Below, in pieces: positions 1 to 64,000 of a stretch of 64,000 bases of DNA. A program made the position numbers and the translations under genes. The notes under the pieces are model-generated. The model worked only from the letters and a program-made list of their open reading frames with translations. It ran no database searches and was not told the origin of the DNA. This DNA is from Banduia mediterranea (lineage in GTDB: Bacteria; Pseudomonadota; Gammaproteobacteria; Nevskiales; Nevskiaceae): positions 1 to 64,000 of the forward strand of contig NZ_JAVRIC010000017.1 of the NCBI RefSeq assembly GCF_031846245.1, written 5' to 3'. The number at the start of each line of letters is the position of its first letter. Positions within the stretch are counted from its first letter, which is position 1.

Positions 1-21
1 TGATTTTTCCGGGCACTGGAC

Positions 22-37
22 CCCCGCCTACGCGGGG
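22..37. repeat. Short GC-rich hairpin of a dispersed repeat
   Basis: CCCCGC and GCGGGG pair around a CTAC loop, followed by ATGAC. This resembles the widespread intergenic element with a GTCATTCCCGC-type edge. A related palindrome occurs near 50.88 kb. It lies just beyond the 3' end of the histidine kinase gene and could act as a weak bidirectional transcription end, although no T-run follows. Confidence 0.5.
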
Positions 38-95
38 ATGACAGATCGAATATTGATGTGAATTTCCGGGACACAACACTAGACTCTGTGCGCGA

Positions 96-1406
96 TCACC
101 CGGCCGCGTTCCTGAACTCCAGCATCACCCGCAGGCCACCCAAGGGTGAATCGCCCAGCTCCAGCATCGCAGCGTGGCGTTCAGCGATCGCCTTGACGAT
201 CGCCAAGCCCAGGCCGCTGCCGCCTTCGGTCGAGCCGCTGCGGCGATGGAAGCGGTCGAACACGCGTTCGCGTTCCTGCGCCGGGATGCCCGGCCCGCTG
301 TCGTCCACGGTCAGACGCACCGCTTTCCCGAACGATTCCAGTTGCAGCCGCACCGTGCCACCGGCCGGTGAATAGCGCAGCGCGTTGTCGCAGAGATTGC
401 GAACCAATACCCGCAGCGATTCGGCCTCGCCTTCAATGGTCACGGGTGTATCCGCGGCCTCCAGACTCAGTTCGGAGCCGCGTGACTGCGCATGGGCGGC
501 GGCGTCCGCGACGCCGGCGCGCACCACTTCGTCGAATCGCAGCCGCGCAAAGGACGGATTCGCGCCGCCCGGTTCGCTGCGCGCCAGCGTCAGCAACTGC
601 GCGACCAGATGCCCGGCGCGGTCCACCGCCTCGCCGAGTCGCGCGAGCGCATCCTGCCGCGCCGAATCGTCCGGCGCGCGTGCCAGCAATTGCAATTGCA
701 GACGCACCGCAGTGAGCGGTGTGCGCAATTCGTGCGCCGCATCGGCCACGAAACTGCGTTGTATCTCGATGGCCTGCGACAGACGCGCGAGCAGGCGGTT
801 GAGTTCGAGTACCAGCGGAGCGACTTCCGTGGGCATGCCGTGCGTGGTCACGGCTTCAAGAGTGCCGGCATCGAGTTTCTGAACTTCGTCGGCGGCGCGC
901 CGCAAGGGCGCCAGCGCGCGCGTCACGATCCACCAGATCGCCAGGGCCATCAGCGGCGGGAACAGCAGCAACGGAATCATCGCGCGCAAGGCGGCGCGGC
1001 CCGCAAGGTGCTGGCGCACCTGCCAGGGTTGCGCCACCTGGATCACGCGACCCAGGGTCTGCAGGCCGAACACGCGCCAGCGTTCGCCCTGCAGAGTGAG
1101 ATCGGAGTAACCGAGGATCGCCTGATTGATCGGCGGCAGACCGGGCCGCGACAGGTAGATGCGCGTGCCGAACAGGTCCCAGATCTGGATCACGAAGTCG
1201 GAATTGCTGTCCTCGGCGCCGAGTTGCAGGCGCGGCGCCACAGAACCCTGGTCGCGCAGCGACAGGGCCATCTGACGCAACTGGTAATCGAACAGCTCCG
1301 AGGTTTCCTCGAGGATGCGCTGATAGGTCAGCAGGCCGACCAGTGCGGCCACCGCCACGAACATCAGCAGCAGGCCGGCAAACAGGCGGGCGCGGATCGA
1401 GCGCAT
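96..1406 (-). CDS. Sensor histidine kinase (QseC/TctE-like)
   Basis: This is the membrane sensor of a two-component pair and should phosphorylate the regulator encoded just upstream. The protein has 436 residues. A first membrane helix lies near residues 7-27, followed by a periplasmic loop of about 115 residues. A second helix lies near 142-163 and leads into a HAMP-like linker. The phospho-acceptor H-box HELRTP has its histidine at about 225. The ATPase domain shows the N-box NLCDNALRYSP (about 337), the G1 box DSGPGIP and the G2 box GSGLGLAIV (about 396). The ATG at 1406 is chosen because the two open codons runs upstream lie inside the regulator gene and because the first helix starts immediately after it. 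It sits 10 bp after the regulator stop, so the two are cotranscribed. The signal sensed is unknown. Confidence 0.93.
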   Translation of the reverse strand: MRSIRARLFAGLLLMFVAVAALVGLLTYQRILEETSELFDYQLRQMALSLRDQGSVAPRLQLGAEDSNSDFVIQIWDLFGTRIYLSRPGLPPINQAILGYSDLTLQGERWRVFGLQTLGRVIQVAQPWQVRQHLAGRAALRAMIPLLLFPPLMALAIWWIVTRALAPLRRAADEVQKLDAGTLEAVTTHGMPTEVAPLVLELNRLLARLSQAIEIQRSFVADAAHELRTPLTAVRLQLQLLARAPDDSARQDALARLGEAVDRAGHLVAQLLTLARSEPGGANPSFARLRFDEVVRAGVADAAAHAQSRGSELSLEAADTPVTIEGEAESLRVLVRNLCDNALRYSPAGGTVRLQLESFGKAVRLTVDDSGPGIPAQERERVFDRFHRRSGSTEGGSGLGLAIVKAIAERHAAMLELGDSPLGGLRVMLEFRNAAG

Positions 1407-1416
1407 CAGCGCGCGC

Positions 1417-2088
1417 TCATGTCGGCACGCTGTAGCCGACGCCGCGCAGTGTGCGGATGCTGTCGCTGCCGAGCTTGCGCCGCAGACCGTGGATGTAGAC
1501 CTCCACGGCATTGCTTTCGACTTCCTCGCCCCAGCCGTACAGATGCTCCTCGAGCTGCGCCCGCGACAGCACCGTGCCGGGGCGCCGCAACAGCGCTTCG
1601 AGCACGGCGAATTCGCGTGCCGACAGCCGCACCGGCCGATCCTGGAGGCGCACTTCGCGCGTGGCCGGATCCATGCGGATGCCGCGATGTTCGATCACCG
1701 GTTCGGCCCGGCCGGCGCCACGCCGCAGCAGGGAGCGCAGCCGCGCCGACAGCTCGTCGAGATCGAAGGGTTTGATCAGATAGTCGTCGGCGCCGGCGTC
1801 CAGCCCGGCGACGCGTTCCGGCACCGCATCCCGTGCCGTCAGGATCAGCACCGGCGTGTCGTCGCCGCGGCCACGCAGTGCACGCAGAACCTGCAGGCCG
1901 TCCATGCGTGGCAGGCCAAGGTCCAGCAGAATGCAGTCGAAACGCGTGGCGCGCAGACTGGTGTCCGCGTCCCTTCCATCGGCCAGCCAGTCCACGGCAT
2001 AGCCCTCCTGGCGCAGCGCGGTGCGCACGCCTTCGGCGATCATGCGGTCGTCTTCGATCAGCAGCACGCGCATCGGCTTGGTCGGCAT
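1417..2088 (-). CDS. OmpR/PhoB-family response regulator
   Basis: This is a DNA-binding response regulator of about 223 residues, the expected length for OmpR/QseB types. The receiver domain has the acidic pair ED-D near residues 12-14, the phospho-acceptor Asp56 in LLDLGLP, Thr84 in LILTARD and Lys106 in LIKPFD. A C-terminal winged helix (about 125-220) ends in LRGVGYSVPT. Starts at 2088 or 2073 are both possible; neither has a strong ribosome site. It is first in an operon with the kinase and is divergent from the MFS gene at 2190. The 101-bp gap probably carries both promoters, so this regulator may control the exporter; that is inference. Confidence 0.93.
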   Translation of the reverse strand: MPTKPMRVLLIEDDRMIAEGVRTALRQEGYAVDWLADGRDADTSLRATRFDCILLDLGLPRMDGLQVLRALRGRGDDTPVLILTARDAVPERVAGLDAGADDYLIKPFDLDELSARLRSLLRRGAGRAEPVIEHRGIRMDPATREVRLQDRPVRLSAREFAVLEALLRRPGTVLSRAQLEEHLYGWGEEVESNAVEVYIHGLRRKLGSDSIRTLRGVGYSVPT

Positions 2089-2189
2089 CGGTCCACGGCG
2101 GGGGACGGCATGATCGCCGCGCTTGTGGCTGGCGGCAAACGTCGCAGGCACACATTGATCGGGCGAATCTGCGAAAATCGCGCCCGCTC

Positions 2190-3461
2190 ATGCCCCCCGA
2201 TTCCACACCGAACGCCGCGCCGCCGCGCAAGGACGCCTTCGCGGCGCTGCGTTACCCCGAATTCCGCAACCTGATTCTGGCCAATGTGCTGCTGACCTGC
2301 GGCCGTCTGATCCAGGAAGTCACGATCGGCTATGAGCTTTACCGCATCACCGGCAATGCCTTGATGCTGGGTTTGGTGGGGCTGGCGCAGGTGATTCCGT
2401 TCATGGCCGTGGCGCTGTTCGGCGGGCATGTCGCGGACCGCCGCGACAAGCGCCGGCTGATGGCGATGGCGCAGGGGGTGATGCTGCTGGGCTCGGTGGT
2501 GCTGGCCTGGATCATGTGGTCCTCGCGCAGCGACAGCAGCATCGCGGATGCCAACGAACTTACGTTGATCTACGCCACCATGGCGGCGATGGGCTTTGCC
2601 CGCGCCTTCTATTCGCCGGCGATGTCCTCGCTGCGCGCGGAACTGGTACCGCGCGAAATCTATTCCAATGCCTCGGCCTGGAGCAGCACCTTCTGGCAGG
2701 GTGGCGCGATCACCGGCCCGGCGCTGGCCGGTTTCCTGATCGCTGGTTTCGAGGTCAACGGCACGCTGCTGATCGTGGTGGCGATGATGGTGTTGTCATT
2801 GCTGGCGACGCTGCGCATGTCCGCGCATCCGCCGCGTGAAATCCCCAGGCGCGAGTCGGTGTGGAAGAGTCTGGGCGAAGGCCTGGGTTTCGTGTGGCGT
2901 TCGCCGCTGATCCTGTACGCGATCACGCTGGACATGGTCGCGGTGCTCTGTGGTGGCGTGATCGCAATTCTGCCGGTGTTCTCGATCGACATACTTCACG
3001 TCGGGCCGCAGGGTCTCGGCATTCTGCGTGCCGCGCCAGCCGTGGGCGCGATGCTGACCATGCTGATCTGCACCGCCTTCACGCCCACGCACCGACCCTG
3101 GCGCAACCTGCTGCTGGCCGTGGTCGGCTTCGGCATGGCAACGCTGGTGTTCGCGGTGTCCAAGCTGTTCTGGCTGTCGGTACTGGCGCTGTTCCTGACC
3201 GGCATTTTCGACGCTGTCAGCGTCGTCATCCGGCAGACCATCCTGCAGGCGCTGCCGCCGGACCATGTGCGCGGCCGGGTGTTGTCGGTTTCCAGCATCT
3301 TCGTGTCCGCTTCCAATGAACTCGGCGCCTTCACCTCCAGCGCCATGGTGCGTTTCCTCGGGGCCGTGCCCGGCGTGCTGATCGGTGCCGCGCTGACGCT
3401 GACCAGCGTCGGCTACATGTGGAAGCGCGGCAAGGGGTTGGACAAGGTGCGGGTGGACTGA
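2190..3461 (+). CDS. MFS transporter (EntS/MFS_3-like)
   Basis: A 423-residue polytopic membrane protein with about 12 hydrophobic helices and the MFS loop motif GGHVADRRDKRRLM after helix 2. The overall pattern matches the DHA3/EntS-type exporters of the MFS_3 family. I chose the ATG at 2190 because the longer open frame upstream runs through the divergent regulator gene and is arginine-rich noise. The N-terminus (PRKDAFAALRYPEFRNL) is the usual cytoplasmic lead-in to helix 1. The substrate cannot be read from sequence. Its divergent placement from a two-component operon suggests regulated efflux. Confidence 0.88.
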   Translation: MPPDSTPNAAPPRKDAFAALRYPEFRNLILANVLLTCGRLIQEVTIGYELYRITGNALMLGLVGLAQVIPFMAVALFGGHVADRRDKRRLMAMAQGVMLLGSVVLAWIMWSSRSDSSIADANELTLIYATMAAMGFARAFYSPAMSSLRAELVPREIYSNASAWSSTFWQGGAITGPALAGFLIAGFEVNGTLLIVVAMMVLSLLATLRMSAHPPREIPRRESVWKSLGEGLGFVWRSPLILYAITLDMVAVLCGGVIAILPVFSIDILHVGPQGLGILRAAPAVGAMLTMLICTAFTPTHRPWRNLLLAVVGFGMATLVFAVSKLFWLSVLALFLTGIFDAVSVVIRQTILQALPPDHVRGRVLSVSSIFVSASNELGAFTSSAMVRFLGAVPGVLIGAALTLTSVGYMWKRGKGLDKVRVD

Positions 3462-3500
3462 TCGCTTCCGGCACGCTCAGGTGGTTAGTTTGAGGATCCG

Positions 3501-3590
3501 ATGAATTTCGCCGACGAACAACTCGCCGTCAGCACCGTCGACAGCATCGATCTGTCGATGGAGCTGGCCGGGGTCGGAGCGCGTGCCTAG
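3501..3590 (+). CDS. Possible 29-residue small protein with in-frame amber
   Basis: A short acidic reading frame begins with ATG 7 bases after TGAGGA, a plausible ribosome site. It encodes MNFADEQLAV followed by STVDSIDLSMELAGVGARA and ends at TAG (3588-3590). The same frame stays open for another 15 codons to TGA at about 3638. It may be a true small protein, an amber-interrupted one, or the remnant of a larger gene. A strong terminator follows at 3731. I recognise no family, and this call is tentative. Confidence 0.22.
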   Translation: MNFADEQLAVSTVDSIDLSMELAGVGARA

Positions 3591-3730
3591 GCGTTTTCGA
3601 TCGACGGGTCGATACGCGCGCTGGCTGCCGCGTTCTGATTGTTGCTCGCCGCCGGCTTCGACCGGGCGCGCACAGAACCGCCGCGTGGAATTCCGGGTGC
3701 TCGGAAAATAAGCCTCAACAGCTGGATCGA

Positions 3731-3752
3731 GGGCGCCTTCGGGCGCCCTTTT
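3731..3752 (+). terminator. Rho-independent terminator with TTCG loop
   Basis: GGGCGCC pairs with GGCGCCC around a TTCG tetraloop, followed by TTTT. It reads on the plus strand and would end transcription from the MFS gene and the small frame at 3501. Apart from these two items I see nothing coding between 3462 and 3863. Confidence 0.8.
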
Positions 3753-3863
3753 CTGTGGGAGGGCTTGCCTGGCGATCCATACGGTCACCGAAGCTCTCAC
3801 AAATTCCGGATCGTGCCGGCGACCTGTACGCGATGAGCTGTGCAGGGAGCGTGTCGGTGCACG

Positions 3864-5342
3864 CTATGCGCCCGGCTTGATCGGCTGCGAGAGTATCCAC
3901 AGCCCCGCGGTGGTGAACAACACCATCAGCAACAGCATTGGCAGCTGACTCGCTATGGCCTGCGAGCGCTTGGGGAACAGGCGCAGGGCTTCCACATGCG
4001 CAAGATAGACGCTGACCATATGTCCGAGCACAATCAGGCCCACCTGTACATTCCAGACCGTTCCCATGTCAGGAATGAACGGTGCGCGAAACCAGCCGGC
4101 CGTGCCGAACAAGTCCCAGCGCCGGCCCAGCGGATCGGAGGCTAGGCTGATGATCTTCGGACCTTGCGTCAGCAATAGCGTGTAGTAGTGCGTGATGTTG
4201 TAGACCAGCGCGATCGGAATCAGCGAATAGGTGAAGCGTAGCGCCAATACTCGGAGCGGCAGCGTGCTGCGCGCCGCGTGTTTCGCCAGCCAGACGAACA
4301 GCAGGTAGACCATCAAGTACAGAAACGGCGACAGCACCAGCGCCGTGGTCTGGTAGCCGAGATAGAGCTTGCGCAGCGTCGGGTAGGCAAGGAACGGATT
4401 GGGGCTGATCCAGGGCGTGAGCGACTTGTAGATATCCAGCCAGAACCAACGCATCCAGATGACGGTTTCGTGCAAGCCGTCGAAGGCGGTCGAAGACAGC
4501 ATGAACAGCACGAACAGCAGCAGGCTGATGCTGTCAGCGCGCTCCTCAAGCAGGCCAGAAAAGGGCCAGCGTAGACGCAGGCGTCCGGATCCGGGTTCTC
4601 TCGGGCGGTATTCAATCGGCGCCGCTTTGGCGAGCAGCCGGAAATAGACGGCCAGGAATTCGCAGTAACGAAACCAAGCTGTCTTGCCAAGCAGCCAGAC
4701 GCCGATCAGGTTGAGTACGGTGTAGACCGCCAGGATCACGGACAGCGAGTACGGTCGCGTATTGCCGAACAGCTCGATCCATACGAAACCCATGTACAGC
4801 AGCAGCGCTGGCCAATAGCCGAGCCAGGGCGGGTAGCGCAGGCGCCCGCGCGCGTACGAACCCCAAAACCGACCGATCAGGTCGGCGAGCGTGCGCCAAG
4901 GGCTGAGTACGGCATAGCTGTCGCCGCAGATCGCCGTGAAGTAGCCGAGCCCGAGGATGAACACGACCCAGAAAAAAGTCATGTTGAAATTGCCGTAGGC
5001 ATTACGGGTACCGAACAGTCCGCTGACGATGCACAGCACCAGCATCAGCACGGCGACGATACGCAACAATCCCGTCAGCCGAATGCGGCGTAGTAGGCGG
5101 ACGCCCAGGCTTTCGCCAAGCTCGATGCCATGTGCCGGATGCTCGTTGTCGCTTTCCGTCGCGAAATAGCCGACCACGACGAAAGACAGGATGAGCGCGG
5201 CGGCGGCGCCATACAGATAGAGCCACACCGGAACCGGCAGGTTGTAGACCTGCCCGAAGGAATGCGCGAATGCTGCAGACGGTGCGCCCATCAATGCCAG
5301 CGCCGCCAGGCTACGCCAGCATGGAAGCCTGTGGCGGTCCAT
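3864..5342 (-). CDS. Polytopic membrane protein, FedA-like
   Basis: A 492-residue protein with a cleavable-looking N-terminal signal ending ...PSAAFAHSFG and roughly 11-12 membrane helices. The start AHSFGQVYNLPVPVWLY recalls proteins annotated as fenitrothion hydrolase subunit FedA; this is from memory and the hydrolase label is probably not its native role. No catalytic motif is evident to me. Its ATG overlaps the stop of the upstream cupredoxin-like gene (ATGA at 5342), so the two are translationally coupled and likely form a complex at the inner membrane. The function is unknown. Confidence 0.75.
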   Translation of the reverse strand: MDRHRLPCWRSLAALALMGAPSAAFAHSFGQVYNLPVPVWLYLYGAAAALILSFVVVGYFATESDNEHPAHGIELGESLGVRLLRRIRLTGLLRIVAVLMLVLCIVSGLFGTRNAYGNFNMTFFWVVFILGLGYFTAICGDSYAVLSPWRTLADLIGRFWGSYARGRLRYPPWLGYWPALLLYMGFVWIELFGNTRPYSLSVILAVYTVLNLIGVWLLGKTAWFRYCEFLAVYFRLLAKAAPIEYRPREPGSGRLRLRWPFSGLLEERADSISLLLFVLFMLSSTAFDGLHETVIWMRWFWLDIYKSLTPWISPNPFLAYPTLRKLYLGYQTTALVLSPFLYLMVYLLFVWLAKHAARSTLPLRVLALRFTYSLIPIALVYNITHYYTLLLTQGPKIISLASDPLGRRWDLFGTAGWFRAPFIPDMGTVWNVQVGLIVLGHMVSVYLAHVEALRLFPKRSQAIASQLPMLLLMVLFTTAGLWILSQPIKPGA

Positions 5343-5809
5343 CAGGGTTGAACTTCCACGACGGTCAGTTCGACGTCGGAATGATGCAGCTCCAGCGCGA
5401 AACGGCCGGCATGTTTGGCGATGAACTCCAGTGTCGCCGCCTGGTCTGCGTGCACATGCTGATGAAGGTCGTAGCCATGCAGGTGCAGCTCCTCGGGCTG
5501 ATCGGAGTGCAGCGTCAGCGACACCGTGTCACCGACATGGACGACGACCCGCTCCGGACCCGACGCACGGCGACCGTTCGACGCCGTCCACTCGAAACGC
5601 TGCGGCTGCAGCGCCGGAACGGTTCCATCGCTTTTATCGAGTTCAGGAATGTCGGCTTGCAAGGCCGCAGCCGGAGCCGAGCCTTCGATCATTTCTTCTG
5701 CCGCGGGCGGAGCCTTCGCGGCCGGCTCCGGCGCCGGCTTCATCCATAGGAAAAGGCCGAACAGCATGAGCAGACCGGTGGCGGTAAATGTCAGCCTCTT
5801 GATGTCCAT
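5342..5809 (-). CDS. Membrane-anchored cupredoxin-fold protein
   Basis: A 155-residue protein with an N-terminal membrane anchor (about residues 8-22), an Ala/Pro/Glu-rich linker and a C-terminal beta-rich domain (about 70-155). The C-terminal domain resembles the cupredoxin_1/EfeO type (VVHVGDTVSLTLHSD... HLHGYDLHQHV ... LELHHSDVELTVVEV). Several histidines are present, but the cysteine of a type 1 copper centre is absent. It therefore either binds copper differently or is purely structural. It precedes and overlaps the FedA-like gene by ATGA, so it is probably its partner, as FedB-type proteins are thought to be. Confidence 0.72.
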   Translation of the reverse strand: MDIKRLTFTATGLLMLFGLFLWMKPAPEPAAKAPPAAEEMIEGSAPAAALQADIPELDKSDGTVPALQPQRFEWTASNGRRASGPERVVVHVGDTVSLTLHSDQPEELHLHGYDLHQHVHADQAATLEFIAKHAGRFALELHHSDVELTVVEVQP

Positions 5810-5905
5810 CGAGTCTTAGCATGCTCAGTGAATGACACTGTTCAGCTGGAAAAACCAGCCCTGTATACGAGCAGTATCGGCTAGGGAATCCGGGAGAGAC
5901 TTACC

Positions 5906-8134
5906 ATGAAGCGACACGGATGTCGGACGGCGCTGTTGGGTGCCGCGCTGTTGCTGGGGGCATGCGGCGGGTCGAGCGAGGTCGGAGGTGGCGATACGCC
6001 GCAGGACCCGGATCCGACGCCAGCGCCGTTGACGCGTTATGACATGGCCAATGGCTGTTACGCCCTGCAGGCGGTCGATAGTGGCGAGTACGCGTTGCGT
6101 GACGAAGAGGGCGGCTATATCGCCGCCGCTGGCGATGTCGCTGCCGCCACGCCGCTGTTCATGAAGCCGACCGCGCTCGGCAAGTATTTCCTCTATTCCG
6201 ACAATGAGACGATGCTCGCCGTCCGCGGAGCGGCGGCATTGGGCGAGACCCGGATGCTCGTAGGCAGTGTGGCTGACCCCTGCGCCGAGGCCGACTGGAC
6301 CGTACTCGAACGCGGAGACGCCCAATTCACGCTGTATTCCGAACTGGCCGACCGTTATCTCGCCGTCAACGAGGAAAGCGGTCTGTTCGAGCTGGCGACC
6401 GAGCCGTTCGATTTCGCGTTCGCCGCGGCACGCGGTTGCGTACCGTTCCCCGAGATTGCGCTCGATGTGCAGGGACAGACCTTTAAGGGCCGCGGCGTGG
6501 ACCAGCCGGTACTCGGCTTCGCCGAAGTACACGCCCACGCCAGCGCCACCACTTTCCTCGGTGGCGGGCACTACGGGCAGCCGTTCCATAAATACGGTGT
6601 GACCGAAGCGCTAGGTGACTGCAGTGTGCAGCACGGTCCGAACGGCATACTGGATTTGGTGGGCAATCTGATGGGGGGTGAAAGCGTCAACCCGCTGGCA
6701 GCCCATGACACCCAGGGCTGGCCGACCTTCGTCGACTGGCCGAATCGCAATTCGCTGATGCACGAGGGCATGTACTACCGTTGGATCGAACGTGCGTACA
6801 TGGCCGGTATGCGCATCATGGTCAACGATCTGGTCGAGAACCAGGTCTTGTGCGCGCTGCAGTCGGTGGTCGATGTGGCCAATGCACTGGACATCAACGT
6901 CAGCGACATCGTCCACAACCTGACCGAGCTGGTGGTACCGCCGCGCTGCAATGAAATGGAAAGCTCGATCGAGCAGATCCAGTACATGCACGATCTGGAG
7001 GACTACATCGATGCCCAGTCCGGTGGCCCCGGCAAGGGTTGGTTCCGTATCGTCGAGTCGCCGCAGGAGGCGCGTTCCATCATCAACGAGGGCAAGCTCG
7101 CAGTGGTGCTGGGCATCGAGATTTCGCACATCTTCAACTGTCAGGTCATCAAGGTCGGCGGACTCACACCGGATATCAACGGTTGTGACAAAACCGAGAT
7201 CGATACTCAGCTGGACCGTCTCTACAACCTGGGCGTACGGCAGATGTTCCCGCTGCACGAATTCGACAACAGCCTCGGCGGCAACGGCATCTTTGACGGA
7301 CTGATTCTAAACGTGGGCAACTTCGTTGATACCCTTGGATTCTGGGAAACCTATACCTGCCCCGACCAGCCGTATTTCTTCGACGCCGGTGCGGACATGA
7401 CCACCTCGCTGCCGATCGATTCGCTCAATCCCCTGGTGGATCTGCTGACCAATCTGACGCAGGGGCTGGTGCCCTTGTATCCCACCGGCAAGCAATGCAA
7501 CTCGCGCTGGTTCACGGACCTCGGCCGCTACGCAATGGAGCGGCTGATGGACAAGAAGATCATCATCGAGGTCGACCACATGGACCTCAAGATGAAGACC
7601 CAGCTGCTCGACATGGCCGAAGAACACAGCCCGGCGTATCCCTTGGTTTCGACGCATGGCGGCCACGGCGGCATCAGCATGGAACAGGCGCGACGCCTGC
7701 TCGCCGATGGCGGCCTGCTGTATCCGGCCAAGGGCAATGGCATCAAGTACAACGAACAGCGCGAACTGCTGCGCACGGTCAAAAGTCCCGACTATCTGTT
7801 CGCGATGGGCTACGGTGCCGACATGAACGGCCTGGCGCATCAGTCGCCGCCGCGCGGCTCGGATGCCGAGCCCGTGCAGTATCCGTTCACCCTGTTCAGC
7901 GGCACGGGCTGGGGACCCCAGTTCGACGGTCTGCAGCCTCTGGTGTTCGAACAGAGCGCGGTCCCCGAAGGCGGCCGCTACTTCGACATCAATTCCGAAG
8001 GCCTGGCGCAGTACGGCATGATCGCCGACTGGGTGGAAGCGGTGCGGATCGAAGGTGGCGAGCAGGCCATCACCGATCTCTACAATTCGGCCGAGCTGTA
8101 CCTGCAGATGTGGGAGCGGACGGTCAATCGCTGA
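5906..8134 (+). CDS. Lipoprotein with M19-dipeptidase-like barrel
   Basis: A 742-residue lipoprotein with a signal peptide and lipobox LLGAC (Cys20). A beta-rich segment of about 150 residues follows, and the rest looks like a metal-dependent TIM barrel. Candidate metal ligands occur in the M19 (renal dipeptidase) order: HAH in FAEVHAHAS, Glu in GIEISH, His in IEVDHMD, the pair in STHGGHGG and Asp in YGADMNG. The family resemblance is my inference from this order; overall length is about twice a classical dipeptidase. A ribosome site (GGGAGAG) precedes the ATG. It stands alone and converges on the cytidine deaminase gene. The substrate is unknown, and a peptidase or amidohydrolase in the outer envelope is the best guess. 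Confidence 0.7.
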   Translation: MKRHGCRTALLGAALLLGACGGSSEVGGGDTPQDPDPTPAPLTRYDMANGCYALQAVDSGEYALRDEEGGYIAAAGDVAAATPLFMKPTALGKYFLYSDNETMLAVRGAAALGETRMLVGSVADPCAEADWTVLERGDAQFTLYSELADRYLAVNEESGLFELATEPFDFAFAAARGCVPFPEIALDVQGQTFKGRGVDQPVLGFAEVHAHASATTFLGGGHYGQPFHKYGVTEALGDCSVQHGPNGILDLVGNLMGGESVNPLAAHDTQGWPTFVDWPNRNSLMHEGMYYRWIERAYMAGMRIMVNDLVENQVLCALQSVVDVANALDINVSDIVHNLTELVVPPRCNEMESSIEQIQYMHDLEDYIDAQSGGPGKGWFRIVESPQEARSIINEGKLAVVLGIEISHIFNCQVIKVGGLTPDINGCDKTEIDTQLDRLYNLGVRQMFPLHEFDNSLGGNGIFDGLILNVGNFVDTLGFWETYTCPDQPYFFDAGADMTTSLPIDSLNPLVDLLTNLTQGLVPLYPTGKQCNSRWFTDLGRYAMERLMDKKIIIEVDHMDLKMKTQLLDMAEEHSPAYPLVSTHGGHGGISMEQARRLLADGGLLYPAKGNGIKYNEQRELLRTVKSPDYLFAMGYGADMNGLAHQSPPRGSDAEPVQYPFTLFSGTGWGPQFDGLQPLVFEQSAVPEGGRYFDINSEGLAQYGMIADWVEAVRIEGGEQAITDLYNSAELYLQMWERTVNR

Positions 8135-8147
8135 GGCTGCATCTGGC

Positions 8148-8597
8148 TCATTCGCGATAGCGGCTCAGATCCAGGCCAAGGTCGTCGGGCCCGAAGATCG
8201 CGTGCGACATCGCGCGCACGCTGCTGCGCCGCAGACTGCCGTCGGCGCCGAACATCAAAATCGTGATGTCGGTCCCGGCGACCTGCGAAAACTCGCCGAT
8301 GTACTGCAGGCACATGCCGCAGGGCGACAGTGGCTCGGATTTGGCGGAGATCACCGCGATCGCCGAAAACCGGTATTCGCCGTTGGCAACCGCGTGATCG
8401 ATCGCGCAGCGCTCCGCACACACGCCCATGCCCGAAATCACGCTTTCGATGTTGCAGCCCGGATAGATCGTGCCGCTGACGCTCAGCACCGCCGCGCCCA
8501 CTGCGAATCCGCTGACAGGCGTGTACGCCCGGCGCATTCCGAGTTGCGCCGCTTCGACAAGTGCCTGTTCGGTCCCTGGGGTGATCGGTTCGCTCAT
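8148..8597 (-). CDS. cdd: Cytidine deaminase
   Basis: This enzyme deaminates cytidine and deoxycytidine to uridine forms in the cytoplasm. The 149-residue length is typical of the small homotetrameric class. Zinc ligands and the catalytic glutamate are visible as CAE (Cys60, Glu62) and PCGMC (Cys93, Cys96). The substrate-binding FAVGAAVLS and GCNIES segments are also present. I start at the ATG 8597; an in-frame start 36 bp upstream would only add a poorly conserved tail. It is a pyrimidine salvage gene, not obviously linked to the purine genes further on. Confidence 0.93.
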   Translation of the reverse strand: MSEPITPGTEQALVEAAQLGMRRAYTPVSGFAVGAAVLSVSGTIYPGCNIESVISGMGVCAERCAIDHAVANGEYRFSAIAVISAKSEPLSPCGMCLQYIGEFSQVAGTDITILMFGADGSLRRSSVRAMSHAIFGPDDLGLDLSRYRE

Positions 8598-8716
8598 CGG
8601 CCGATTGTTGGTCCGTGGGCGCGGCTTGTCCATGCCGGTCCCGGTGCAGGACGGCAGGCTGATAGACTGAGCGCTTCCGTATTGCCGGGGGCGTCCATAC
8701 GCCCGAATCGTACCGA

Positions 8717-10243
8717 ATGAGCACGCTGCAACAGCGGTTTCCGAATCACTACAGCGACGCGCCCGCGCGTCTGCAAGCCTACGAAATCCCCGAACGTGGC
8801 GAGCCCGGCAAGGCCGCCGGTCTGCTGCTTCCCGCCAGCGAATCCGAAGTCGGCGAGATGTTGCGCACCGCCAATGAAACGGGTGCGCGGCTGGTCATCA
8901 GCTCCGGTCGTACCGGCCTGGTCGAGGCGCAACGTCCCGAAGGCGAGATCGTGCTGTCGCTGGAGAAGCTGCAACAGCCGCTGAGCTTCAGTCTGGCGGA
9001 CGGGCGCAGTTTCGATTTCGAGACCGGCCTGGCGCCCGAGGCGCACGGCGATGCCTTGGCGGCCTGGTGGCGCGACGCAGGCAAGCCGTCCGTCGACGGC
9101 GCCAGCATCCTCGTCGAGGGCGCGATGGCAGTGGATGCGCTCAACCAGATTCTCGCGCCGATCGATCTGATGTTTCCGATGGAAATGGGCTCAAGCAGCG
9201 CCGCCACGGTCGGCGCCTGTGTCGCCAATGCCTCGGCCGGCGCCAATGCCGTGTGCTACGGCACGGCCACCCATATGTGTCTCTCGGCATCCGGCTACTG
9301 GGGCAATGGCGAACCCAGCGGCAACTGCACAGCGACCAGATGGCGTCTGCCGTCGCCGGACGCGCTGGCGATCGATTCCGCATCCGTGAATACCGACTGG
9401 GGCCTGATCGGCAGCCAGGGTGCGTTTGGCGTGATCACTCAGTTGCGCCTGCGGACCTATCCGGTGCCAATGCAGCGCGAGGCCGCAATGTTGCCGGTGG
9501 CCGACATGCCGGCCGCGATGCGGATACTCGGCGCTGCACGCGCCGCGTTTCCGGGTGAGGTCGAGGAATTCGAGTTCATCGGCCGCAGCGCGCTGGAACT
9601 GGTACGTGGCCTGCGCGGAGACGCCTTTCGTTGGCCGTTCGAGACCGATCCCGGTGCGCCGTATTTCGTGTTGCTGCAACTCAAGACCCCGGACCCCAAC
9701 ATCGATCTGGCGGCGCGTCTCTACGAATTCCTGGCGGGTGAGCTGGATTTGCAGGATGAGCTGATCGGCTATGCACCGCTGCCGGTGCTCAAGGCGATCC
9801 GTCATTCGATTACCGAAGCCAGCAACCATCGCATGCGTGCACTCGGCGGTGGCCGGCTGAGCTTCGATACGGCCACGCCGGTGGCGGTATTCGGCGACTA
9901 TCTCGCCGGATTGCAGGCTCAGCTCGAAGCCGATTTTCCGCAGGTCGAATGGATTGCTTTCGGCCATGCCGGCGTCGGTGGCGCGCATCTGCATCTGTTG
10001 GGTACGCGCGAATCGCCGGTCAAGGCCAGTGCGGCCGCGTTGATCCGTCGCGTGATCGACGTCACGCTGGCCCATGGCGGCACCTTCAGCGCCGAGCACG
10101 GCATCGGTCCGAAATGGGCCGAGGAGTATGCGGCGCATACGACACCCGAGACGCTGGAAGGCTTGCTGGCCCAGAAGCGGCGCCTGGACCCGAACAATGT
10201 GCTGAATCCGCGCAGCTTCGGATTCGACCGCCTGCTGAAATAA
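8717..10243 (+). CDS. FAD-linked oxidase, GlcD/D-lactate dehydrogenase type
   Basis: A 508-residue cytoplasmic flavoprotein of the VAO/GlcD family that should oxidise a 2-hydroxy acid. The FAD_binding_4 domain covers about residues 35-225, including the pyrophosphate-binding stretch EMGSSSAATVGACVANASAG. The C-terminal cap ends in GGTFSAEHGIGPKWAEE (the histidine typical of the active site) and KRRLDPNNVLNP, a hallmark of D-lactate and D-2-hydroxyglutarate dehydrogenases. There are no adjacent GlcE or GlcF iron-sulfur genes, so it is a stand-alone enzyme; the exact substrate is open. Confidence 0.88.
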   Translation: MSTLQQRFPNHYSDAPARLQAYEIPERGEPGKAAGLLLPASESEVGEMLRTANETGARLVISSGRTGLVEAQRPEGEIVLSLEKLQQPLSFSLADGRSFDFETGLAPEAHGDALAAWWRDAGKPSVDGASILVEGAMAVDALNQILAPIDLMFPMEMGSSSAATVGACVANASAGANAVCYGTATHMCLSASGYWGNGEPSGNCTATRWRLPSPDALAIDSASVNTDWGLIGSQGAFGVITQLRLRTYPVPMQREAAMLPVADMPAAMRILGAARAAFPGEVEEFEFIGRSALELVRGLRGDAFRWPFETDPGAPYFVLLQLKTPDPNIDLAARLYEFLAGELDLQDELIGYAPLPVLKAIRHSITEASNHRMRALGGGRLSFDTATPVAVFGDYLAGLQAQLEADFPQVEWIAFGHAGVGGAHLHLLGTRESPVKASAAALIRRVIDVTLAHGGTFSAEHGIGPKWAEEYAAHTTPETLEGLLAQKRRLDPNNVLNPRSFGFDRLLK

Positions 10244-10344
10244 ATCGGTTCGTCAGACGCTCTGCGCTCAGACCTTGGTCGCGGTCCGGCGATGCCGTCC
10301 GCGCGGGTGCGTAGAATGCGCGCCTCGATCGGTACACGTTACTC

Positions 10345-11241
10345 ATGTCCTCGTTCCTGCTACTGCTGATCTGCCTGGGGCTCGGCGTGCTGTTCGCGCG
10401 CTCGGGCCGTCTGCCGCGCGATGCGCCCGCCGTGATCAATGCCTGGATCATCGACTTGGCGTTGCCGGCGCTGGTCATGGAGCTGCTGCCGAAACTCGAC
10501 TTCCGTCTGGACGTCTGGTATCTCGCGCTGTCGCCCTGGCTGGTGTTCATCGGCTCCTGGCTGCTGTTCGACCGGATCGGCCGGCGCCTGCAATGGTCGC
10601 GTGGGCGCATCGGCGCAGTCGTGCTGACCTGCGGGCTCGGCAACACCGCCTTCATGGGTTATCCCCTGATCGAAGCCCTGCGCGGTCGTGAAGCGATGGG
10701 CCTGGCGGTGCTGGGCGACCAGCTCGGCACCTTCATCGTTCTGTCCACCGGCGCCGTGGTGGCTGCGGCGATCTACGCCGGGCGCGAGCCGCATCCACGC
10801 GCGATCGCCCGGCGCGTACTTACATTCCCTCCGTTCATCGGTCTGGTGATCGGACTCATTGCCGCCGCGGCCGGAGGTTGGCCGCCGGTCGTGGACGAGG
10901 TGCTCACGCGCCTCGGCAGCACGCTGACGCCGCTGGCGCTGTTCTCGGTCGGCCTGCAGTTTCAGCTGGGTTTCGGGAGCGGCCAGCGCGCGCCGCTGGT
11001 GCTGGGCCTGGGCTGGAAACTGATGCTGGCGCCGCTGCTGGTGTGGCTGGTCGGCGTGCCCCTGGGGATTCGTGGCCTGCCGCTGACCGTCAGCGTCTTG
11101 GAAGCAGCGATGGCGCCGATGGTCTCGGCCGGCATTCTTGCCGGACAGTTCGGTCTCGATCCCAGGCTTGCCAACAGCATCGTCGGTGTAGGTACTCTGG
11201 TTTCCCTGCTCAGTGTGCCGCTGGCGCACCTGCTGCTGTAG
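10345..11241 (+). CDS. AEC-family permease
   Basis: A 298-residue integral membrane protein with about ten helices in two inverted repeats, matching the auxin efflux carrier (AEC/Mem_trans) family. Bacterial members move small organic acids and similar solutes. The charged helix breaks (NAWIIDLALPALVM near 30-45 and SVLEAAMAPMVSAGILA near 255-272) are characteristic. It follows the hydroxy-acid oxidase by about 100 bp in the same direction, so it could import or export that enzyme's substrate. A second AEC member is found at 52.3 kb. Confidence 0.85.
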   Translation: MSSFLLLLICLGLGVLFARSGRLPRDAPAVINAWIIDLALPALVMELLPKLDFRLDVWYLALSPWLVFIGSWLLFDRIGRRLQWSRGRIGAVVLTCGLGNTAFMGYPLIEALRGREAMGLAVLGDQLGTFIVLSTGAVVAAAIYAGREPHPRAIARRVLTFPPFIGLVIGLIAAAAGGWPPVVDEVLTRLGSTLTPLALFSVGLQFQLGFGSGQRAPLVLGLGWKLMLAPLLVWLVGVPLGIRGLPLTVSVLEAAMAPMVSAGILAGQFGLDPRLANSIVGVGTLVSLLSVPLAHLLL

Positions 11242-11286
11242 CACGCCGGCCCTGGGCTCGGCACCGACCGGACGGAGATGATTCCA

Positions 11287-11502
11287 ATGCCAGTGATCTT
11301 TCGACCTCTGCTTGCCTTCACTCTCCTGGCGCTGTCCGCCTGCGGCGGAACCAGTGGCGGTGCGACCGCGGTCTATGGCACCTATGAAGGGGTGATTCCC
11401 TGCGCGGATTGCGCGGGAATCACGGAATCAGTTTCATCGTCATCACGGGCTCTCCTTCGGCTGAGGATTGCATCCTCGTCGTTCGCGGTGAGCTTGCGCT
11501 GA
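11287..11502 (+). pseudogene. Truncated NlpE-like copper-response lipoprotein
   Basis: The frame opens with a lipoprotein signal (lipobox LSAC) and then gives YGTYEGVIPCADCAGI, the highly recognisable CADC segment of the NlpE N-terminal domain. After that the frame changes to serine/arginine-rich sequence unlike NlpE and stops after 71 residues, whereas NlpE N-domain proteins need at least about 130. The 3' part of the gene is therefore lost. I use the second ATG (11287), which has GGAG upstream. Intact NlpE senses outer-membrane lipoprotein and copper stress and signals through Cpx. Confidence 0.6.
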
Positions 11503-11534
11503 ACCTGTCACCAGGTTTGACTTAGGTTTGACTT
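11502..11534. promoter_or_regulatory. Palindrome plus tandem 11-bp repeat, orphan promoter
   Basis: AACCTG-TCAC-CAGGTT (11502-11517) is a perfect dyad. Its right arm begins two head-to-tail copies of AGGTTTGACTT (11513-11523 and 11524-11534). On the minus strand a ribosome site and a tiny frame (MTMKLIP, stop) lie at about 11.43-11.45 kb. This looks like a regulated promoter left behind after its genes were deleted. A MerR- or ArsR-type regulator would fit the arsenic-related fragment alongside; that is inference. Confidence 0.4.
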
Positions 11535-11583
11535 GAAGTCGGCTCGGGTGAACGCTGATGCCCCGGGTCACAGGACAGCAGAC

Positions 11584-11766
11584 ATGCGCAACACCTCCGG
11601 CAGTAGCACCGGCTGTTTCGATCCCGCAGATCTTGCCAAGTTCGGCAACATAGGCGAGCACGGCCCTGAACACGCTGACTTGTTCTTCAAGTACTACGGC
11701 GCGCTTCGGCTGCACCGCCGCCGGCGGCGGCGGCGGCAGTTCCTGTGGGGGGGGGCGACGGCCTGA
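11584..11766 (+). pseudogene. Fragment of arsenosugar-associated AhpD-like protein
   Basis: The first 35-40 residues (FDPADLAKFGNIGEHGPEHA, then DLFFKYYGAL) match, from memory, the N-terminus of the carboxymuconolactone decarboxylase/AhpD-like protein encoded beside arsenosugar synthesis genes. That protein continues into a CxxC redox helix, which is missing here. Instead the frame runs into a CGG-repeat run of arginines and a nine-base G tract and stops at 60 residues. It is a 5' remnant or a recombination joint. No ArsM or ArsS gene is visible nearby. Confidence 0.45.
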
Positions 11767-11815
11767 ACTGATTTTTCAGTTGCTTGTCCTTGCGCCTTTG
11801 CGAGAAACAAGGGCG
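11766..11815. repeat. Half copy of the CTTTGCGCC-type dispersed repeat
   Basis: This segment carries CCTTGCGCCTTTGCGAGAAA, one arm of the element seen in full at 13.1, 53.3 and 54.6 kb. It lies at the junction between the broken genes and the ATPase gene, which suggests it marks an old rearrangement end. Confidence 0.5.
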
Positions 11816-11833
11816 GTTGCTCTGGCCGCCTCT

Positions 11834-12970
11834 TCAGCCGAGACGCTCGATCAGCCCGGCCAAGTGTGTCACCACGACGGGCATCCCCTTGTAACGGCGC
11901 CGGGTTACGCGCGGGACATCCTGCGTGACCAGAAAGTTTTCTCCTTCCGGATATTTGCGTCGAAACACCGTCAGCGCCGAGGGATCGAATTCATCGGCCG
12001 ACCATTTGCATTCAATGGCGACGGGTGGGCCGCCACGCCGCGTCAGCACGAAATCCAGCTCGTGGCCTTGCTTGTCGCGCCAGTATTGAATTTGTCGGTG
12101 CTGAAAATGGGCATGCAGTTCGTTGAGTACATAATGCTCCCAGAGTTGGCCCAGGTCTTCCCGGCGTAGCATCGACCAGCCGCGGTAGTAGCTGACAAAC
12201 CCTGTATCGAAGCCGTAGACCTTTGGTGCGGAAACGATCTCCGCGGATTTTCCGGTGGAAAACGGACGCACGACATGCGCGACGAAGGTTGATTCCAGGA
12301 CCGCGAGGTAGTTCGAGATGGTTGTCCGGCTGACTTCGCAGGGCCGTGCATAGCGGGTGGCCTCGAAAATACCGCCGCTGGCTGCGAGCAGGAGTTCGAC
12401 AAAGCGCAGAAAGGAATGGCGCCGTTCGAGTCTGAAAAGTTCCAGGATGTCCTTGGCCCAGTACGCGTCCATCCATTCCTGAAAATCCCGCTCGGCTAGG
12501 GATTCGGCGAGCAGGAAGGGTGGCAGCCCGCCACGATGCAGCCTCGTCTCCAGATCCGGCGTGTGGAATGCCTGGGTGTCGGCGGAAGTCGCCGGTGTCA
12601 GCCACAGCTCCGCCTTGCGGCCGGCGAGCGTATCGCGAAATTTGCTGGCGGCTCCGAGTGTGGAAGATCCGGTTGCAAGGATGCGGCTTGTCGGAAAGTG
12701 GTCGGCCGCGATCTTGAGAAGCTCCGAAGGATTGTCCAGGCGGTGAATCTCGTCCAGTACAACGCGCCGGCCTTCCAGGCTTTCGAGAAAGCCTTCCGGA
12801 TCGTCCATAAGCCGTCGTGTTCGCGGCAGTTCGCAGTCGAAATATTCGATATCGGGCAGCGAACGGCACAGCGTGGTCTTGCCCACGCGGCGTACGCCAG
12901 ACAGCCAGAGTACGGAGCGCTGCCGCCACAGATCCTCGATTCGCCGTTGCCATAATGGACGAGTCTGCAT
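11834..12970 (-). CDS. AAA_14/DUF4143-type ATPase
   Basis: A 378-residue protein with an N-terminal AAA+ module and a C-terminal DUF4143 nuclease-fold module. Walker A is GVRRVGKTTL near residue 25 and Walker B is RRVVLDEIH near 70. The winged-helix-like middle (CEVSRTTISNYLAVLEST) is followed by the motif region YWRDKQGHELDFVL and AIECKW near the end, the PD-(D/E)xK-like residues typical of DUF4143. These proteins are common accessory genes of unknown role. The gene is isolated among degraded sequence and has a striking double palindrome over its start, so it is likely autoregulated. Confidence 0.85.
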   Translation of the reverse strand: MQTRPLWQRRIEDLWRQRSVLWLSGVRRVGKTTLCRSLPDIEYFDCELPRTRRLMDDPEGFLESLEGRRVVLDEIHRLDNPSELLKIAADHFPTSRILATGSSTLGAASKFRDTLAGRKAELWLTPATSADTQAFHTPDLETRLHRGGLPPFLLAESLAERDFQEWMDAYWAKDILELFRLERRHSFLRFVELLLAASGGIFEATRYARPCEVSRTTISNYLAVLESTFVAHVVRPFSTGKSAEIVSAPKVYGFDTGFVSYYRGWSMLRREDLGQLWEHYVLNELHAHFQHRQIQYWRDKQGHELDFVLTRRGGPPVAIECKWSADEFDPSALTVFRRKYPEGENFLVTQDVPRVTRRRYKGMPVVVTHLAGLIERLG

Positions 12971-13016
12971 GCAAGCATGTTTGCACTTGGTATGACCATA
13001 TGCAAATCTACTTGCA
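12970..13016. promoter_or_regulatory. Nested 47-bp palindromic operator of the ATPase gene
   Basis: Two TGCAA-N6-TTGCA dyads (12970-12985 and 13001-13016) lie with centres 31 bp apart, three helical turns. Between them TGGT-ATG-ACCA (12988-12998) is centred exactly on their midpoint (12993). The first dyad shares its edge with the start codon of the ATPase gene, so a protein bound here would block translation initiation or transcription. The proposed autoregulation is inference. Confidence 0.6.
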
Positions 13017-13073
13017 TCTGGTCTATTACTACACCGCGAGGCCGCAGGTTCCTGCGGCTGGGTGACGGCCTAA

Positions 13074-13197
13074 CCGATTTTTGTTTCGCGCAAAGGCGCA
13101 AAGCCGCCAAGAAAAATAAAAATCTATAAAAACAACAGACTTGAACCGATTTTCTGGTTGCTTCTCTTTGCGCCTTAGCGTCTTTGCAGGAAACAAA
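13074..13197. repeat. Full copy of the CTTTGCGCC-type palindromic element
   Basis: An arm reading GCGCAAAGGCGCAAAG (from 13088) and a converging arm CTTTGCGCCTTAGCGTCTTT (from 13166) flank an AT-rich centre of about 50 bp. It fills most of the gap between the ATPase gene and rmuC and probably forms an RNA hairpin. Related full copies occur at 53.29 and 54.55 kb. Confidence 0.65.
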
Positions 13198-13221
13198 AGC
13201 TGTTGCTTTCAGCCCTGGGAC

Positions 13222-14556
13222 TCAGCTTCCTTCAGCCTCGTCCGGCGCCTCAAGCGCTTCGTTGTCCTCGTTCGCCTCGCGGACCAGATCGGCCGGCAGC
13301 GCCTTGCTGGCGCGGGCGCCCATCACCCGCAGTTGCTCGGTGCGGCGCACGAGGTTGCCGCGGCCGTCGATGAGGCGTTTGCGCGCTGTGTCGTAGGCGT
13401 TCTGGGCCTTGCCGAGCTTGTCGCCGACGTCGGACAGCGCCATCTCGAACAGCACGAACTGGTCGTAGAGCTTGCCGGCCTCCTCGGCGATCTTTTGCGC
13501 GTTCTGGCCCTGGCGTTCGATTTTCCAGAGGTTTTCCACGGTGCGCAGCGTCGGCAGCAGGGTCGACGGCGACACCAGCGCCACGTTGCGCGCCAGCGCA
13601 TCTTCATACAGATCCGGCGCGGCCCGCAGGGCTTCGATGTAGGCGGCTTCGGACGGCACGAACATCAGCACGAAGTCCAGCGATTCGATGCCCGGTAGCT
13701 CCTGGTATTCCTTGACCGACAGTCCCTTGATGTGGCCGCGCACCGATTGCACGTGTTCGGCCAGCCGCTGGCGGCGCTCGTTGTCGTCCAGTGCCGCTCC
13801 GAGGCGGGAAAACGCCGTCAGCGAGACCTTGGCATCCACAATCACATCGCGCCCGTCCGGCAGATGCACCACCGCGTCCGGTCGGCGCCGGCCGCCTTCG
13901 ATACTGATGTTGACCTGGGTCTCATATTCGCGCCCACGCTCCAGCCCGGACAGCTCGAAGATGCGTTCCAGAATCATCTCGCCCCAGGCGCCCTGTGTTC
14001 TCGTTTCGCCCTTCAGTGCGTTAGCGAGGTTATTGGCATCCGAGGAAACCTGTTGCGAGAGCTTTTGCAGATTGACGATTTCCGACTTGAGCGCAAGGCG
14101 ATCCCGGGTTTCGTGCTCGTAGGTCTGTTTGACCTGTTGTTCGAAATGACCGATGCGCTCGCGCAGCGGATTCAGCAGATTTTCGATCTGTTCGCGGTTG
14201 CTCTCGGAAAACCGCTTGGATTTCTCTTCGAGAATTTCCTGCGACAGCTGTTTGAAACGCGTGGCCATTTCCTCACGCGTGGATTCCAGCAGCTTGAGCT
14301 TCTCGGCGGAGGATTCGAGCTGTGCGGCCAGTGTGGCGCGATTGGCGGCGAGTTCGCTGTCGAGACGCCGACTTTCCGCCTGCGCGCGGTCGATCTGTTC
14401 ACGTTGCCGTTCGAGTTCGGTGCGCTGCGCATCGACCTGGGCGTCACTGCGCAGCAGGCGACCCCGTAGCAGCAGTCCGGTGACGACGATGCCGATCAGC
14501 ACGCCCAGGACGAGGCTGCAGGCCGCCGCCAGTGCCGGTGATTCGAGAAGTTCCAT
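13222..14556 (-). CDS. rmuC: DNA recombination protein RmuC
   Basis: A 444-residue member of the RmuC family, which limits inversions between short inverted repeats and carries a restriction-endonuclease-like fold. The order is an N-terminal membrane anchor (residues about 8-30), a long coiled coil (about 35-190) and the conserved core. The core includes GETRTQGAWGEMILERIFE, RRRPDAVVHLPDGRDVIVDAKVS and YQELPGIESLDFVLMFVPSE, all family signatures. It appears monocistronic. A genome rich in palindromic repeats, as this one is, is a natural setting for its activity. Confidence 0.95.
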   Translation of the reverse strand: MELLESPALAAACSLVLGVLIGIVVTGLLLRGRLLRSDAQVDAQRTELERQREQIDRAQAESRRLDSELAANRATLAAQLESSAEKLKLLESTREEMATRFKQLSQEILEEKSKRFSESNREQIENLLNPLRERIGHFEQQVKQTYEHETRDRLALKSEIVNLQKLSQQVSSDANNLANALKGETRTQGAWGEMILERIFELSGLERGREYETQVNISIEGGRRRPDAVVHLPDGRDVIVDAKVSLTAFSRLGAALDDNERRQRLAEHVQSVRGHIKGLSVKEYQELPGIESLDFVLMFVPSEAAYIEALRAAPDLYEDALARNVALVSPSTLLPTLRTVENLWKIERQGQNAQKIAEEAGKLYDQFVLFEMALSDVGDKLGKAQNAYDTARKRLIDGRGNLVRRTEQLRVMGARASKALPADLVREANEDNEALEAPDEAEGS

Positions 14557-14715
14557 CAGGAGATTGTAAGCGTGTCGAACCGTTCACCGGCCGGCCGCAT
14601 CCAAAAGCCGGTCAGGCCCGTATCACTGTTCGTAAGCCAAAGCGGCGTTTGTCGAGGTTTGCATGAACCAGCCTGGGCATACGCCTGAATATCGATTGGG
14701 AATGAACACAAGAAT

Positions 14716-14781
14716 GTCTAATGGCCATGCCGCAAGCGGGCGAGAGTAGCTCGGCATCACGCAGTGCGTGATTCACGTTAA
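14716..14781 (-). repeat. Dispersed repeat A, copy 1
   Basis: On the minus strand this reads TTAACGTGAATCACGC, then a CGTGATGCCGA arm and CTCGCCCGCTTGCGGCATGG. The same series of blocks occurs at 26.33 and 47.93 kb. The TAA stop codon of moeA lies in the repeat's first bases, so the element abuts the gene without a spacer. The short dyad GTGAATCACGC/GCGTGAT can form a hairpin and may act as a 3' end for the operon. Confidence 0.65.
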
Positions 14782-15974
14782 ATCGGCATCCACCGCACCC
14801 AGGTGGGTGCCGTGCTGCCGCGTGGTATTCGGGCCAGGGCATTGGCCTGCGCCAGGTTGCCGAGCATGTGCGAGGCCTGTCCGCCCAGGGCTTCGAAATT
14901 GCAGCGGCCGTCGTCGGTGTAGTCGATGATGCCGCGCACCCAGCGTACCCGGGTCGGTTCTGGCTGGATGGTCTCGCCCTTGACGGTCGCGAACCGTGAC
15001 CATTCGCGCGGCGGCTCCATGCCCTGCATGCGCAGGATCGCCGTACGCACGTAGATCAGCAGGTTGACCAGCACCGAGCCCGGATTTCCGGGCAAACCGA
15101 ACAGCAGGCGGCCGGCACGCTCGGCGACGAACAGTGGCATGCCGGGCTTCTGCGCAACCTTCCACAACACCTCGCGTGCGCCGATGGCCCTGGCCGCGGC
15201 TGGAACGTAGTCATGGTCGCCGACCGAGACGCCGCCGCAGCTCAGCACCATGTCGGCATCTGCGAACGCACGTTCCAGAGCATTGCGGGTGTCCGCCTCG
15301 TGGTCAGGGACATGCTCCACGCGCAGCGGCGGTATGCCCCAGGACGTCAACCATGCGGCCAGCTGCGGGCCATTCGAATCCGGAATTTGGCCCAGTCGCA
15401 GCTTGCTGCCATCCGACACGATTTCGTCGCCGGTGGTCAGAACCACGATACGCGGCGGTTGGCGCACGCTGACATTTTCGACGCCGGCCGTCGCCAGCGG
15501 AGCGATCAGCGCCGGCGTGACCAGGGTCCCGACCTTTGCAATGACGCTGCCCTCACGGCATTCCTCGCCTTGCGGACGAATGTCGGTGCCGGGACCGACC
15601 GCTTCGACGATGTCGATGGCGGCGTTCCGCTTGCGGGTTTTCTCCTGACGGACCACGGTGTCGGCACCGCTCGGCAGCATGCCGCCGGTGAGGATGCGCA
15701 TCGCCGTGCCGGGCTTGAGGTCCGGTGCCTGCGACTGCGCCGCCGCGGCGACGTGGCCGCTCAGCGGCAGGGTCTGCGGCAGTGCCGTCAGATCCTGATG
15801 GCGCAGTGCGTAACCGTCCACGGCGCTTTGTGTGAAGCGCGGCAGATCGAAATGCGCGCGTGCCGGTTCGGCCAGGACGCAGTGCACGGCTTCGGTCAGG
15901 GGTACGCGCACGGCATGCAGCGGTTGGGTCGCCGCAGCGATCAGATTGAGCGCATCTTCGACACTTTTCAGCAT
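14778..15974 (-). CDS. moeA: Molybdopterin molybdenumtransferase MoeA
   Basis: MoeA inserts molybdenum into adenylated molybdopterin, completing Moco. The 398-residue protein shows the expected order: RFTQSAVDGYAL near residue 40, the GILTGGMLPSGADTVV-type segment near 110, the MoCF-like domain with TTGDEIVSDG and SCGGVSVGDHDYV, GKPGMPLF-like QKPGMPLF and the GLPGNPGS signature near 320. The ATG at 15974 overlaps the end of modC by 7 bp. It is the last gene of the nine-gene molybdenum operon. The stop codon sits in a dispersed repeat. Confidence 0.95.
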   Translation of the reverse strand: MLKSVEDALNLIAAATQPLHAVRVPLTEAVHCVLAEPARAHFDLPRFTQSAVDGYALRHQDLTALPQTLPLSGHVAAAAQSQAPDLKPGTAMRILTGGMLPSGADTVVRQEKTRKRNAAIDIVEAVGPGTDIRPQGEECREGSVIAKVGTLVTPALIAPLATAGVENVSVRQPPRIVVLTTGDEIVSDGSKLRLGQIPDSNGPQLAAWLTSWGIPPLRVEHVPDHEADTRNALERAFADADMVLSCGGVSVGDHDYVPAAARAIGAREVLWKVAQKPGMPLFVAERAGRLLFGLPGNPGSVLVNLLIYVRTAILRMQGMEPPREWSRFATVKGETIQPEPTRVRWVRGIIDYTDDGRCNFEALGGQASHMLGNLAQANALARIPRGSTAPTWVRWMPI

Positions 15975-16660
15975 GGGTCCACCATCGTACCGGGCGGCGT
16001 TTCGTCGCAGGATGCGCCGTACGCTTCGGTTTCCAGAGCCAGAATTTGGGTGGCCAATCGCCGTAGTTCGGCACCGGCGTGGCTCACATATAGCATTGGC
16101 AAGCCGCTCGCGTCTCGCACGCGTTCGATGCAACTCAGCACTTCGTCACGGCCACGCGCGTCCAGAGCGGACACCGGCTCGTCGAGCAGCAGCAGTCGAG
16201 GTGCCGCCAGCACCGCGCGAGCAATCGCCACACGCTGCGTCTCGCCGCCGGAGAGTCCGTCGACCTTGCGCTGCAGCAAGGGCGCCAGACCCAGCAGTGC
16301 AATCACGGTGTCGCGATCCAGCGCGGGCGTGGCGGTGGCGCGGCGTGCGGCGTAGGCAAGGTTGCCGAGAACATCCAGATGCGTGAACAGGCGCGCATCC
16401 TGGAACACTGCGACGACCCGCCGCCGGTGCGGGGCAACGAAGACGGCTTGCGCGCTGTCCTGCAGCACTTCGCCATTGAAAAGCACGCGGCCCCGCGCCT
16501 GGGGCTCCAGTCCGGCCAGCACGCGCAGCAGACTGGTCTTGCCGGCGCCAGACGGCCCGCTGATGCCGAGAATGCCGTTCCAGCGGCGATGCGTGGACAT
16601 TCGCAGCAATTGCGGAGGACGACTCAGGCTGAAGTCGATCTGGAGTTCGTTGTCGCTCAT
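15968..16660 (-). CDS. modC: Molybdate ABC transporter ATPase, short form
   Basis: This subunit powers molybdate import. The 230 residues contain Walker A GPSGAGKTSLLR, Q-loop, signature LSGGETQRVAIARA, Walker B LLLLDEP and H-loop LYVSH. A standard ModC has about 350 residues with a C-terminal Mop/TOBE molybdate-binding domain; that domain is absent here and the frame closes cleanly on moeA, so this is a short natural form and not an obvious break. It is preceded by modB with 7 bp spacing. Confidence 0.93.
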   Translation of the reverse strand: MSDNELQIDFSLSRPPQLLRMSTHRRWNGILGISGPSGAGKTSLLRVLAGLEPQARGRVLFNGEVLQDSAQAVFVAPHRRRVVAVFQDARLFTHLDVLGNLAYAARRATATPALDRDTVIALLGLAPLLQRKVDGLSGGETQRVAIARAVLAAPRLLLLDEPVSALDARGRDEVLSCIERVRDASGLPMLYVSHAGAELRRLATQILALETEAYGASCDETPPGTMVDPC

Positions 16661-16667
16661 TCCTGAT

Positions 16668-17339
16668 TCAGCGGACCACCATCGGGAAGCGCCGATTGAG
16701 TCCGTAGACCACCATCAGCACCACATAGGATACGAGCACGATCAATGCCGAAAGCTGATGGGCCGCCGCATAGTCGTGGCGTTCCACGGCTTCGAAGATC
16801 GCGATCGAGACCACGCGTGTTTCCTGCGGGATGCTGCCGCCGACCATCAGCACCACGCCGAATTCGCCGAGGGTGTGAGCAAAGCCCAGTACCGCCGCCG
16901 TCAGAAAGCCGCGCTTCGCCAGCGGCAGCGCGACCGTGAAGAACGCATCGAGCCGGGACGCGCCGAGCGTCCACGCCGCTTCCAGCGGCCTGCGACCGAT
17001 CGCCTCGAAGGCGGTCTGCAAGGGTTGCACCACGAACGGCAGCGAATAGAACACCGAGGCCAGCACCAGGCCACTGAAGGAAAACGTCAGCGTGCCTCCG
17101 GTCAGGTCCACCCACAGGCTGCCGAGCGGTCCCTTGGGACCGAGCACGATCAGCAGATAGAAGCCGAGTATCGTCGGCGGCAACACCAGCGGCATGGCTA
17201 CCGCCGATTCGATCCAGACGCGAGCCTTGCTACGGGTATGCGCCAGCCACCAGGCCATCGGCGTGCCCACGATCAGCAGGGCGATGACAGTGGCGGCCGC
17301 CAGTTTCAGCGTGAGCCAGATCGGTTCGAGATCGGCCAT
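16668..17339 (-). CDS. modB: Molybdate ABC transporter permease
   Basis: The 223-residue inner-membrane subunit has about five helices and the ABC-permease EAA loop EAAWTLGASRLDAFFTVALPLAK near residue 140, which docks on the ATPase. The N-terminus LEPIWLTLKLA and the segment MPLVLPPTILGFYLLIVLG are typical of ModB. It lies between modA and modC with gaps of 6 and 7 bp, so translation is likely coupled. Confidence 0.95.
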   Translation of the reverse strand: MADLEPIWLTLKLAAATVIALLIVGTPMAWWLAHTRSKARVWIESAVAMPLVLPPTILGFYLLIVLGPKGPLGSLWVDLTGGTLTFSFSGLVLASVFYSLPFVVQPLQTAFEAIGRRPLEAAWTLGASRLDAFFTVALPLAKRGFLTAAVLGFAHTLGEFGVVLMVGGSIPQETRVVSIAIFEAVERHDYAAAHQLSALIVLVSYVVLMVVYGLNRRFPMVVR

Positions 17340-17345
17340 GGCCGT

Positions 17346-18125
17346 TTAGCTGGGACAGGCCGCGTCCGCGGCGATCTCGTAGCCGAAACGGCGAATGCTG
17401 CGCTGCGCATTCTCGCTGCCGAGATAGCGTAGAAAGCCGATGGCCGCCGCGTTGTCGCGCCCGCGCTTCAGCAACACCGCATCCTGTGCCAGCGGCGTGT
17501 GCAGATCGTCCGGTACGGTCCAGCGGCTGCCGCCGGCTTCGTCACCCGCGGCGGCGAGCGAGGATGCAGCGACGAAGCCCAGTTCGGCATTGGCGGTGGC
17601 GACCATGTGGTAAGTCTGGCCGATGTCCATGCCCCGTACGAGCCTGGATTGCAGCTGGGTCCAGACCCCGAGTCTTGTCAGCACTTCGCGCGCCGCCGCA
17701 CCGTAGGGTGCAGTGTCTGGGTTGGCGATCGCGAGATGGCGCAGGGCGCTGTCGGTCAGCGCCGGTTTGGGATCGTCGCCGATGCGGTCGGCGTCGCGGC
17801 TCCACAGCACCAACCGGCCGACGGCGTAGGTGCAGCGTGTTTCGCGTACCGCCAGCTCTTCGTCGATCAGCCGCTGCGGGCGCGCCTGATCTGCGGCGAT
17901 CAACAAGTCGAACGGGGCACCTTGTGTGATCAGCGTGTACAGGCTGCCGGTGGATCCGCTGGACACGCGCAGGCTGTGGCCGGTCTGCTGTTCGAACGCC
18001 TCGACCAACTGTTCCACGGGCGCCGCGAAATTGGCCGCCACCGCGATCGTGGCGTCTGCGGCCTGTGCGGCGAAGCCCGGCAGCGTCAGCATCAGCCAGG
18101 CCGATGCTCGCAGCCGAGACTTCAT
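17346..18125 (-). CDS. modA: Molybdate-binding periplasmic protein
   Basis: A 259-residue solute-binding protein that delivers molybdate to ModBC. It has a signal peptide ending GFAAQA and mature start ADATIAVAANFAAPVEQL. Oxyanion-binding segments are SSGSTGSLYTLITQGAPFDL and NPDTAPYGAAAREVL, with the MDIGQTY region later. The start at ATG 18125 gives an ATGA overlap with moaCB; an ATG 36 bp upstream would spoil the signal peptide. Confidence 0.95.
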   Translation of the reverse strand: MKSRLRASAWLMLTLPGFAAQAADATIAVAANFAAPVEQLVEAFEQQTGHSLRVSSGSTGSLYTLITQGAPFDLLIAADQARPQRLIDEELAVRETRCTYAVGRLVLWSRDADRIGDDPKPALTDSALRHLAIANPDTAPYGAAAREVLTRLGVWTQLQSRLVRGMDIGQTYHMVATANAELGFVAASSLAAAGDEAGGSRWTVPDDLHTPLAQDAVLLKRGRDNAAAIGFLRYLGSENAQRSIRRFGYEIAADAACPS

Positions 18126-19060
18126 TCGTAGCCGCCCTCGTGCGGTCTTGCGATGCGGCACACCTCGATCAAATGAACCAGCCCCGGCAACACCGCCGCC
18201 AGGGTTTCCTCGGCGCCCTTGCGCGAGCCGGGAAAGGTGGCGACGAAGGTGCTGCCCGACAGGCCGGCAATGCCGCGCGACAGCATGGCGTAGGGCGTGC
18301 GGGCCTGACCGAAGGCGCGCGCCGTCTCCATGAAGCCGGGCAGTTCGGTTGTGAGTAGCGGCTGGACCGCTTCCACGGTCTTGTCGCGTGGGCCCAAGCC
18401 GGTGCCGCCGACGGTGACCACGAAGTCCGCCTTGTTCTCGATCCAGGCCTGCACCCAGGCGCGAATCTGCTCGGGCTCGTCCGGCGCGATGTCGTAGGCG
18501 ACGATGTCGAAGCCGGCCTCGGCCAGCCGGTCGCGTACCGAAGCACCGGCGGTGTCCGGCTTCCTGCCGGCGGCGACGGTGTCCGACAGCACCAGCACCG
18601 CGGCTCGCGCACCACCCAGAGCATCCTTGAGCGCACGCTTGAAATGCGACTTCCCGCCTTTCTTCTGGAGCAGGCGGATATTGCCGATCTTCATCGCCTC
18701 GGCCGGTGCGTAGGCCTTGAGCATGTCGTAGACCGTGAGCGCAGCGATGGAGACGGCGGTGAGCGCTTCCATTTCCACGCCGGTCGCGGCGATTGTCTGT
18801 ACCTCTGCCGCCAATTCGATGCCGTCGTCCACGACCTGCGCCTCCATTTCGGTCTTGAGCACGCCGATCGGATGGCAGTGCGGCAACAGGTCCGGCGTGC
18901 GCTTGACCGCCATCATCCCGGCCAGCTTGGCGGCGCCGCAGACGTCGCCTTTCTCGACCTCGCCGCTGCGCACCACGGCGATCGTCTCAGGCGGCAATCG
19001 CACGTAGCCGGCGGCACGGGCGCTGCGCAGGGTGGTCGGCTTCAGGGTGATGTCACGCAT
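18122..19060 (-). CDS. moaCB: MoaC-MoaB fusion, molybdopterin biosynthesis
   Basis: A 312-residue bifunctional protein. Residues about 1-150 are MoaC, which with MoaA makes cyclic pyranopterin monophosphate: LLPHCHPIGVL and ATGVEMEALTAVSIAALTVYDM hold the catalytic residues. Residues about 155-312 are a MoaB/MogA-type adenylyltransferase domain with VVTVGGTGLGPRDKT and SRGIAGLSGSTFVATFPGS. The fusion joins two non-consecutive pathway steps and is known from some bacteria. The ATG at 19060 overlaps the moaE end by 8 bp. Confidence 0.93.
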   Translation of the reverse strand: MRDITLKPTTLRSARAAGYVRLPPETIAVVRSGEVEKGDVCGAAKLAGMMAVKRTPDLLPHCHPIGVLKTEMEAQVVDDGIELAAEVQTIAATGVEMEALTAVSIAALTVYDMLKAYAPAEAMKIGNIRLLQKKGGKSHFKRALKDALGGARAAVLVLSDTVAAGRKPDTAGASVRDRLAEAGFDIVAYDIAPDEPEQIRAWVQAWIENKADFVVTVGGTGLGPRDKTVEAVQPLLTTELPGFMETARAFGQARTPYAMLSRGIAGLSGSTFVATFPGSRKGAEETLAAVLPGLVHLIEVCRIARPHEGGYE

Positions 19061-19559
19061 GCGTGTGCTCGTGTTCGTGGGAATGATCGTGCGCGTCCGC
19101 TTCGCCGTCCGGGGCGATGCAGCAGCCGGTGACGAAGGCGCTGCTGCCGTCTGCGTAGAACTCCTCCTTCCAGATCGGCGCGCGGTGCTTGGTGGCATCG
19201 ACCGCATGGCGCAGCGCGGCGAAGGCTTCGGCCCGGTGCGGCGAACGCACCACCACCAGGATCGCGTTCTGGCCGACGCCAAGCTCGCCGATGCGGTGCT
19301 GGATGCGACACACCGGTACGCCGAAACGCTCGCGCGTTTCGGCCTCGATGCCGGCGATCAGCTTTTCGCACAGTGCCGCATGCGCGGTGTAGACCAGGTG
19401 CGTCACCGGCTTGCCTTCGTGATGATTGCGCACGGTGCCGGCGAAGATCGCCAGCGCGCCACAATCGTCACGCTCGGTATCGGCCAGCATCGCGTCCAGC
19501 GACAGCGGCGTGCTGCGGATGTGGTGTTCGGTCGGGGTATCGGGACGTGGCGAATCCAT
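19053..19559 (-). CDS. moaE: Molybdopterin synthase catalytic subunit with His tail
   Basis: MoaE transfers sulfur from the MoaD thiocarboxylate to form molybdopterin. The 168 residues include GALAIFAGTVRNHHEG, the CRIQHRIGELGVG segment, SPHRAEAF and the catalytic lysine stretch APIWKEEFYADG. After CCIAPDGEADA the protein ends in an unusual histidine-rich tail (HDHSHEHEHTHA) that standard MoaE lacks. The tail may bind metal and its role is unknown. It starts 2 bp after moaD ends. Confidence 0.95.
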   Translation of the reverse strand: MDSPRPDTPTEHHIRSTPLSLDAMLADTERDDCGALAIFAGTVRNHHEGKPVTHLVYTAHAALCEKLIAGIEAETRERFGVPVCRIQHRIGELGVGQNAILVVVRSPHRAEAFAALRHAVDATKHRAPIWKEEFYADGSSAFVTGCCIAPDGEADAHDHSHEHEHTHA

Positions 19560-19561
19560 CT

Positions 19562-19804
19562 TCAGCCTCCGGAGACGGGTGGCAACACAGCGAGCGTATC
19601 GCCGTTCTTCAGAGCATGGCTGCGCGGCACCAGATCGTCACCGATCGCGAAGGCGCAGCGCTTGAGTTCGCGCGCCAGCTCGGCGGAGCCGGCGATCACC
19701 GCGGCAGCGTCGGCAACGGTTGCCGACTCGGGCAGCGCGAGTTCCCGGCGCTCGGTGCCGGCAAGGCGGGCGGCGACGCCCCAGAACTGGATTTGGATGT
19801 TCAT
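19562..19804 (-). CDS. moaD: Molybdopterin synthase sulfur carrier subunit
   Basis: An 80-residue ubiquitin-fold protein ending in the Gly-Gly (LPPVSGG) that becomes a thiocarboxylate and enters the MoaE active site. The N-terminus MNIQIQFWGVAARLAG is typical. I use the ATG at 19804; the open frame upstream runs through a non-coding gap. It is adjacent to moaE, its partner, with a 2-bp gap. Confidence 0.93.
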   Translation of the reverse strand: MNIQIQFWGVAARLAGTERRELALPESATVADAAAVIAGSAELARELKRCAFAIGDDLVPRSHALKNGDTLAVLPPVSGG

Positions 19805-19869
19805 GTCGATGGGTTCGCGCGTTTGTGTCTGGCCACACGGTGGGGACGCTTCGCTTTGCTGACGCGACG

Positions 19870-19900
19870 GTCTCCCTTCTCCCGGAGGGAGAGGGAGAAA
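19870..19900. repeat. Hairpin in the moaA-moaD gap
   Basis: CTCCCTTCTCCC pairs with GGGAGAGGGAG around a GGA loop with one bulged base. It occupies the only long gap (133 bp) in the molybdenum operon, apart from the repeat at its end. It could stabilise or terminate part of the transcript and so set the ratio of the moaA and moaDE products; that role is inference. Confidence 0.5.
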
Positions 19901-19937
19901 AACCGGGTCACCGAGCTTGCTGCATCGGTAGACACGC

Positions 19938-20945
19938 CTAGCCTCCAAGATGGTGCATCGTGATCGGCCGCTCCACATAGCCCGGCTTCTCCGCGTATCC
20001 GGCTTCCTTGTTCCACACATGCCCGCGAATCGAGGCCAGCATGGCGGCGGCGTCGGCACCGGCGCGCAGCGGTTCGCGCAGGTCCAGCGCGGTGGGCGAA
20101 AACAGGCAGTTGTAGAGGCCGCCGGTGCTGCTCAGGCGCACCCGGTCGCAGCTGGTGCAGAACGGGTTGGTGACGGTGGAGATGATGCCGATGCTGTGGC
20201 GATCGTCCAACCGGTAGTAGGTGGCCGGTTCGTTGGTTCTCGGCAGGCGTTCGATGTGGTGTTGCCGGGCCAGGCGTTCCAGGATTTCGGCTTCGCCGAT
20301 GACGCGCTCTGCGCGCCAGTCGCCGCGACCGTCCAGGGGCATGAATTCGATGAAGCGCAGCGGCAGGTCCTGTTCCATCGCCCAGCGCGCCAGCGGCAGC
20401 AATTCGTCGTCGTTGTAGTCGCGGATCGCCACGCAGTTGAGCTTGACCGGAATGCCGGCCGCGCGCGCGGCGTCGATGCCGGCCAGCACCGGGCCGATGT
20501 CGGCGCGCGTCAGTTCGCGGAACCGATCCGCGCGAATCGCGTCGATGCTGATGTTGAGATCGTCCAGCCCGGCGTCGGCCAGCGGCTGCGCCAGCTGCAC
20601 CAGTCGCGAGGCGTTGCTGGTCATGGCGATGCGTTCCAGGCCTTCGGTGCGCAGGGTATCGAAGTCCGCGACCAGCTCGACCACATCCTTGCGCAGCAGC
20701 GGTTCGCCACCGGTCAGACGCAGTTCGCGCATACCCAGTTCGGTCACGAACAGGCGCACCAGTTGCAGCATTTCCGCGCGGTCCAGAATCTCCGGTTTCG
20801 GCAGCCATTTCGGATGCTCGGGCATGCAGTAATGGCAGCGGAAATTGCAGCGGTCGGTCAGCGACAGGCGCAGCTTGCGCTTGATGCGTCCGCGCGCGTC
20901 GGCGAGCTGCGGATGCAGGGCATTGACGGGCAGCGGCGCGTTCAC
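19938..20945 (-). CDS. moaA: GTP 3',8-cyclase MoaA
   Basis: A radical SAM enzyme that starts Moco synthesis from GTP. The 335 residues show the N-terminal cluster CNFRCHYC (Cys33, 37, 40), the GGEPLLRK SAM-binding motif, and the C-terminal cluster NPFCTSCDRVRLSSTGGLYNCLF. The C-terminus is the GG dipeptide needed for activity. A GTG start at 20945 is preferred because it gives a GTGA overlap with the mobA stop; no good ATG exists before the conserved domain. Confidence 0.95.
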   Translation of the reverse strand: MNAPLPVNALHPQLADARGRIKRKLRLSLTDRCNFRCHYCMPEHPKWLPKPEILDRAEMLQLVRLFVTELGMRELRLTGGEPLLRKDVVELVADFDTLRTEGLERIAMTSNASRLVQLAQPLADAGLDDLNISIDAIRADRFRELTRADIGPVLAGIDAARAAGIPVKLNCVAIRDYNDDELLPLARWAMEQDLPLRFIEFMPLDGRGDWRAERVIGEAEILERLARQHHIERLPRTNEPATYYRLDDRHSIGIISTVTNPFCTSCDRVRLSSTGGLYNCLFSPTALDLREPLRAGADAAAMLASIRGHVWNKEAGYAEKPGYVERPITMHHLGG

Positions 20946-21580
20946 GCCGCCTCCAGCGCTTGTGGTGTATTCAGATTGCGCAGGCCGCAGTCCGAAAAGT
21001 CCGCGCGTGCGGCGTTGTTGCGCTGCAGGAATCCGCGCACGGAGCGATCGTTGCGGGTGGCGGCTTCGTTGAGCGAGGCAATCAGCGCGCGCTCGAAGAC
21101 GCACAGCGGATACAGCGCATCGCCGCACACGGCATAGGCCGCAGCGACGCGTGCGTCCCGTGCGGCGCCGATCAGCCGGGAGACCAGGTTCGGCGGCAGT
21201 TGCGGCACGTCGCAGGGCGCGCAGACGATCCAGCGGGTATCGGCGGCGCCGGCGACCGCGAGCATGCCGGCGAGGGGACCCTGATAGTCGCCGTCACCCT
21301 CGTCGCTGACGACCGTGAACCCGTAGGCGCGGTAGCGTTCGAGGTTGCGGTTGGCGCTGATCAGCAGCGTTGCCACCTGCGGCGCCAGAACTGCGGCGAC
21401 CTGCTCCGCCAGGGGGCGGCCACGCCACAGGATCAGGCCCTTGTCGCGGCCGCCCACGCGCAGGCCGCGACCGCCGGCAAGGACGGCGCCGGTCACGGAT
21501 TCGCGGAGGGTCGGGTCGATGTTCAAGGCTCGGCGTTCGAGGTCTGGTTTTGGAAAGCGTGCGTGATTCGTTGTTCCCAA
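20942..21580 (-). CDS. mobA: Molybdenum cofactor guanylyltransferase
   Basis: MobA attaches GMP to Mo-molybdopterin to give the guanine dinucleotide cofactor of the DMSO-reductase family. The nucleotide-binding motif AVLAGGRGLRVGGRDKGL, the GPLAGMLAV segment and CAPCDVPQLP are visible. No ATG is available: TTG at 21580 (212 residues) or TTG at 21526 (194 residues, the usual size) are the candidates, and the second is free of the putative ModE operator. It heads the nine-gene operon divergent from the ModE-like gene. Confidence 0.9.
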   Translation of the reverse strand: MGTTNHARFPKPDLERRALNIDPTLRESVTGAVLAGGRGLRVGGRDKGLILWRGRPLAEQVAAVLAPQVATLLISANRNLERYRAYGFTVVSDEGDGDYQGPLAGMLAVAGAADTRWIVCAPCDVPQLPPNLVSRLIGAARDARVAAAYAVCGDALYPLCVFERALIASLNEAATRNDRSVRGFLQRNNAARADFSDCGLRNLNTPQALEAA

Positions 21581-21592
21581 GTATATATAACG
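21569..21592. promoter_or_regulatory. Candidate ModE box between mobA and modE
   Basis: On the minus strand this reads CGTTATAT, an 8-bp spacer, then GAACAACG. The known ModE operator, as I recall it from the E. coli modA promoter, is CGTTATAT-N8-AYATAACG; the first arm matches fully and the second 5 of 8. It lies between the divergent regulator and biosynthesis genes, where an autoregulated operator is expected. The alternating TATATATA may also supply a -10 element. Confidence 0.5.
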
Positions 21593-21618
21593 CCTGTTCC
21601 GCCCGTGCAGAAAATCCG

Positions 21619-21990
21619 ATGTCCGGTTCCCAGTTCTCCATACGCTCCAACTTCTGGCTGATGGTCGGCGACAAGAGTCTGGCCGGGCGCGGGCGCATCG
21701 AGTTGTTGGAGCGCATCGCCGAAACCGGCTCCATCCGTCAGGCGGCGATGGCCATGCGCATGAGCTACCGAGCGGCCTGGGATGCCGTCGATGCCATGAA
21801 CCAGCGGGCGGCCGCGCCGGTGGTCTCTCGCGCCACCGGAGGGCGTGGCGGCGGCGGCGCGGTATTGACCGAAGCCGGAGTGCGTCTGGTGAATCTGTTC
21901 CGCTCGGTGGAGGCCGAGCACGCGCGCAGCGTGGAGCAGATCAACGAACGTCTGGCGGGCCTCTACGACCAGGTGTGTGGCTCAGCGTGA
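21619..21990 (+). CDS. ModE-like winged-helix regulator without Mop domain
   Basis: A 123-residue protein matching only the N-terminal DNA-binding half of ModE. The sequence GRGRIELLERIAETGSIRQAAMAMRMSYRAAWDAVDAMN is the helix-turn-helix, and VVSRATGGRGGGGAVLTEAG is the wing. The tandem Mop domains that bind molybdate in E. coli ModE (262 residues) are absent. It is divergent from the molybdenum operon. Short ModE-like proteins are known, but how they sense molybdate is unclear. Confidence 0.85.
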   Translation: MSGSQFSIRSNFWLMVGDKSLAGRGRIELLERIAETGSIRQAAMAMRMSYRAAWDAVDAMNQRAAAPVVSRATGGRGGGGAVLTEAGVRLVNLFRSVEAEHARSVEQINERLAGLYDQVCGSA

Positions 21991-22563
21991 GCGCCAGTCG
22001 CGCGGTGTGTCGATATCGCGCAGCAGATCATCCGGCGCGGCGATTTCGCGCACGCTGTCGAGCCGTTCGAGCAGGCCGCGCGCGCCGCGGTCGCCCCGCA
22101 GCGCCGCCAGCGGCGCGAACAGGCGGCGATGCAGCAAGACCGGATTGGCGCGCCGCCCGCCACTGACCGGCACCACCGCCGAATCGCCGGTTTGCCATGA
22201 AAAAATGAGGCGGTCGATATCGTGTGCGCGCAGTGCCGGCATGTCAGCCAGCACGATGACGGCGCCGTCGCGGTCGGCCGGCACGGCGGCGAGGCCGCGT
22301 TGCAGCGAACTCGCCATGCCGCTGGCATGGCGCCGGTTGAATACGAGCCGAAGCCGCACCCGCCAGGGCAGCATTGCCCGCCGCAGGGCGCGCTGCTGAT
22401 GGCCGGTGACGACGATCACCGGCGAGCCTTGCGAGCGCAGCGCAGCGGCGACCGGTGCGCCGACCAGCGGCCGCCCACGGTGAGGTTGCAGCAGCTTGTT
22501 GCGTGGCCCGAAGCGGCGTGAGCGACCGGCGGCTAGCACCACGACCGCGAAGCGCTCAGGCAC
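21982..22563 (-). CDS. mocA: Molybdenum cofactor cytidylyltransferase
   Basis: MocA adds CMP to Mo-molybdopterin, giving the MCD cofactor used by xanthine-oxidase-family enzymes. The 193-residue protein has the motif VVLAAGRSRRFGPRNKL, NRRHASGMASSL and VLADMPALRAHDI. Its end overlaps the modE-like gene by 9 bp tail to tail. It follows xdhC with an 8-bp overlap, so it is cotranscribed with the molybdoenzyme genes upstream, matching its role in maturing them. Confidence 0.93.
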   Translation of the reverse strand: MPERFAVVVLAAGRSRRFGPRNKLLQPHRGRPLVGAPVAAALRSQGSPVIVVTGHQQRALRRAMLPWRVRLRLVFNRRHASGMASSLQRGLAAVPADRDGAVIVLADMPALRAHDIDRLIFSWQTGDSAVVPVSGGRRANPVLLHRRLFAPLAALRGDRGARGLLERLDSVREIAAPDDLLRDIDTPRDWRSR

Positions 22564-23509
22564 GCGCGGCGACGATCTGCGCCAGGATCGACAGGGCGAT
22601 TTCCTGCGGCGTCGAACCGCCGATCGGCAGACCGGCCGGGGTGTGCAGACGTGCGAGCTGTTCGCGAGTTAGCCCGGCGTCGAGCAGGCGCTGCAGGCGC
22701 AGTTCGGACTTGCGCCGGCTACCGAGCGCACCGATGCAGAACGCCGGCGAATCCAGGGCGTGCATCAGCACGGCGTGGTCGGTATCGGCGTCGTGCGTCA
22801 ATGTATAGACCGTGCACCAGGTGTCGAGCTTCAGGTCGCCCAGCGCCTGTTCGATCGGGCGGCGGTCGTAGGCGAGCAGCCGAATGCCCTGCGGCGGCGC
22901 TTCGGGGCCGTTGGGCCGCAGCAGTACGATCTCGAAGCCGAAGGCATCGGCCAGTCGCGCCAAGGCCAGGCTGACGGGGTCGCCGCCGGCGATCACCAGC
23001 CGCGTGGTCGGCCGATGCTGTCGGGCGATCTCGCCTTTGCGCTGCCCGACGCTCCAGTCGGTGACCACCGTCAGCGGACGCCGCGCATCGCGCGTCTGGC
23101 GCCATCGCGCGACCTGCGCTGACGCATCGCGCAGCGTTCGCACCAGAATCCCGATGCGGCCGCCGCAGGCGAGCTGGATGTCCAGCACCGGGCTGCCGGC
23201 GCCGTAGTCGAGATAGCGCGGTTCGCCGTCGGCGAGCACGTCCAGAGCCTGCTGCGCCACTTCGGCCTCGACGCAACCGCCCGAGACGTAGCCGGCGCAT
23301 TCACCGAGATCATTGATCGCCATTTCGGAGCCCAGAGGGCGCGGCGAGGAGCCCTCGATCTCGACGAGCGTGGCCAGCGCGAAGCGGCGGCCGTCGGCGA
23401 GCCAGCGCTCCAGCGTCGGCAGCAGATCGTCGACCAGGCCGTACTCCGGCCAGTCCGGCCAGTCCGCCATGCGCGTGCCGGCCGGGATGCGCGGCGTCGT
23501 TTCGGGCAT
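22556..23509 (-). CDS. XdhC-family molybdoenzyme maturation factor
   Basis: XdhC-type proteins bind Moco, help sulfurate it and insert it into xanthine-oxidase-family enzymes. This 317-residue member has the N-terminal XdhC/CoxI segment (LATLVEIEGSSPRPLGSEMA, GYVSGGCVEAEVA) and the C-terminal Rossmann-like domain (RLVIAGGDPVSLALARLADA, GALGSRRKSELRLQRL, LPIGGSTPQEIALSILAQI). It overlaps the end of the large molybdoenzyme subunit and so probably serves that enzyme, not the xanthine dehydrogenase at 44 kb, which has its own XdhC. Confidence 0.9.
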   Translation of the reverse strand: MPETTPRIPAGTRMADWPDWPEYGLVDDLLPTLERWLADGRRFALATLVEIEGSSPRPLGSEMAINDLGECAGYVSGGCVEAEVAQQALDVLADGEPRYLDYGAGSPVLDIQLACGGRIGILVRTLRDASAQVARWRQTRDARRPLTVVTDWSVGQRKGEIARQHRPTTRLVIAGGDPVSLALARLADAFGFEIVLLRPNGPEAPPQGIRLLAYDRRPIEQALGDLKLDTWCTVYTLTHDADTDHAVLMHALDSPAFCIGALGSRRKSELRLQRLLDAGLTREQLARLHTPAGLPIGGSTPQEIALSILAQIVAARA

Positions 23510-25728
23510 CAGGCCTTGGTCAGCCCGGCGCGCGTGAATGGCAGTTGACGTACGCGTTTGCCGGTGAGCTTGTACACCGCATTGGCCACGGCCGGCGCCA
23601 ACGGCGGCACGCCGGGTTCACCGACGCCGGTGGGCTGCTCCTGCGACGGCACGATGTGCACCTCCACCTTCGGCATCTCGGGAATCCGCAATACTTTGTA
23701 ATCGTGGAAGTTGCTCTGTTTGGGCACACCGTTCTCGATCGTGATCTCGCCGTACAGCGCGGCGGCCAGGGCAAAGCCCGCGCCGCCTTCCATCTGCGCC
23801 GCAATCTGGTCGGGGTTGACCGGAACACCGCAGTCCACGGCGACGGTGAGGCGATGCACGCGCGGCAGGCCGTCCTTGCCGATCGAGACTTCGGCCACGT
23901 GCGCGACGTAGGAGTCGAACGAGAAATGCACGGCCACGCCGAGCGCGCGGCCGGCTTCGGGCTTGTTGCCCCAGCCGGACTTCTCGGCCGCCAGCTTGAG
24001 CACGCCGGCCATGCGCGGCGCTTCGTCGAGCAGCGCCAGGCGGAATTCCACAGGGTCGCGTCCGGCCTTTTCGGCCAGTTCGTCCATCAGGGTTTCCATG
24101 ACGAAACCGGTATGCGTGTTGCCGACCGAACGCCACCACAGCGGACGCACCGCCTGCTTCGGCGAATGCATGGTCACCGAGAACGCCGGAATTGCGTAGG
24201 GCGTGGGTTCGATCCCTTCGCTGGTCGATTCGTCCACGCCGTTTTTGACGTTGCCGGCCATGATGTCCGTGGCGCCCATGATCGACTGGCCGACGATGCT
24301 GTGCTGCCACGCGGTGATGGCGCCTTCACCGTCGAGACCGATCTTCGCCTTGTGGACGTACAGCGGGCGGTAGAGGCCGCCCTGCATGTCATCCTCGCGA
24401 CTCCACTGCACCCGAATCGGCACTTCGCTCCCGCTCTTCTGTTTCATCGCCTTGGCGACGTTGACGGCTTCCACCGTGAAGTCGGCCCAGGCATTGGCGC
24501 GCCTGCCGAAGCTGCCGCCCGAGATCAGGGGATTGAGTGAAACTTGTTCGGGCTTGAGCCCGGCGGCCCCGGCCGCCTTGGGAAGGTCTATCGACGGGAA
24601 TTGGTGGCCGCCCCAGGTTTCCAGCTTCCCGTCGTGCAGCCAGGCCACGCAATTCATCGGCTCCATTGAGGCGTGTGCGAGGTATGGCAGGCGGTACACC
24701 GCATCGAGAGTGATCTTGGCACCGTCGAGTCCGCTCTGGGTCTTGTCCGAGGCCACGACGACGGCGCCGGCCTGGTCGGTCATCGCTTCGTATTCCTCGT
24801 AGAGCGCCTCGCTCGACGCCGGGCCGGCGCCGCTGCGGTCCCATTCCAGCTTCAGCAGCTTGCGTGCCTTCAGGGCTGGCCACATCGACTTTGCGACCAC
24901 CGCCACGCCTTCGGGAACCTTCACGACATCGACGACACCGCTGAGCTTGAGCGCCTCGGCTGCGTCGAAGGACTTGAGGCTGGCACCGAATGCCGGTGGT
25001 CGCGCGATCACCGCCGTCAGCAGACCGGGGAGTTTCACGTCGATCGTGTAGGTCGCCGTGCCGTTGCACTTGGCCGGGGAATCCAGACGATGCGTATTGC
25101 GCTTGCCGACGTAGACGAACTTCGACGGGTCCTTGAGCGGTGCGTTCTTCGGCGGCTGCAGCGTCGCCGCATCCTCGGCCAGCTCGCCGAATGTGGCGGA
25201 GTTGCCGCCGCCCGACACCACGCCCTTGCTCACCGAGATCTGCTTCGCCGGAACCCCCCAGCGCCTGGCTGCGGCCTCCACCAGCATCGCCCGCGCGGTG
25301 GCGCCGGCATGACGCATCTGCATCCAGGAATTGGCGATCGCGGTCGAGCCGCCGGTGCCCTGCATGCCCCCCATGTTGAGGTTGCCGTAGAGCTTGGCAT
25401 TGGCGGGAGCGTACTCCGCTTGGACGCGGGCGAGATCGGCGTCGAGTTCCTCGGCGAGAATCGTGGTCAGGCCCGTGGTCACGCCCTGGCCCATCTCGTG
25501 ATGCTTGACGACCAGCGTCACCGTGTCGTCGGGCGCGATGCGCACAAAGGCGTTCGGCGCGAATTGAGTGTCGGCCGTTTGCGCCGCGCGTGCGCGGCCG
25601 GGCGATGCGAGATAAACGCCCATGACCAGTCCGACGGCACCGGTGGACTTGAGAAAACTGCGCCGGTCGAGCCCGCCACCGAGCATGTGGAGTTCGCGAG
25701 CCAGGGTATTGGAGTCCAGAAATTTCAT
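23509..25728 (-). CDS. Exported molybdoenzyme large subunit (IorB-like)
   Basis: A 739-residue molybdopterin-binding subunit of the xanthine oxidase family, closest in architecture to isoquinoline 1-oxidoreductase beta and related periplasmic aldehyde oxidoreductases. A twin-arginine signal (DRRSFLKSTGAVGLVMG) and cleavage region SPGRARA predict Tat export with folded cofactor. Moco-binding stretches include GGSFGRRANAWADF and GMGQGVTTG-like HEMGQGVTTGLTTI. The active-site glutamate probably lies in TGVGEPGVPPLAPAVANA near the C-terminus. The substrate is unknown. It is in an operon with the 2Fe-2S subunit, XdhC and MocA. Confidence 0.88.
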   Translation of the reverse strand: MKFLDSNTLARELHMLGGGLDRRSFLKSTGAVGLVMGVYLASPGRARAAQTADTQFAPNAFVRIAPDDTVTLVVKHHEMGQGVTTGLTTILAEELDADLARVQAEYAPANAKLYGNLNMGGMQGTGGSTAIANSWMQMRHAGATARAMLVEAAARRWGVPAKQISVSKGVVSGGGNSATFGELAEDAATLQPPKNAPLKDPSKFVYVGKRNTHRLDSPAKCNGTATYTIDVKLPGLLTAVIARPPAFGASLKSFDAAEALKLSGVVDVVKVPEGVAVVAKSMWPALKARKLLKLEWDRSGAGPASSEALYEEYEAMTDQAGAVVVASDKTQSGLDGAKITLDAVYRLPYLAHASMEPMNCVAWLHDGKLETWGGHQFPSIDLPKAAGAAGLKPEQVSLNPLISGGSFGRRANAWADFTVEAVNVAKAMKQKSGSEVPIRVQWSREDDMQGGLYRPLYVHKAKIGLDGEGAITAWQHSIVGQSIMGATDIMAGNVKNGVDESTSEGIEPTPYAIPAFSVTMHSPKQAVRPLWWRSVGNTHTGFVMETLMDELAEKAGRDPVEFRLALLDEAPRMAGVLKLAAEKSGWGNKPEAGRALGVAVHFSFDSYVAHVAEVSIGKDGLPRVHRLTVAVDCGVPVNPDQIAAQMEGGAGFALAAALYGEITIENGVPKQSNFHDYKVLRIPEMPKVEVHIVPSQEQPTGVGEPGVPPLAPAVANAVYKLTGKRVRQLPFTRAGLTKA

Positions 25729-25740
25729 GGCGCGTCGTCC

Positions 25741-26199
25741 TCAGGCCGTCATCTGTTCTGCGGCGCGATGAATCGCGGCGCGAATGCGTTGATAGGTCGC
25801 GCAGCGGCAGATGTTGCCGGCCATCGCGCCATCGATGTCGTCGTCGGTCGGTTTCGGAATCTGCTCCAGCAGCGCCACCGCCGACATGATCTGACCGGAC
25901 TGGCAGTAGCCGCATTGCACCACGTCGAGTTCGACCCAGGCTGCCTGCACCGCCTTGGCGGCCTTCGACGACAAGCCCTCGATGGTGGTGATTTCGGCGT
26001 TCTGCGCGATCGAGTACGGCGCCGAGCAGGCGCGCAGCGGAGAGCCGTTGACGTGCACGGTGCAGGCGCCGCACTGGGCGATGCCGCAGCCGAACTTGGT
26101 GCCGGTCAGGCCCAGTTCGTCGCGCAAAACCCACAGCAGCGGGGTATCGGAATCGACCTCGACTTCGTGGATCTGGCCGTTGACCTTGAGGCTGGGCAT
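25741..26199 (-). CDS. 2Fe-2S subunit of exported molybdoenzyme (IorA-like)
   Basis: A 152-residue electron-transfer subunit with two 2Fe-2S centres. The plant-ferredoxin-type domain holds [11 protein letters not shown] and a later Cys. The helical domain holds CGYCQSGQI and CRCATYQRI. It has no signal peptide and would cross the membrane by hitchhiking with the Tat-signalled partner 12 bp downstream. Electrons would pass to a cytochrome, but none is encoded here. Confidence 0.93.
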
Positions 26200-26331
26200 G
26201 TTGGTCTCCTTGGGTAGTCCGTGGGGGTTTGCGTCACGGCGCGTGCCTGGATGCCTATCCGCCGAATCGGTGTCGCCATGCCGGAGCAGACACTTTTACC
26301 GGTTCGGCCGACTGGGCCTTGTGCCATAGGT

Positions 26332-26470
26332 TAGCGTGAATCACGCGCGGCGTGATGCCGACCGACCCTCGCCCGCTTGCGGGGAGAGAGAGGGGGGCCG
26401 CTCGCGGCTGCGAGCGGCGTATGAGGGCAACGACCATGCCGCAGGTGATTCATGAGGACCACCTGCGGAG
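26332..26470 (+). repeat. Dispersed repeat A, copy 2
   Basis: The left part reads AGCGTGAATCACGC, GGCGTGATGCCGA and CTCGCCCGCTTGCGGGGA; the right part has CATGCCGCAGGTGATTCATG. The same blocks in the same order occur at 47.93 kb. It fills most of the 340-bp gap between the 2Fe-2S gene and the end of the copper receptor gene. I see no coding sequence in the rest of that gap. Confidence 0.65.
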
Positions 26471-26539
26471 CGGGTGGTGGGGTGAGGCTGATCGCTCCCA
26501 GCGTAGGATTCATTTTTCCGGTGCCTCTGGGCATGGCCG

Positions 26540-28687
26540 TCAGAAGTTCATCGTCACGCCGATGTTGATCGAGCGGCCACGGCCCGGTACCGGGCGTAAC
26601 ACGCCGGTGGCGTCGAAGTCTCCGAGAGACTGGCCGCCCAGCGGCAGCGTGTAGGCCTTGTCGAGGAGATTGTCCACACCCAGTTCCAGACGCCAGGACT
26701 GCCAGCGGTAGGCCGTGGCCAGGCCGATGAGGGTGTAGCCGCCAGTTTCGGGTTCGACGCGGGTGTCATCGACGCGGGTCTTGGCAGCCACGGCCTCCAC
26801 GCGCAGGCGGTTTTCCCAGGCGCCGAGCTGGTGCTGCAGCGTCAGTACCGCGTTGGGTGGCATCTGGTGGTAGAGCGATCCGCCATCCTCGCGGTTCTTG
26901 CCGCGAACCCAGGATGCGGCCAGCTCGGCGCTGGCGCCGCCCCAGGTTTGCGAGGCGAACAGATGGCGCGCGGCCGACAGGTCCACGCCATAGAGCTCGG
27001 CCGACTGGTTGACCAGTTGCAGCTGCGAAAAGCCGTTGGACAGCTCGGCGAGCGGCATCGCGTCGATGTAGTCGTGCACGCGGGTGTAGTACGGTGTGAG
27101 TTCGACCTGCCAAGGATGGATCGCGCCGCCCTGCAGGCGGGCGCTGGCGCTGAAGGTATCGGCGGTTTCGGGTTCGAGTTCGAGATTGCCGACATAGCCG
27201 TTGCCGTCGCCGTACCAGCCGATCATGCGGCTGGACATTGAACCGCGACCCCAGGCGTAGCGTTCGTAGAGGTTGGGGGATCGCGTTTTCCGCGCATAGC
27301 CGAGTTCCAGCGTCAGTTGTTCGCTGGCCTGGTAGCGCGCCAGCGCACTGAGGTCGAGATGGCTGTCCTGCCGGTCATGATCGACGGCATTGAAGGCCTC
27401 GGCCGCCGCCGCGTCGGCGGCGCTCATCATGCTGGTGGTTGAATACGGCTGCACGTCGCCGGTGTTCATCCACACGATATCGTTGCGAACGCCGAGCAGT
27501 GTGGTCCAGCTCGCGCTCCAGCGCGCCTGCCACTCGGCGAAACTGCCCAGGCGCGTGCGATAGGCATCGTTGACGTTCACATAGGTGTCTGGCCCCATCA
27601 TCATGCTGCCTTCGACCGCGGGCCAGTAGTCGTTCAGGGTCTGGCGCTGCAGTTCGTTGCCGACGCGCAGGCTGTCGCGCGGCGACAGTTCGATGTCGCC
27701 CGAGACCCGATAGCCGGCGCTGCGCACGCGCGTGACCATCGGCATGCCGCCGTTCGCGGTTCCGCCCTTGTCGGCCAGGAAGTTCATTTCGTGCTCGGTG
27801 TCGCGATAGTAGGCACGCGTGTCCAGCGTTCCCCAGTCGTAGCTGCCGCGATAGCGCAGCGCGCCCTGCGCCGAGCGGTTGAAGCTCATGTCCATGTACT
27901 GATTCGGAAATCCCTCGTACGGCGAATGCTGGAGGCTGCCGTCGAGTTCGACCAGTCCGCGGGCGGTGCGCATCGCCAGTTTCAGGGTCTGGTCGAGCTT
28001 CTCGTACTCGGTGGAGCGGACTTCGCCGTCGCCGTCGCCGCCCTCGTAGTTGTGCGAACGAACGCCGGAAGCCGAGTAAGCGAGGTGATAGCGGTCGGAG
28101 GCGAGCATGGCGCCGAGCTGGCCGCCGCCAACATCGCCGTTGCTGCGATAGAAGGCGCCCGCCTGGCCGGCGAACAGGCGCTCGCCGATGTCCGCGAAGC
28201 GGGGTTCGGCCGATTCCACGGCGATGGTGCCGCCGATGCTGTCGCCGCCGAGACTCACCGGCGTGATGCCGGCGATGACGTTGATCGTGGCGATCGTCTG
28301 CGGGTCGGTGTACGACAGCGGCGGGTTCATGTGATTGGGACAGGCATTGTCGATCGCCACGCCGTCGATGACCACGCGCACGCGATCGTCGTTGAGGCCG
28401 TGAATGCTCGGCAGGCTCGAAAAGCCGCCGGCGCCGTTGGCCGACACGCCGGGAATGCTGCGCAGCAGCTCGGCGACGTCACTGCTGGAGGCGGCGGCGC
28501 GATCAAGGTCCTCGCGGGTCAGGCGGCCCTGGTTGAGGGCCGATTCAGCCTCGCTGCCTTCGATCAGGGTCATCGGCAGTTCGAAGGGCTCCCCGGCAAA
28601 AGCCGGGGCGTGGTACAGGCAGGCGGCCGCGACGGCGACCAGGCACAGGCGCGATGCCGGTGCATACGGATTCTTGCGAATAGTCAT
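26540..28687 (-). CDS. TonB-dependent copper receptor, OprC/NosA type
   Basis: A 715-residue outer-membrane receptor: signal peptide ending PAFAGEP, plug domain with the ridge VAELLRSIPGVSANGAGG, 22-stranded barrel and terminal Phe (IGVTMNF). The motif ACPNHMNPPLSY places Cys116 and Met120, and HEM places His299 and Met301. OprC binds copper through C143/M147 and H323/M325, so both ligand pairs and their spacing (183 versus 180 residues) are conserved. I start at ATG 28687; the long open stretch upstream is an artefact of high GC. It probably takes up copper and is followed upstream by a DUF2946 gene. Confidence 0.9.
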   Translation of the reverse strand: MTIRKNPYAPASRLCLVAVAAACLYHAPAFAGEPFELPMTLIEGSEAESALNQGRLTREDLDRAAASSSDVAELLRSIPGVSANGAGGFSSLPSIHGLNDDRVRVVIDGVAIDNACPNHMNPPLSYTDPQTIATINVIAGITPVSLGGDSIGGTIAVESAEPRFADIGERLFAGQAGAFYRSNGDVGGGQLGAMLASDRYHLAYSASGVRSHNYEGGDGDGEVRSTEYEKLDQTLKLAMRTARGLVELDGSLQHSPYEGFPNQYMDMSFNRSAQGALRYRGSYDWGTLDTRAYYRDTEHEMNFLADKGGTANGGMPMVTRVRSAGYRVSGDIELSPRDSLRVGNELQRQTLNDYWPAVEGSMMMGPDTYVNVNDAYRTRLGSFAEWQARWSASWTTLLGVRNDIVWMNTGDVQPYSTTSMMSAADAAAAEAFNAVDHDRQDSHLDLSALARYQASEQLTLELGYARKTRSPNLYERYAWGRGSMSSRMIGWYGDGNGYVGNLELEPETADTFSASARLQGGAIHPWQVELTPYYTRVHDYIDAMPLAELSNGFSQLQLVNQSAELYGVDLSAARHLFASQTWGGASAELAASWVRGKNREDGGSLYHQMPPNAVLTLQHQLGAWENRLRVEAVAAKTRVDDTRVEPETGGYTLIGLATAYRWQSWRLELGVDNLLDKAYTLPLGGQSLGDFDATGVLRPVPGRGRSINIGVTMNF

Positions 28688-28827
28688 GAGCGTCTCGTTG
28701 AACCCGGCGCGCGATGCGCACCGAGTCAGTCGGTTGCATACGGAAAGGCGCCGGCCGGCGCGCGCGGCGTCGGGCCAACGCGGCGCTGATGGGCAGCGGG
28801 TGCGGTCCGCGACAGGGACCGAAGGCT

Positions 28828-29205
28828 TCAGGCGAGAGCGGGAGGCCCGGTGGCGGGCGGGCGCGGCCGGCTGTCGGCGACGCGCAGGCGCGAGGGTGGC
28901 ACCGTTGCCGCGAATGGCAGCGGTGCCGACGAGAACAAGGAGAGATCGACGCTTGGTAGACCCGGCATCGCCGCATGGGCGAAGGCGCAGGACTGAGTCA
29001 GCATGAGATGGTGGTCGGCGTGCGCCGCGTCGCCGACGTCCGGCGAGAACTGCGGACCGCCGCCGTTGCACAGGATCAGACCGATGCGGTGCTCACCGCC
29101 GTCCGCCGGGCCCAGCATGAAGCCCTGCGGAAGCAGGACATTCATCATCACGGCGACGAGCGCGAGGTACAGGGCTGTGCCGGAATGTCTGAGACGTGCG
29201 TTCAA
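28828..29205 (-). CDS. DUF2946-like periplasmic protein
   Basis: A 125-residue protein with a hydrophobic N-terminal segment (ALYLALVAVMMNVLLPQGFM). The central region is rich in histidine and cysteine (CNGGG..., GDAAHADHHLMLTQSCAFAHAA), and the tail is Pro/Arg-rich. DUF2946 proteins have this size and commonly sit beside copper TonB receptors, which supports both calls. His/Met/Cys in the middle could bind Cu(I). It is 140 bp upstream of the receptor gene in the same direction. Its function is not established. Confidence 0.65.
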   Translation of the reverse strand: MNARLRHSGTALYLALVAVMMNVLLPQGFMLGPADGGEHRIGLILCNGGGPQFSPDVGDAAHADHHLMLTQSCAFAHAAMPGLPSVDLSLFSSAPLPFAATVPPSRLRVADSRPRPPATGPPALA

Positions 29206-29584
29206 GTTGAACGGCCGGAGGGATGGAACCGGCGTCCATTGTAGTCAGTGCGTGACACGGCGTCATCCACGGGCGTCACCCGGCTTGATGGCCACCAGGA
29301 CCATGAGGGCGTCCGAGCGCGTCGCGCGCGGTCCGGGCCGGACAGATTCCGTGCCTGCTGCGGTTGAAGACGGGTCGGCAAATCCAGGCTGTCCCTGTAA
29401 ACCGATTCGGACAAGCGTCAAAACGCAGGATTCGACCGACAGGCGGACGCGGCATCGAACCCGAAGGCTGTAGGACGTGTAGGACGCAGCCCCTATCGCC
29501 GTCGCGACAGACCGGCCCCCATGGCCGCGCCGACCGCCACGCCGATCAGAATGTTGCCGAATGCCACGCCGAGCGCGCTGCCGA
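29206..29584. other. Gap with possible glycine-zipper tail
   Basis: Most of this stretch holds nothing I can support. On the minus strand at about 29493-29590 a frame reads SALGVAFGNILIGVAVGAAM and ends SRRR. It resembles the membrane glycine-zipper of small bacterial proteins, but it has no clear start of its own because it opens inside the end of the next gene. It may be a remnant or a tiny coupled protein. Confidence 0.25.
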
Positions 29585-29911
29585 TCAGGTGCCGATCAAC
29601 CAACTCAGCAGACTGAGGCCGATCAGCAGGTACAACGTACCGCTGACGAATGCGCGTTTCATGTAGGCGCGCAGCGCCGCATAGAGCAATAGCAGGCCCA
29701 CGATCAGAGGTACCAGCCCGACGGTGGAATCGCTGATGCCCAGGGCCTGTGCGACCCCGCTCACGAAATCCGAGATCGCCCCGCGGATGAAGCCGAGGAC
29801 CGTTGCCAGAGCCTCGACGATGAAGCGAATGAGGCTGCCGAGAATATTGCCCAGCCACTGGAAGAACCCGTCGGCATGGGTGGGTGGCATTGCGGCGCGG
29901 AGTGAATTCAT
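29585..29911 (-). CDS. Small membrane protein of unknown function
   Basis: A 108-residue protein with an amphipathic or hydrophobic stretch at about residues 18-50 and two clear helices at 62-82 and 88-106. I recognise no family. The codon use and hydrophobic pattern support a real gene. It lies 36 bp after the M20 hydrolase gene and could be the last, unrelated member of the purine operon transcript. An in-frame ATG 21 bp downstream is an alternative start. Confidence 0.55.
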   Translation of the reverse strand: MNSLRAAMPPTHADGFFQWLGNILGSLIRFIVEALATVLGFIRGAISDFVSGVAQALGISDSTVGLVPLIVGLLLLYAALRAYMKRAFVSGTLYLLIGLSLLSWLIGT

Positions 29912-29947
29912 CGCGGCATCTTAGCCTTGTCGGTGGCATTCAAGCGT

Positions 29948-31225
29948 TCAATCGAGCAGCCATTCCGCCAACGCGCAGGCCACGGTCTGCGTCGCCGCCT
30001 TGAGGTCGTTCAGGCGCAGGCATTCGTCGGCGGCGTGGCCGTTGGCCTCGCCCAATGTGCGCGGGCCGGCGCCATAGAGCACGGTGGGAATGCCGGCGGC
30101 GGTGTAGTGGCGCGCGTCGGTGTACAGCGGCACGCCGTGTTCGACGACGGCGGTGCCGAGGAAGTATCCGCCATGCCGTTGCAGGCTCTCGCAGAGCCGG
30201 TCCGCACCCGGCAGCTTGACCAGCGGCAGCGCCAGCAGCAGACGGCGCAGTTCGATGCGTATGCCGGGGATGGCGCCGGCCGTGGATTCGATCAGCTGAC
30301 GCAGTTCGGTTTCGACGGCGTGCGGCGCTTCCTCCGGAATCATGCGGCGGTCGATGCGAAAGCGCACAAGGTCCGGCACCACGTTGGTGTTGATGCCGCC
30401 CTCGATCAAACCGACGTTGAGCGTGGGGTGATCGATGCCGTGGGTGTGCGAGTGGCGCGTCGCGAGTTCGTCGCGCGAGGCGTACAGCGCCTGCAGGATC
30501 GTCGTTGCCGCGGCCAGTGCATCGACGCCGGATTGCGGCATCGCCGCATGGCCCTGCTTGCCGTGCACCGTCACTTCCAGATGCAGGCAGCCGTTGTGCG
30601 CCGTGGTCACGGCGTAGGCGAAGCCAGCGCCGAGCGCGAGGTCGGGCTTGCTCAGTCCCTGTTCCAGCAGGCGGCGCGGACCAATGTCACCGCCGACCTC
30701 CTCGTCGTAGGTGAAGTGCAGTTCGATACTGCCCTTGAGCGCCGCACCGCTGGCGGCGAGGTTTTTCAGGGCCAGCAGCGCGTAGGTGTAAGTCGCGAAA
30801 TCGGACTTGCTGACGGCGACGCCGCGGCCAAGCATCACCGGACCATGCTGTGGGTCTTCGACGATGGCGGCGCCGTAGGGGTCTTGCGTCCAGCCGCGGC
30901 CCGGCGGCACCACGTCGCCGTGCGCGTTGAGCGCGATGCAGGGGCCACCGTCGCCGAAGCGCTGGCGCACGATCAGGTTGGTGGAGGAGATCATCCCGGC
31001 CGCGCGGGTCACGGCCTCCGGCACCGGATATTCCTCCACTTCAAGACCGAGTTCGCGCAGCAGTGCCGCCGCCTTGAGCGCATGCGCCGCGCAGTCGCCC
31101 GGCGGGTTGTCGGTGGGAATGCGCACCAGTTGGGCGAGAAAATCGCAGGCCGCCGGGAAGTCGGTTTCGACCTGGGCGGCGAGTGCGTCACGGGTTCGAT
31201 CGTCGATCATTGCCGGAGTCGTCAT
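29948..31225 (-). CDS. M20-family ArgE/DapE-type amidohydrolase
   Basis: A 425-residue dinuclear zinc hydrolase. Metal-binding motifs are ALNAHGDVVPPG (His, with Asp in the second motif), LHFTYDEEVGGDIGP (catalytic and ligand Glu pair) and a C-terminal His in EANGHAADECL. A dimerisation lid lies in the middle, including HGKQGHAAMPQSGVDA. Its ATG overlaps the stop of the uraD-allC fusion (ATGA). The position right after allantoate amidohydrolase suggests it hydrolyses a ureido or N-carbamoyl product further down the route, for example ureidoglycolate; this is inference from context only. Confidence 0.8.
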   Translation of the reverse strand: MTTPAMIDDRTRDALAAQVETDFPAACDFLAQLVRIPTDNPPGDCAAHALKAAALLRELGLEVEEYPVPEAVTRAAGMISSTNLIVRQRFGDGGPCIALNAHGDVVPPGRGWTQDPYGAAIVEDPQHGPVMLGRGVAVSKSDFATYTYALLALKNLAASGAALKGSIELHFTYDEEVGGDIGPRRLLEQGLSKPDLALGAGFAYAVTTAHNGCLHLEVTVHGKQGHAAMPQSGVDALAAATTILQALYASRDELATRHSHTHGIDHPTLNVGLIEGGINTNVVPDLVRFRIDRRMIPEEAPHAVETELRQLIESTAGAIPGIRIELRRLLLALPLVKLPGADRLCESLQRHGGYFLGTAVVEHGVPLYTDARHYTAAGIPTVLYGAGPRTLGEANGHAADECLRLNDLKAATQTVACALAEWLLD

Positions 31226-32973
31226 GGGGCCTCGAGGCGCACGAGAAAATCGGCGACCACGAGCGCGGCGACGTCGGCGTCGAGTACGCTGAGCGTCTCA
31301 TCGGGATGGTGGCTGATGCCACCGTTGCCGCAGCGCACGAACAGCATGCCGGCCTGCGTCAACGCCGCTATCGGCACGGCGTCGTGACCGGCGCCGCTGG
31401 CCAGTTGGCGCACGGCGTCGCGGCCGGTGACGCGGCGGATACTGTCGGCCAGGGCCTGGCGGATCATCGGCGCGCAGGGCGTGGCCGCGCCCTTGAGCAC
31501 TTCTTCGAGTTCGATGCGCACACCACGCCGGGCGCCGATGCGCTCGATCTCGGCGAGCAGGTCCGCGACGGCGGCGTCGCGCGTGGCGTCCTCGGGCGCG
31601 CGCACGTCCAGCGACAGTTCGCAGCGGCCGGGGATCACGTTGACCGCGCCGCCCGGCACCTGCAGCCGGCCGACGGTGCCGACCAGGCCGGCAACGCCGG
31701 CGCAGCGCTTTTCGGTGTGCAGCAGGATTTCGGCGGCCGCCGCCGCGGCATCGTGGCGCAGGTGCATGGGCACGGTGCCGGCGTGGCCGGCGGTGCCCTC
31801 GATTTGGATCAAAAAGCGCTGGCTGCCGTTGATCGCCGTGACCACGCCCAGCGGCAGGTCCTCGTCCAGCAACTGCGGGCCCTGTTCGATGTGGACTTCC
31901 AGATAGCCGAGCAGCGATTCGGGGTCGCGCGCCAGCGCGGGAATCGCCTGCGGATCGAGTCCGGCACCGAGCAGCGCTGCGCGCAGGCTGATGCCGTCCG
32001 CGTCCTGCCGATCGAGCAGGCCCGAGTCGAACTGGCCGGTGATCGCGCGGCTGCCGAGATAGGTGGAGCCGAAGCGCACGCCTTCCTCGTCGCCGAAGCC
32101 GATGATTTCCAGATCGTAGTCCAGCCTCACGCCGCTGTGCCGCAGGTGCTCGACCACGGCGATCGGCAGCAGGATGCCGAGGCGTCCGTCGTAGGCACCG
32201 CCATTGACCACGGTGTCGTAGTGCGAGCCCATCAGCAGCGTCTTCGCGTTCGGGCGGCCGCAGGACCAGCGGCCGACGACATTGCCGATGGCGTCGATCT
32301 GCGCCTGCAGGCCGGCCGCACGCATCCAGTCGCAGAGTCGCTGCGCGGTCGCGCGATGCGCTGCGCCGAGATAGGTGCAGCTCAGCGCGTCGGCGTCGTC
32401 GGAGTACTGACGCAGATGATCGGCCATGGCGAGAATGCTTTCGCCCATCGGCTCGCGCACGCGCTCGGCGAGGCGGAATTCGGCGATGCGTTCGATTTGC
32501 GCGAGCGCGGTCGCCAACTCGTCCGCGGGTTCGTTGCGCAGACGCTGCTCGAAGGCGCGCAGCACCGAGGCGCGGTCATGGCCCTTGACCGCGAGCACGA
32601 ACGGAAAGCCGAAGCGCGTGTTGTAGTCGCTGTTGAGTGTCTGCAAACGCGCGAATTCCTCGGCGCTGCATTCGGACAGGCCGGCGCCGGCCTGCTCGCG
32701 CGTGGATTCAGCCGTGAGTTCGCCGCGCACCGCGGCCTTGCCGGCCAGTTCCGGATGCGCGCGCACCAGCGCCAGCTGTTCGTCCGTCGTGGCGGCCAGC
32801 ACCACTGCCTGCATCGCGGCCAGCAACTCCAGACGCGAGCTGAACGGTCGCGCTGCCGCCGTGCGTTCGGCGATCCATGGTGAGTGTTCGTAGATGCCGG
32901 CGAGCTGCGCCGAAAATTCGGCAGCCGCCGCGCGGTTGAGCGCGCCCAGTTCGATGCGCGGGTCCGTGTTCAC
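31222..32973 (-). CDS. OHCU decarboxylase-allantoate amidohydrolase fusion
   Basis: A 583-residue fusion of two ureide-pathway enzymes. Residues 1 to about 165 are UraD, which decarboxylates OHCU to S-allantoin: HPELAGKAAV and LQTLNSDYNTRFGFPFVLAV are its signature. Residues about 175-583 are the M20-type AllC: GSHYDTVVNGGAYDG, GFGDEEGVRFGSTYLGS and EVHIEQGPQLL carry the metal-binding and catalytic residues. The two domains act before and after allantoinase, whose gene is immediately upstream. A GTG start at 32973 makes a GTGA overlap with the puuE stop. Confidence 0.93.
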   Translation of the reverse strand: MNTDPRIELGALNRAAAAEFSAQLAGIYEHSPWIAERTAAARPFSSRLELLAAMQAVVLAATTDEQLALVRAHPELAGKAAVRGELTAESTREQAGAGLSECSAEEFARLQTLNSDYNTRFGFPFVLAVKGHDRASVLRAFEQRLRNEPADELATALAQIERIAEFRLAERVREPMGESILAMADHLRQYSDDADALSCTYLGAAHRATAQRLCDWMRAAGLQAQIDAIGNVVGRWSCGRPNAKTLLMGSHYDTVVNGGAYDGRLGILLPIAVVEHLRHSGVRLDYDLEIIGFGDEEGVRFGSTYLGSRAITGQFDSGLLDRQDADGISLRAALLGAGLDPQAIPALARDPESLLGYLEVHIEQGPQLLDEDLPLGVVTAINGSQRFLIQIEGTAGHAGTVPMHLRHDAAAAAAEILLHTEKRCAGVAGLVGTVGRLQVPGGAVNVIPGRCELSLDVRAPEDATRDAAVADLLAEIERIGARRGVRIELEEVLKGAATPCAPMIRQALADSIRRVTGRDAVRQLASGAGHDAVPIAALTQAGMLFVRCGNGGISHHPDETLSVLDADVAALVVADFLVRLEAP

Positions 32974-33923
32974 GCTGCCGTCTCCGCCGGGAAGCGCTCG
33001 ATCCAGTGCCGCGCGATGTCGATGCGGCGGCACACCCACACGTCCTCGTGCGCCTGCACGTGATCGACGAAGCGTGCCAACGCCGCCATTCGCGCCGGCC
33101 GGCCGACGATGCGGTTGTGCAGGCCGATCGACAGCATCTTCGGCGCGTTCAGTCCCTTGGGGTCGCCTTCTGCGTAGAGCACGTCGAAGGCATCGCGCAG
33201 GTGTTCGAAGAACTGGGTGCCGGTGGCGAAGCCCTGCGGGCTGGCGAAGCGCATGTCGTTGGTATCCAGTGTGTACGGCACCACCAGATGCGGCTTTACG
33301 CCTTGCGCGGTGTCTACCTGCGTCCAGTACGGCAGGTCGTCTGCATAGGAATCCGCGTCATAGACGAAGCCACCGTGCTCGACCACCAGCCTGCGCGTGT
33401 TGGGGCTGTCGCGGCCGGTGTACCAGCCCTGCGGCGCCTCGCCAGTGAGTGTGCGCAGGATGTTCACGGCTTCGGCCATGTGCGCGCGCTCGGTGGCTTC
33501 GTCGATCAGTTGGTAGTTGATCCAGCGCAGTCCGTGGCAGGCGATCTCAAAGCCGAGTTCGCGGCAGGCGGCCAGCGCCTCCGGGTGGCGCGCCAGTGCC
33601 ATCGCCACGCCGAAGACCGTCAGCGGCAGGCCGCGCGATTCGAACAGACGCAGCACACGCCAGAAGCCGGCGCGCGTGCCGTATTCGTAGAGCGATTCGA
33701 TGCTCTGGTGGCGCATCGGAAAGGCCTGCGGGTCATACATTTCCGAGAGGAAGGTTTCCGAAGCGGCGTCGCCGTGCAGCACCGAGTTCTCCGAGCCCTC
33801 TTCGAAATTGAGCACGAACTGCACGGCGATGCGTGCACCACCGGGCCACTGCGGATGTGGCGGCCTGCGGCCGTAGCCGATCAGGTCGCGGGGGTAGTTC
33901 GGATCTCGGAAGTCAGGATTCAC
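32970..33923 (-). CDS. puuE: Allantoinase PuuE, polysaccharide-deacetylase fold
   Basis: A 317-residue metal-independent-type allantoinase that opens the ring of allantoin to allantoate. The N-terminus DPNYPRDLIGYGRRPPHPQWPG and the core FVLNFEEGSENSVLHGD are diagnostic of PuuE. LGFEIACHGLRWINYQ and the C-terminal IGLHNRIVGRPARM follow. A GTG at 33923 fits the family start; an in-frame extension upstream would run through the GntR gene. It is between gntR and uraD-allC in the purine operon. Confidence 0.93.
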   Translation of the reverse strand: MNPDFRDPNYPRDLIGYGRRPPHPQWPGGARIAVQFVLNFEEGSENSVLHGDAASETFLSEMYDPQAFPMRHQSIESLYEYGTRAGFWRVLRLFESRGLPLTVFGVAMALARHPEALAACRELGFEIACHGLRWINYQLIDEATERAHMAEAVNILRTLTGEAPQGWYTGRDSPNTRRLVVEHGGFVYDADSYADDLPYWTQVDTAQGVKPHLVVPYTLDTNDMRFASPQGFATGTQFFEHLRDAFDVLYAEGDPKGLNAPKMLSIGLHNRIVGRPARMAALARFVDHVQAHEDVWVCRRIDIARHWIERFPAETAA

Positions 33924-33940
33924 GGTCGGCTTCGGTGGGG

Positions 33941-34693
33941 TCAGACACGCGCCGGTGGTGCCAGCACACTGTAGAGATCGACGCCCGGGGTTTCGGGTTC
34001 TTCGAGCTGCAAGTCGCCGAGTACGTGGTCGAGGTGTTCGAGCATCAGCTTCGGGGCCTTCGCGCTGCGCGCCAGCAGAGCCTGGTAGAGCGTCTCGTGT
34101 TCGTCGGGCGGGCAGCTCGAAGCACCGGATGCCTGGTAGACGGCGACGATCAGCGAGGATCGCGAGACCAGCTCGCGCAGCAGTTCGAGCAGCGTGTGGT
34201 TGCCCGCGATTTCCGCCAGCAGCAGATGGAACTCGCCAGACAGGCGGATCATCGCGCGCCGGTCGCGGCGCAGCCAGGCATCCTGCTCGGCTTCGAGCAT
34301 CGCGCGCACGCGCTGGATATCCGCATCGGTGGCGACCTCGACGAACTTGGCGACGATGCCGGCTTCCAGCAGGCGCCGCGCCTCGAACACGTCCAGCGCG
34401 TCCTGCGTGGTCGGCTTGCACACCACCGCACCGCGGTTCGGCATCAGCGTCACCAGACGCTCATTCGCCAGGCGTTGCAAGACCTGTCGCACACGCGTGC
34501 GCCCCAGCGAGAAGATCTCGCACAGCTTGGTTTCGACCAGCCGCGTTTCGGGCGGCAGGCTGTGGTCCATGATCGCTTCGCAGATGCGTTCGTAGGCCTG
34601 ATCAACATCGCTTTCGGCGGTGACGTCCGCGGTCGGCGGGCGTTTGCTGCGCGTGGGGCGGCGCAGCGTGACGCCGGCGATTTCGGCGCTCAT
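33941..34693 (-). CDS. GntR/FCD-family regulator
   Basis: A 250-residue transcription factor with an N-terminal winged helix (about 27-95: ERICEAIMDHSLPPETRLVE, SLGRTRVRQVLQRLANERLV) and a C-terminal FCD ligand domain (about 105-235) with likely metal-binding histidines in SGEFHLLLAEIAGNHTL. Being inside the purine operon, it probably senses a pathway intermediate and represses this operon; that is inference. Candidate operators with ATTGT/ACAAT or GTATGCAA motifs are listed at 46.5 and 61.76 kb. Confidence 0.9.
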   Translation of the reverse strand: MSAEIAGVTLRRPTRSKRPPTADVTAESDVDQAYERICEAIMDHSLPPETRLVETKLCEIFSLGRTRVRQVLQRLANERLVTLMPNRGAVVCKPTTQDALDVFEARRLLEAGIVAKFVEVATDADIQRVRAMLEAEQDAWLRRDRRAMIRLSGEFHLLLAEIAGNHTLLELLRELVSRSSLIVAVYQASGASSCPPDEHETLYQALLARSAKAPKLMLEHLDHVLGDLQLEEPETPGVDLYSVLAPPARV

Positions 34694-34731
34694 GCGGTGG
34701 CTCCGGTGTTGCTGTCGCGGTTCGCGATCAA

Positions 34732-34820
34732 CCGTAGGGCTGGCAAAGCGCAGCGTGCCCACGCGTTCGGGGCGCGGCGAACCGCGTGGGCACGGGCTGC
34801 GCCCTTTGCCCACCCTACGG
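34732..34820. repeat. Dispersed repeat B, long hairpin copy
   Basis: A left arm GTAGGGCTGGCAAAGCGCAG followed by CGTGCCCACGCG (34734-34765) pairs with a right arm from CGCGTGGGCACGGGC to TTGCCCACCCTACGG (34783-34820). This gives a near-perfect stem of over 30 bp around a 17-base loop. It occupies the gap between guaD and gntR. Copies also fill the gaps at 38.37 and 42.15 kb of the same operon. Confidence 0.8.
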
Positions 34821-34866
34821 AACGGTCGCAGTGGTCGGAACGGTTCATTGATTCTGTTTTCATCAT

Positions 34867-36174
34867 TCAGGCCGCCCTCTCCACGGCTTCTCCCATGACA
34901 TAACACCGCCGAATCGCGCGGTCGTCGCCCAGCGTCATCGCCAGCCGCAGCGTCTCGTCGAGTGTGCGTGCCTGTGCGCTGCGCCGCGCCAGCAAGGGCG
35001 TGGCGGCAAGGTCGAGAACCACGAAGTCGGCTTCGTTACCGCTGCGGAACGAGCCGATGCGATCATCCAGGTGCAGCACGCGCGCGCCGCCCAGCGTCGC
35101 CAGATAGAAGGCGCGCAGTGGGGTCAGGGTCTGCTGCCGCAGCTGCGCCACCTTGTAGGCTTCGCCGAGCGTGCGCAGCATCGAAAAGCTGGTGCCGCCG
35201 CCCACGTCCGTGCCCATGCCGAAGCGCACACCGGCGGCGTCGGTGGCGGCGAGGTCGAACAGGCCGCTGCCGAGGTAGAGGTTGGAGGTGGGGCAGAAGG
35301 CGATGCCGGCTTCGGCCTCGTGCAGGCGCGCGCGGTCGGTGTCGTCCAGGTGCAGGCAGTGGGCGTAGACCGAGCGTTCGCGCACCAGACCGTAACGGTC
35401 GTAGACGTCGAGGTAGCTGCGGCTCCAGGGATGCAGTTCGTGCACCCAGTCGATTTCGCCGAAGTTCTCGGCGAGGTGGCTGTGCACGTAAACGTCCGGC
35501 TGTTCGGCGGCAAGCGTTCCGGCGGCCTGCATCTGCGCGTCCGAGCAGGTCACGGCGAAGCGCGGGGTGATCGCGTAGTGCAGGCGGTCCGTGCCGTGCC
35601 AGCGCTCGATCAGCGCGCGGTTGTCGCGGTCGCTGGAGGCGGCGGTGTCGCGCAGGTTCTCGGGGCAGTGGCGGTCCATCATCGCCTTGCCGGCGATCAT
35701 GCGCAGGCCGCGCGACTGGCTGGCCTGCATGAAGGCGTCGACCGAGGTCCTGTGCACGGTGCCGAACACCAGCGCGGTGGTGGTGCCGTTGCGCAGCAGT
35801 TCGTCGAGAAAGAAGTCCGCGACCTCGCGCGCGTAGGCGGCGTCGCCGAAGCGTGCCTCGGCCGGAAAGGTGTAGTCGCTGAGCCAGTCCAGCAACTGAC
35901 GGCCGCCGGAACCGATGATCTCGGTCTGCGGGTAGTGGATATGGGTATCGATGAAGCCCGGCAGCAGCAGGCCGTTGCCGTGTTCGACGATTTCGACATC
36001 GGCCGGCAGTGTTGCCAGTAATGTTTCGGCTGGGCCGAGGCCCTGCACGCGACCGTCGGCGACCAGCAGCAGCCCATCGGTGAAATACTCGTAGGCGCCG
36101 GCCTCGTCGTGTTCGCCGGGGTCGGTGAGGAAGTGCAGCAGCGCGCCGCGATGGGCGGTCAATCGCGCGTTCAC
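34867..36174 (-). CDS. guaD: Guanine deaminase
   Basis: Converts guanine to xanthine for xanthine dehydrogenase. The 435-residue amidohydrolase has the zinc motif GFIDTHIHYPQ (His78, His80), VHSHLAENFGEIDWV, YAHCLHLDD and FGMGTDVGGGTSFSML (Asp). These and the length match bacterial GuaD. A GTG start at 36174 overlaps the puuD stop (GTGA). Its place between puuD and the regulator links guanine entry with urate oxidation. Confidence 0.95.
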   Translation of the reverse strand: MNARLTAHRGALLHFLTDPGEHDEAGAYEYFTDGLLLVADGRVQGLGPAETLLATLPADVEIVEHGNGLLLPGFIDTHIHYPQTEIIGSGGRQLLDWLSDYTFPAEARFGDAAYAREVADFFLDELLRNGTTTALVFGTVHRTSVDAFMQASQSRGLRMIAGKAMMDRHCPENLRDTAASSDRDNRALIERWHGTDRLHYAITPRFAVTCSDAQMQAAGTLAAEQPDVYVHSHLAENFGEIDWVHELHPWSRSYLDVYDRYGLVRERSVYAHCLHLDDTDRARLHEAEAGIAFCPTSNLYLGSGLFDLAATDAAGVRFGMGTDVGGGTSFSMLRTLGEAYKVAQLRQQTLTPLRAFYLATLGGARVLHLDDRIGSFRSGNEADFVVLDLAATPLLARRSAQARTLDETLRLAMTLGDDRAIRRCYVMGEAVERAA

Positions 36175-37409
36175 GGCTGCGGCGCTCCGGCGTCGATCCA
36201 GGCGATCAGCTGAGCGCGCTCGGCGTCGGTCATCTTCGTCAGATTGCCGATCGGCATGGCGCGGCTGGCGACCTGCTGGCGCACCGGTTCGAGATGCGCC
36301 AGCAGCGTCTCCGGCGTGTCGAGTTCGATACCCAGCGGCGGGCTGTAGAAGCCGGGCTGGGTCGGGTGTTCGGCGTGGCAACCGGCGCAGCGCTGGATGA
36401 CGATGGCCTGCGCGCGCTCGAAGTCCGGAACCTCGACCGCTTCGGCGCCCGCGCTGTCGTCTGCCGTGTCCCTGGCCGTTGCCGGCGGCGTGGGCCGCAG
36501 CGCGACGAGTACCACCAGGATCGCCAGCACGCCGACGATCACCGGCAGCGGCGAGGTCTTGCCGCCGCGTTCATGCGCCTTGTGGCGTGCGACGAACCAG
36601 GCGCGGATCGCGGCGCCGGCGAAGCACAGGCCGATCAGCACCAGCCAGTTGTGCGGGCCGCCGTAGGTCATCGCATAGTGGTTGCTGATCATCGTGAACA
36701 GCACCGGCAGCGTGAAATAGGTGTTGTGCACCGAACGCTGCTTGCCGCGCTCGCCGTAGACCGGGTTGGGCGCCTCGCCGCGCGCCATCGCGGCGACGTT
36801 TTTGCGCTGGCCCGGGATGATCACCATCAGCACGTTGGCGGCCATGATCGTCGCCATCATCGCGCCGAAATGCAGGAAGGCGCCGCGTCCCGAGAACACC
36901 TGGCACAGGCCCCAGGCGGCGGCGCACAGCAGCAGCGCGAGCACCGCGCCGAGTGCCTTGTCGTTACGGCCCAGCGGCGAGCGGCACAGGCCGTCATACA
37001 CCGCCCAACCCGCGAGCAGCGTGCCCAGGCCGATCGCCACCGCCTGCCAGCCGGCCAGCGCGGCGACCGAGGGGTCGATCATGTACACCTCGGGCGAGCG
37101 GTAGTACAGCACGCACAGCAGGAAGAAGCCGGACAGCCAGGTGCTGTACGCCTCCCAGTAGAACCAGTGCAGCGATCCCGGCATTTGCGCCGGTGCCAGT
37201 GCGTACTTCTGCGCGTGATAGAAGCCGCCGCCGTGCACCGACCACAGCTCGCCGCCGACACCCTTGGCGGCGTCGGCCGGGTCGGCCGGTTTGAGCAGGT
37301 GATTGTCCAGCCACACGAAATAGAACGAGGCACCGATCCAGGCGATGCCGGTGATCACGTGGACCCAGCGACCCAGCAGGCTCAACCATTCGAACAAATA
37401 GGCGTCCAT
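36171..37409 (-). CDS. puuD: Membrane urate hydroxylase PuuD with cytochrome c
   Basis: A 412-residue inner-membrane protein that oxidises urate to 5-hydroxyisourate and passes electrons to the respiratory chain. About eight helices fill residues 10-305, with histidines typical of the urate oxidase N domain (WVHVITGIAWIGASFYFVWL, HFGAMMATIMAANVLMVIIPGQ, QRSVHNTYFTLPVLFTMISNHY). A C-terminal class I cytochrome c follows with CAGCH at 341-345 and an axial methionine in SRAMPIGNLTKM. It replaces a soluble uricase in this pathway. Confidence 0.95.
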   Translation of the reverse strand: MDAYLFEWLSLLGRWVHVITGIAWIGASFYFVWLDNHLLKPADPADAAKGVGGELWSVHGGGFYHAQKYALAPAQMPGSLHWFYWEAYSTWLSGFFLLCVLYYRSPEVYMIDPSVAALAGWQAVAIGLGTLLAGWAVYDGLCRSPLGRNDKALGAVLALLLCAAAWGLCQVFSGRGAFLHFGAMMATIMAANVLMVIIPGQRKNVAAMARGEAPNPVYGERGKQRSVHNTYFTLPVLFTMISNHYAMTYGGPHNWLVLIGLCFAGAAIRAWFVARHKAHERGGKTSPLPVIVGVLAILVVLVALRPTPPATARDTADDSAGAEAVEVPDFERAQAIVIQRCAGCHAEHPTQPGFYSPPLGIELDTPETLLAHLEPVRQQVASRAMPIGNLTKMTDAERAQLIAWIDAGAPQP

Positions 37410-37416
37410 GCGCGCC

Positions 37417-38343
37417 TCAGAGGTCCGGGTGGAAGGGCTTGCCCAGCGCGGCCGGCTGGTTGAGCAGGATGATCTTGCCGTCGCGGCAGATCAGCACCAG
37501 CACCACGATGGTGGCGAGGTACGGCAGCATCGACATGAACTCGGACGGCACGTCCAGACCGAAGCCCTGGGCATAGAGTTGCAGCACGGTGACGCCGCCG
37601 AACAGATAGGCGCCGAGCAGCACGCGCAGCGGCTTCCAGGTGGCGAACACCACCAGCGCCAGCGCGATCCAGCCTCGGCCGGAACTCATCGATTCCACCC
37701 ACATCGGCGTCAGCGCGGTCGACAGATAGGCCCCGGCGACACCGCTGCAGGCACCGCCGAACATCACTGCGGCGTAGCGCACCAGGGCCACCGGGCGGCC
37801 GATGGCATGGGCCACGCCGGGCGCCTCGCCGACCGCGCGTGTCAGCAGGCCCCAATGGCTGCGCGTGAGGAACCACTGCACCGCGAAGAACAGCACGATG
37901 GAGCCGTAGACCACGAGGTTGTACTTGAACAGCAGCGGCCCGAGCAGCGGAATGTCCGACAGCAGCGGCAGATCCAGCGCCGGCACCGGCGTGATCGGCT
38001 GGCCGACGAAGGGCCGCCCGGCGAAGGAGGACAGGCCCACGCCGAACAGCGTCAGCGCCAGGCCGGTGGCGACCTGGTTGGTCTGCAAGGTAATCGTGAG
38101 AAAGCCGAAGATCAGCGACATCAGCACGCCCGCGCCGATTGCGGCGAGATAGCCGAGCGCGAGGCTGCCGGTCGTCAGGCCGACGGCGAAGGCCGCCACC
38201 GCGCCGATCAGCATCATGCCCTCGACGCCGAGGTTGAGCACGCCGGCCTTTTCGGTGACCAGTTCGCCGAGCGCGGCGTAGATCAGCGGCGTGGCGGCGA
38301 CCACGGTGCTGACGAGGATCGCGATGATTGGGTCAGTGGTCAT
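37417..38343 (-). CDS. Nucleoside ABC transporter permease 2 (NupQ-like)
   Basis: A 308-residue BPD_transp_2-type permease with about nine or ten helices. LNLGVEGMMLIGAVAAFAV and GRGWIALALVVFATWKPLRVL are signature stretches of the second permease of BMP-family nucleoside importers (NupQ/YufQ). I start at the ATG 38343, not the one 57 bp upstream that lies in repeat B. With NupO- and NupP-like subunits upstream and the BMP binding protein at 46.8 kb it forms the importer. Confidence 0.93.
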   Translation of the reverse strand: MTTDPIIAILVSTVVAATPLIYAALGELVTEKAGVLNLGVEGMMLIGAVAAFAVGLTTGSLALGYLAAIGAGVLMSLIFGFLTITLQTNQVATGLALTLFGVGLSSFAGRPFVGQPITPVPALDLPLLSDIPLLGPLLFKYNLVVYGSIVLFFAVQWFLTRSHWGLLTRAVGEAPGVAHAIGRPVALVRYAAVMFGGACSGVAGAYLSTALTPMWVESMSSGRGWIALALVVFATWKPLRVLLGAYLFGGVTVLQLYAQGFGLDVPSEFMSMLPYLATIVVLVLICRDGKIILLNQPAALGKPFHPDL

Positions 38344-38369
38344 GAGGCGCAGCGGTTTCGCGCAATTCG

Positions 38370-38432
38370 AGGGTGGGCAAAGGCCGCAGGCCGTGCCCAC
38401 GTGGGTCGGGACGGTGCCGACGCTACGATCAT
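38370..38432. repeat. Dispersed repeat B, second copy
   Basis: GGGTGGGCAAAGGCCGCAGG followed by CCGTGCCCACGTGGG is the left arm of the element seen at 34.73 kb, with a degenerate right end (GGTGCCGACGCTACG). It fills the 106-bp gap between the two permease genes. Confidence 0.65.
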
Positions 38433-38449
38433 TACGGTCGTTCCCGGCA

Positions 38450-39520
38450 TCACGCTGCTCCCGCCACGGTTCTGATGCGCAGCCGGAAGTTCACGAACAG
38501 ATCCGCCGCCAGCAGATAGAACAGCAACAAGCCCTGGAACAGTCCGGTGATCGCCGAAGGCAGTGCCAGGTTCATTTGCGCCTGCTCACCGCCGAGATAC
38601 AGCAGCGACATCAGCAGCGAGGCCAGCAGGATTCCGACCGGATGCAGGCGCCCGACGAAGGCGACGATGATCGCGGCGAAGCCGTAGCCGGGCGAGATTT
38701 GCGGCTGCAACTGGCCGATCGGGCCGGCGACTTCGCCGAGGCCGGCGAGGCCGGCCGCACCGCCACTGATCAGCAGCGCAAGCCAGATGTTGCGTGCGCT
38801 GCCGAAGCCGGCGTAGGTGGCGGCCGCCGGGGCCAGACCGGAAACCTGCATGCGAAAACCGGCGTGGGTTTTCCGGGTGAAGAACCAGGACGCGGCGACC
38901 AGCAGCAGCGCAAACACAAAGGCGATGTTGACGCGCGTGCCGTTCCACAGAATCGGCAGCAGTTCCCATTCCTCGAACAGGCGCGACTGCGGAAAGTTGA
39001 AACCCATCGGATCGCGCCAGGGGCCGTGCACCAGCCAGGCCAGCAGCAGTTGCGCGATGTAGACCAGCATCAGGCTGGTGAGGATTTCGTTGGTGTGAAA
39101 GCGCGTGCGCAGCAGCGCCGGAATCGCCGCCCACAGCATGCCGCCGAGCACGCCGGCGACCAGCATCGCCGGCAAGATCCACGACGATTCGGTTTCGCCC
39201 CAGGCCAGCGCCACGCCGGTGCCGGCCAGCGCGCCGACGATCAGCTGGCCCTCGGCGCCGATGTTCCAGACATTGGCGCGAAAGCCGATCGCCAGACCCA
39301 GCGCGCACAGCAGCAACGGCGTGGTCTTGAGCAGCAGTTCCCCGAGTCCGTAGACGCTGTTCAGCGGCTTGATGAAGAACACCTGAAAGGCTTCGACCGG
39401 GTTCTTGCCAAGGATCAGGAAGATCAGCAGGCCGGTGAGCAGCATCGCCACCGCCGCGATCAACGGCGAGGCCAGGCGCATCGCGCCCGAGGGTTCCGGG
39501 CGTTTCTCAAGCCGCAGCAC
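38450..39520 (-). CDS. Nucleoside ABC transporter permease 1 (NupP-like)
   Basis: A 356-residue permease of the same importer with about ten helices. GFRANVWNIGAEGQLIVGAL and SPGYGFAAIIVAFVGRLHPVG are family signatures. GTG at 39520 gives the cytoplasmic N-terminus LRLEKRPEPSGAM common in this family and overlaps the ATPase stop by 14 bp; ATG at 39481 is the fallback. Confidence 0.92.
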   Translation of the reverse strand: MLRLEKRPEPSGAMRLASPLIAAVAMLLTGLLIFLILGKNPVEAFQVFFIKPLNSVYGLGELLLKTTPLLLCALGLAIGFRANVWNIGAEGQLIVGALAGTGVALAWGETESSWILPAMLVAGVLGGMLWAAIPALLRTRFHTNEILTSLMLVYIAQLLLAWLVHGPWRDPMGFNFPQSRLFEEWELLPILWNGTRVNIAFVFALLLVAASWFFTRKTHAGFRMQVSGLAPAAATYAGFGSARNIWLALLISGGAAGLAGLGEVAGPIGQLQPQISPGYGFAAIIVAFVGRLHPVGILLASLLMSLLYLGGEQAQMNLALPSAITGLFQGLLLFYLLAADLFVNFRLRIRTVAGAA

Positions 39521-41051
39521 GTTCGGCCTCCTCGCGCTGGATGAAGCCGCCGGCCATCCAGCTGCCGATCTCCTCGATGCTGGTCTCGGCCGGCGTGCGC
39601 AGCGGTGACAGTTGTCCGCTGGCGATGACGGCGATCCGGTCGCAGATCGAGAACAGTTCGTCGAGTTCCTCGGACACCACCAGCACCGCGCCACCGCGGT
39701 CGCGCAGGTCGATCAGCGCCTGGCGGATCATTTGCGCGGCGCCCACGTCCACGCCCCAGGTCGGCTGCGCGGCCAGCATCACCTCGGGTTCGTGACTGAT
39801 CTCGCGGCCGACGATGAATTTCTGCAGGTTGCCGCCGGACAGGCTGTTGGCGGCTGACTGCGTGCCGTTGCACTTGACCTTGTAGGCCGCGATCACCTGC
39901 TCGGCGAAGGCGCGCGCCGTGCGCATCTTCACCAGCCCGCGACGCACCATGCTCGCGGCGCCGGTCAGCAGCGCATTGTCGGCGAGGCTCATTTCCGGTA
40001 CCGCGCCGTGACCGAGCCGGTCCTCGGGGACGAAGGCCAGGCCCAGCGTACGGCGCCGCGCCGGGTCGGACTGGCCGACCGGCAGGCCGCCGAGCCGGAC
40101 CTGACCGGCATCCGTGCACGGCGTCTCGCCGGAGATCGCCGCCATCAGTTCGGTCTGGCCGTTACCGGAGACGCCGGCGATGCCGATGATCTCGCCGCTG
40201 CGCACGCGCAGGTCGATGTTGTGCAGGGACGTGCCGAAGGGGTCGGGCGAGGCCAGTGTCAGATTGGTCAGCTCCAGCCGGATGTCGCCGGCTTCGCGCG
40301 GCGTCAGCCGGCATTCGGTGAGTTCGTTGCCGATCATCAGCCGCGCCAGACTTGCATTGCTTTGCGTGGCCGGTGTGGCAGTGCCGCTGACGCGGCCGCC
40401 GCGCAGCACCGTGGCGGTGCCGCACAGCTCGCGGATTTCGTCGAGCTTGTGGCTGATGTAGAGAATGCTCACGCCTTCGGCCGCGAGCCGGCGCAGGGTC
40501 TCGAACAGCACGCGCACCGCCTGCGGCGTCAGCACCGAGGTCGGTTCGTCCATGATCAGCAGGCGCGGTCGCTGCAACAGGCAGCGCACGATCTCCACGC
40601 GCTGGCGCTCGCCCACCGACATGCTGTGCACCAGCCGCTGCGGGTCCACCGGCAGGCCGTAACGCTGCGAGACCTCGCGAATGCGCTCGCCGAGTTGCGG
40701 CAGCGCTTCGCGTTGGTCCAGCGCCAGCGAAATGTTTTCGGCCACGCTCAGGGTTTCGAACAGCGAAAAGTGCTGGAACACCATGCCGATGCCCAGCGCG
40801 CGTGCCGCTTTCGGGTTGGCGATCGTCACCGGCCGGCCTTCCCATTCGATCTGGCCTTCATCGGGGCGCGTCACGCCGTAGACGATCTTCATCAGCGTGC
40901 TCTTGCCGGCGCCGTTCTCGCCCATCAACGCGTGAATCTCGCCGCGCTGCACGCACAGGTCCACGCCGTCGTTGGCGACCACGCCGGGATAGCGCTTGGA
41001 GATGCCGCGCAATACCAGGCGCGGTGCGTTCAGCTCTGCTTGGCTTGGCAT
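39507..41051 (-). CDS. Nucleoside ABC transporter ATPase, double domain
   Basis: A 514-residue ATPase with two nucleotide-binding domains, like NupO/YufO. Domain 1 has Walker A GENGAGKSTLMK, signature MSVGERQRVEI and Walker B LLIMDEP. Domain 2 has a degenerate Walker A (GVSGNGQTELM, no Lys), LSGGNLQKFIVGREI and the unusual VMLAAQPTWGVDVGA. Such asymmetry is usual for RbsA/BMP-type ATPases. Its start overlaps the xdhC end by 22 bp, tying purine import to xanthine dehydrogenase expression. Confidence 0.94.
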   Translation of the reverse strand: MPSQAELNAPRLVLRGISKRYPGVVANDGVDLCVQRGEIHALMGENGAGKSTLMKIVYGVTRPDEGQIEWEGRPVTIANPKAARALGIGMVFQHFSLFETLSVAENISLALDQREALPQLGERIREVSQRYGLPVDPQRLVHSMSVGERQRVEIVRCLLQRPRLLIMDEPTSVLTPQAVRVLFETLRRLAAEGVSILYISHKLDEIRELCGTATVLRGGRVSGTATPATQSNASLARLMIGNELTECRLTPREAGDIRLELTNLTLASPDPFGTSLHNIDLRVRSGEIIGIAGVSGNGQTELMAAISGETPCTDAGQVRLGGLPVGQSDPARRRTLGLAFVPEDRLGHGAVPEMSLADNALLTGAASMVRRGLVKMRTARAFAEQVIAAYKVKCNGTQSAANSLSGGNLQKFIVGREISHEPEVMLAAQPTWGVDVGAAQMIRQALIDLRDRGGAVLVVSEELDELFSICDRIAVIASGQLSPLRTPAETSIEEIGSWMAGGFIQREEAERAAA

Positions 41052-42133
41052 ATGTGGCACTGACCGGCATTGCAGGGAGACTCGACCGGCTGTGGGGCCG
41101 GCGAGGCGCTTGGGTCGGCTGGGGTACTCAGCGTCTGCATGAGCTGTGCGGCCACGCCCACGGCGATGGCGCCGGGCCATTTGCTGTCGATGCCGGGCAC
41201 GCCGATCGGGCAGATCAGCCGCGCCAGACGCGCCTCGTCGATGCCGTCGCGACGCAGCCGCGACCGGAAGCGCGCGGCCTTGCTGGCCGAGCCGATCAGG
41301 CCGAGGTAGCGTGCGTCGTCGCGCTGCAGCAGGGCCAGCACCAGCGCGTAGTCCAGTGCATGATCGTGCGTCATGACGATGTGCGCGGCGCCGGGTGGTG
41401 CCTCGTGCTGCAGCGCCAGCGGCGCGGTGGCGCGCGGCGTCACCGATTCCGGCAGGTCCGCCGGAAACACGCCGGGTCGGGCATCGATCCAGCTGACTTG
41501 CAGCGGCAGTTCGGCCAGCACACGCACCAGGGCCTGGCCGACGTGGCCGGCGCCGTACAGCCACAGCGGCTGGCGGGCATCGTCGAGGCGTTCGAGCAGT
41601 TCGGCGCTGTCCTTGGTGGGGTCGCGTTGTAGTGTGACGGGCGTCTGCGCGTCGGCCGACACGATGCTGCGGGCTTCGATGCGGTCGCCGCGCAGGGTGC
41701 TGCGCAGCCATAGCGGCTTGCCGGTTTCCAGTTCGGTCACGAGTCGTTCGAGCAGCGGGCGGTCTGCGCCGGCCCAACGTTCCAGCCAGACTTCGACCAC
41801 GCCGCCGCAGCATTGGCCGAGTTCGATGCCGAGTATCAGTTTCTGCACGCGGGCGTTCGCGTCACCGCCCAACAGCTCGCGCGCGGCGCGCAGTGCCTGC
41901 CATTCGAGATGGCCACCGCCGACGGTGCCATACAGTGTGTCGCCCGCCAGCAGCATGCAGGCGCCGGCCTCCCGCGGGGCGGAGCCGCGAACGCCGGCGA
42001 TCAGCACGCGGACGACGGCCGGGTGGTCACGCAGGCTGGCGAGGGTTTGGCGCGGCCAGCTGTGCAGCGGACGCAGCCAGTCGCCGGTTGCAATGGACTG
42101 CGCGGATTGTGGGGCTGTGTGGAGGCTAAGCAT
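41030..42133 (-). CDS. xdhC: XdhC, xanthine dehydrogenase maturation factor
   Basis: A 367-residue Moco insertion and sulfuration factor for XdhAB. The N-terminal XdhC/CoxI domain has AGVRGSAPREAGACMLL and GTVGGGHLEWQALRAARELL with LGQCCGGVVEVWLE. The Rossmann domain has LWLYGAGHVGQALVRVLAEL and LGLIGSASKAARFRSRL. The C-terminus is unusual: after a Pro-rich linker it ends in CNAGQCHICQ, a cluster of three cysteines and a histidine. It is the third xdh gene of the operon. Confidence 0.94.
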   Translation of the reverse strand: MLSLHTAPQSAQSIATGDWLRPLHSWPRQTLASLRDHPAVVRVLIAGVRGSAPREAGACMLLAGDTLYGTVGGGHLEWQALRAARELLGGDANARVQKLILGIELGQCCGGVVEVWLERWAGADRPLLERLVTELETGKPLWLRSTLRGDRIEARSIVSADAQTPVTLQRDPTKDSAELLERLDDARQPLWLYGAGHVGQALVRVLAELPLQVSWIDARPGVFPADLPESVTPRATAPLALQHEAPPGAAHIVMTHDHALDYALVLALLQRDDARYLGLIGSASKAARFRSRLRRDGIDEARLARLICPIGVPGIDSKWPGAIAVGVAAQLMQTLSTPADPSASPAPQPVESPCNAGQCHICQAKQS

Positions 42134-42151
42134 GACTGGCTTGCGCTCGTG

Positions 42152-42275
42152 TCCACGCGTTTGTGGCGACCCTGCCCGCGTGGGCACGGCCTTTGGCCTT
42201 TGCCCTCCCCACGGTCTCGCCGTGTGCCCGGGGCCGTAGGGTGGGCAAAGCGCAGCGTGCCCACGCGTCCGGGCT
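42152..42275. repeat. Dispersed repeat B, inverted pair
   Basis: CGCGTGGGCACGGCCTTTGG (from 42178) and GTAGGGTGGGCAAAGCGCAG with CGTGCCCACGCG (42236-42267) face each other around a roughly 30-base centre. It fills the 144-bp gap between xdhB and xdhC. Confidence 0.75.
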
Positions 42276-42277
42276 AT

Positions 42278-44569
42278 TCATCGCGCATCCCCCCGAATCC
42301 CCTCCACCGCCCCCAGCACCGCCTCCGCCGTCGCCGGCGCCCGCAGCCTCGGAATCGCGGTGCCGTCACCACAGGCGGCGACCGCGTCGCGAATCGCGTG
42401 CAGCACCGAGATTGCCAGCATCAAGGGTGGCTCGCCGACGGCCTTGGAACGATGAATCGTGTCCTCGCGATTGGGCTCGTGTTCGAGCAGGCGCACGTCG
42501 AAGTGTTCGGGCCATTCGCGCGCGGTCGGGATCTTGTAGGTCGAGGGCGCGTGCGTGCGCAGTTCTCCGTGCGCGTTCCAGACCAGTTCCTCGGTCGTCA
42601 GCCAGCCCATGCCCTGAACGAAACCGCCTTCGATCTGGCCGAGATCGATCGCGGGATTCAGCGAGCGGCCGACGTCATGCAGGATGTCGGTGCGCAGCAA
42701 CTGGCTTTCGCCGGTCAGCGTGTCGATCGCGACTTCGGAGACGGCGGCGCCGTAGGCGAAATAGAAGAACGGCCGGCCGTGCAGGTGCTCGCGGTCCCAA
42801 TGAATCTTGGGCGTGGCGTAGTAGCCGGTGGCGGACAGTTGCACGCGCGCGTCGTAGGCCAGCGCAACGAGATTCTTGAAACCGATCGAGTGTTCGCCGA
42901 GTTCGACGTGGCCGTCGGCGAAGCGCACCTGCTCGGGTTTCAGGTCCGGCGTGATGCGGCAGGCGAAGTCGGTGAGGCGTTCGCGCAGGGTGATTGCCGC
43001 CGCCTGCGCGGCCTTGCCGTTGAGGTCGGAGCCGCTGGAGGCGGCGGTGGCGGAGGTGTTGGGAACCTTGCTGGTGTCGGTACTGCTGAGGCGCACCGCG
43101 CCCAGCGGCAGGCCGAGTTCCTGGGCGACCACCTGCGCGACCTTGGTGTACAGGCCCTGGCCCATTTCGGTGCCGCCGTGATTGAGCAGCACGCTGCCGT
43201 CGGTGTAGATGTGGAGCAGCGCGCCGGCCTGGTTGTAGCGCACGGCGTTGAAGGAGATGCCGAACTTCACCGGCGTCAGCGCGATGCCGCGCTTGATGAT
43301 CGGGTTGGCAGCGTTGAATTCGGCGATCCCGGCTCGACGGCGTTCGTAGCCGCTGCTGGCGGCAAGCTGATCGGTGATGGTGTCGAGCACATTGTCCTCG
43401 ACGATCTGGCCGTAGTGGGTTTCGTTGCGCTCGTCGATGCCGTAGTAGTTGCGGCGGCGCACGGTCAGCGGATCGAGCCGCAGCCTGCGCGCGATCTCGT
43501 CGACGATCTGCTCGATGATGAGCATGCCCTGCGGTCCGCCGAAGCCCCTGAAAGCGGTGTTGGAGACCGTGTTGGTCTTGCACAGATGGCAGACCAGATC
43601 GAGATGTTCGAGGAAATAGGCGTTGTCGATGTGGCAGACGGCGCGGTCGTTGACCGGGCTCGACAAATCCGCCGAATAACCGCAGCGCGAGGCCATCATC
43701 ACTTGCAGCGCCTGGATGCGGCCGGTGTCGTCGAAGCCGGCCTCGTAGTCGGCGAGAAAGTCGTGGCGCTTGCCGGTGAGCAGCATGTCGTCGTCGCGGT
43801 CCAGGCGCAGCTTGACCGGGCGGCCGGTCTTGCGCGCCATCACCGCCGCGGCCGCCGCCAGCAGCGCCGGCTGGCTTTCCTTGCCGCCGAAGCCGCCGCC
43901 CATGCGCCGGCATTGCACGTTGATGCGGTGCGAGGGCCAGCCGAGCACGTCGCCGACCATGTGCTGGACTTCGCTGGGGTGCTGGGTAGAGCTGTGAATC
44001 AGGATCGTGTCGTCTTCTTGCGGGATCGCGATTGCGATCTGGCCTTCCAGATAGAAGTGATCCTGGCCGCCGATGTCGATGCTGCCGTGCAGGCGGTGCG
44101 CTGCCTCGGCCAGCGCCTGCGTCGGTTCGCCGCGCAGGATGCGCTTGCTCGGCATCACGTAGCTTTGCGCGGCCAGCGCCGAGCGAATGTCGAGAATCGC
44201 CGGCAGGGTTTCGTAGTCGGCCTGCGCCAGCCGCGCCGCCCTGCGTGCGGCGGTATAGCTGTTGGCGGCGACCAGGAACAGCGACTGCCCGGCGTATTCG
44301 ACGAGGTTCTCGGCGAACACCGGATCGTCGGGCTGGATGCCGCCATAGTTGTTGCGGCCGGGAATGTCAGCGGCGGTGCAGACCGCGACCACGCCCGGTG
44401 CGGCGCGCACCGCGCTCAGGTCCATGTTGAGGATGTGCGCGTGCGCCACCGGGCTGAGGCCGAAGGCGGCGTGCACGGTGTTGGCCGGCAGATTGATGTC
44501 GTCCGCGTAATGCGCGCCGCCGCTGACGTGCAGCTGCGCGCTTTCGTGCGGCGTGGCGCTGCCGATCAC
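42278..44569 (-). CDS. xdhB: Xanthine dehydrogenase molybdopterin subunit
   Basis: The 763-residue Moco subunit that hydroxylates hypoxanthine and xanthine. GGQDHFYLEGQ, RRMGGGFGGKESQ, the arginine loop TNTVSNTAFRGFGGPQGML, NHGGTEMGQGLYTKVAQVVA and the catalytic glutamate segment SKAVGEPPLMLAISVLHAI are all present, matching true XDH over IorB-like relatives. A GTG start at 44569 overlaps xdhA by GTGA. Confidence 0.96.
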   Translation of the reverse strand: MIGSATPHESAQLHVSGGAHYADDINLPANTVHAAFGLSPVAHAHILNMDLSAVRAAPGVVAVCTAADIPGRNNYGGIQPDDPVFAENLVEYAGQSLFLVAANSYTAARRAARLAQADYETLPAILDIRSALAAQSYVMPSKRILRGEPTQALAEAAHRLHGSIDIGGQDHFYLEGQIAIAIPQEDDTILIHSSTQHPSEVQHMVGDVLGWPSHRINVQCRRMGGGFGGKESQPALLAAAAAVMARKTGRPVKLRLDRDDDMLLTGKRHDFLADYEAGFDDTGRIQALQVMMASRCGYSADLSSPVNDRAVCHIDNAYFLEHLDLVCHLCKTNTVSNTAFRGFGGPQGMLIIEQIVDEIARRLRLDPLTVRRRNYYGIDERNETHYGQIVEDNVLDTITDQLAASSGYERRRAGIAEFNAANPIIKRGIALTPVKFGISFNAVRYNQAGALLHIYTDGSVLLNHGGTEMGQGLYTKVAQVVAQELGLPLGAVRLSSTDTSKVPNTSATAASSGSDLNGKAAQAAAITLRERLTDFACRITPDLKPEQVRFADGHVELGEHSIGFKNLVALAYDARVQLSATGYYATPKIHWDREHLHGRPFFYFAYGAAVSEVAIDTLTGESQLLRTDILHDVGRSLNPAIDLGQIEGGFVQGMGWLTTEELVWNAHGELRTHAPSTYKIPTAREWPEHFDVRLLEHEPNREDTIHRSKAVGEPPLMLAISVLHAIRDAVAACGDGTAIPRLRAPATAEAVLGAVEGIRGDAR

Positions 44570-46044
44570 AGCTTCACCGCCAGCGTGCGCAACAGCGGCG
44601 CATGGCCGCGCAGCGGATGCGCGAGATAGAAGCGGCGCAGCAGATTGCCGGCGCCGCGCAGGCGGTAGTCGGCGGAGGCGCGCATGTCGCCGATCGGCGC
44701 GTAGTCGCGGGCCAGCGCCGCGATCGCCAAATCGGTTGTTGCGTCACTCCAGGGCTGGCCGATCAAGGCGGCCTCGGCTTCGCGTGCGCGTGCCGGAATC
44801 GCGGCCATGCCGCCGTGAGCGATGCGGGCGTCGCGCACCAGGCCATCCTCGACGCGAATGGCGTAGGCACTACAGACCGCGGAAATGTCCTGATCGAGCC
44901 GCTTGGACAGCTTGTAGCTTTCGACCCACACGCCGGCACGCGGCGCCGGAACATGGATCGCCACCAGGAATTCGCCGGGCTGCCAGTTCTTCTTCTGATA
45001 GCCGAGATAGAAATCTTCCAGCGGCAGGCGGCGCAGGGCATCACCACGGCGCAGCGTGATTTCGGCGCCGAGCGCGATCAGCACCGGCATCGAGTCGCCG
45101 ATCGGCGAACCGTTGGCGACGTTGCCACCGAGCGTGCCGGCGTTGCGCACCGGCGGCGAGGCGAAGCGTTGCGCGACTTCGGCCAGCGTCGGGTAGTGGG
45201 CGACGATGGCGGCCCAGGCGTCGGTCAAGGAGACGGCGGCGCCGATATCGAGGCCGGCTTCGGTCTCGGCAATCGTCCGGAGTTCGGAGACCTCGCCGAC
45301 ATAAACCAGCGCCGGCAGCTCGCGCAGGTGCTTGGTGGCCCACAGGCCGACGTCGGTGCTGCCGGCAAGAATCGTCGCCTCGGGTTGCTCGATCAGCGCG
45401 GCGGCGAGTGTGTCCAGCGTGCGCGGCGCGGCGTAGCCCACCTGTTCGAACGTCGCGTCGCGCTGGATTTGGCGCAGCGCCTGCACACGCGACGATGCCG
45501 TGGTTTCCTCACGCGACCAGTGTGTCGGCCCGGGATAGCCGCCCATGCGGCAGCCGGCGTCGATGATCGGCCGGTAGCCGGTGCAGCGACACAGGTTGCC
45601 GGACAGGCACTCCACGACCTCGTCGCGCTCGACCGCCGGCTTTTGCAGATACAGCGCGAACAGCGACATCACGAAGCCCGGCGTGCAGAAGCCGCACTGC
45701 GAACCGTGCGCATCGACCATCGCCTGTTGCACCGGGTGCAGCCTGCCGTCGGCGGCGCGCAGGCCTTCGACCGTGAGCAGTTCCTTGCCGTCGATCGTCG
45801 GCAGGAAGCGGATGCAGGCGTTGATCGCGCGATAGCGCACGGCCGCTTCGGAATCGTCGAGTTCACCGAGCACCACGGTGCAGGCGCCGCAGTCGCCTTC
45901 GGCGCAGCCTTCCTTGGTGCCGCTGAGTCCGGCGTGTTCGCGCAGGTATTGCAGTACCGTGGTCGTCGCCGGAAGGCCGTCCACGCAGCGCGTTTCGCCA
46001 TTGAGGACGAAGCGGACGGACTGATCGGCGGCGACCGGAATCAT
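44566..46044 (-). CDS. xdhA: Xanthine dehydrogenase FeS/FAD subunit
   Basis: The 492-residue small subunit carrying two 2Fe-2S clusters and FAD. Cys47, 52 and 55 lie in GCAEGDCGACTV; the second cluster is in SQCGFCTPGFVMS and GNLCRCTGYRPI. The FAD domain (about 195-370) has ILAGSTDVGLWATK and GTLGGNVANGSPIGDSMPVL. It starts 16 bp after uraH ends. Confidence 0.96.
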   Translation of the reverse strand: MIPVAADQSVRFVLNGETRCVDGLPATTTVLQYLREHAGLSGTKEGCAEGDCGACTVVLGELDDSEAAVRYRAINACIRFLPTIDGKELLTVEGLRAADGRLHPVQQAMVDAHGSQCGFCTPGFVMSLFALYLQKPAVERDEVVECLSGNLCRCTGYRPIIDAGCRMGGYPGPTHWSREETTASSRVQALRQIQRDATFEQVGYAAPRTLDTLAAALIEQPEATILAGSTDVGLWATKHLRELPALVYVGEVSELRTIAETEAGLDIGAAVSLTDAWAAIVAHYPTLAEVAQRFASPPVRNAGTLGGNVANGSPIGDSMPVLIALGAEITLRRGDALRRLPLEDFYLGYQKKNWQPGEFLVAIHVPAPRAGVWVESYKLSKRLDQDISAVCSAYAIRVEDGLVRDARIAHGGMAAIPARAREAEAALIGQPWSDATTDLAIAALARDYAPIGDMRASADYRLRGAGNLLRRFYLAHPLRGHAPLLRTLAVKL

Positions 46045-46060
46045 GGTGTGGGTTTCGGCC

Positions 46061-46411
46061 TCAACTGCCGCGGTAGGTGGAGTAGCTCCACGGCGAGACC
46101 AGCAGCGGCACGTGGTAATGCTGCGTGGGTTCGGCGATGCCGAAGCGCAACACCACCTCATCCAGAAAAGGCGGTTCGGGCAGGGCCGTGCCCTGGGCGC
46201 GAAAGTAATCGGCCACGTCGAACACCAGTTCGTAGCGTCCGGCTTCGAAGGCGGCGGCGTCGAGCAGTGGCGCGTCGGCGCGGCCGTCCTTGTTGGTTTG
46301 TGCGCGCAGCAGCGAGCGACGTCCGCCGTCCAGGCGGAACAGCTCCAGCGTCAGCGCGGCAGCCGGTCGGCCGCTGGCGGTGTCGAGTACGTGCGTCGTC
46401 AGTTTGCCCAT
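46061..46411 (-). CDS. uraH: 5-hydroxyisourate hydrolase
   Basis: A 116-residue transthyretin-related protein that hydrolyses 5-hydroxyisourate, the PuuD product, to OHCU for Ura[18 protein letters not shown] at the start, [19 protein letters not shown] at the end with the diagnostic C-terminal YRGS. The ATG at 46411 is used; a GTG 12 bp upstream is possible. It heads the 13-gene operon. Confidence 0.95.
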
Positions 46412-46843
46412 GGGATTCACTACGGAGTCCGAGCGCCCGAGCCCGCAAGGGCTGTGCCATCGCCGCAATTGTGGTGCGCCGGCTGTACGCACTGCAACTT
46501 TGAAATTGTATGCAATCTTAATATCGGATCGTCGCACATCAATGGCGCAGAGTGTGCGCACTCTTGGCGCATTCCCGTCCGAACAGCACCCGATGGGTGC
46601 GGCCGCCGCGGGCGGGAGCCGGTAAAAACGAGGCAAATCGGACCGTCCCGGCAGTGGCACGACCATTGCGACGACGCTCGCCGATAGCCGGTCGAGTTCA
46701 TGGTGTATGCAAAGACGCAGTGCTTTGCGTACGCCATGCACGAATCAGAGTGGGGACGGGTGGGGACGGTGCCGCTTCATGTTGAAGCCGTCGAGTCGGT
46801 GCCAGGATATTGCCCACACCCTGAAACCAGAAATTGTGAGCGC
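46412..46843. promoter_or_regulatory. Divergent promoter region of uraH operon and BMP gene
   Basis: This 432-bp gap separates the purine operon from its transporter binding-protein gene. ATTG-TATG-CAAT at 46505-46516 is a short dyad in an AT-rich patch suitable for the uraH promoter. GTATGCAA recurs at 46705-46712 inside the large inverted repeat described next. A GGGTGGGGACGGTGCC run lies at about 46758. No coding sequence is evident. Confidence 0.55.
46696..46741. promoter_or_regulatory. 19-bp-arm inverted repeat upstream of BMP gene
   Basis: Left arm 46696-46714 (ending GTATGCAAAG) and right arm 46723-46741 (starting CTTTGCGTACG) match at 16 of 19 positions around the 8-base spacer ACGCAGTG. 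It could be an operator for a dimeric regulator or an RNA hairpin. It shares GTATGCAA with two other purine promoters. Confidence 0.55.
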
Positions 46844-47926
46844 ATGAACAGAATGAAGCGGTTGGGTTTGAGCTTGATGAGTCTCGCGGCGGGTCTGCTC
46901 GTCGCCGGCAGCGCCTGGGCTGCGGACCCGCTGAAGGTGGCGTTTGTCTACGTGGGGCCGGTCGGCGACGCCGGCTGGACCTATGCGCATGAGCAGGGCC
47001 GGCTGGCGCTGGTCGAGGCGCTGGGCGATCAGGTCGACACCACCTATGTCGAAAGCGTGCCGGAAGGCGCGGACGCAGAACGCGTGATCCGCCAGCTGGC
47101 GGCGGACGGCAACCAGCTGATCTTCACCACCTCGTTCGGCTACATGACCGCGACCCACAAGGTCGCGCGGATGTTCCCGAAAGTCGCTTTCGAACACGCG
47201 ACCGGCTTCAAGACCGGGCGCAATGTCGGCGTCTACGAAGCGCGCACCTATGAAGGGGCCTACCTGCTCGGTGTGCTCGCCGGCAGTCTCAGCAAGAGCA
47301 ACAAGCTGGGTTATGTCGGCTCGTTCCCGATTCCCGAAGTGATTCGCAACATCAATGCGTTCACGCTCGGCGCGCAGAGCGTGAATCCGGACATCAAGAC
47401 CAAGGTCATCTGGGTCAACACCTGGTACGACCCCGGCAAGGAACGCCAGGCGGCCGAAACCCTGATCGCGCAGGGCGCGGACGTGATGTGTCAGAACACG
47501 GATTCGCCCGCCACGCTGCAGGTGGCGCAGGAAAAAGGCGTGTACGCCTGCGGCTGGGATTCGGACATGTCGCGCTTTGCGCCGGACGCGCAGATTTCCG
47601 CGGCGATCCTCAACTGGGGGCCGTTCTATATCGAAACCGCGCAATCCGTGATGGACGGCAGCTGGAAGCCCGCTGACATCAAGGGCGGCATCGCCAACGA
47701 CATGATCCAGATGGCGCCCTTGCTGCCGGCGATCCCGGAGGATGGCGTGGCGGCGTTCGAGGCCAGGAAGGCGGCGTTGGCGGATGGATCGTTCGCGCCG
47801 TTCCAGGGGCCGCTGCTGGATCAGGGCGGCAAGCTCAAGGTGGCGGAAGACGATGCACTTTCAAGCGAAGCGCTGATGTCGATGAACTGGTATGTGGCCG
47901 GGGTCGAGGGGGCGATCCCCAAATAG
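46844..47926 (+). CDS. BMP-family nucleoside-binding protein
   Basis: A 360-residue periplasmic binding protein with signal peptide ending AGSAWA and the mature start ADPLKVAFVYVGPVGDAGWT, typical of BMP/Med-type purine nucleoside or nucleobase receptors. AVGWDSDM-like YACGWDSDMS and AAILNWGPFYIETAQSVMDG are further signatures. Its ATPase and permeases are in the divergent operon, so importer and catabolism are presumably coregulated from the shared gap. ATG 46844 is chosen from the signal peptide. Confidence 0.92.
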   Translation: MNRMKRLGLSLMSLAAGLLVAGSAWAADPLKVAFVYVGPVGDAGWTYAHEQGRLALVEALGDQVDTTYVESVPEGADAERVIRQLAADGNQLIFTTSFGYMTATHKVARMFPKVAFEHATGFKTGRNVGVYEARTYEGAYLLGVLAGSLSKSNKLGYVGSFPIPEVIRNINAFTLGAQSVNPDIKTKVIWVNTWYDPGKERQAAETLIAQGADVMCQNTDSPATLQVAQEKGVYACGWDSDMSRFAPDAQISAAILNWGPFYIETAQSVMDGSWKPADIKGGIANDMIQMAPLLPAIPEDGVAAFEARKAALADGSFAPFQGPLLDQGGKLKVAEDDALSSEALMSMNWYVAGVEGAIPK

Positions 47927-47930
47927 CCTT

Positions 47931-48062
47931 AACGTGAATCACGCGCGCCGTGATGTGCCGACCGCCCCCGCCCGCTTGCGGGAGCGGTGGGTGGGGGGAC
48001 GGCCATGCCGCAGGCAGATTCATTTCTGCGGGGTGTCGCTTGCGGCATGGCTGTCAGATCGC
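47931..48062 (+). repeat. Dispersed repeat A, copy 3
   Basis: TTAACGTGAATCACGCGCGC, then CGTGATGTGCCGACC, CCCGCCCGCTTGCGGGAG and CATGCCGCAGGCAGATTCAT. It begins 5 bp after the BMP gene stop, as copy 1 begins at the moeA stop. An internal pair CATGCCGCA/TGCGGCATG gives it a large stem. Confidence 0.7.
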
Positions 48063-48339
48063 AGAACTCGCGGGCAGGCGTTGATCGGGCTGTCGCCCGA
48101 CGCATCGCCGGACCCTCAAAAATTGAGTCACCGCGCGGCGCGTCATTCGCTGATTCGGTAGCCAGGTGTGACTTGGAGGCAGGTATTCGGTAAGCACTGA
48201 CGCCCCGGAACGAGGTGTCAGCGGCGGTAAGGAGTGGGACCGATGCACGCAGGAGGCGTTGCCGTTGAGGCGCGCCAGTGCAGATGTCACGGAAATGAAG
48301 CTGACAAGTCTTTTCAACTATTTTGGGGACGGGAGTCAC
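48063..48339. other. TonB receptor leader region
   Basis: This stretch contains a short hairpin (CTGACGCC/GGTGTCAG, 48197-48221) and several small open frames but no gene I can support. A promoter for the receptor gene is likely here. I looked for a purine or cobalamin riboswitch pattern and did not find one. Confidence 0.4.
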
Positions 48340-50793
48340 ATGAAGCGTTCAAAGATGGCCTGGAACACACAGGCCCTGGCATTGATGATGTTGGGCGGCA
48401 GTCTGGCGGCTCCGGGCACCCTGCTGGCGCAAGACGCCGATGAAGAGGAAAGCTCGACCGAACTGGGTACCACGGTGGTCGAAGGCGAGGTCAACGACCA
48501 GCTTGAGATTCTGCCGACCGAGCCGAACGGTTCGGTGTTCGGTTTCAACAAGACGCTGCTCGAGACGCCGCGTTCGGTGACCTCGATCAGCAACGAAATG
48601 CTGAATCGTTTCAACCTGACCGAGCTGGATGATCTGGTGGCCCTGAGCCCGGGTTCGTTCACGCAGTCGTTCTTCGGCGTGGCCGGTTCGCTGGATGTGC
48701 GCGGTACGCCGGGCGAAGTCTATTTTCGTGGTGTTCGTCGCATCGACAACCCCGGCAACTATCCGACGCCGATCGGCGCCACCGACCGTATCGACATCGT
48801 GCGCGGTCCGGCTTCCCCGATCTACGGCCCGTCGAAGATCGGTGGCTACCTGAACTTTATCCCGAAGTCGGCGCGCGCCGACACCGGGCAGTACATGCCC
48901 AAGGCCATGGGTGAGCTCAACATCACGCGCGGCAGCTGGGACAAGGACATCCTCACCGCCGAAGTCGGCGGCCCCGGCAAGATCGGCGACAAGGCCTTCG
49001 GCTATTACGTCTACGCCGAGACCGAGGATTCCGGGTCCTACTACGAGAATTCCTCCACCGACCAGAGCATCTACCAGGCCTCGTTCAACATGGACCTGAC
49101 GCCGAAGTCGCGCATCGAGTTCGGCGGCATGTATCAGGAATACGAAGGCAACCAGGTCGCGGGCTGGAACCGCCTGACGCAGGACCTGATCGACGACGGG
49201 ACCTACATCACCGGCCTGCCGATGTCCCTGGACCTTGATGGTGATGGTCTGATGTCGGCGGCGGAATCCGTGTCGCAGCATCTGACGGTCTTCCTCTTCG
49301 AAAATGGCATCGGTACGACCTCGGCCGAAGACATCAATGCCCAGCTTGACGGCAACCCGTACATGGCGCTGCAGAATCCGGGCACGACCCACATCGATGG
49401 CAGCCAGGTTCTCGTGCAGGAAGACGATGAGCTGACCGATGACGTCATCACGTTGTACTTCGACTTCATTCACGATTTCGACAGCGGCCTGACGATGACC
49501 AACAAGTCGTTCTACGAATCGCTCAAGAACAACAACGAGAACCAGTACGGCTTCTCGCAGTTCGCGGACACCTGGGCCTTCGAAGATCAGTTGATCTTCG
49601 CCTACCAGACCATGCACGGTGACAAGGTGGAGGCGGCTTACCAGTTCAGCCCCTCGATCCGCTATCAGGACTTCGAACACGGCGACAACTTCGCCTTCGA
49701 GTATTTCGATCGCCGCGACATCACCCAGCCGGGTTCGCCGGTGGATCGGCGCTCACTGGCGACCCGTGATCCCGGGCTCGAACCCTATTCGTCGCATACC
49801 AAGGGCAACTTCACCGATCTCGCCGCGGCCGTGCTGGCCGACTACACGTTCTTCAGCGACATTCACCTGCTGGCCGGCGCGCGCTACGACCAGATCGACG
49901 TGGAGTCGACCTGTATCGAGGGTGCCGACTGTGCCGACATCGCCGGAACCCAGTTCGACTCCTCCGACGACGCCTTCTCCTGGTCCGGGAGTCTTTCGTA
50001 CGACATTCCGAAGACCGGGATGACGCCGTACTTCACCAAGTCCAAGCAGACCACCTTGATCGTCGGCCAAGGTGGCCAGGTGCCGGCCAGTATCGTCATG
50101 GACGGTCATGCCGTAGCCGATTCGGAGCTCACCGAATATGGTGTCAAGGCCAGTCTGTGGGGTGGCCGCATCTACACCACTGTCGCGCATTTCAAGCAGG
50201 AGCGCGTCGACTACAACGCCCAGGACACGGTGACCAACAACACCACCGAAGCCAAGGGCTGGGAGTTCGAGTTCCGCGGCGTCATCAACGACAACTTTGC
50301 CGTAACCGGCGCCTGGACCAATCTTGAGGTTCACAACCTGACGGCAGCGCAGAACGGCAACCAGTTCTCGTTCGCCGGCGCCGAAGACCTGCCCGAGGGC
50401 GTTGATCCTTCGCGGATGTTCGGTGGTGTGGCCATCGGCAACGTCTACGATAATGAAAGCGCGCGCAAAGCCGGCGTTCCCGAGAACATCTACAGCGTCT
50501 ACCTGATCTACACCGGCACCACGGGCTGGATGTCCGGTCTGACGGCGACCGTCGGCGCCACGCATGTGGACTCGGTCTATTCGGGCTTCTCGCAGTCCGT
50601 GAAGCTGCCGGAGTACACCCTGGTGAACGCGGGCATCAACTACGAAATGACGCATTGGACGGTCGGCCTGTCCGGCAAGAACCTGACGAACGAGGAGTAC
50701 TACCGCTCCAACTTCCCGGATCTGTTCGGCTCCTCCGTGGTGCTGCCGGAAACCCCGCGCAACTGGCTGGTCACCCTGGGTTACAAGTTCTAG
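48340..50793 (+). CDS. TonB-dependent receptor with EF-hand-like loop
   Basis: An 817-residue outer-membrane receptor of the siderophore/FhuE-like barrel type. Signal peptide ends GTLLA; plug shows TPRSVTSISNEMLNRFNLTE and DIVRGPASPIYGPSKIGGYL; the barrel ends in Phe (VTLGYKF). Residues 298-309 read DLDGDGLMSAAE, a textbook EF-hand calcium loop, unusual in this family. GGGAG lies 5 bp before the ATG at 48340, favouring it over two upstream ATGs. Position between the nucleoside importer and exported nucleoside enzymes suggests a purine-related ligand; that is inference. Confidence 0.88.
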   Translation: MKRSKMAWNTQALALMMLGGSLAAPGTLLAQDADEEESSTELGTTVVEGEVNDQLEILPTEPNGSVFGFNKTLLETPRSVTSISNEMLNRFNLTELDDLVALSPGSFTQSFFGVAGSLDVRGTPGEVYFRGVRRIDNPGNYPTPIGATDRIDIVRGPASPIYGPSKIGGYLNFIPKSARADTGQYMPKAMGELNITRGSWDKDILTAEVGGPGKIGDKAFGYYVYAETEDSGSYYENSSTDQSIYQASFNMDLTPKSRIEFGGMYQEYEGNQVAGWNRLTQDLIDDGTYITGLPMSLDLDGDGLMSAAESVSQHLTVFLFENGIGTTSAEDINAQLDGNPYMALQNPGTTHIDGSQVLVQEDDELTDDVITLYFDFIHDFDSGLTMTNKSFYESLKNNNENQYGFSQFADTWAFEDQLIFAYQTMHGDKVEAAYQFSPSIRYQDFEHGDNFAFEYFDRRDITQPGSPVDRRSLATRDPGLEPYSSHTKGNFTDLAAAVLADYTFFSDIHLLAGARYDQIDVESTCIEGADCADIAGTQFDSSDDAFSWSGSLSYDIPKTGMTPYFTKSKQTTLIVGQGGQVPASIVMDGHAVADSELTEYGVKASLWGGRIYTTVAHFKQERVDYNAQDTVTNNTTEAKGWEFEFRGVINDNFAVTGAWTNLEVHNLTAAQNGNQFSFAGAEDLPEGVDPSRMFGGVAIGNVYDNESARKAGVPENIYSVYLIYTGTTGWMSGLTATVGATHVDSVYSGFSQSVKLPEYTLVNAGINYEMTHWTVGLSGKNLTNEEYYRSNFPDLFGSSVVLPETPRNWLVTLGYKF

Positions 50794-50820
50794 GGCTGCG
50801 CAGCGGGTGGTTTGGCAAGG

Positions 50821-50851
50821 GGCGCGGATGGGCGACTGTCCGCGCCTTTTT
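50821..50851 (+). terminator. Rho-independent terminator after TonB receptor
   Basis: GGCGCGGA pairs with TCCGCGCC across a 10-base loop and is followed by five T. It ends the receptor transcript 27 bp after its stop codon. Confidence 0.85.
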
Positions 50852-50873
50852 GGGGAGCCGGCAAGCATACGTC

Positions 50874-50935
50874 CGTCGTCATTCCGGACAAGCCGCAGGC
50901 TTGATCCGGAATGGTGGGCGGGAGCCCACGACGCG
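50874..50935. repeat. Dispersed repeat D (GTCATTCCGGA type)
   Basis: ATTCCGGACAAGCC pairs with GGCTTGATCCGGAAT around GCA, preceded by GTCGTC. This is the widespread chromosomal palindrome with a GTCATTCC edge; a degenerate relative opens the window. The remaining bases to 51117 carry no gene I can support. Confidence 0.65.
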
Positions 50936-51117
50936 GACGCCGAAAAAGGCTGGGCGCCAAAGCATGAGCGAATCCCCGGGCGCATTGACGTCGGCTTGGG
51001 ATACCATCCCGACCCAATTCGGGAAGCAGGCTGGCCACTCGATTCTGTGTTGGATGCGGCTCGCGCGCCGCGTCCCTTACGAATGCGATGGGTCGATAGA
51101 GCAAGGAGTAGGGGCAG

Positions 51118-52284
51118 GTGAACACGATCAATATCCACAGACTCTTGGGCTGGATATCCGGCTTCCTGTGCGTGGCTGCGGTCGCGCTGGCGCTCGCCGG
51201 ATGCTCGCCGCAGTCGGCGGAGCCGGCCCAGGTCGATACGGCCGCAGGTGATGCCGCGGCCGAGGCGAGCCAAGCCGCCATCGAATCGCCGACGCAGGCC
51301 GAACCGCTGGAGGTCAAGGTGGTGGTGGTCACGATGTTCGAAATCGGCGAGGACACGGGCGATCAGGCCGCCGAATTCCAGCTCTGGTACGAGCGCCAGA
51401 AGCTGAGCCAGCGCTTCGCGTTTCCGCATCATCACGATCTGTTCTTCAATCCGGACACCGGCGTGCTCGGCATGGTCACCGGCATCGGCACCATGAATTC
51501 GTCGAGCGCGATCATGGCGCTGGGCCTGGACCCGCGTTTCGATCTGAGCAAGGCCTACTGGCTGGTCGCCGGGATTGCCGGTTTCGATCCCGAAGACGCT
51601 TCGATCGGCTCGGCCGCCTGGGCCGAGTACCTGGTCGACGGCGATCTCGCCCATGAAATCGATCCCCGCGAGATTCCCGAAGACTGGATCACCGGTTATT
51701 TCGCGCGCGGCACCAAGTCACCGTATGAGAAGCCGCGCCCGGAATCGTCCGGCGAAGTGTTTCACCTGGACCCGAAGATGACCGAATGGGCCTATCAGCT
51801 CACCAAGGACATCGAACTGCCCGACAGCGACGTGCTGCGCCGTCGGCGTGAGAACTACGCGGGCTTTCCCAACGGTCAGAAGCCGCCGTTCGTGCTCAAG
51901 GGGGACAACCTTGCTGGCATGACCTATTGGCACGGCAAGCTGCTCAATGACTGGGCCAACCGTTGGGTCAAGTACTGGAGCGACGGCAAGGGCAATTTCG
52001 TGTCGTCCGCGATGGAAGACACCGGCACGTACCAGTCGCTGGTGTATCTCGACAAGGCCGGCAAGGTCGACAAGCAGCGCACCATGGTGCTGCGCACCGC
52101 CAGCAATTATGCGATGCAGCCGCCGGGCGTCAGTGCCGTGGACAACCTGCTGATGGACCATGACGGCTACGCCGGACTGGATGCGTCGGTCGAAGCAGCC
52201 TACGTGGTCGGCAGCACGGTGGTGGACGACATCGTCGCCCACTGGGACCGATACAAGGATCAGTTGCCGTACGAAGCGCAGTAG
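51118..52284 (+). CDS. NUP-family protein 1 (lipoprotein)
   Basis: A 388-residue member of the family named purine nucleoside permease (NUP, PF06516). It begins at GTG with AAGGAG 10 bp upstream and has a lipoprotein signal (lipobox ALAGC, Cys29). The mature part has no membrane helix, so it is an anchored soluble protein, not a channel. Conserved NUP blocks: EVKVVVVTMFEIGEDTGDQA, IMALGLDPRFDLSKAYWLVA, EIDPREIPEDWITGY, YWHGKLLNDWANRWVKYW and TMVLRTASNYAMQPPG. The family is, to my knowledge, related to nucleoside phosphorylases; a nucleoside-cleaving or -binding role is likely. Two paralogues lie within 9 kb. Confidence 0.88.
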   Translation: MNTINIHRLLGWISGFLCVAAVALALAGCSPQSAEPAQVDTAAGDAAAEASQAAIESPTQAEPLEVKVVVVTMFEIGEDTGDQAAEFQLWYERQKLSQRFAFPHHHDLFFNPDTGVLGMVTGIGTMNSSSAIMALGLDPRFDLSKAYWLVAGIAGFDPEDASIGSAAWAEYLVDGDLAHEIDPREIPEDWITGYFARGTKSPYEKPRPESSGEVFHLDPKMTEWAYQLTKDIELPDSDVLRRRRENYAGFPNGQKPPFVLKGDNLAGMTYWHGKLLNDWANRWVKYWSDGKGNFVSSAMEDTGTYQSLVYLDKAGKVDKQRTMVLRTASNYAMQPPGVSAVDNLLMDHDGYAGLDASVEAAYVVGSTVVDDIVAHWDRYKDQLPYEAQ

Positions 52285-52332
52285 CCGTCGGCCCTCGGAA
52301 CATGCCGGACGCAGCAGGCCGCAAACCATTTG

Positions 52333-53274
52333 ATGCTTGAACTGTTCTCGCAGACCCTGGCGGTCACCGTGCCGGTGTTCGCGATGGTGCTGCTGGGCAT
52401 CGTGCTCAAGCGCATCGGCTGGATCGATTCGGCTTTCATCGGCACCGCTTCGCTGCTGGTGTTCAAGGGCTGCATGCCAACGCTGATCTTCATCAGCCTG
52501 CTCAAGGCCGACACGCATGCGGCCATCGGCTTCGGCCTCCTGAGCTATTTCACGCTGGCAATGCTGGCCAGCGTCGGTCTGGCGCTGGCCTGGGGCATCT
52601 GGCGGATTCCACGGGAAGATCGTGGCGTCTATGTTCAGGGCGCTTTTCGCGGCAATTGCGGCATCGTCGGCCTGGCTCTGGCGGTCAGTTCCTACGGAGA
52701 CTTCGGGCTGGCGCTCGGCGGTATCTTCGCCGCGATCGTGATCGTGATCTACAACGTGACGTCAACCGTGATTCTGGCCCACTACAGTGCCGATATCCGT
52801 TCGAGCTGGCGCGACAACGCACGTGGTATCGCCACCAATCCGCTGATACTCGGCGTGGTGCTGGCCTTGCCGTTCGCGTTCTTCGACATCGGTCTGCCCG
52901 ATTGGCTGATGCGCTCGGCGCAGCTGTTCGCCGACCTCACCCTGCCGTTGGCGCTGATCTGCATCGGCGGCACGCTGTCGCTCGCGGCGATCGCCCAGGC
53001 CAGCCGGATCGCGGTCAGCGCCAGCACGATGAAGCTGCTCGGTCTGCCGCTGGTGTTCACCGCGCTGGCCTATGCGCTGGGCTTCCGTGGTTCGGAACTC
53101 GGCGTGATGTTCCTGTATTTCGGCAGTCCCACGGCAGCGGCCAGCTTCGTCATGGCGCGCGCCTACGGCGCCAACGACAAGCTGGCGGCGGCGATCATCG
53201 TGCTCACCACCATCGCCGCCGCGGTGACGATCAATCTCGGCATGTTCGTGCTCGGTTCTATTGGCGCGATATAG
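52333..53274 (+). CDS. AEC-family permease
   Basis: A 313-residue inner-membrane carrier with about ten helices and the AEC pattern (ELFSQTLAVTVPVFAMVLLG, FRGNCGIVGLALAVSSYG, YFGSPTAAASFVMARAYG). It follows NUP 1 by 48 bp in the same direction, so the pair may handle a product released by NUP 1, such as a base or sugar acid. The last 17 codons recur as a fragment at 54.66 kb, evidence that a second copy once existed. Confidence 0.87.
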   Translation: MLELFSQTLAVTVPVFAMVLLGIVLKRIGWIDSAFIGTASLLVFKGCMPTLIFISLLKADTHAAIGFGLLSYFTLAMLASVGLALAWGIWRIPREDRGVYVQGAFRGNCGIVGLALAVSSYGDFGLALGGIFAAIVIVIYNVTSTVILAHYSADIRSSWRDNARGIATNPLILGVVLALPFAFFDIGLPDWLMRSAQLFADLTLPLALICIGGTLSLAAIAQASRIAVSASTMKLLGLPLVFTALAYALGFRGSELGVMFLYFGSPTAAASFVMARAYGANDKLAAAIIVLTTIAAAVTINLGMFVLGSIGAI

Positions 53275-53288
53275 GGCTGGGTTTTGTC

Positions 53289-53375
53289 TCGCGCGGAGAC
53301 GCAAAGGCGCACAGAAAGAAAGACCCTGAGTCAAAAAGGCGGTTCTTTGCGCCTCCGCGTCTTTGCGAGAATCCC
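53289..53375. repeat. CTTTGCGCC-type palindromic element, copy
   Basis: GCGGAGACGCAAAGGCGC and CTTTGCGCCTCCGCGTCTTT form the two arms. It sits between the AEC gene and the end of NUP 2, on one side of that gene; a related copy lies on the other side at 54.55 kb. Confidence 0.65.
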
Positions 53376-53417
53376 GCTTTTTCGGGCGTCCGGACCTGCT
53401 CGGTTCGGGCAATCGAT

Positions 53418-54515
53418 CTACGGCTTGTCGCCTTCGAACGGACTCTGCCGGTACCGCTCCCAGTGTTCGCTGAGTTCGCGTACCACCGGGCTGCCGACCC
53501 GCCAGTGAGCTTCAACGGCGGGGCCCATCGCGCCGAAACCATCGATTTCGCGTGCCAGGCTGTCTGCGGCGGACAGGCCGGTGGGCTGCATGCTGAAGTT
53601 GCTGCCCGTGCGCAGCAGCATCACCCGCTGGAAATCGGCTTTGCCGCCAGCCTCGAGGAAACGGATCGCCTCGAGTATGCCGCTGTCTTCCACTGCGGTG
53701 GTGACGAATTCGCCCTGGCCGTGCGTCCAATAGTGGACCCAGTCGTTGGCCCATTGGTTGAGCAGCTTGCCGTGCCAGAAAGTGCTGGCGGAGATATTGT
53801 CGCCCTGCATCACCCGTGGCGGCTTTTGCGCGGCGGGAAACGTGGTGTAGCCCGCGCGGATCGTCGCAAGGGTCTTGTTGTCGTCCAGCTTGATGTCGCG
53901 GGTCAGCTCATAGGCCCAGTCGCCGAGCCTGGGGTTGAGCTTGAAGACCTTGCCCTGGCTGGTGTCTACCGGTTCGGAATATGGCGTCTTGTGGTGCAAC
54001 GGGATATAGCCGGTGGTCCAGCCCTCCGGAATTTCGCGCGCGTCAATTTCGTAACCCCAGTCGCCGTTGACGACCCACTTCCCCCAGACCGCCGAACCGA
54101 CGGTGGCGTCGTTGGGGTCGATGCCGGCAATGCCGCCGATCAGCCAGTACGCCTGGCTGAAATCGAAGCGTGGGTCCATGCCCATTGCCATGACGCTGGC
54201 CGCCGCACGGTCTGCCGTGAGGCCGGTGTAGGTGACCAGCACGCCGCGCTTGCGATCCAGGCAGGCAGCATGGGTGCTTTGCGGCAGTGGCATGCAATCC
54301 AGAGGTGAGTGGCCATCGATGCCGCGTTCGTACCAATGCTGGAATTCGCCGGCATCGTCGCCGCTGTCCGCGCCCAGTTCATAGTTGACCAGTACCACCA
54401 CGCGGATCGGGAGCGGTGCCGTGGTATCGGTGGCCGTTGCCGTCGGCGGATTCAGGCTGGTGCCGAGCAGGCCCAGTGACACGACGGTTTGGCGGAAAAG
54501 AGTTCGTAACCGCAT
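53418..54515 (-). CDS. NUP-family protein 2, exported
   Basis: A 365-residue NUP-family protein with an ordinary signal peptide (SLGLLGTSLNPPTATATD) and no further membrane segment. It has the family blocks IRVVVLVNYELGADSGDDA, VMAMGMDPRFDFSQAYWLIG, EIDAREIPEGWTTGYIPL, FWHGKLLNQWANDWVHYW and VMLLRTGSNFSMQPTG. An insert with two cysteines (DCMPLPQSTHAACLDRKRG) near residue 75 distinguishes it. It lies on the opposite strand to its neighbours and is bracketed by palindromic repeats and AEC tail copies, suggesting it arrived by duplication or insertion. Confidence 0.87.
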   Translation of the reverse strand: MRLRTLFRQTVVSLGLLGTSLNPPTATATDTTAPLPIRVVVLVNYELGADSGDDAGEFQHWYERGIDGHSPLDCMPLPQSTHAACLDRKRGVLVTYTGLTADRAAASVMAMGMDPRFDFSQAYWLIGGIAGIDPNDATVGSAVWGKWVVNGDWGYEIDAREIPEGWTTGYIPLHHKTPYSEPVDTSQGKVFKLNPRLGDWAYELTRDIKLDDNKTLATIRAGYTTFPAAQKPPRVMQGDNISASTFWHGKLLNQWANDWVHYWTHGQGEFVTTAVEDSGILEAIRFLEAGGKADFQRVMLLRTGSNFSMQPTGLSAADSLAREIDGFGAMGPAVEAHWRVGSPVVRELSEHWERYRQSPFEGDKP

Positions 54516-54544
54516 TTTGGATTTTCCTCGGTTTCGATGGTTTG

Positions 54545-54620
54545 TTTTGCGCAAAGACGCCAAGAACAGCTTTTATTCAAGCCGTTTCTTCCTTTGCGCC
54601 GTTCACGTCTTTGCGGGAAC
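54545..54620. repeat. CTTTGCGCC-type palindromic element, copy
   Basis: TTGCGCAAAGACGCCAAG and CTTTGCGCCGTTCACGTCTT are the arms. It borders NUP 2 at its 5' side and lies just before the AEC tail fragment. Confidence 0.65.
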
Positions 54621-54644
54621 GCTGCTTTTCTGGGGGTGCCACTT

Positions 54645-54716
54645 CTTCACGCTTGCCGCTATGTGGTGACGATCAATCTCGGCATGTTTGTGCTCGGTGT
54701 GGCCGGAGCAATCTAA
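54645..54716 (+). pseudogene. 3' fragment of a second AEC permease gene
   Basis: VVTINLGMFVLGVAGAI and a stop (54663-54716) repeat almost exactly the end of the AEC protein at 52.3 kb (AVTINLGMFVLGSIGAI). Upstream a shifted frame gives TLAAM, matching TTIAAA of the intact protein, so a frameshift is present. Only about 24 codons remain. Synonymous differences show the copy is old, not an assembly duplicate. Confidence 0.8.
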
Positions 54717-54786
54717 GCGCCCTGAGCGAGGCCCCACACTCGGCCGGGCTGGTGTACCGGACCGGGTGCGAGCCGGCGTGGCGCTG

Positions 54787-55698
54787 CTATCGGCTTTCGG
54801 TCATCGCGTAGTCGGTGCGCTGGCGAGCGAGGATGTGTTCGGCGGCGCTGATGCCGGACTGCGCCGCGCCGTCGGTCGGTGCGACCCAGGTCTCAGGGTT
54901 CGGGTGGTGGAAGAACACCAGTGAACGGCGCGCCTGCGGGGTCGCCTGCGGCGGAGGGTTGACTACTCGGTGCAGGTTGGCCGGAATGCGTCCTCCGGAC
55001 CACAGGTGCACCAGGTCACCGGCCTGCAGGAGGTAGGCGTCATCTCGTAGGCGTACCGGTACCCAGGCCTGTTCGGGACCGATTGCGGCTTCGAGCCCGC
55101 CGGGGGCGTCATCGGCCCACAGCAGGGTGATGCCGCCGATATCGGTGTGCGCGTGGGCACGCAGGCGACCGCTCGGTGGGGCGCCGGTCTGCGCGTGGAA
55201 ATGATTGAGCACCAGGTTCGAATGTTGTCGCAGCGTCCACGCCGGCAGGTCGGACTCGGGAAGCTTTAGCCCCTGCGCGATCATCCGGGTGAGCCGGCTC
55301 GACAGGCTATGCATGGAGGCGTAAAGCCGGGTCCAGGCTTGGCTGAAGCCAGGCGGGTGCTGTGGCCAAAGCGGGAAGCTGGTGGCCCAAGCCGCATCAT
55401 CGAGCTGCGATTGGCCAGCCGCCAGCCGGACCTCGAAGCGTTCGTGCAGATCGGCTTTCGGTCCGGATTCGTTCACCGGTTGCCAGCCATACCAGGGGCC
55501 GTCACCGGGCCAGATGACTTTCTGCTTCTCGTCGCGTGGCAGGGCGAAGAACTGATCACCGGTGCGGACCACGGCTTCACGTTCTGCGGTGGGGATACCG
55601 TGCCCGACCACGAAGACGCAGGAAGCTGCAATCAATGCGTTGACGAGGTCCTCGGCGCTGGCGGTCTGGAGATCGATGACGGGAACGGTGGCGGTCAT
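54787..55698 (-). CDS. Isopenicillin-N-synthase-like Fe(II) dioxygenase 1
   Basis: A 303-residue cytoplasmic enzyme of the DIOX_N/2OG-FeII_Oxy family. Iron ligands are His184 and Asp186 (HAHTDIGGIT) and His243 (NLHRVVNP); Arg258 in ARRSLVFF binds the 2-oxoglutarate carboxylate. The family also includes fungal thymine 7-hydroxylase, so a nucleobase substrate is possible in this context but unproven. The ATG overlaps the MFS stop by ATGA, coupling it to that transporter. Confidence 0.88.
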   Translation of the reverse strand: MTATVPVIDLQTASAEDLVNALIAASCVFVVGHGIPTAEREAVVRTGDQFFALPRDEKQKVIWPGDGPWYGWQPVNESGPKADLHERFEVRLAAGQSQLDDAAWATSFPLWPQHPPGFSQAWTRLYASMHSLSSRLTRMIAQGLKLPESDLPAWTLRQHSNLVLNHFHAQTGAPPSGRLRAHAHTDIGGITLLWADDAPGGLEAAIGPEQAWVPVRLRDDAYLLQAGDLVHLWSGGRIPANLHRVVNPPPQATPQARRSLVFFHHPNPETWVAPTDGAAQSGISAAEHILARQRTDYAMTESR

Positions 55699-56924
55699 GG
55701 CTGGGCTCCTGGAGTGTCAAATTGGGGCGCCGCCTCGTTCGGCGCTTCACGGTTGCGCTTCTGCGGTACCGCCAGGCAGATGCAGGTGGCCATTGCCAGA
55801 TAGCAGAACGTGACGAATCGCAGGCAGAAATAGGTGTCGAAACGTTGCACCAGTTGGGCGCTCAAATACGGACTGATGGCCTGGCCGGCCGCGCCGCAGA
55901 ACAGCAGGAAGGTCACGACACGCTGTGGGTGGCGGACCAGGGTGGCCGCAAAGCTCAGGCTCAGTTTCAACATGCCGGCGTTGGCGATGCCGAGCAGCAG
56001 GGTCACGGTCAGCACGCTTGCGGCGGTGCTTGAGGTCCACACCAGGCATGAACCGAACACCGAACTGATCGCGATCAGCGGCAGCAGAGTCTTGAGCTTG
56101 AAACCTTGCAGCAAAGCCACCAGTGTCAGCTGTCCGATGACCATGCCGGTCCAGTAGCGGCTGATACCGCCAGTGCTTTGCGCATAAGCGAATTGCAGAT
56201 GTTGTTCCAGGTGCTGGGGTAGCCAGATCAGCATCGACACTTGGCCCAGCATGTAGAAAAACAGCGCGGCGGCGCAGAGCCAGACGGCAGCCGGCCAGCG
56301 TTCGCGCCGACTGGGTTCATTGATTTCGCGAACCGACGGCGGGTAGCGGCTGCTCCAGGCCAACAGCACGATCAGTGCGCAGATGACGGCCAGGACGATG
56401 TAACTGGTATTCCAAGGCAGGCCGTGAGCGATGAATGCGGCCGCTGTCGGCGCGCTGACGATGCCGGCGAGAGCGAAGCAGAGATCGGTGCACAGCATCG
56501 CCACGGCCTGACTGCGCCCCGTATAGCTCAGCGCCAGCGTGACCGCGCCACCGCTGAGGCCGAGCCCGCCGACAGTCCCTACAATGAACAACAGCGCCGC
56601 CAGCAGCAGCCAGCTGCTGCTGAGCACTATCGCCAGCAACGCGGCAGCGGCGATGCAGTAACAGCTGATGAAGGCCTTGCGCAGCCCGCTCCATTCGAAA
56701 TAGATCAGGCTCAACAGGGTGCCGAACATCACTCCACTGCTGAGGTAGGAAAAGTGCGCCGCGACTTCGGTGAGCGGTCTGCTGAAGTGTTGCGCCATTG
56801 GGCCACTGATCGCGCCGATCTGAGAAATCAGGCCGGACAGGACGAAGTAGCAGAGGAAGCTGCCGAGCGTCAGCCGGACGAGATTGGCGTCCGGCCAGCG
56901 CATACGCGTCGGTCGGATGCGCAT
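55695..56924 (-). CDS. MFS transporter, TsgA-like
   Basis: A roughly 409-residue protein with 12 predicted helices. The first part (LTLGSFLCYFVLSGLISQIG, HFSYLSSGVMFGTLLSLIYF) resembles TsgA/FucP-type MFS members. ATG at 56924 or 56903 is preferred; the longer open frame includes a vestige of another gene. It is coupled by ATGA to dioxygenase 1, so it probably transports that enzyme's substrate or product. Confidence 0.82.
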   Translation of the reverse strand: MRIRPTRMRWPDANLVRLTLGSFLCYFVLSGLISQIGAISGPMAQHFSRPLTEVAAHFSYLSSGVMFGTLLSLIYFEWSGLRKAFISCYCIAAAALLAIVLSSSWLLLAALLFIVGTVGGLGLSGGAVTLALSYTGRSQAVAMLCTDLCFALAGIVSAPTAAAFIAHGLPWNTSYIVLAVICALIVLLAWSSRYPPSVREINEPSRRERWPAAVWLCAAALFFYMLGQVSMLIWLPQHLEQHLQFAYAQSTGGISRYWTGMVIGQLTLVALLQGFKLKTLLPLIAISSVFGSCLVWTSSTAASVLTVTLLLGIANAGMLKLSLSFAATLVRHPQRVVTFLLFCGAAGQAISPYLSAQLVQRFDTYFCLRFVTFCYLAMATCICLAVPQKRNREAPNEAAPQFDTPGAQP

Positions 56925-57244
56925 CTCAGTGCTGCTCGCCGTCGGAAAGCGCCACCGTCGAGACCCCATCTTCGCATTGAACCGCGGTGGCAAAGCGCTG
57001 ACGGTTGCCGGTCCGCGATCGGTCTCGGGTACCACGAACCGGTTGATGCCGTGGTCGATGCGTCATGAGACTCACTGATTGAGCAGCGAAACGAATACCG
57101 GTGGGCCCCGTCGGGGGGCGTGTGGCTGTCGCCGGTCTACGGTATTGCAGCTCCCGCGCCGCCGAGATGACCATGATCAAGGTCGTGATCGCGGTGGGCA
57201 GCGGCAGAGTCGGGTGGCGAATCACCTCAGCGTCTCGGTATGAA
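56925..57244. other. Gap with short adenine deaminase vestige
   Basis: On the minus strand at 57030-57062 the sequence encodes RIDHGIN-RFVV. Twenty-one bases are identical to the adenine deaminase gene at 61003-61023, and the following bases match a point 75 bp further into that gene, as if an internal piece had been deleted. Nothing else in the gap looks coding. Confidence 0.5.
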
Positions 57245-58690
57245 TTAATGGTGGCGTGGAAGGCACAGCTTGTAGCGCTTGCACAGAAACGAGTAGCTGA
57301 CCGGCTCGACATCGTTCAGCGAGTCCCAGCCACGGCGTTTGAATGCGGCGGCGAAGCTCTCAACGCGCTTGTCATAGTCCTTGAGCAGTTTCTGCTTGAC
57401 GGGCTCCTCGACGAAGGCGAACTGCAGAGAGTTGCGGCCCATCTGCACGATCTCCTCCCAGGACAGGTTGAATTCCTTCACGGCCACGTAGTACTCGTCG
57501 CTCATGTTCGAATCCCACATGCCGCGATCATCGGTGGACAGCGCCACCGGAATGCCGATGCGCAGGTATTCCGGGAACGGATGCTGGGAATAATCGCTGA
57601 CGTATTCGAGCAACAGGTTGCTGATCAGGTTGATCTCGACCAGATAGGGACCGTGGCGCATCAGCAGCATCGTGTCCGGATCGCTGATCAGGTTGACGCC
57701 GTGGCCGATGCGCTCGGCGCCCAGCAGCAGCGTGTCGCGGACGTGCTCGTTGGGTTCGTCCACCTCGCCGCCATGAATCGACAGCTTGATGTCCGGGTAG
57801 TGGCGGCGCAGTTCGCGCAAGGTCGGCAGGAAGCGCAGCGGATAGCCCTTGTCATTGTCCTCGCGTCCGACCATGTTGATGCCCACGAACAGATCGCGGT
57901 TGCGGTCGACGAAGGCGTACAGGGTCTTGAGAATCTCCTCGGCGTTCGGCAGGAAACGCAGTAGCGTGATCTGCAGACGCAGGGTTACGCCGGTGGCCTT
58001 GGCATCCTTCCGTGCCAGCCGCTCGCGGTAGATGTCCACGACCTCATCGGGCGGGAACACGCTGCCGTCCGGTTTGAGCGCGCCGAAAGCGCCATGCTGC
58101 AATTCGAGATAGCTCAGGCCTTCGGCGCCGAAGGCCTGCATGTCACGCACCATCATGTCGGCCCAGATGTACGGGTTGTTGGATACGTCGTTGAGGCGCT
58201 GCCAGTGCGCGCCGAAGAATTCGTTGCGGCCCTCGTAGGGCTGGTCCAGGCGGATGCTGTCAAGCCAGCCAGCCTTCTCGCGCGGGCTGAGATCCTGCAG
58301 GCGCTTGTACTCGCGCTTCTCGCAGGCATCGAGCTTGTCGTAGTTGGAGGCCTGCAGATTGCGGAACAGCAGCAGGTAGGGCGCCATGCCGAACTCGTTG
58401 GTGCCGTAGTTCTCGCAGTTCTCTATACGCACCTTGGTGTAGTAGGTGTAGCCCTTGTCGGCCTGTGCCAGAGTGGCGTCCCATAGCCATTCCGACAGCA
58501 CTCCGCCGGAGAGATGGTTGTGCAGATCGCCGCCCTTGGGCAGTGCATACAGGAAGGTGTACAGCTGTTCCGGCGTGGCTTCGGCCTTGAGCTTTTCGAA
58601 CCAGGCTTGCGCCGCTTGCGCCGGTGCGCCCAGCGCAGTGATTGCCAACACCATCGCGTTCGCAAGCAGGACCAATCTACGCATCGACAT
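57245..58690 (-). CDS. Exported adenosine deaminase (ADGF-like)
   Basis: A 481-residue zinc deaminase with a signal peptide (RLVLLANAMVLAITALGAPAQA) that places it in the periplasm or outside. Metal and catalytic motifs: GGDLHNHLSGG (His-x-His), LSIHGGEVDEPN (His and catalytic Glu), GAERIGHGVNLI and PVALSTDDRGM (Asp pair). The extended N-terminal region before the barrel resembles adenosine-deaminase growth factors rather than cytosolic Add. It would turn external adenosine into inosine. It is 22 bp downstream of the exported phosphorylase-like gene. Confidence 0.9.
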   Translation of the reverse strand: MSMRRLVLLANAMVLAITALGAPAQAAQAWFEKLKAEATPEQLYTFLYALPKGGDLHNHLSGGVLSEWLWDATLAQADKGYTYYTKVRIENCENYGTNEFGMAPYLLLFRNLQASNYDKLDACEKREYKRLQDLSPREKAGWLDSIRLDQPYEGRNEFFGAHWQRLNDVSNNPYIWADMMVRDMQAFGAEGLSYLELQHGAFGALKPDGSVFPPDEVVDIYRERLARKDAKATGVTLRLQITLLRFLPNAEEILKTLYAFVDRNRDLFVGINMVGREDNDKGYPLRFLPTLRELRRHYPDIKLSIHGGEVDEPNEHVRDTLLLGAERIGHGVNLISDPDTMLLMRHGPYLVEINLISNLLLEYVSDYSQHPFPEYLRIGIPVALSTDDRGMWDSNMSDEYYVAVKEFNLSWEEIVQMGRNSLQFAFVEEPVKQKLLKDYDKRVESFAAAFKRRGWDSLNDVEPVSYSFLCKRYKLCLPRHH

Positions 58691-58712
58691 CCCCGAATTT
58701 TCGTCTGTTGAG

Positions 58713-59558
58713 TTACAGCGAGTTGAGCAGGTGCAAGGAGAACAGGGCCGCCTGCTTCGCGGCGATCGGCCCCAGGCGCAGATAGTCGTCGTTCGGCGCT
58801 TCCTGTGCCACATTGCTGCCGCCGCGCACCACCAGGAACGGCACGCCCAGATACGCGCAAACGTGCCCGAGCGGTGCGGATTCCATCTCCATGATGTCCA
58901 CCTTGAACTGTTCGCGCAGCGTGTCGATGCGCTGTTGCGTCACGCCGAACAGATCGGATGAAGCGACCACGCCACGCCGCGCCTTGACCGTATAGGTCGA
59001 GCCATTCGCCGTGACCTCCGGGCCTTCATAGCTGGCGATGGCCTGGTCGGCGATCTTCAGCAGCGCATCGGGTGGCGAGAATGCGTTCTCCATCTCGGCA
59101 CCGTCGTCGGGGCCGTTCATCGGGCGGTACACCATGTCCTTGCGCGTCAGCGAGCCATAGTCATGTTCGTAGAGCGCGGTGGCCACGATCACGTCACCGG
59201 TGCGCAACTGCTGGTTGATGCGTGCGCCGGTGCCACTCATCAGTACCAGCCGAGGCTTGAACTCGCTGATGAACAGGGTGCTGGTCATGCCGGTAAAGGT
59301 CTTGCCGATGCCGGTGATCGCCACGATCACCGGCTTGCCGTCGATATGGCCCTGCCAGTAGGGAATGCCCCACAAGGATTTCTTCTCGGCATCCTTCATC
59401 GCCTCGATGAACGGCGGAATCTCCTGCGGCACGGCGCCGAGGATCAGAATAGTGTCGCTGGGCTTGTAGTGCGTCGGCGTGGCCGGCGCCTCGGCGGCCT
59501 GGGCCAGTCCGGTGACGAGCAGCAGCCCGCCGAGCAGTGTCCTGATGATGGCTTTCAT
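58713..59558 (-). CDS. Exported nucleoside phosphorylase-like protein
   Basis: A 281-residue PNP_UDP_1 protein with signal peptide (GGLLLVTGLAQA). Family blocks: ILILGAVPQEIPPF near residue 38, VLMSGTGARIN near 105, IMEMESAPLGHVCAYLGVPF near 222 with the ribose-binding Glu pair, and VRGGSNVAQE near 245. MTA/SAH nucleosidases have a catalytic Asp where this has Asn249, as in 6-oxopurine phosphorylases of the trimeric type. It therefore probably acts on inosine or guanosine. The 15-bp gap to NUP 3 and 22-bp gap to the deaminase show an operon. Confidence 0.85.
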   Translation of the reverse strand: MKAIIRTLLGGLLLVTGLAQAAEAPATPTHYKPSDTILILGAVPQEIPPFIEAMKDAEKKSLWGIPYWQGHIDGKPVIVAITGIGKTFTGMTSTLFISEFKPRLVLMSGTGARINQQLRTGDVIVATALYEHDYGSLTRKDMVYRPMNGPDDGAEMENAFSPPDALLKIADQAIASYEGPEVTANGSTYTVKARRGVVASSDLFGVTQQRIDTLREQFKVDIMEMESAPLGHVCAYLGVPFLVVRGGSNVAQEAPNDDYLRLGPIAAKQAALFSLHLLNSL

Positions 59559-59573
59559 GCCTGGGTCTTCCGT

Positions 59574-60623
59574 TCAGTTCGAGGAGGGTGTGGCATCGCG
59601 GTATCGCGGCCAGTCGGAGAGCAGTTCGTCGACGACCACGCCGCCGACCTGATAGGCCGCTTCCAGCGCCGGGCGTCCGTTCTCCGGGTAGGGCGCCGTC
59701 GTGCTCCAGGCGGCGGTCTTGCCCTTGGGCGGCATCGAGTAGTTGCTGGCCGTGCGCAGCACCATCACACGGTCCAGATCGACCCGCTGCGTGCGCGACA
59801 GGCGGCGCAGCGCGGTCAGGGTGCCGCTGTCCTCCATCTCGCCCATCATGAAATTGCGGTCCGCGCCGGCCTGCAGGCGCACCCAGTCGTTGGCCCATTG
59901 GTTGAGCTTCTCGCCATGCCAGTAGGTGCTGGCCGATAGACTCTCGCCCATGGTCACGAACGGTGGTTTGACCGCGTTCGGGTAGCCCTTGAACTGCTTG
60001 CGGAATTCGGCGATGCCGCGGCTGTCCGCCACCGGATGATCCTTGCTCAGCGCGTAGGCCCATTCGGCGAGTTCGACATTGAGCGGGAAGTGGATCGTGT
60101 CCACGGTCCAGCCGTCGGCCTTGTCGTTGGGTTTCTTGGCACCGAGCGGCAGCAGGCCGTAGGGCCAGTCCTCGGGAATTTCGCGTCCGTCGATTTCGTA
60201 GAGCAGATCGCCGTCGACCACGGCGCGTGCCCAGGCGGCCGTGCCCAGCGAGACGTCCTCGGGGTCGCCGCCGGCGATGCCGGCGACCAGCCAGTACGCG
60301 CGGCTCAGATCGAAGCGCGGGTCCAGGCCCAGCGCCATGATCGAGGCCGTGGCATTGGTGATGCCGCCGCCGGTGCAGATCGCCAGCAGGCCGTCGTCAT
60401 TCATGCGCAGCGCGTATTCGCCGAGCGGAAACGGGAATTCACGATCGAGCTTGCGCCGCTCCACCCAGAGCTGGAACTCGCCGGGATCGTCGCCGGTGGG
60501 TTCGCCGTTTTCGAACATCGAGACGACCACCACCTTGACCGGTATGGGTTCGGCGACGGCAGCACAAGCCAGCACCAGTGCGCCGGCGGCGAGCGCCGCA
60601 TTCAGGAGCTTGAATCGGGACAT
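59574..60623 (-). CDS. NUP-family protein 3, exported
   Basis: A 349-residue NUP-family protein with signal peptide (GALVLACAAVA) and soluble mature part. Blocks: VKVVVVSMFENGEPTGDDPG, IMALGLDPRFDLSRAYWLVA, EIDGREIPEDWPYGLLPL, YWHGEKLNQWANDWVRLQ, FMMGEMEDSGTLTAL and VMVLRTASNYSMPPKG. It stands first in the cluster with the exported phosphorylase-like protein and deaminase, so the three probably act on the same nucleosides in the periplasm. Confidence 0.88.
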   Translation of the reverse strand: MSRFKLLNAALAAGALVLACAAVAEPIPVKVVVVSMFENGEPTGDDPGEFQLWVERRKLDREFPFPLGEYALRMNDDGLLAICTGGGITNATASIMALGLDPRFDLSRAYWLVAGIAGGDPEDVSLGTAAWARAVVDGDLLYEIDGREIPEDWPYGLLPLGAKKPNDKADGWTVDTIHFPLNVELAEWAYALSKDHPVADSRGIAEFRKQFKGYPNAVKPPFVTMGESLSASTYWHGEKLNQWANDWVRLQAGADRNFMMGEMEDSGTLTALRRLSRTQRVDLDRVMVLRTASNYSMPPKGKTAAWSTTAPYPENGRPALEAAYQVGGVVVDELLSDWPRYRDATPSSN

Positions 60624-60666
60624 CGGGTTTCCTGTAGTCGGGGTCGCTGTCTGTCCGAAGCGGATC

Positions 60667-61683
60667 TCAGGCAGCGGCAAGCTGGTGGTCGAGCATTGCC
60701 AGATAGCGCGCGCGTTGCGCATCGTCGATCCAGGCCACGACGAAGGCATTGCGTACCAGCTGTGTGATCTCGTCCAGGCTCAGGCCGCCCTCCTCGTGCA
60801 ATGCCAGCAGGTTTTCGTTGACGTAGGCGCGAAAGTACGCAGGGTCGTCGGAGTTGATCGTGGCGCGCATGCCCAGTTCCAGCATGCGACGGATGTGCGT
60901 GGCCGTGAGGTCCTGAACCACGAAGCGGTTGGACACAGGACACACCGTCAGGCCCAAGCCGCGTTGCACGATGTCCGCGCAGATCGCGGGGTCTTCGAGC
61001 GAGTTGATGCCGTGGTCGATGCGGTCCACGCCAATCTCGTCCAGACATTGGCGGATGTGGCCCAGCGTGTTCTCCTGGTTCACGTCGCAATGCATCGTCA
61101 GGCGGTAGCCCTCGGCGCGGGCGCGTTTGAACACCTCGGCGAACTTGCTGGGCGGGTTGCCCTTTTCGTCCGAATCCAGACCCACGCCGACGATCCAGTC
61201 CTTGTAGGGCAAGGATTGTTCCAGCGCTTCCATCGCCGATTCGGCGCTCATGTCGCGCAGAAAACACAGGATCAGCTGGGACTCGATACCGAGTTCGGCG
61301 GCCGCCTGCTTCTGGGCCAGACGAATGCCGGTGATCACGGTTTCGAAACTCACGCCGCGACTGGTATGCGCCTGCGGGTCGAAGAACGGTTCGCAGTAGA
61401 GCACGTTCTGCTCGCGCGCCTTCTTCAGGTAGGCGTAGCTCAGCTCGTAGAAGTCCTGCTCCGTGAGCAGCACGCGCATCGCGCTGTAGTAGATCGCCAG
61501 AAACGACGGCAGGTCATGGAAGTCGTAGGCCGCGACCAGCGCCTCGGGCGTGTCGTAATCCAGTGCCACGCCGTTGCGCTGCGCCAGCGCGAAGCTCAGC
61601 TCCGGTTCCAGCGTGCCTTCGAGGTGGACGTGCAACTCGGCTTTCGGCAGTTTCGCGATCAGTTCTTGTGCGGGTGTCGGCAT
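60667..61683 (-). CDS. Adenine deaminase, adenosine-deaminase fold
   Basis: A 338-residue cytoplasmic zinc enzyme. LHVHLEG (His18, His20), MHCDVNQENT, DRIDHGINSLED and TINSDDPAYF are the metal and catalytic motifs. The stretch GVGLDSDEKGNPPSKF and the lack of an adenosine-type GDE segment place it with Aah1-type adenine deaminases (as PA0148), giving hypoxanthine for xanthine dehydrogenase. No signal peptide is present. It is divergent from dioxygenase 2 across a strong palindrome. Confidence 0.9.
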   Translation of the reverse strand: MPTPAQELIAKLPKAELHVHLEGTLEPELSFALAQRNGVALDYDTPEALVAAYDFHDLPSFLAIYYSAMRVLLTEQDFYELSYAYLKKAREQNVLYCEPFFDPQAHTSRGVSFETVITGIRLAQKQAAAELGIESQLILCFLRDMSAESAMEALEQSLPYKDWIVGVGLDSDEKGNPPSKFAEVFKRARAEGYRLTMHCDVNQENTLGHIRQCLDEIGVDRIDHGINSLEDPAICADIVQRGLGLTVCPVSNRFVVQDLTATHIRRMLELGMRATINSDDPAYFRAYVNENLLALHEEGGLSLDEITQLVRNAFVVAWIDDAQRARYLAMLDHQLAAA

Positions 61684-61743
61684 GGTTGGCGGTCGGCGGT
61701 GGCGGCAGGCTTTCGAAAAGGCCGGCGCGGCTGGCTGGAAAAG

Positions 61744-61778
61744 TGCATGCAACCGTATGCAACGATTGTGCACAATCG
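61744..61778. promoter_or_regulatory. Operator region between adenine deaminase and dioxygenase 2
   Basis: CGATTGTG-CACAATCG (61763-61778) is a perfect 16-bp palindrome, 12 bp before the dioxygenase ATG. Immediately upstream lie two direct copies, TGCATGCAAC and CGTATGCAAC (61744-61763). The ATTGT/ACAAT arms fit a dimeric GntR/FCD-type operator. GTATGCAA recurs at 46508 and 46705. The link to the local GntR protein is inference. Confidence 0.65.
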
Positions 61779-61790
61779 AGTTCTTCAGCC

Positions 61791-62846
61791 ATGAAATTTC
61801 ATGTTCCCCTTATCGATATCGCTCCCTACGCCAATGACGGCGAGGATTCCCTGGCACGTGCCGACACCGCCGAGGCGCTCGCTCAGGCTTGTCGCGAGGT
61901 CGGTTTCGTGCAGATTCTGGGGCACGGCGTGCCCGATTCGGTGCTCGCAGCGCTGGCCTCGGCGATGGACGGTTTCTTCTCTCAGCCATCCGAGTACAAG
62001 CGGTGTTACCGCGCCGCTCCCGAAATCAACCGGGGTTACGCGCCGCCGCACAGCGAGTCGCTGTCCTTGTCGCTGGGTATCGGGACGCCAGCGGCGGCGG
62101 ATTATTTCGAGGCCTTCAATGTCGGCACGGCAGCTTCGGATTTTCCGGGGCTGGAACTGCCGGCGCAGGTGTATGCTGAAAATCTGTGGCCGCAGCCCGT
62201 AGCGGGTTTCGACGACCGGCAGTTCCGCGGCGCGGTCGAAACCTATTTCGCCGAGGCCGGCCGCGTCGCCCGCATCTTGACGCGAATCTTCGCCGATGCG
62301 CTGGGCGTGGATGCCGGGGTGTTCGAGCGGGTCAGCGACCATTCGGTGGACGTACTGCGCATGAATCACTACGCACTGCCGCCCGGCACCGCGGCCGACG
62401 GACCGGACCCGGTAGGCATGGGGGCGCACACCGACTACGGCATCGTCACCGTGCTGTGGGCCGACCCCGTGCCGGGCCTGCAGGTATTGGGCGGAGACTC
62501 GGTCTGGCATGACGTACAGCCGGCACCAGGCGCTCTGCTGGTCAACCTGGGTGATCTCACCGCCCGCTGGACGCACGACCGCTGGCGCTCCACCCTGCAT
62601 CGCGTGATCCCGCCGGTCGTCGATGGGCGTATCGTTCGGCGCCGTTCGGCGGCCTATTTTCACGATGGCAATATCGATGCTCGGATCGAGACGATCCCGA
62701 GCTGTCTGGCCGCAGGCGAAGCCGCTTATCCGCCGATCACCGTGGGCGAGCACTTGGCGGCGAAGCTCGCCGGATCGCGCGCCGGTCAGCCGAACCGCGA
62801 GGCGGGCAGCGAAGCCGAGCGTTTGCGCGCCGCCCGCGACGACTGA
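61791..62846 (+). CDS. Isopenicillin-N-synthase-like Fe(II) dioxygenase 2
   Basis: A 351-residue non-heme iron enzyme with the DIOX_N domain (VPLIDIAPYAN, REVGFVQILGHGVP) and the 2OG oxygenase core. Ligands are His213, Asp215 (GAHTDYGIVTVLW) and His270 (TLHRVIPP), with Arg285 in RRRSAAYF. It is only distantly similar to dioxygenase 1. It precedes the amidohydrolase by 24 bp in the same direction and shares a regulatory palindrome with adenine deaminase, which ties it to purine use. Confidence 0.9.
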   Translation: MKFHVPLIDIAPYANDGEDSLARADTAEALAQACREVGFVQILGHGVPDSVLAALASAMDGFFSQPSEYKRCYRAAPEINRGYAPPHSESLSLSLGIGTPAAADYFEAFNVGTAASDFPGLELPAQVYAENLWPQPVAGFDDRQFRGAVETYFAEAGRVARILTRIFADALGVDAGVFERVSDHSVDVLRMNHYALPPGTAADGPDPVGMGAHTDYGIVTVLWADPVPGLQVLGGDSVWHDVQPAPGALLVNLGDLTARWTHDRWRSTLHRVIPPVVDGRIVRRRSAAYFHDGNIDARIETIPSCLAAGEAAYPPITVGEHLAAKLAGSRAGQPNREAGSEAERLRAARDD

Positions 62847-62870
62847 ACCGACCTGCAGGAGCCTCAGGCC

Positions 62871-64000
62871 ATGAAGCAGTTATTGACAGGCGCCGACGTG
62901 ATCGCGACCCAGGACGACACCCGCCGCGAGATCGCCGATGGCGCGGTGTTCGTCGATGGCGGCTGGATCGCCGCAATCGGCAGCTGCGCCGAGGTCGAGG
63001 CCTGGATGGCGCAGGACCCTGCTGCGCGCATGCCGGATCGCCGCCACGATCTGCGTGGCTGCGTGCTCACGCCGGGATTGGTCAATGGCCATCATCACCT
63101 CTACCAGACCTTGACGCGCACCATCGGCACCGGCGGCGGTCTGGCCTTGTTCGACTGGCTCAAGACGCTCTACCCGATCTGGGGGCGCATGGACCCGGAT
63201 GCGGTCTACCTCAGCGCCAAGCTCGGGCTCGCCGAGCTGCTGCTGTCCGGTGCCACTACCGTGGCCGACCATCTCTACATGTTCCAAAATGGTGCACGGC
63301 TCGACGACGAAATCGTGGCTGCGCGTGAACTCGGCGTGCGCTTCCATCCCACACGCGGCTCGATGAGCGTCGGCGAAAGCCAGGGCGGTCTGCCACCGGA
63401 CGCACTGGTGGAAGCCGAGGATCACATCCTGGCCGACAGCCTGCGCGTGATCGAACAGTTTCACGATCCGGCGCCGGGTTCGATGCTGCGCATCGGTCTG
63501 GCGCCATGTTCTCCGTTCTCGGTCAGCGCCGCGCTGATGCGCGAGTCCGCCGCGATGGCCCGCAGCCATGCGCAGGTGCGCCTGCATACCCATCTGGCCG
63601 AAACCGCCGACGAAACCCGCTACTGCCTCGACCGCTTCGGCCTGCGCCCGATCGACTACGCCGAATCCCTGGGCTGGCTCGGCGACGATGTCTGGTTCGC
63701 GCATGTGGTGCATCCCGACAGCACCGGGATCGACAAGCTCGCACACAGTTGCAGCGGCGTCTGCCACTGTCCCAGCAGCAACATGATCCTCGCCTCCGGC
63801 ATCGCGCCGGTGCGCGAGATGATCGAGCGCGGCGTGCGTGTCGGCCTGGGCGTGGACGGCTCCGCCAGCAACGACGGCAATCACATGCTCGGCGAGGCGC
63901 GTCAGGCGATGTTGCTGCAACGCGTCGGCTGGCCCGGATTCGAGTCACGCGCCGATCGCATGTCGGCGCGCGAGGCGCTAAAGCTGGCGACGCGCGGCGG
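62871..64000 (+). CDS. 8-oxoguanine deaminase-type amidohydrolase, partial
   Basis: The frame is open from ATG 62871 (GCAGGAG upstream) to the end of the window; 376 codons are seen of about 450 expected. Metal motifs are LVNGHHHLYQTL (His74, His76), VRLHTHLAET, WFAHVVHP and GLGVDGSASNDGNHML (Asp). The pattern NGHHHLYQ and CHCPSSNMIL matches 8-oxoguanine deaminase (as PA0142) and hydroxyatrazine-type aminohydrolases. It would convert 8-oxoguanine to urate, which PuuD uses. The C-terminus is outside the window. Confidence 0.87.
   Translation, partial: MKQLLTGADVIATQDDTRREIADGAVFVDGGWIAAIGSCAEVEAWMAQDPAARMPDRRHDLRGCVLTPGLVNGHHHLYQTLTRTIGTGGGLALFDWLKTLYPIWGRMDPDAVYLSAKLGLAELLLSGATTVADHLYMFQNGARLDDEIVAARELGVRFHPTRGSMSVGESQGGLPPDALVEAEDHILADSLRVIEQFHDPAPGSMLRIGLAPCSPFSVSAALMRESAAMARSHAQVRLHTHLAETADETRYCLDRFGLRPIDYAESLGWLGDDVWFAHVVHPDSTGIDKLAHSCSGVCHCPSSNMILASGIAPVREMIERGVRVGLGVDGSASNDGNHMLGEARQAMLLQRVGWPGFESRADRMSAREALKLATRG

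What the first reader, a model, noticed from the sequence alone, without database searches (positions are those of the whole stretch)
48340..64000. Candidate envelope-located purine nucleoside processing system
Within about 13 kb lie a TonB receptor, three exported NUP-family proteins, an exported adenosine deaminase and an exported phosphorylase-like protein, followed by cytoplasmic adenine and 8-oxoguanine deaminases. Signal peptides are visible on five of these enzymes. Nucleoside catabolism is normally cytoplasmic. Here deamination and base release appear to be moved outside the inner membrane, feeding the BMP-type importer and the 13-gene urate pathway next door. I know of no described system with this composition.
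Basis: partly seen in the sequence, partly recalled or inferred. Interest (0 to 1): 0.85.

Follow-up and report, generated by a model that had tools for sequence, protein, structure and literature searches.

The report
Exported purine nucleoside cleavage gene cluster
This bacterium appears to strip the sugar from purine nucleosides outside its inner membrane, using an exported deaminase and four exported base-releasing enzymes, three of them from a family probably misnamed a permease, and then to import the bare bases as a nitrogen source; the location has a precedent, but this enzyme set seems undescribed.

Summary
A TonB receptor, three exported NUP proteins, an exported ADGF-type adenosine deaminase, an exported nucleosidase-like protein and cytoplasmic adenine and 8-oxoguanine deaminases lie at 48.3-64 kb, beside a 13-gene urate block with a BMP importer. 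Export signals recur in relatives (ADGF 82 of 85, NUP 75 of 75, nucleosidase 7 of 7; controls 2 of 48). NUP lies within about 10 kb of ADGF in 57 of 80 loci.

The interpretation needs three corrections. The 'phosphorylase' is MTAN-like, probably a hydrolase. NUP is unlikely to be a permease: its predicted structure is an MTAN fold (Z 24.7) with the catalytic Glu, Glu and Arg kept. Periplasmic nucleoside cleavage has a precedent, Pseudomonas Nuh (PMC5437708).

All four exported nucleosidases carry Asn where MTAN has its catalytic Asp, suggesting 6-oxopurine specificity and a reason for the exported adenosine deaminase upstream. The BMP protein is AtzT-like (guanine Kd 0.11 uM, PMC6834077), so free bases are probably imported. 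No Xan_ur_permease-family protein, and no ribokinase above cut-off, was found in the genome, so purine nitrogen is the likely goal.

New variant of a known kind. No activity was measured.

The parts
48340..50793 (+). TonB-dependent receptor with signal peptide; candidate outer-membrane importer for the pathway (ligand unknown)
   Evidence: PF00593/PF07715; export-like N-terminus; homologue in 39 of 80 ADGF loci
51118..52284 (+). NUP1: exported lipoprotein of PF06516, MTAN fold, predicted Asn-type purine nucleosidase
   Evidence: lipobox LAGC; AF2 pLDDT 89.9; Z 24.7 to MTAN 4wkb; E86, E300, R326, S329, N330; GTG start
52330..53274 (+). AEC-family (Mem_trans) transporter, role unknown
   Evidence: PF03547; 8 TM-like segments; found in 0 of 80 ADGF loci
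53418..54515 (-). NUP2: exported PF06516 nucleosidase-like protein
   Evidence: signal peptide; motif EAVERSN
54787..55698 (-). 2OG-Fe(II) oxygenase, overlapping the MFS gene by 4 bp; role unknown
   Evidence: PF03171/PF14226
55695..57035 (-). TsgA-like MFS transporter
   Evidence: NF002982 240.6 bits, cut-off 221
57245..58690 (-). Exported ADGF-type adenosine deaminase
   Evidence: PF00962; SP MSMRRLVLLANAMVLAITALGAPAQA; active-site columns HHHEHDD in 16 of 16 aligned
58713..59558 (-). Exported MTAN-like nucleosidase with Asp197 replaced by Asn (N249)
   Evidence: PF01048; alignment A2
59574..60623 (-). NUP3: exported PF06516 nucleosidase-like protein, motif EEMERSN identical to that of the MTAN-like protein
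60667..61683 (-). Cytoplasmic adenosine/adenine deaminase family enzyme; first gene of a four-gene run (gaps 43, 15 and 22 bp)
   Evidence: NF006850 420.4 bits, cut-off 419; no signal peptide; gaps; start at MPTPAQ chosen by eye
61791..62846 (+). 2OG-Fe(II) oxygenase, role unknown
   Evidence: PF03171/PF14226; start chosen by eye
62871..64000 (+). 8-oxoguanine deaminase (cut by the window end; complete to contig position 64268)
   Evidence: NF006055 529.1 bits on the cut protein, cut-off 532; L155:372-1769
46844..47926 (+). BMP/PnrA-like substrate-binding protein, AtzT type (free purine base binder)
   Evidence: E 3.1e-150 to AtzT 6pi5
37417..41813 (-). ABC transporter permeases and ATPase that go with the BMP protein (ORF starts uncertain)
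   Evidence: PF02653, PF00005; NF047928/29/30 below cut-off
41030..46044 (-). Xanthine dehydrogenase XdhC, XdhB, XdhA (ORF starts uncertain)
46061..46741 (-). HIU hydrolase (ORF start uncertain)
   Evidence: PF00576
31222..37409 (-). UraD/allantoate amidohydrolase fusion, PuuE allantoinase, GntR-like regulator (below-cut-off matches), guanine deaminase, urate oxidase with cytochrome domain

Best explanation
The cluster encodes an envelope-located route from purine nucleosides to free bases. Nucleosides cross the outer membrane, perhaps through the TonB receptor. The exported ADGF-type enzyme turns adenosine into inosine. Four exported enzymes of the MTAN fold (three NUP proteins, one of them lipid-anchored, and one MTAN-like protein) hydrolyse 6-oxopurine nucleosides (inosine, guanosine) to base plus ribose; an asparagine in place of MTAN's catalytic aspartate sets this preference. 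The AtzT-type BMP ABC transporter takes the bases across the inner membrane, where adenine, guanine and 8-oxoguanine deaminases, xanthine dehydrogenase and the urate/allantoin enzymes release the nitrogen. Shown by computation: gene content, export signals, synteny, the fold of NUP (predicted) and conserved catalytic residues. Inferred: hydrolysis, substrate preference, order of steps, base import and the role of the TonB receptor.
For: Gene content. Export signals conserved in relatives against cytoplasmic controls. NUP within about 10 kb of ADGF in 57 of 80 loci, 35 of 41 with full flanks; TonB receptor in 39 of 80, while NUP is in 4 of 274 class genomes, own included. NUP1 model: all of the 50 Foldseek rows shown are MTAN or futalosine hydrolase; Z 24.7, rmsd 2.4, 230 residues; a distant Asp-type NUP gives Z 24.6, rmsd 2.6, 233 residues. 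NUP and MTAN-like profiles align over 208 columns with catalytic positions in register, though weakly (E 0.0004, probability 35%). Glu, Glu and Arg invariant in all 27 NUPs of A4 (3 window, 24 of 27 outside NUPs). Asn in 57 of 57 NUPs of A1 (3 window, 54 of 69 eligible locus NUPs) and in 7 of 7 MTAN-like proteins given. ADGF active-site columns intact in 16 of 16 aligned (window and 15 of 85 hits). No transmembrane segment in NUP beyond the signal. BMP protein close to guanine-binding AtzT (PMC6834077). No PF00860 permease and no ribokinase above cut-off in the genome. Nitrate-assimilation-like genes follow.
Against: No enzyme activity, expression or localisation data. A CNT nucleoside transporter is encoded elsewhere in the genome, so intact nucleosides can probably also enter. 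The cytoplasmic adenine deaminase has no obvious job if all adenosine is deaminated outside; it may serve free adenine, or some NUP may accept adenosine. MTAN Asp-to-Asn variants were made and crystallised with substrate (titles), so Asn could also mean low activity. 23 of 80 ADGF loci show no NUP, 6 of them with full flanks. In the even class sample the ADGF search found only the own genome (1 of 274), so the three other NUP genomes there lack a close ADGF. Two Ser-type NUP genomes also have an exported ADGF-type gene, which the Asn rule does not foresee. Hypoxanthine is not in the AtzT binding table that I saw, and two pocket residues differ here.
Confidence: 0.62

Rival explanations
1. The exported set is a broad nucleosidase/deaminase battery without the adenosine-to-inosine-to-hypoxanthine order: the NUPs cleave adenosine too, adenine is imported and deaminated inside by the adenine deaminase, and ADGF acts on another substrate such as AMP or 5'-modified adenosines.
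For: The best PDB match of ADGF is a mollusc AMP deaminase. A cytoplasmic adenine deaminase sits in the same gene run. AtzT binds adenine at 2.5 uM (PMC6834077). C. albicans NUP lets adenine-requiring yeast grow on adenosine (PMC9431476).
Against: All 54 NUPs aligned from ADGF loci carry Asn, whereas NUPs with Asp occur in 11 sampled genomes of which 0 have an exported ADGF-type gene, against 6 of 12 Asn-type genomes. In one Asp-type genome NUP instead lies within 9 kb of an adenine deaminase relative and a BMP gene (L149), as expected if Asp-type forms release adenine.
Confidence: 0.25
2. NUP proteins are genuine nucleoside transporters or periplasmic binding proteins, as their name says.
For: The name, and the yeast uptake-complementation history of the C. 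albicans protein (PMC9431476, passages).
Against: No transmembrane segment beyond the signal; MTAN fold with catalytic residues; the same paper reports growth on adenosine without sensitivity to toyocamycin, which fits extracellular cleavage followed by adenine uptake (my reading; the authors conclude narrower transport).
Confidence: 0.06
3. The cluster removes toxic or signalling nucleosides (methylthioadenosine, nucleoside antibiotics, 8-oxo-nucleosides) rather than feeding on purines.
For: MTAN-like fold; 8-oxoguanine deaminase at the edge; periplasmic MTAN known in Aeromonas (title; PMC6302742 passage).
Against: Direct neighbourhood of a complete urate pathway and base importer here, and of XDH, HIU hydrolase or guanine deaminase in some other loci (XDH 8, HIU hydrolase 5, guanine deaminase 11 of 80; L138, L139, L145).
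Confidence: 0.08

Closest known systems
Pseudomonas aeruginosa periplasmic nucleoside hydrolase Nuh (PMC5437708, PMC5522865)
   Same: Purine nucleosides are hydrolysed in the periplasm and, in the authors' view, the base matters as nitrogen source while ribose is used poorly.
   Different: One hydrolase (IU_nuc_hydro type, recalled) instead of four MTAN-fold enzymes, and no exported deaminase in the passages read. Shared neighbours (8-oxoguanine and adenine deaminase near nuh) are recalled, not tested.
MTA/SAH nucleosidase (MTAN), including periplasmic MTAN of Aeromonas hydrophila (5b7q)
   Same: Fold, catalytic Glu12, Glu174, Arg193 and Ser196 equivalents; export in the Aeromonas case.
   Different: Asp197 is Asn in the window's four proteins; NUPs are longer and about 14% identical.
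AtzT / BMP-type purine base-binding proteins (6pi5, 3s99; PMC6834077)
   Same: E 3.1e-150 over 345 residues; five of seven guanine-contacting residues identical by my reading.
   Different: Tyr45 to Trp, Asn220 to Asp; here next to urate catabolism genes rather than atrazine genes.
ADGF / CECR1 secreted adenosine deaminases of animals
   Same: A_deaminase domain with the same metal-binding and catalytic motifs (alignment), exported.
   Different: Bacterial; scores 112.8 bits against TIGR01431 with cut-off 315.
Candida albicans 'purine nucleoside permease' (PMC9431476)
   Same: Carries the name of the NUP family (family membership of the yeast protein recalled).
   Different: Eukaryotic; reported as a transporter; sequence not examined here.

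Membership tests
NP-I / PNP_UDP nucleosidase superfamily (for NUP1-3) | Phosphorylase/MTAN alpha-beta fold | tested here: met
   NUP1 AF2 model pLDDT 89.9; Z 24.7, rmsd 2.4, 230 aligned to 4wkb; NUP2 and NUP3 by homology (46 and 49% identity)
NP-I / PNP_UDP nucleosidase superfamily (for NUP1-3) | Ribose-binding Glu (MTAN E174) | tested here: met
   E300 equivalent in 27 of 27 (A4) and 57 of 57 (A1)
MTAN proper (for NUP1-3 and the MTAN-like protein) | Catalytic acid Asp197 | tested here: not met
   Asn in all four window proteins; so not filed as MTAN
MTAN proper (for NUP1-3 and the MTAN-like protein) | Water-activating Glu12 (hydrolase, not phosphorylase) | tested here: met
   E46 in the MTAN-like protein; E86 in NUP by profile alignment
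MTAN proper (for the MTAN-like protein) | Curated NCBIfam score | tested here: inconclusive
   TIGR01704 82.9 bits over cut-off 73.8, but NF004079 139.9 under cut-off 169
Membrane permease (for NUP) | Several transmembrane segments | tested here: not met
   None beyond the signal in NUP1-3; AEC and MFS controls show 8 and 9
ADGF/CECR1 subfamily | Metal ligands and catalytic residues of adenosine deaminases | tested here: met
   HHHEHDD in 16 of 16 aligned
ADGF/CECR1 subfamily | TIGR01431 curated cut-off | tested here: not met
   112.8 against 315 bits; called ADGF-type only
AtzT-type purine base-binding protein | Close sequence match to AtzT | tested here: met
   E 3.1e-150 over 345 residues
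AtzT-type purine base-binding protein | Guanine-contacting residues | tested here: inconclusive
   5 of 7 identical, one aromatic swap, one Asn to Asp; read by eye with positions from PMC6834077
Nuh-type system (IU_nuc_hydro) | PF01156 hydrolase in the cluster | tested here: not met
   The one PF01156 match of the genome is on another contig; it has an export-like N-terminus
Periplasmic nucleoside catabolism (function) | Enzyme activity in the periplasm | not testable with these tools
   needs fractionation and assay

The most novel reading that the evidence does not exclude
The whole 'purine nucleoside permease' family (PF06516) is misnamed: it is a family of secreted MTAN-fold nucleosidases, divided by one residue (Asp or Asn at the catalytic-acid position) into forms for 6-amino and 6-oxo purine nucleosides, and the Asn form travels with an exported adenosine deaminase that makes its substrate. 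The transport credited to the Candida protein would then be extracellular cleavage followed by adenine uptake.
Probability: 0.55. Interest if true: 0.68.

Novelty: new variant of a known kind. Interest (0 to 1): 0.58.

Why it matters
If true, a family long annotated as a transporter, and counted as such in an environmental survey (COG5042 is listed among transporters in PMC2847192), is a set of secreted enzymes. It would also explain how bacteria without a standard nucleobase permease use nucleosides released by lysed cells as nitrogen, and it turns one catalytic residue into a testable predictor of substrate.

Tried and rejected
Phosphorylase reading of the 58713-59558 protein: not favoured, because it groups with hydrolases and keeps Glu12; a phosphorolytic activity is not excluded.

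PDB relatives of NUP by sequence: none, with a single sequence up to E 1 and with a profile up to E 5; only the fold search answered.

Rule test with futalosine hydrolase (TIGR03664), to see whether a hypoxanthine-releasing relative carries Asn: the two genomes reached gave only matches below the cut-off, so the Asn/Asp specificity rule rests on recalled knowledge of purine nucleoside phosphorylases (Asn243 in the human enzyme) and MTAN, not on a test here.

Class-level co-occurrence of ADGF and NUP: not testable in the even sample, because the ADGF search at E 1e-50 found only the own genome (1 of 274).

Asn/Asp versus exported ADGF: 5 of 12 against 0 of 11 genomes, p 0.037; with a sixth Asn-type genome (G604, start judged by eye) 6 of 12, p 0.014. 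Counted by taxonomic family it is only 3 of 6 against 0 of 4, so relatedness may explain it. Two Ser-type genomes also have an exported ADGF-type gene. ADGF-type genes scoring worse than E 1e-15 would have been missed. One weak NUP match (G353, below the cut-off) was dropped. The weak ADGF-profile hits of G455 and G458 (377-codon frames) were not inspected.

Nitrogen-control (sigma-54) promoters: 35 matches at up to 2 mismatches against 35.2 expected, so no evidence.

tRNA and Rfam scans of the window: nothing.

Literature: PF06516 is in no paper of the library; 'purine nucleoside permease' is in 17, in whose listings I saw no bacterial nucleosidase (passages read in four); searches for a TonB/ADGF/nucleoside system listed none. 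Most subscription journals are not in that library. NUP's place in the PUP superfamily is already in print (PMC9815663, passage).
Full report
What is there. The window is contig C17:1-64000 of a 3.83 Mb genome whose best ADGF matches are in Nevskia, Hydrocarboniphaga and Solimonas. On the minus strand a tight four-gene run, adenine deaminase, NUP3, MTAN-like protein, ADGF, has gaps of 43, 15 and 22 bp; this order recurs in L004, L005, L006, L008, L009 and L013. NUP1 follows the TonB receptor on the plus strand. The flanking urate block has 13 genes: XdhA, XdhB, XdhC, HIU hydrolase, urate oxidase with a cytochrome domain, guanine deaminase, PuuE, a UraD/allantoate amidohydrolase fusion, a GntR-like regulator, two ABC permeases, an ATPase and the BMP protein.

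Export. With a simple home-made rule (hydrophobic stretch, positive start, cleavage site or lipobox), applied alike to all, relatives scored as exported in 82 of 85 (ADGF), 51 of 51 (NUP1), 23 of 23 (NUP3), 1 of 1 (NUP2), 7 of 7 (MTAN-like) and 37 of 40 (TonB receptor); controls gave 2 of 37 (adenine deaminase relatives) and 0 of 11 (guanine deaminase). The rule chooses among start codons, some hits are cut by contig ends, and it is no substitute for SignalP. NUP1-like proteins carry a lipobox in 37 of 51.

Conservation. Of 80 loci found with the ADGF protein (93 relatives, best 80 kept), NUP lies in the locus in 57, the TonB receptor in 39, both in 36, the MTAN-like protein in 7; of the 41 loci with at least 9 kb on each side, NUP is in 35 and the TonB receptor in 24; in 23 of 80 NUP follows ADGF directly on the same strand. 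These loci were chosen by likeness to this ADGF. In even samples NUP is rare: 4 of 274 class genomes, own included, and 26 of 398 phylum genomes, 25 over the cut-off; the ADGF itself was found in 1 of 274, the own. A locus of the same phylum but another class (L145) pairs NUP with a divergent exported ADGF-type gene, guanine deaminase, XDH and HIU hydrolase. Against the pattern, 23 loci have no NUP, six of them with full flanks.

What NUP is. NUP1 has no PDB relative by sequence. Its AlphaFold model (pLDDT 89.9) matches MTAN: the 50 Foldseek rows shown are all MTAN or futalosine hydrolase, and VIA-align gives Z 24.7, rmsd 2.4 over 230 residues to 4wkb, with a periplasmic MTAN (5b7q) third at Z 24.6. 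A distant NUP (L095) gives Z 24.6, rmsd 2.6 over 233. A profile of 84 NUPs aligns with the MTAN-like family over 208 columns (E 0.0004, probability 35%, so weak alone) and puts E86 on MTAN Glu12, M299-E300 on Met173-Glu174, and R326-S329-N330 on Arg193-Ser196-Asp197. Glu, Glu and Arg are invariant in the 27 NUPs of A4. No membrane segments exist beyond the signal. NUP had already been placed in the PUP superfamily (PMC9815663, passage). The fold and residues predict a nucleosidase; activity is inferred.

The asparagine. The last position is Asn in all 57 NUPs of A1 (3 from the window, 54 of 69 eligible locus NUPs) and in the 7 MTAN-like proteins given (window and 6 of 7 locus relatives). In 25 NUP-bearing genomes drawn without regard to ADGF (one weak match dropped), 14 NUPs in 12 genomes have Asn, 11 in 11 genomes Asp, 2 in 2 genomes Ser. 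Exported ADGF-type genes occur in 6 of 12, 0 of 11 and 2 of 2; in four of the six NUP and ADGF lie within about 10 kb, in a fifth next to each other (L145), in the sixth on different contigs. The three Asp-type genomes with any hit have short frames without a signal (L129, L130) or an adenine deaminase relative (L149). In L149 an Asp-type NUP lies within 9 kb of an adenine deaminase relative and a BMP gene. In purine nucleoside phosphorylases Asn at this place goes with inosine/guanosine and Asp with adenosine (recalled). I therefore propose that Asn-type NUPs need ADGF to turn adenosine into inosine. The association is confounded by kinship (3 of 6 families against 0 of 4).

Downstream. The BMP protein is AtzT-like (E 3.1e-150). 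AtzT co-purified with guanine (Kd 0.11 uM; adenine 2.5 uM; GTP above 8 mM; PMC6834077, part 2 of 5 and passages). Read by eye, five of seven contacts are identical, Tyr45 is Trp and Asn220 is Asp. The genome shows no PF00860 permease, though other base permease families were not searched, and no ribokinase above cut-off, the best of three weak matches scoring 81 of 300 bits. PF01048 has three matches in the genome: the window's, a methylthioinosine phosphorylase (L084) and one beside a CBASS cyclase (L086). Against exclusivity, a CNT transporter exists, and an exported IU_nuc_hydro relative sits elsewhere. Beyond the window lie genes that look like nitrate assimilation, which fits nitrogen scavenging.

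Precedent. P. [quoted passage not shown] PMC5522865 whole text). So the principle is known; what appears new is the enzyme set, the linkage of exported ADGF with NUP, and the reading of NUP as a nucleosidase. C. albicans NUP expressed in yeast gave growth on adenosine but not toyocamycin sensitivity (PMC9431476, passages); its authors conclude narrower transport, but extracellular cleavage plus adenine uptake explains it equally well (my inference; the yeast sequence was not examined).

Verdict. New variant of a known kind.

Noticed in passing
L086:763-3297 (G000:C23, about 50 kb): A nucleosidase of the PNP_UDP_1 family with a long N-terminal extension lies next to a CBASS oligonucleotide cyclase (343.9 bits, cut-off 200): a CBASS defence system with a possible nucleosidase effector.
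   Followed up: partly
L087:1357-2511: The genome's only IU_nuc_hydro match has a signal-like N-terminus and an unusual LDDDVPMLHP stretch where the family usually has DTDxGxDD (motif recalled), so its activity is uncertain.
   Followed up: partly
54787-55698 (-) and 61791-62846 (+): Two 2OG-Fe oxygenases of unknown role lie in and at the edge of the cluster; a homologue of the second is in 9 of 80 ADGF loci.
   Followed up: no
52330-53274 (+): An AEC-family transporter behind NUP1, in none of the 80 other loci.
   Followed up: no
22556-29071 (-): A second molybdenum hydroxylase-like gene with its own XdhC-type maturation gene and another TonB receptor.
   Followed up: no
L155:3166-13735 (beyond the window end): Molybdopterin reductase, pyridine nucleotide-disulphide oxidoreductase, Rieske protein and ABC transporter genes that look like nitrate assimilation follow the 8-oxoguanine deaminase.
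   Followed up: partly
window:36171-37409 (-): Urate oxidase of the Urate_ox_N type with a C-terminal cytochrome-like domain (match just under Pfam's cut-off).
   Followed up: no
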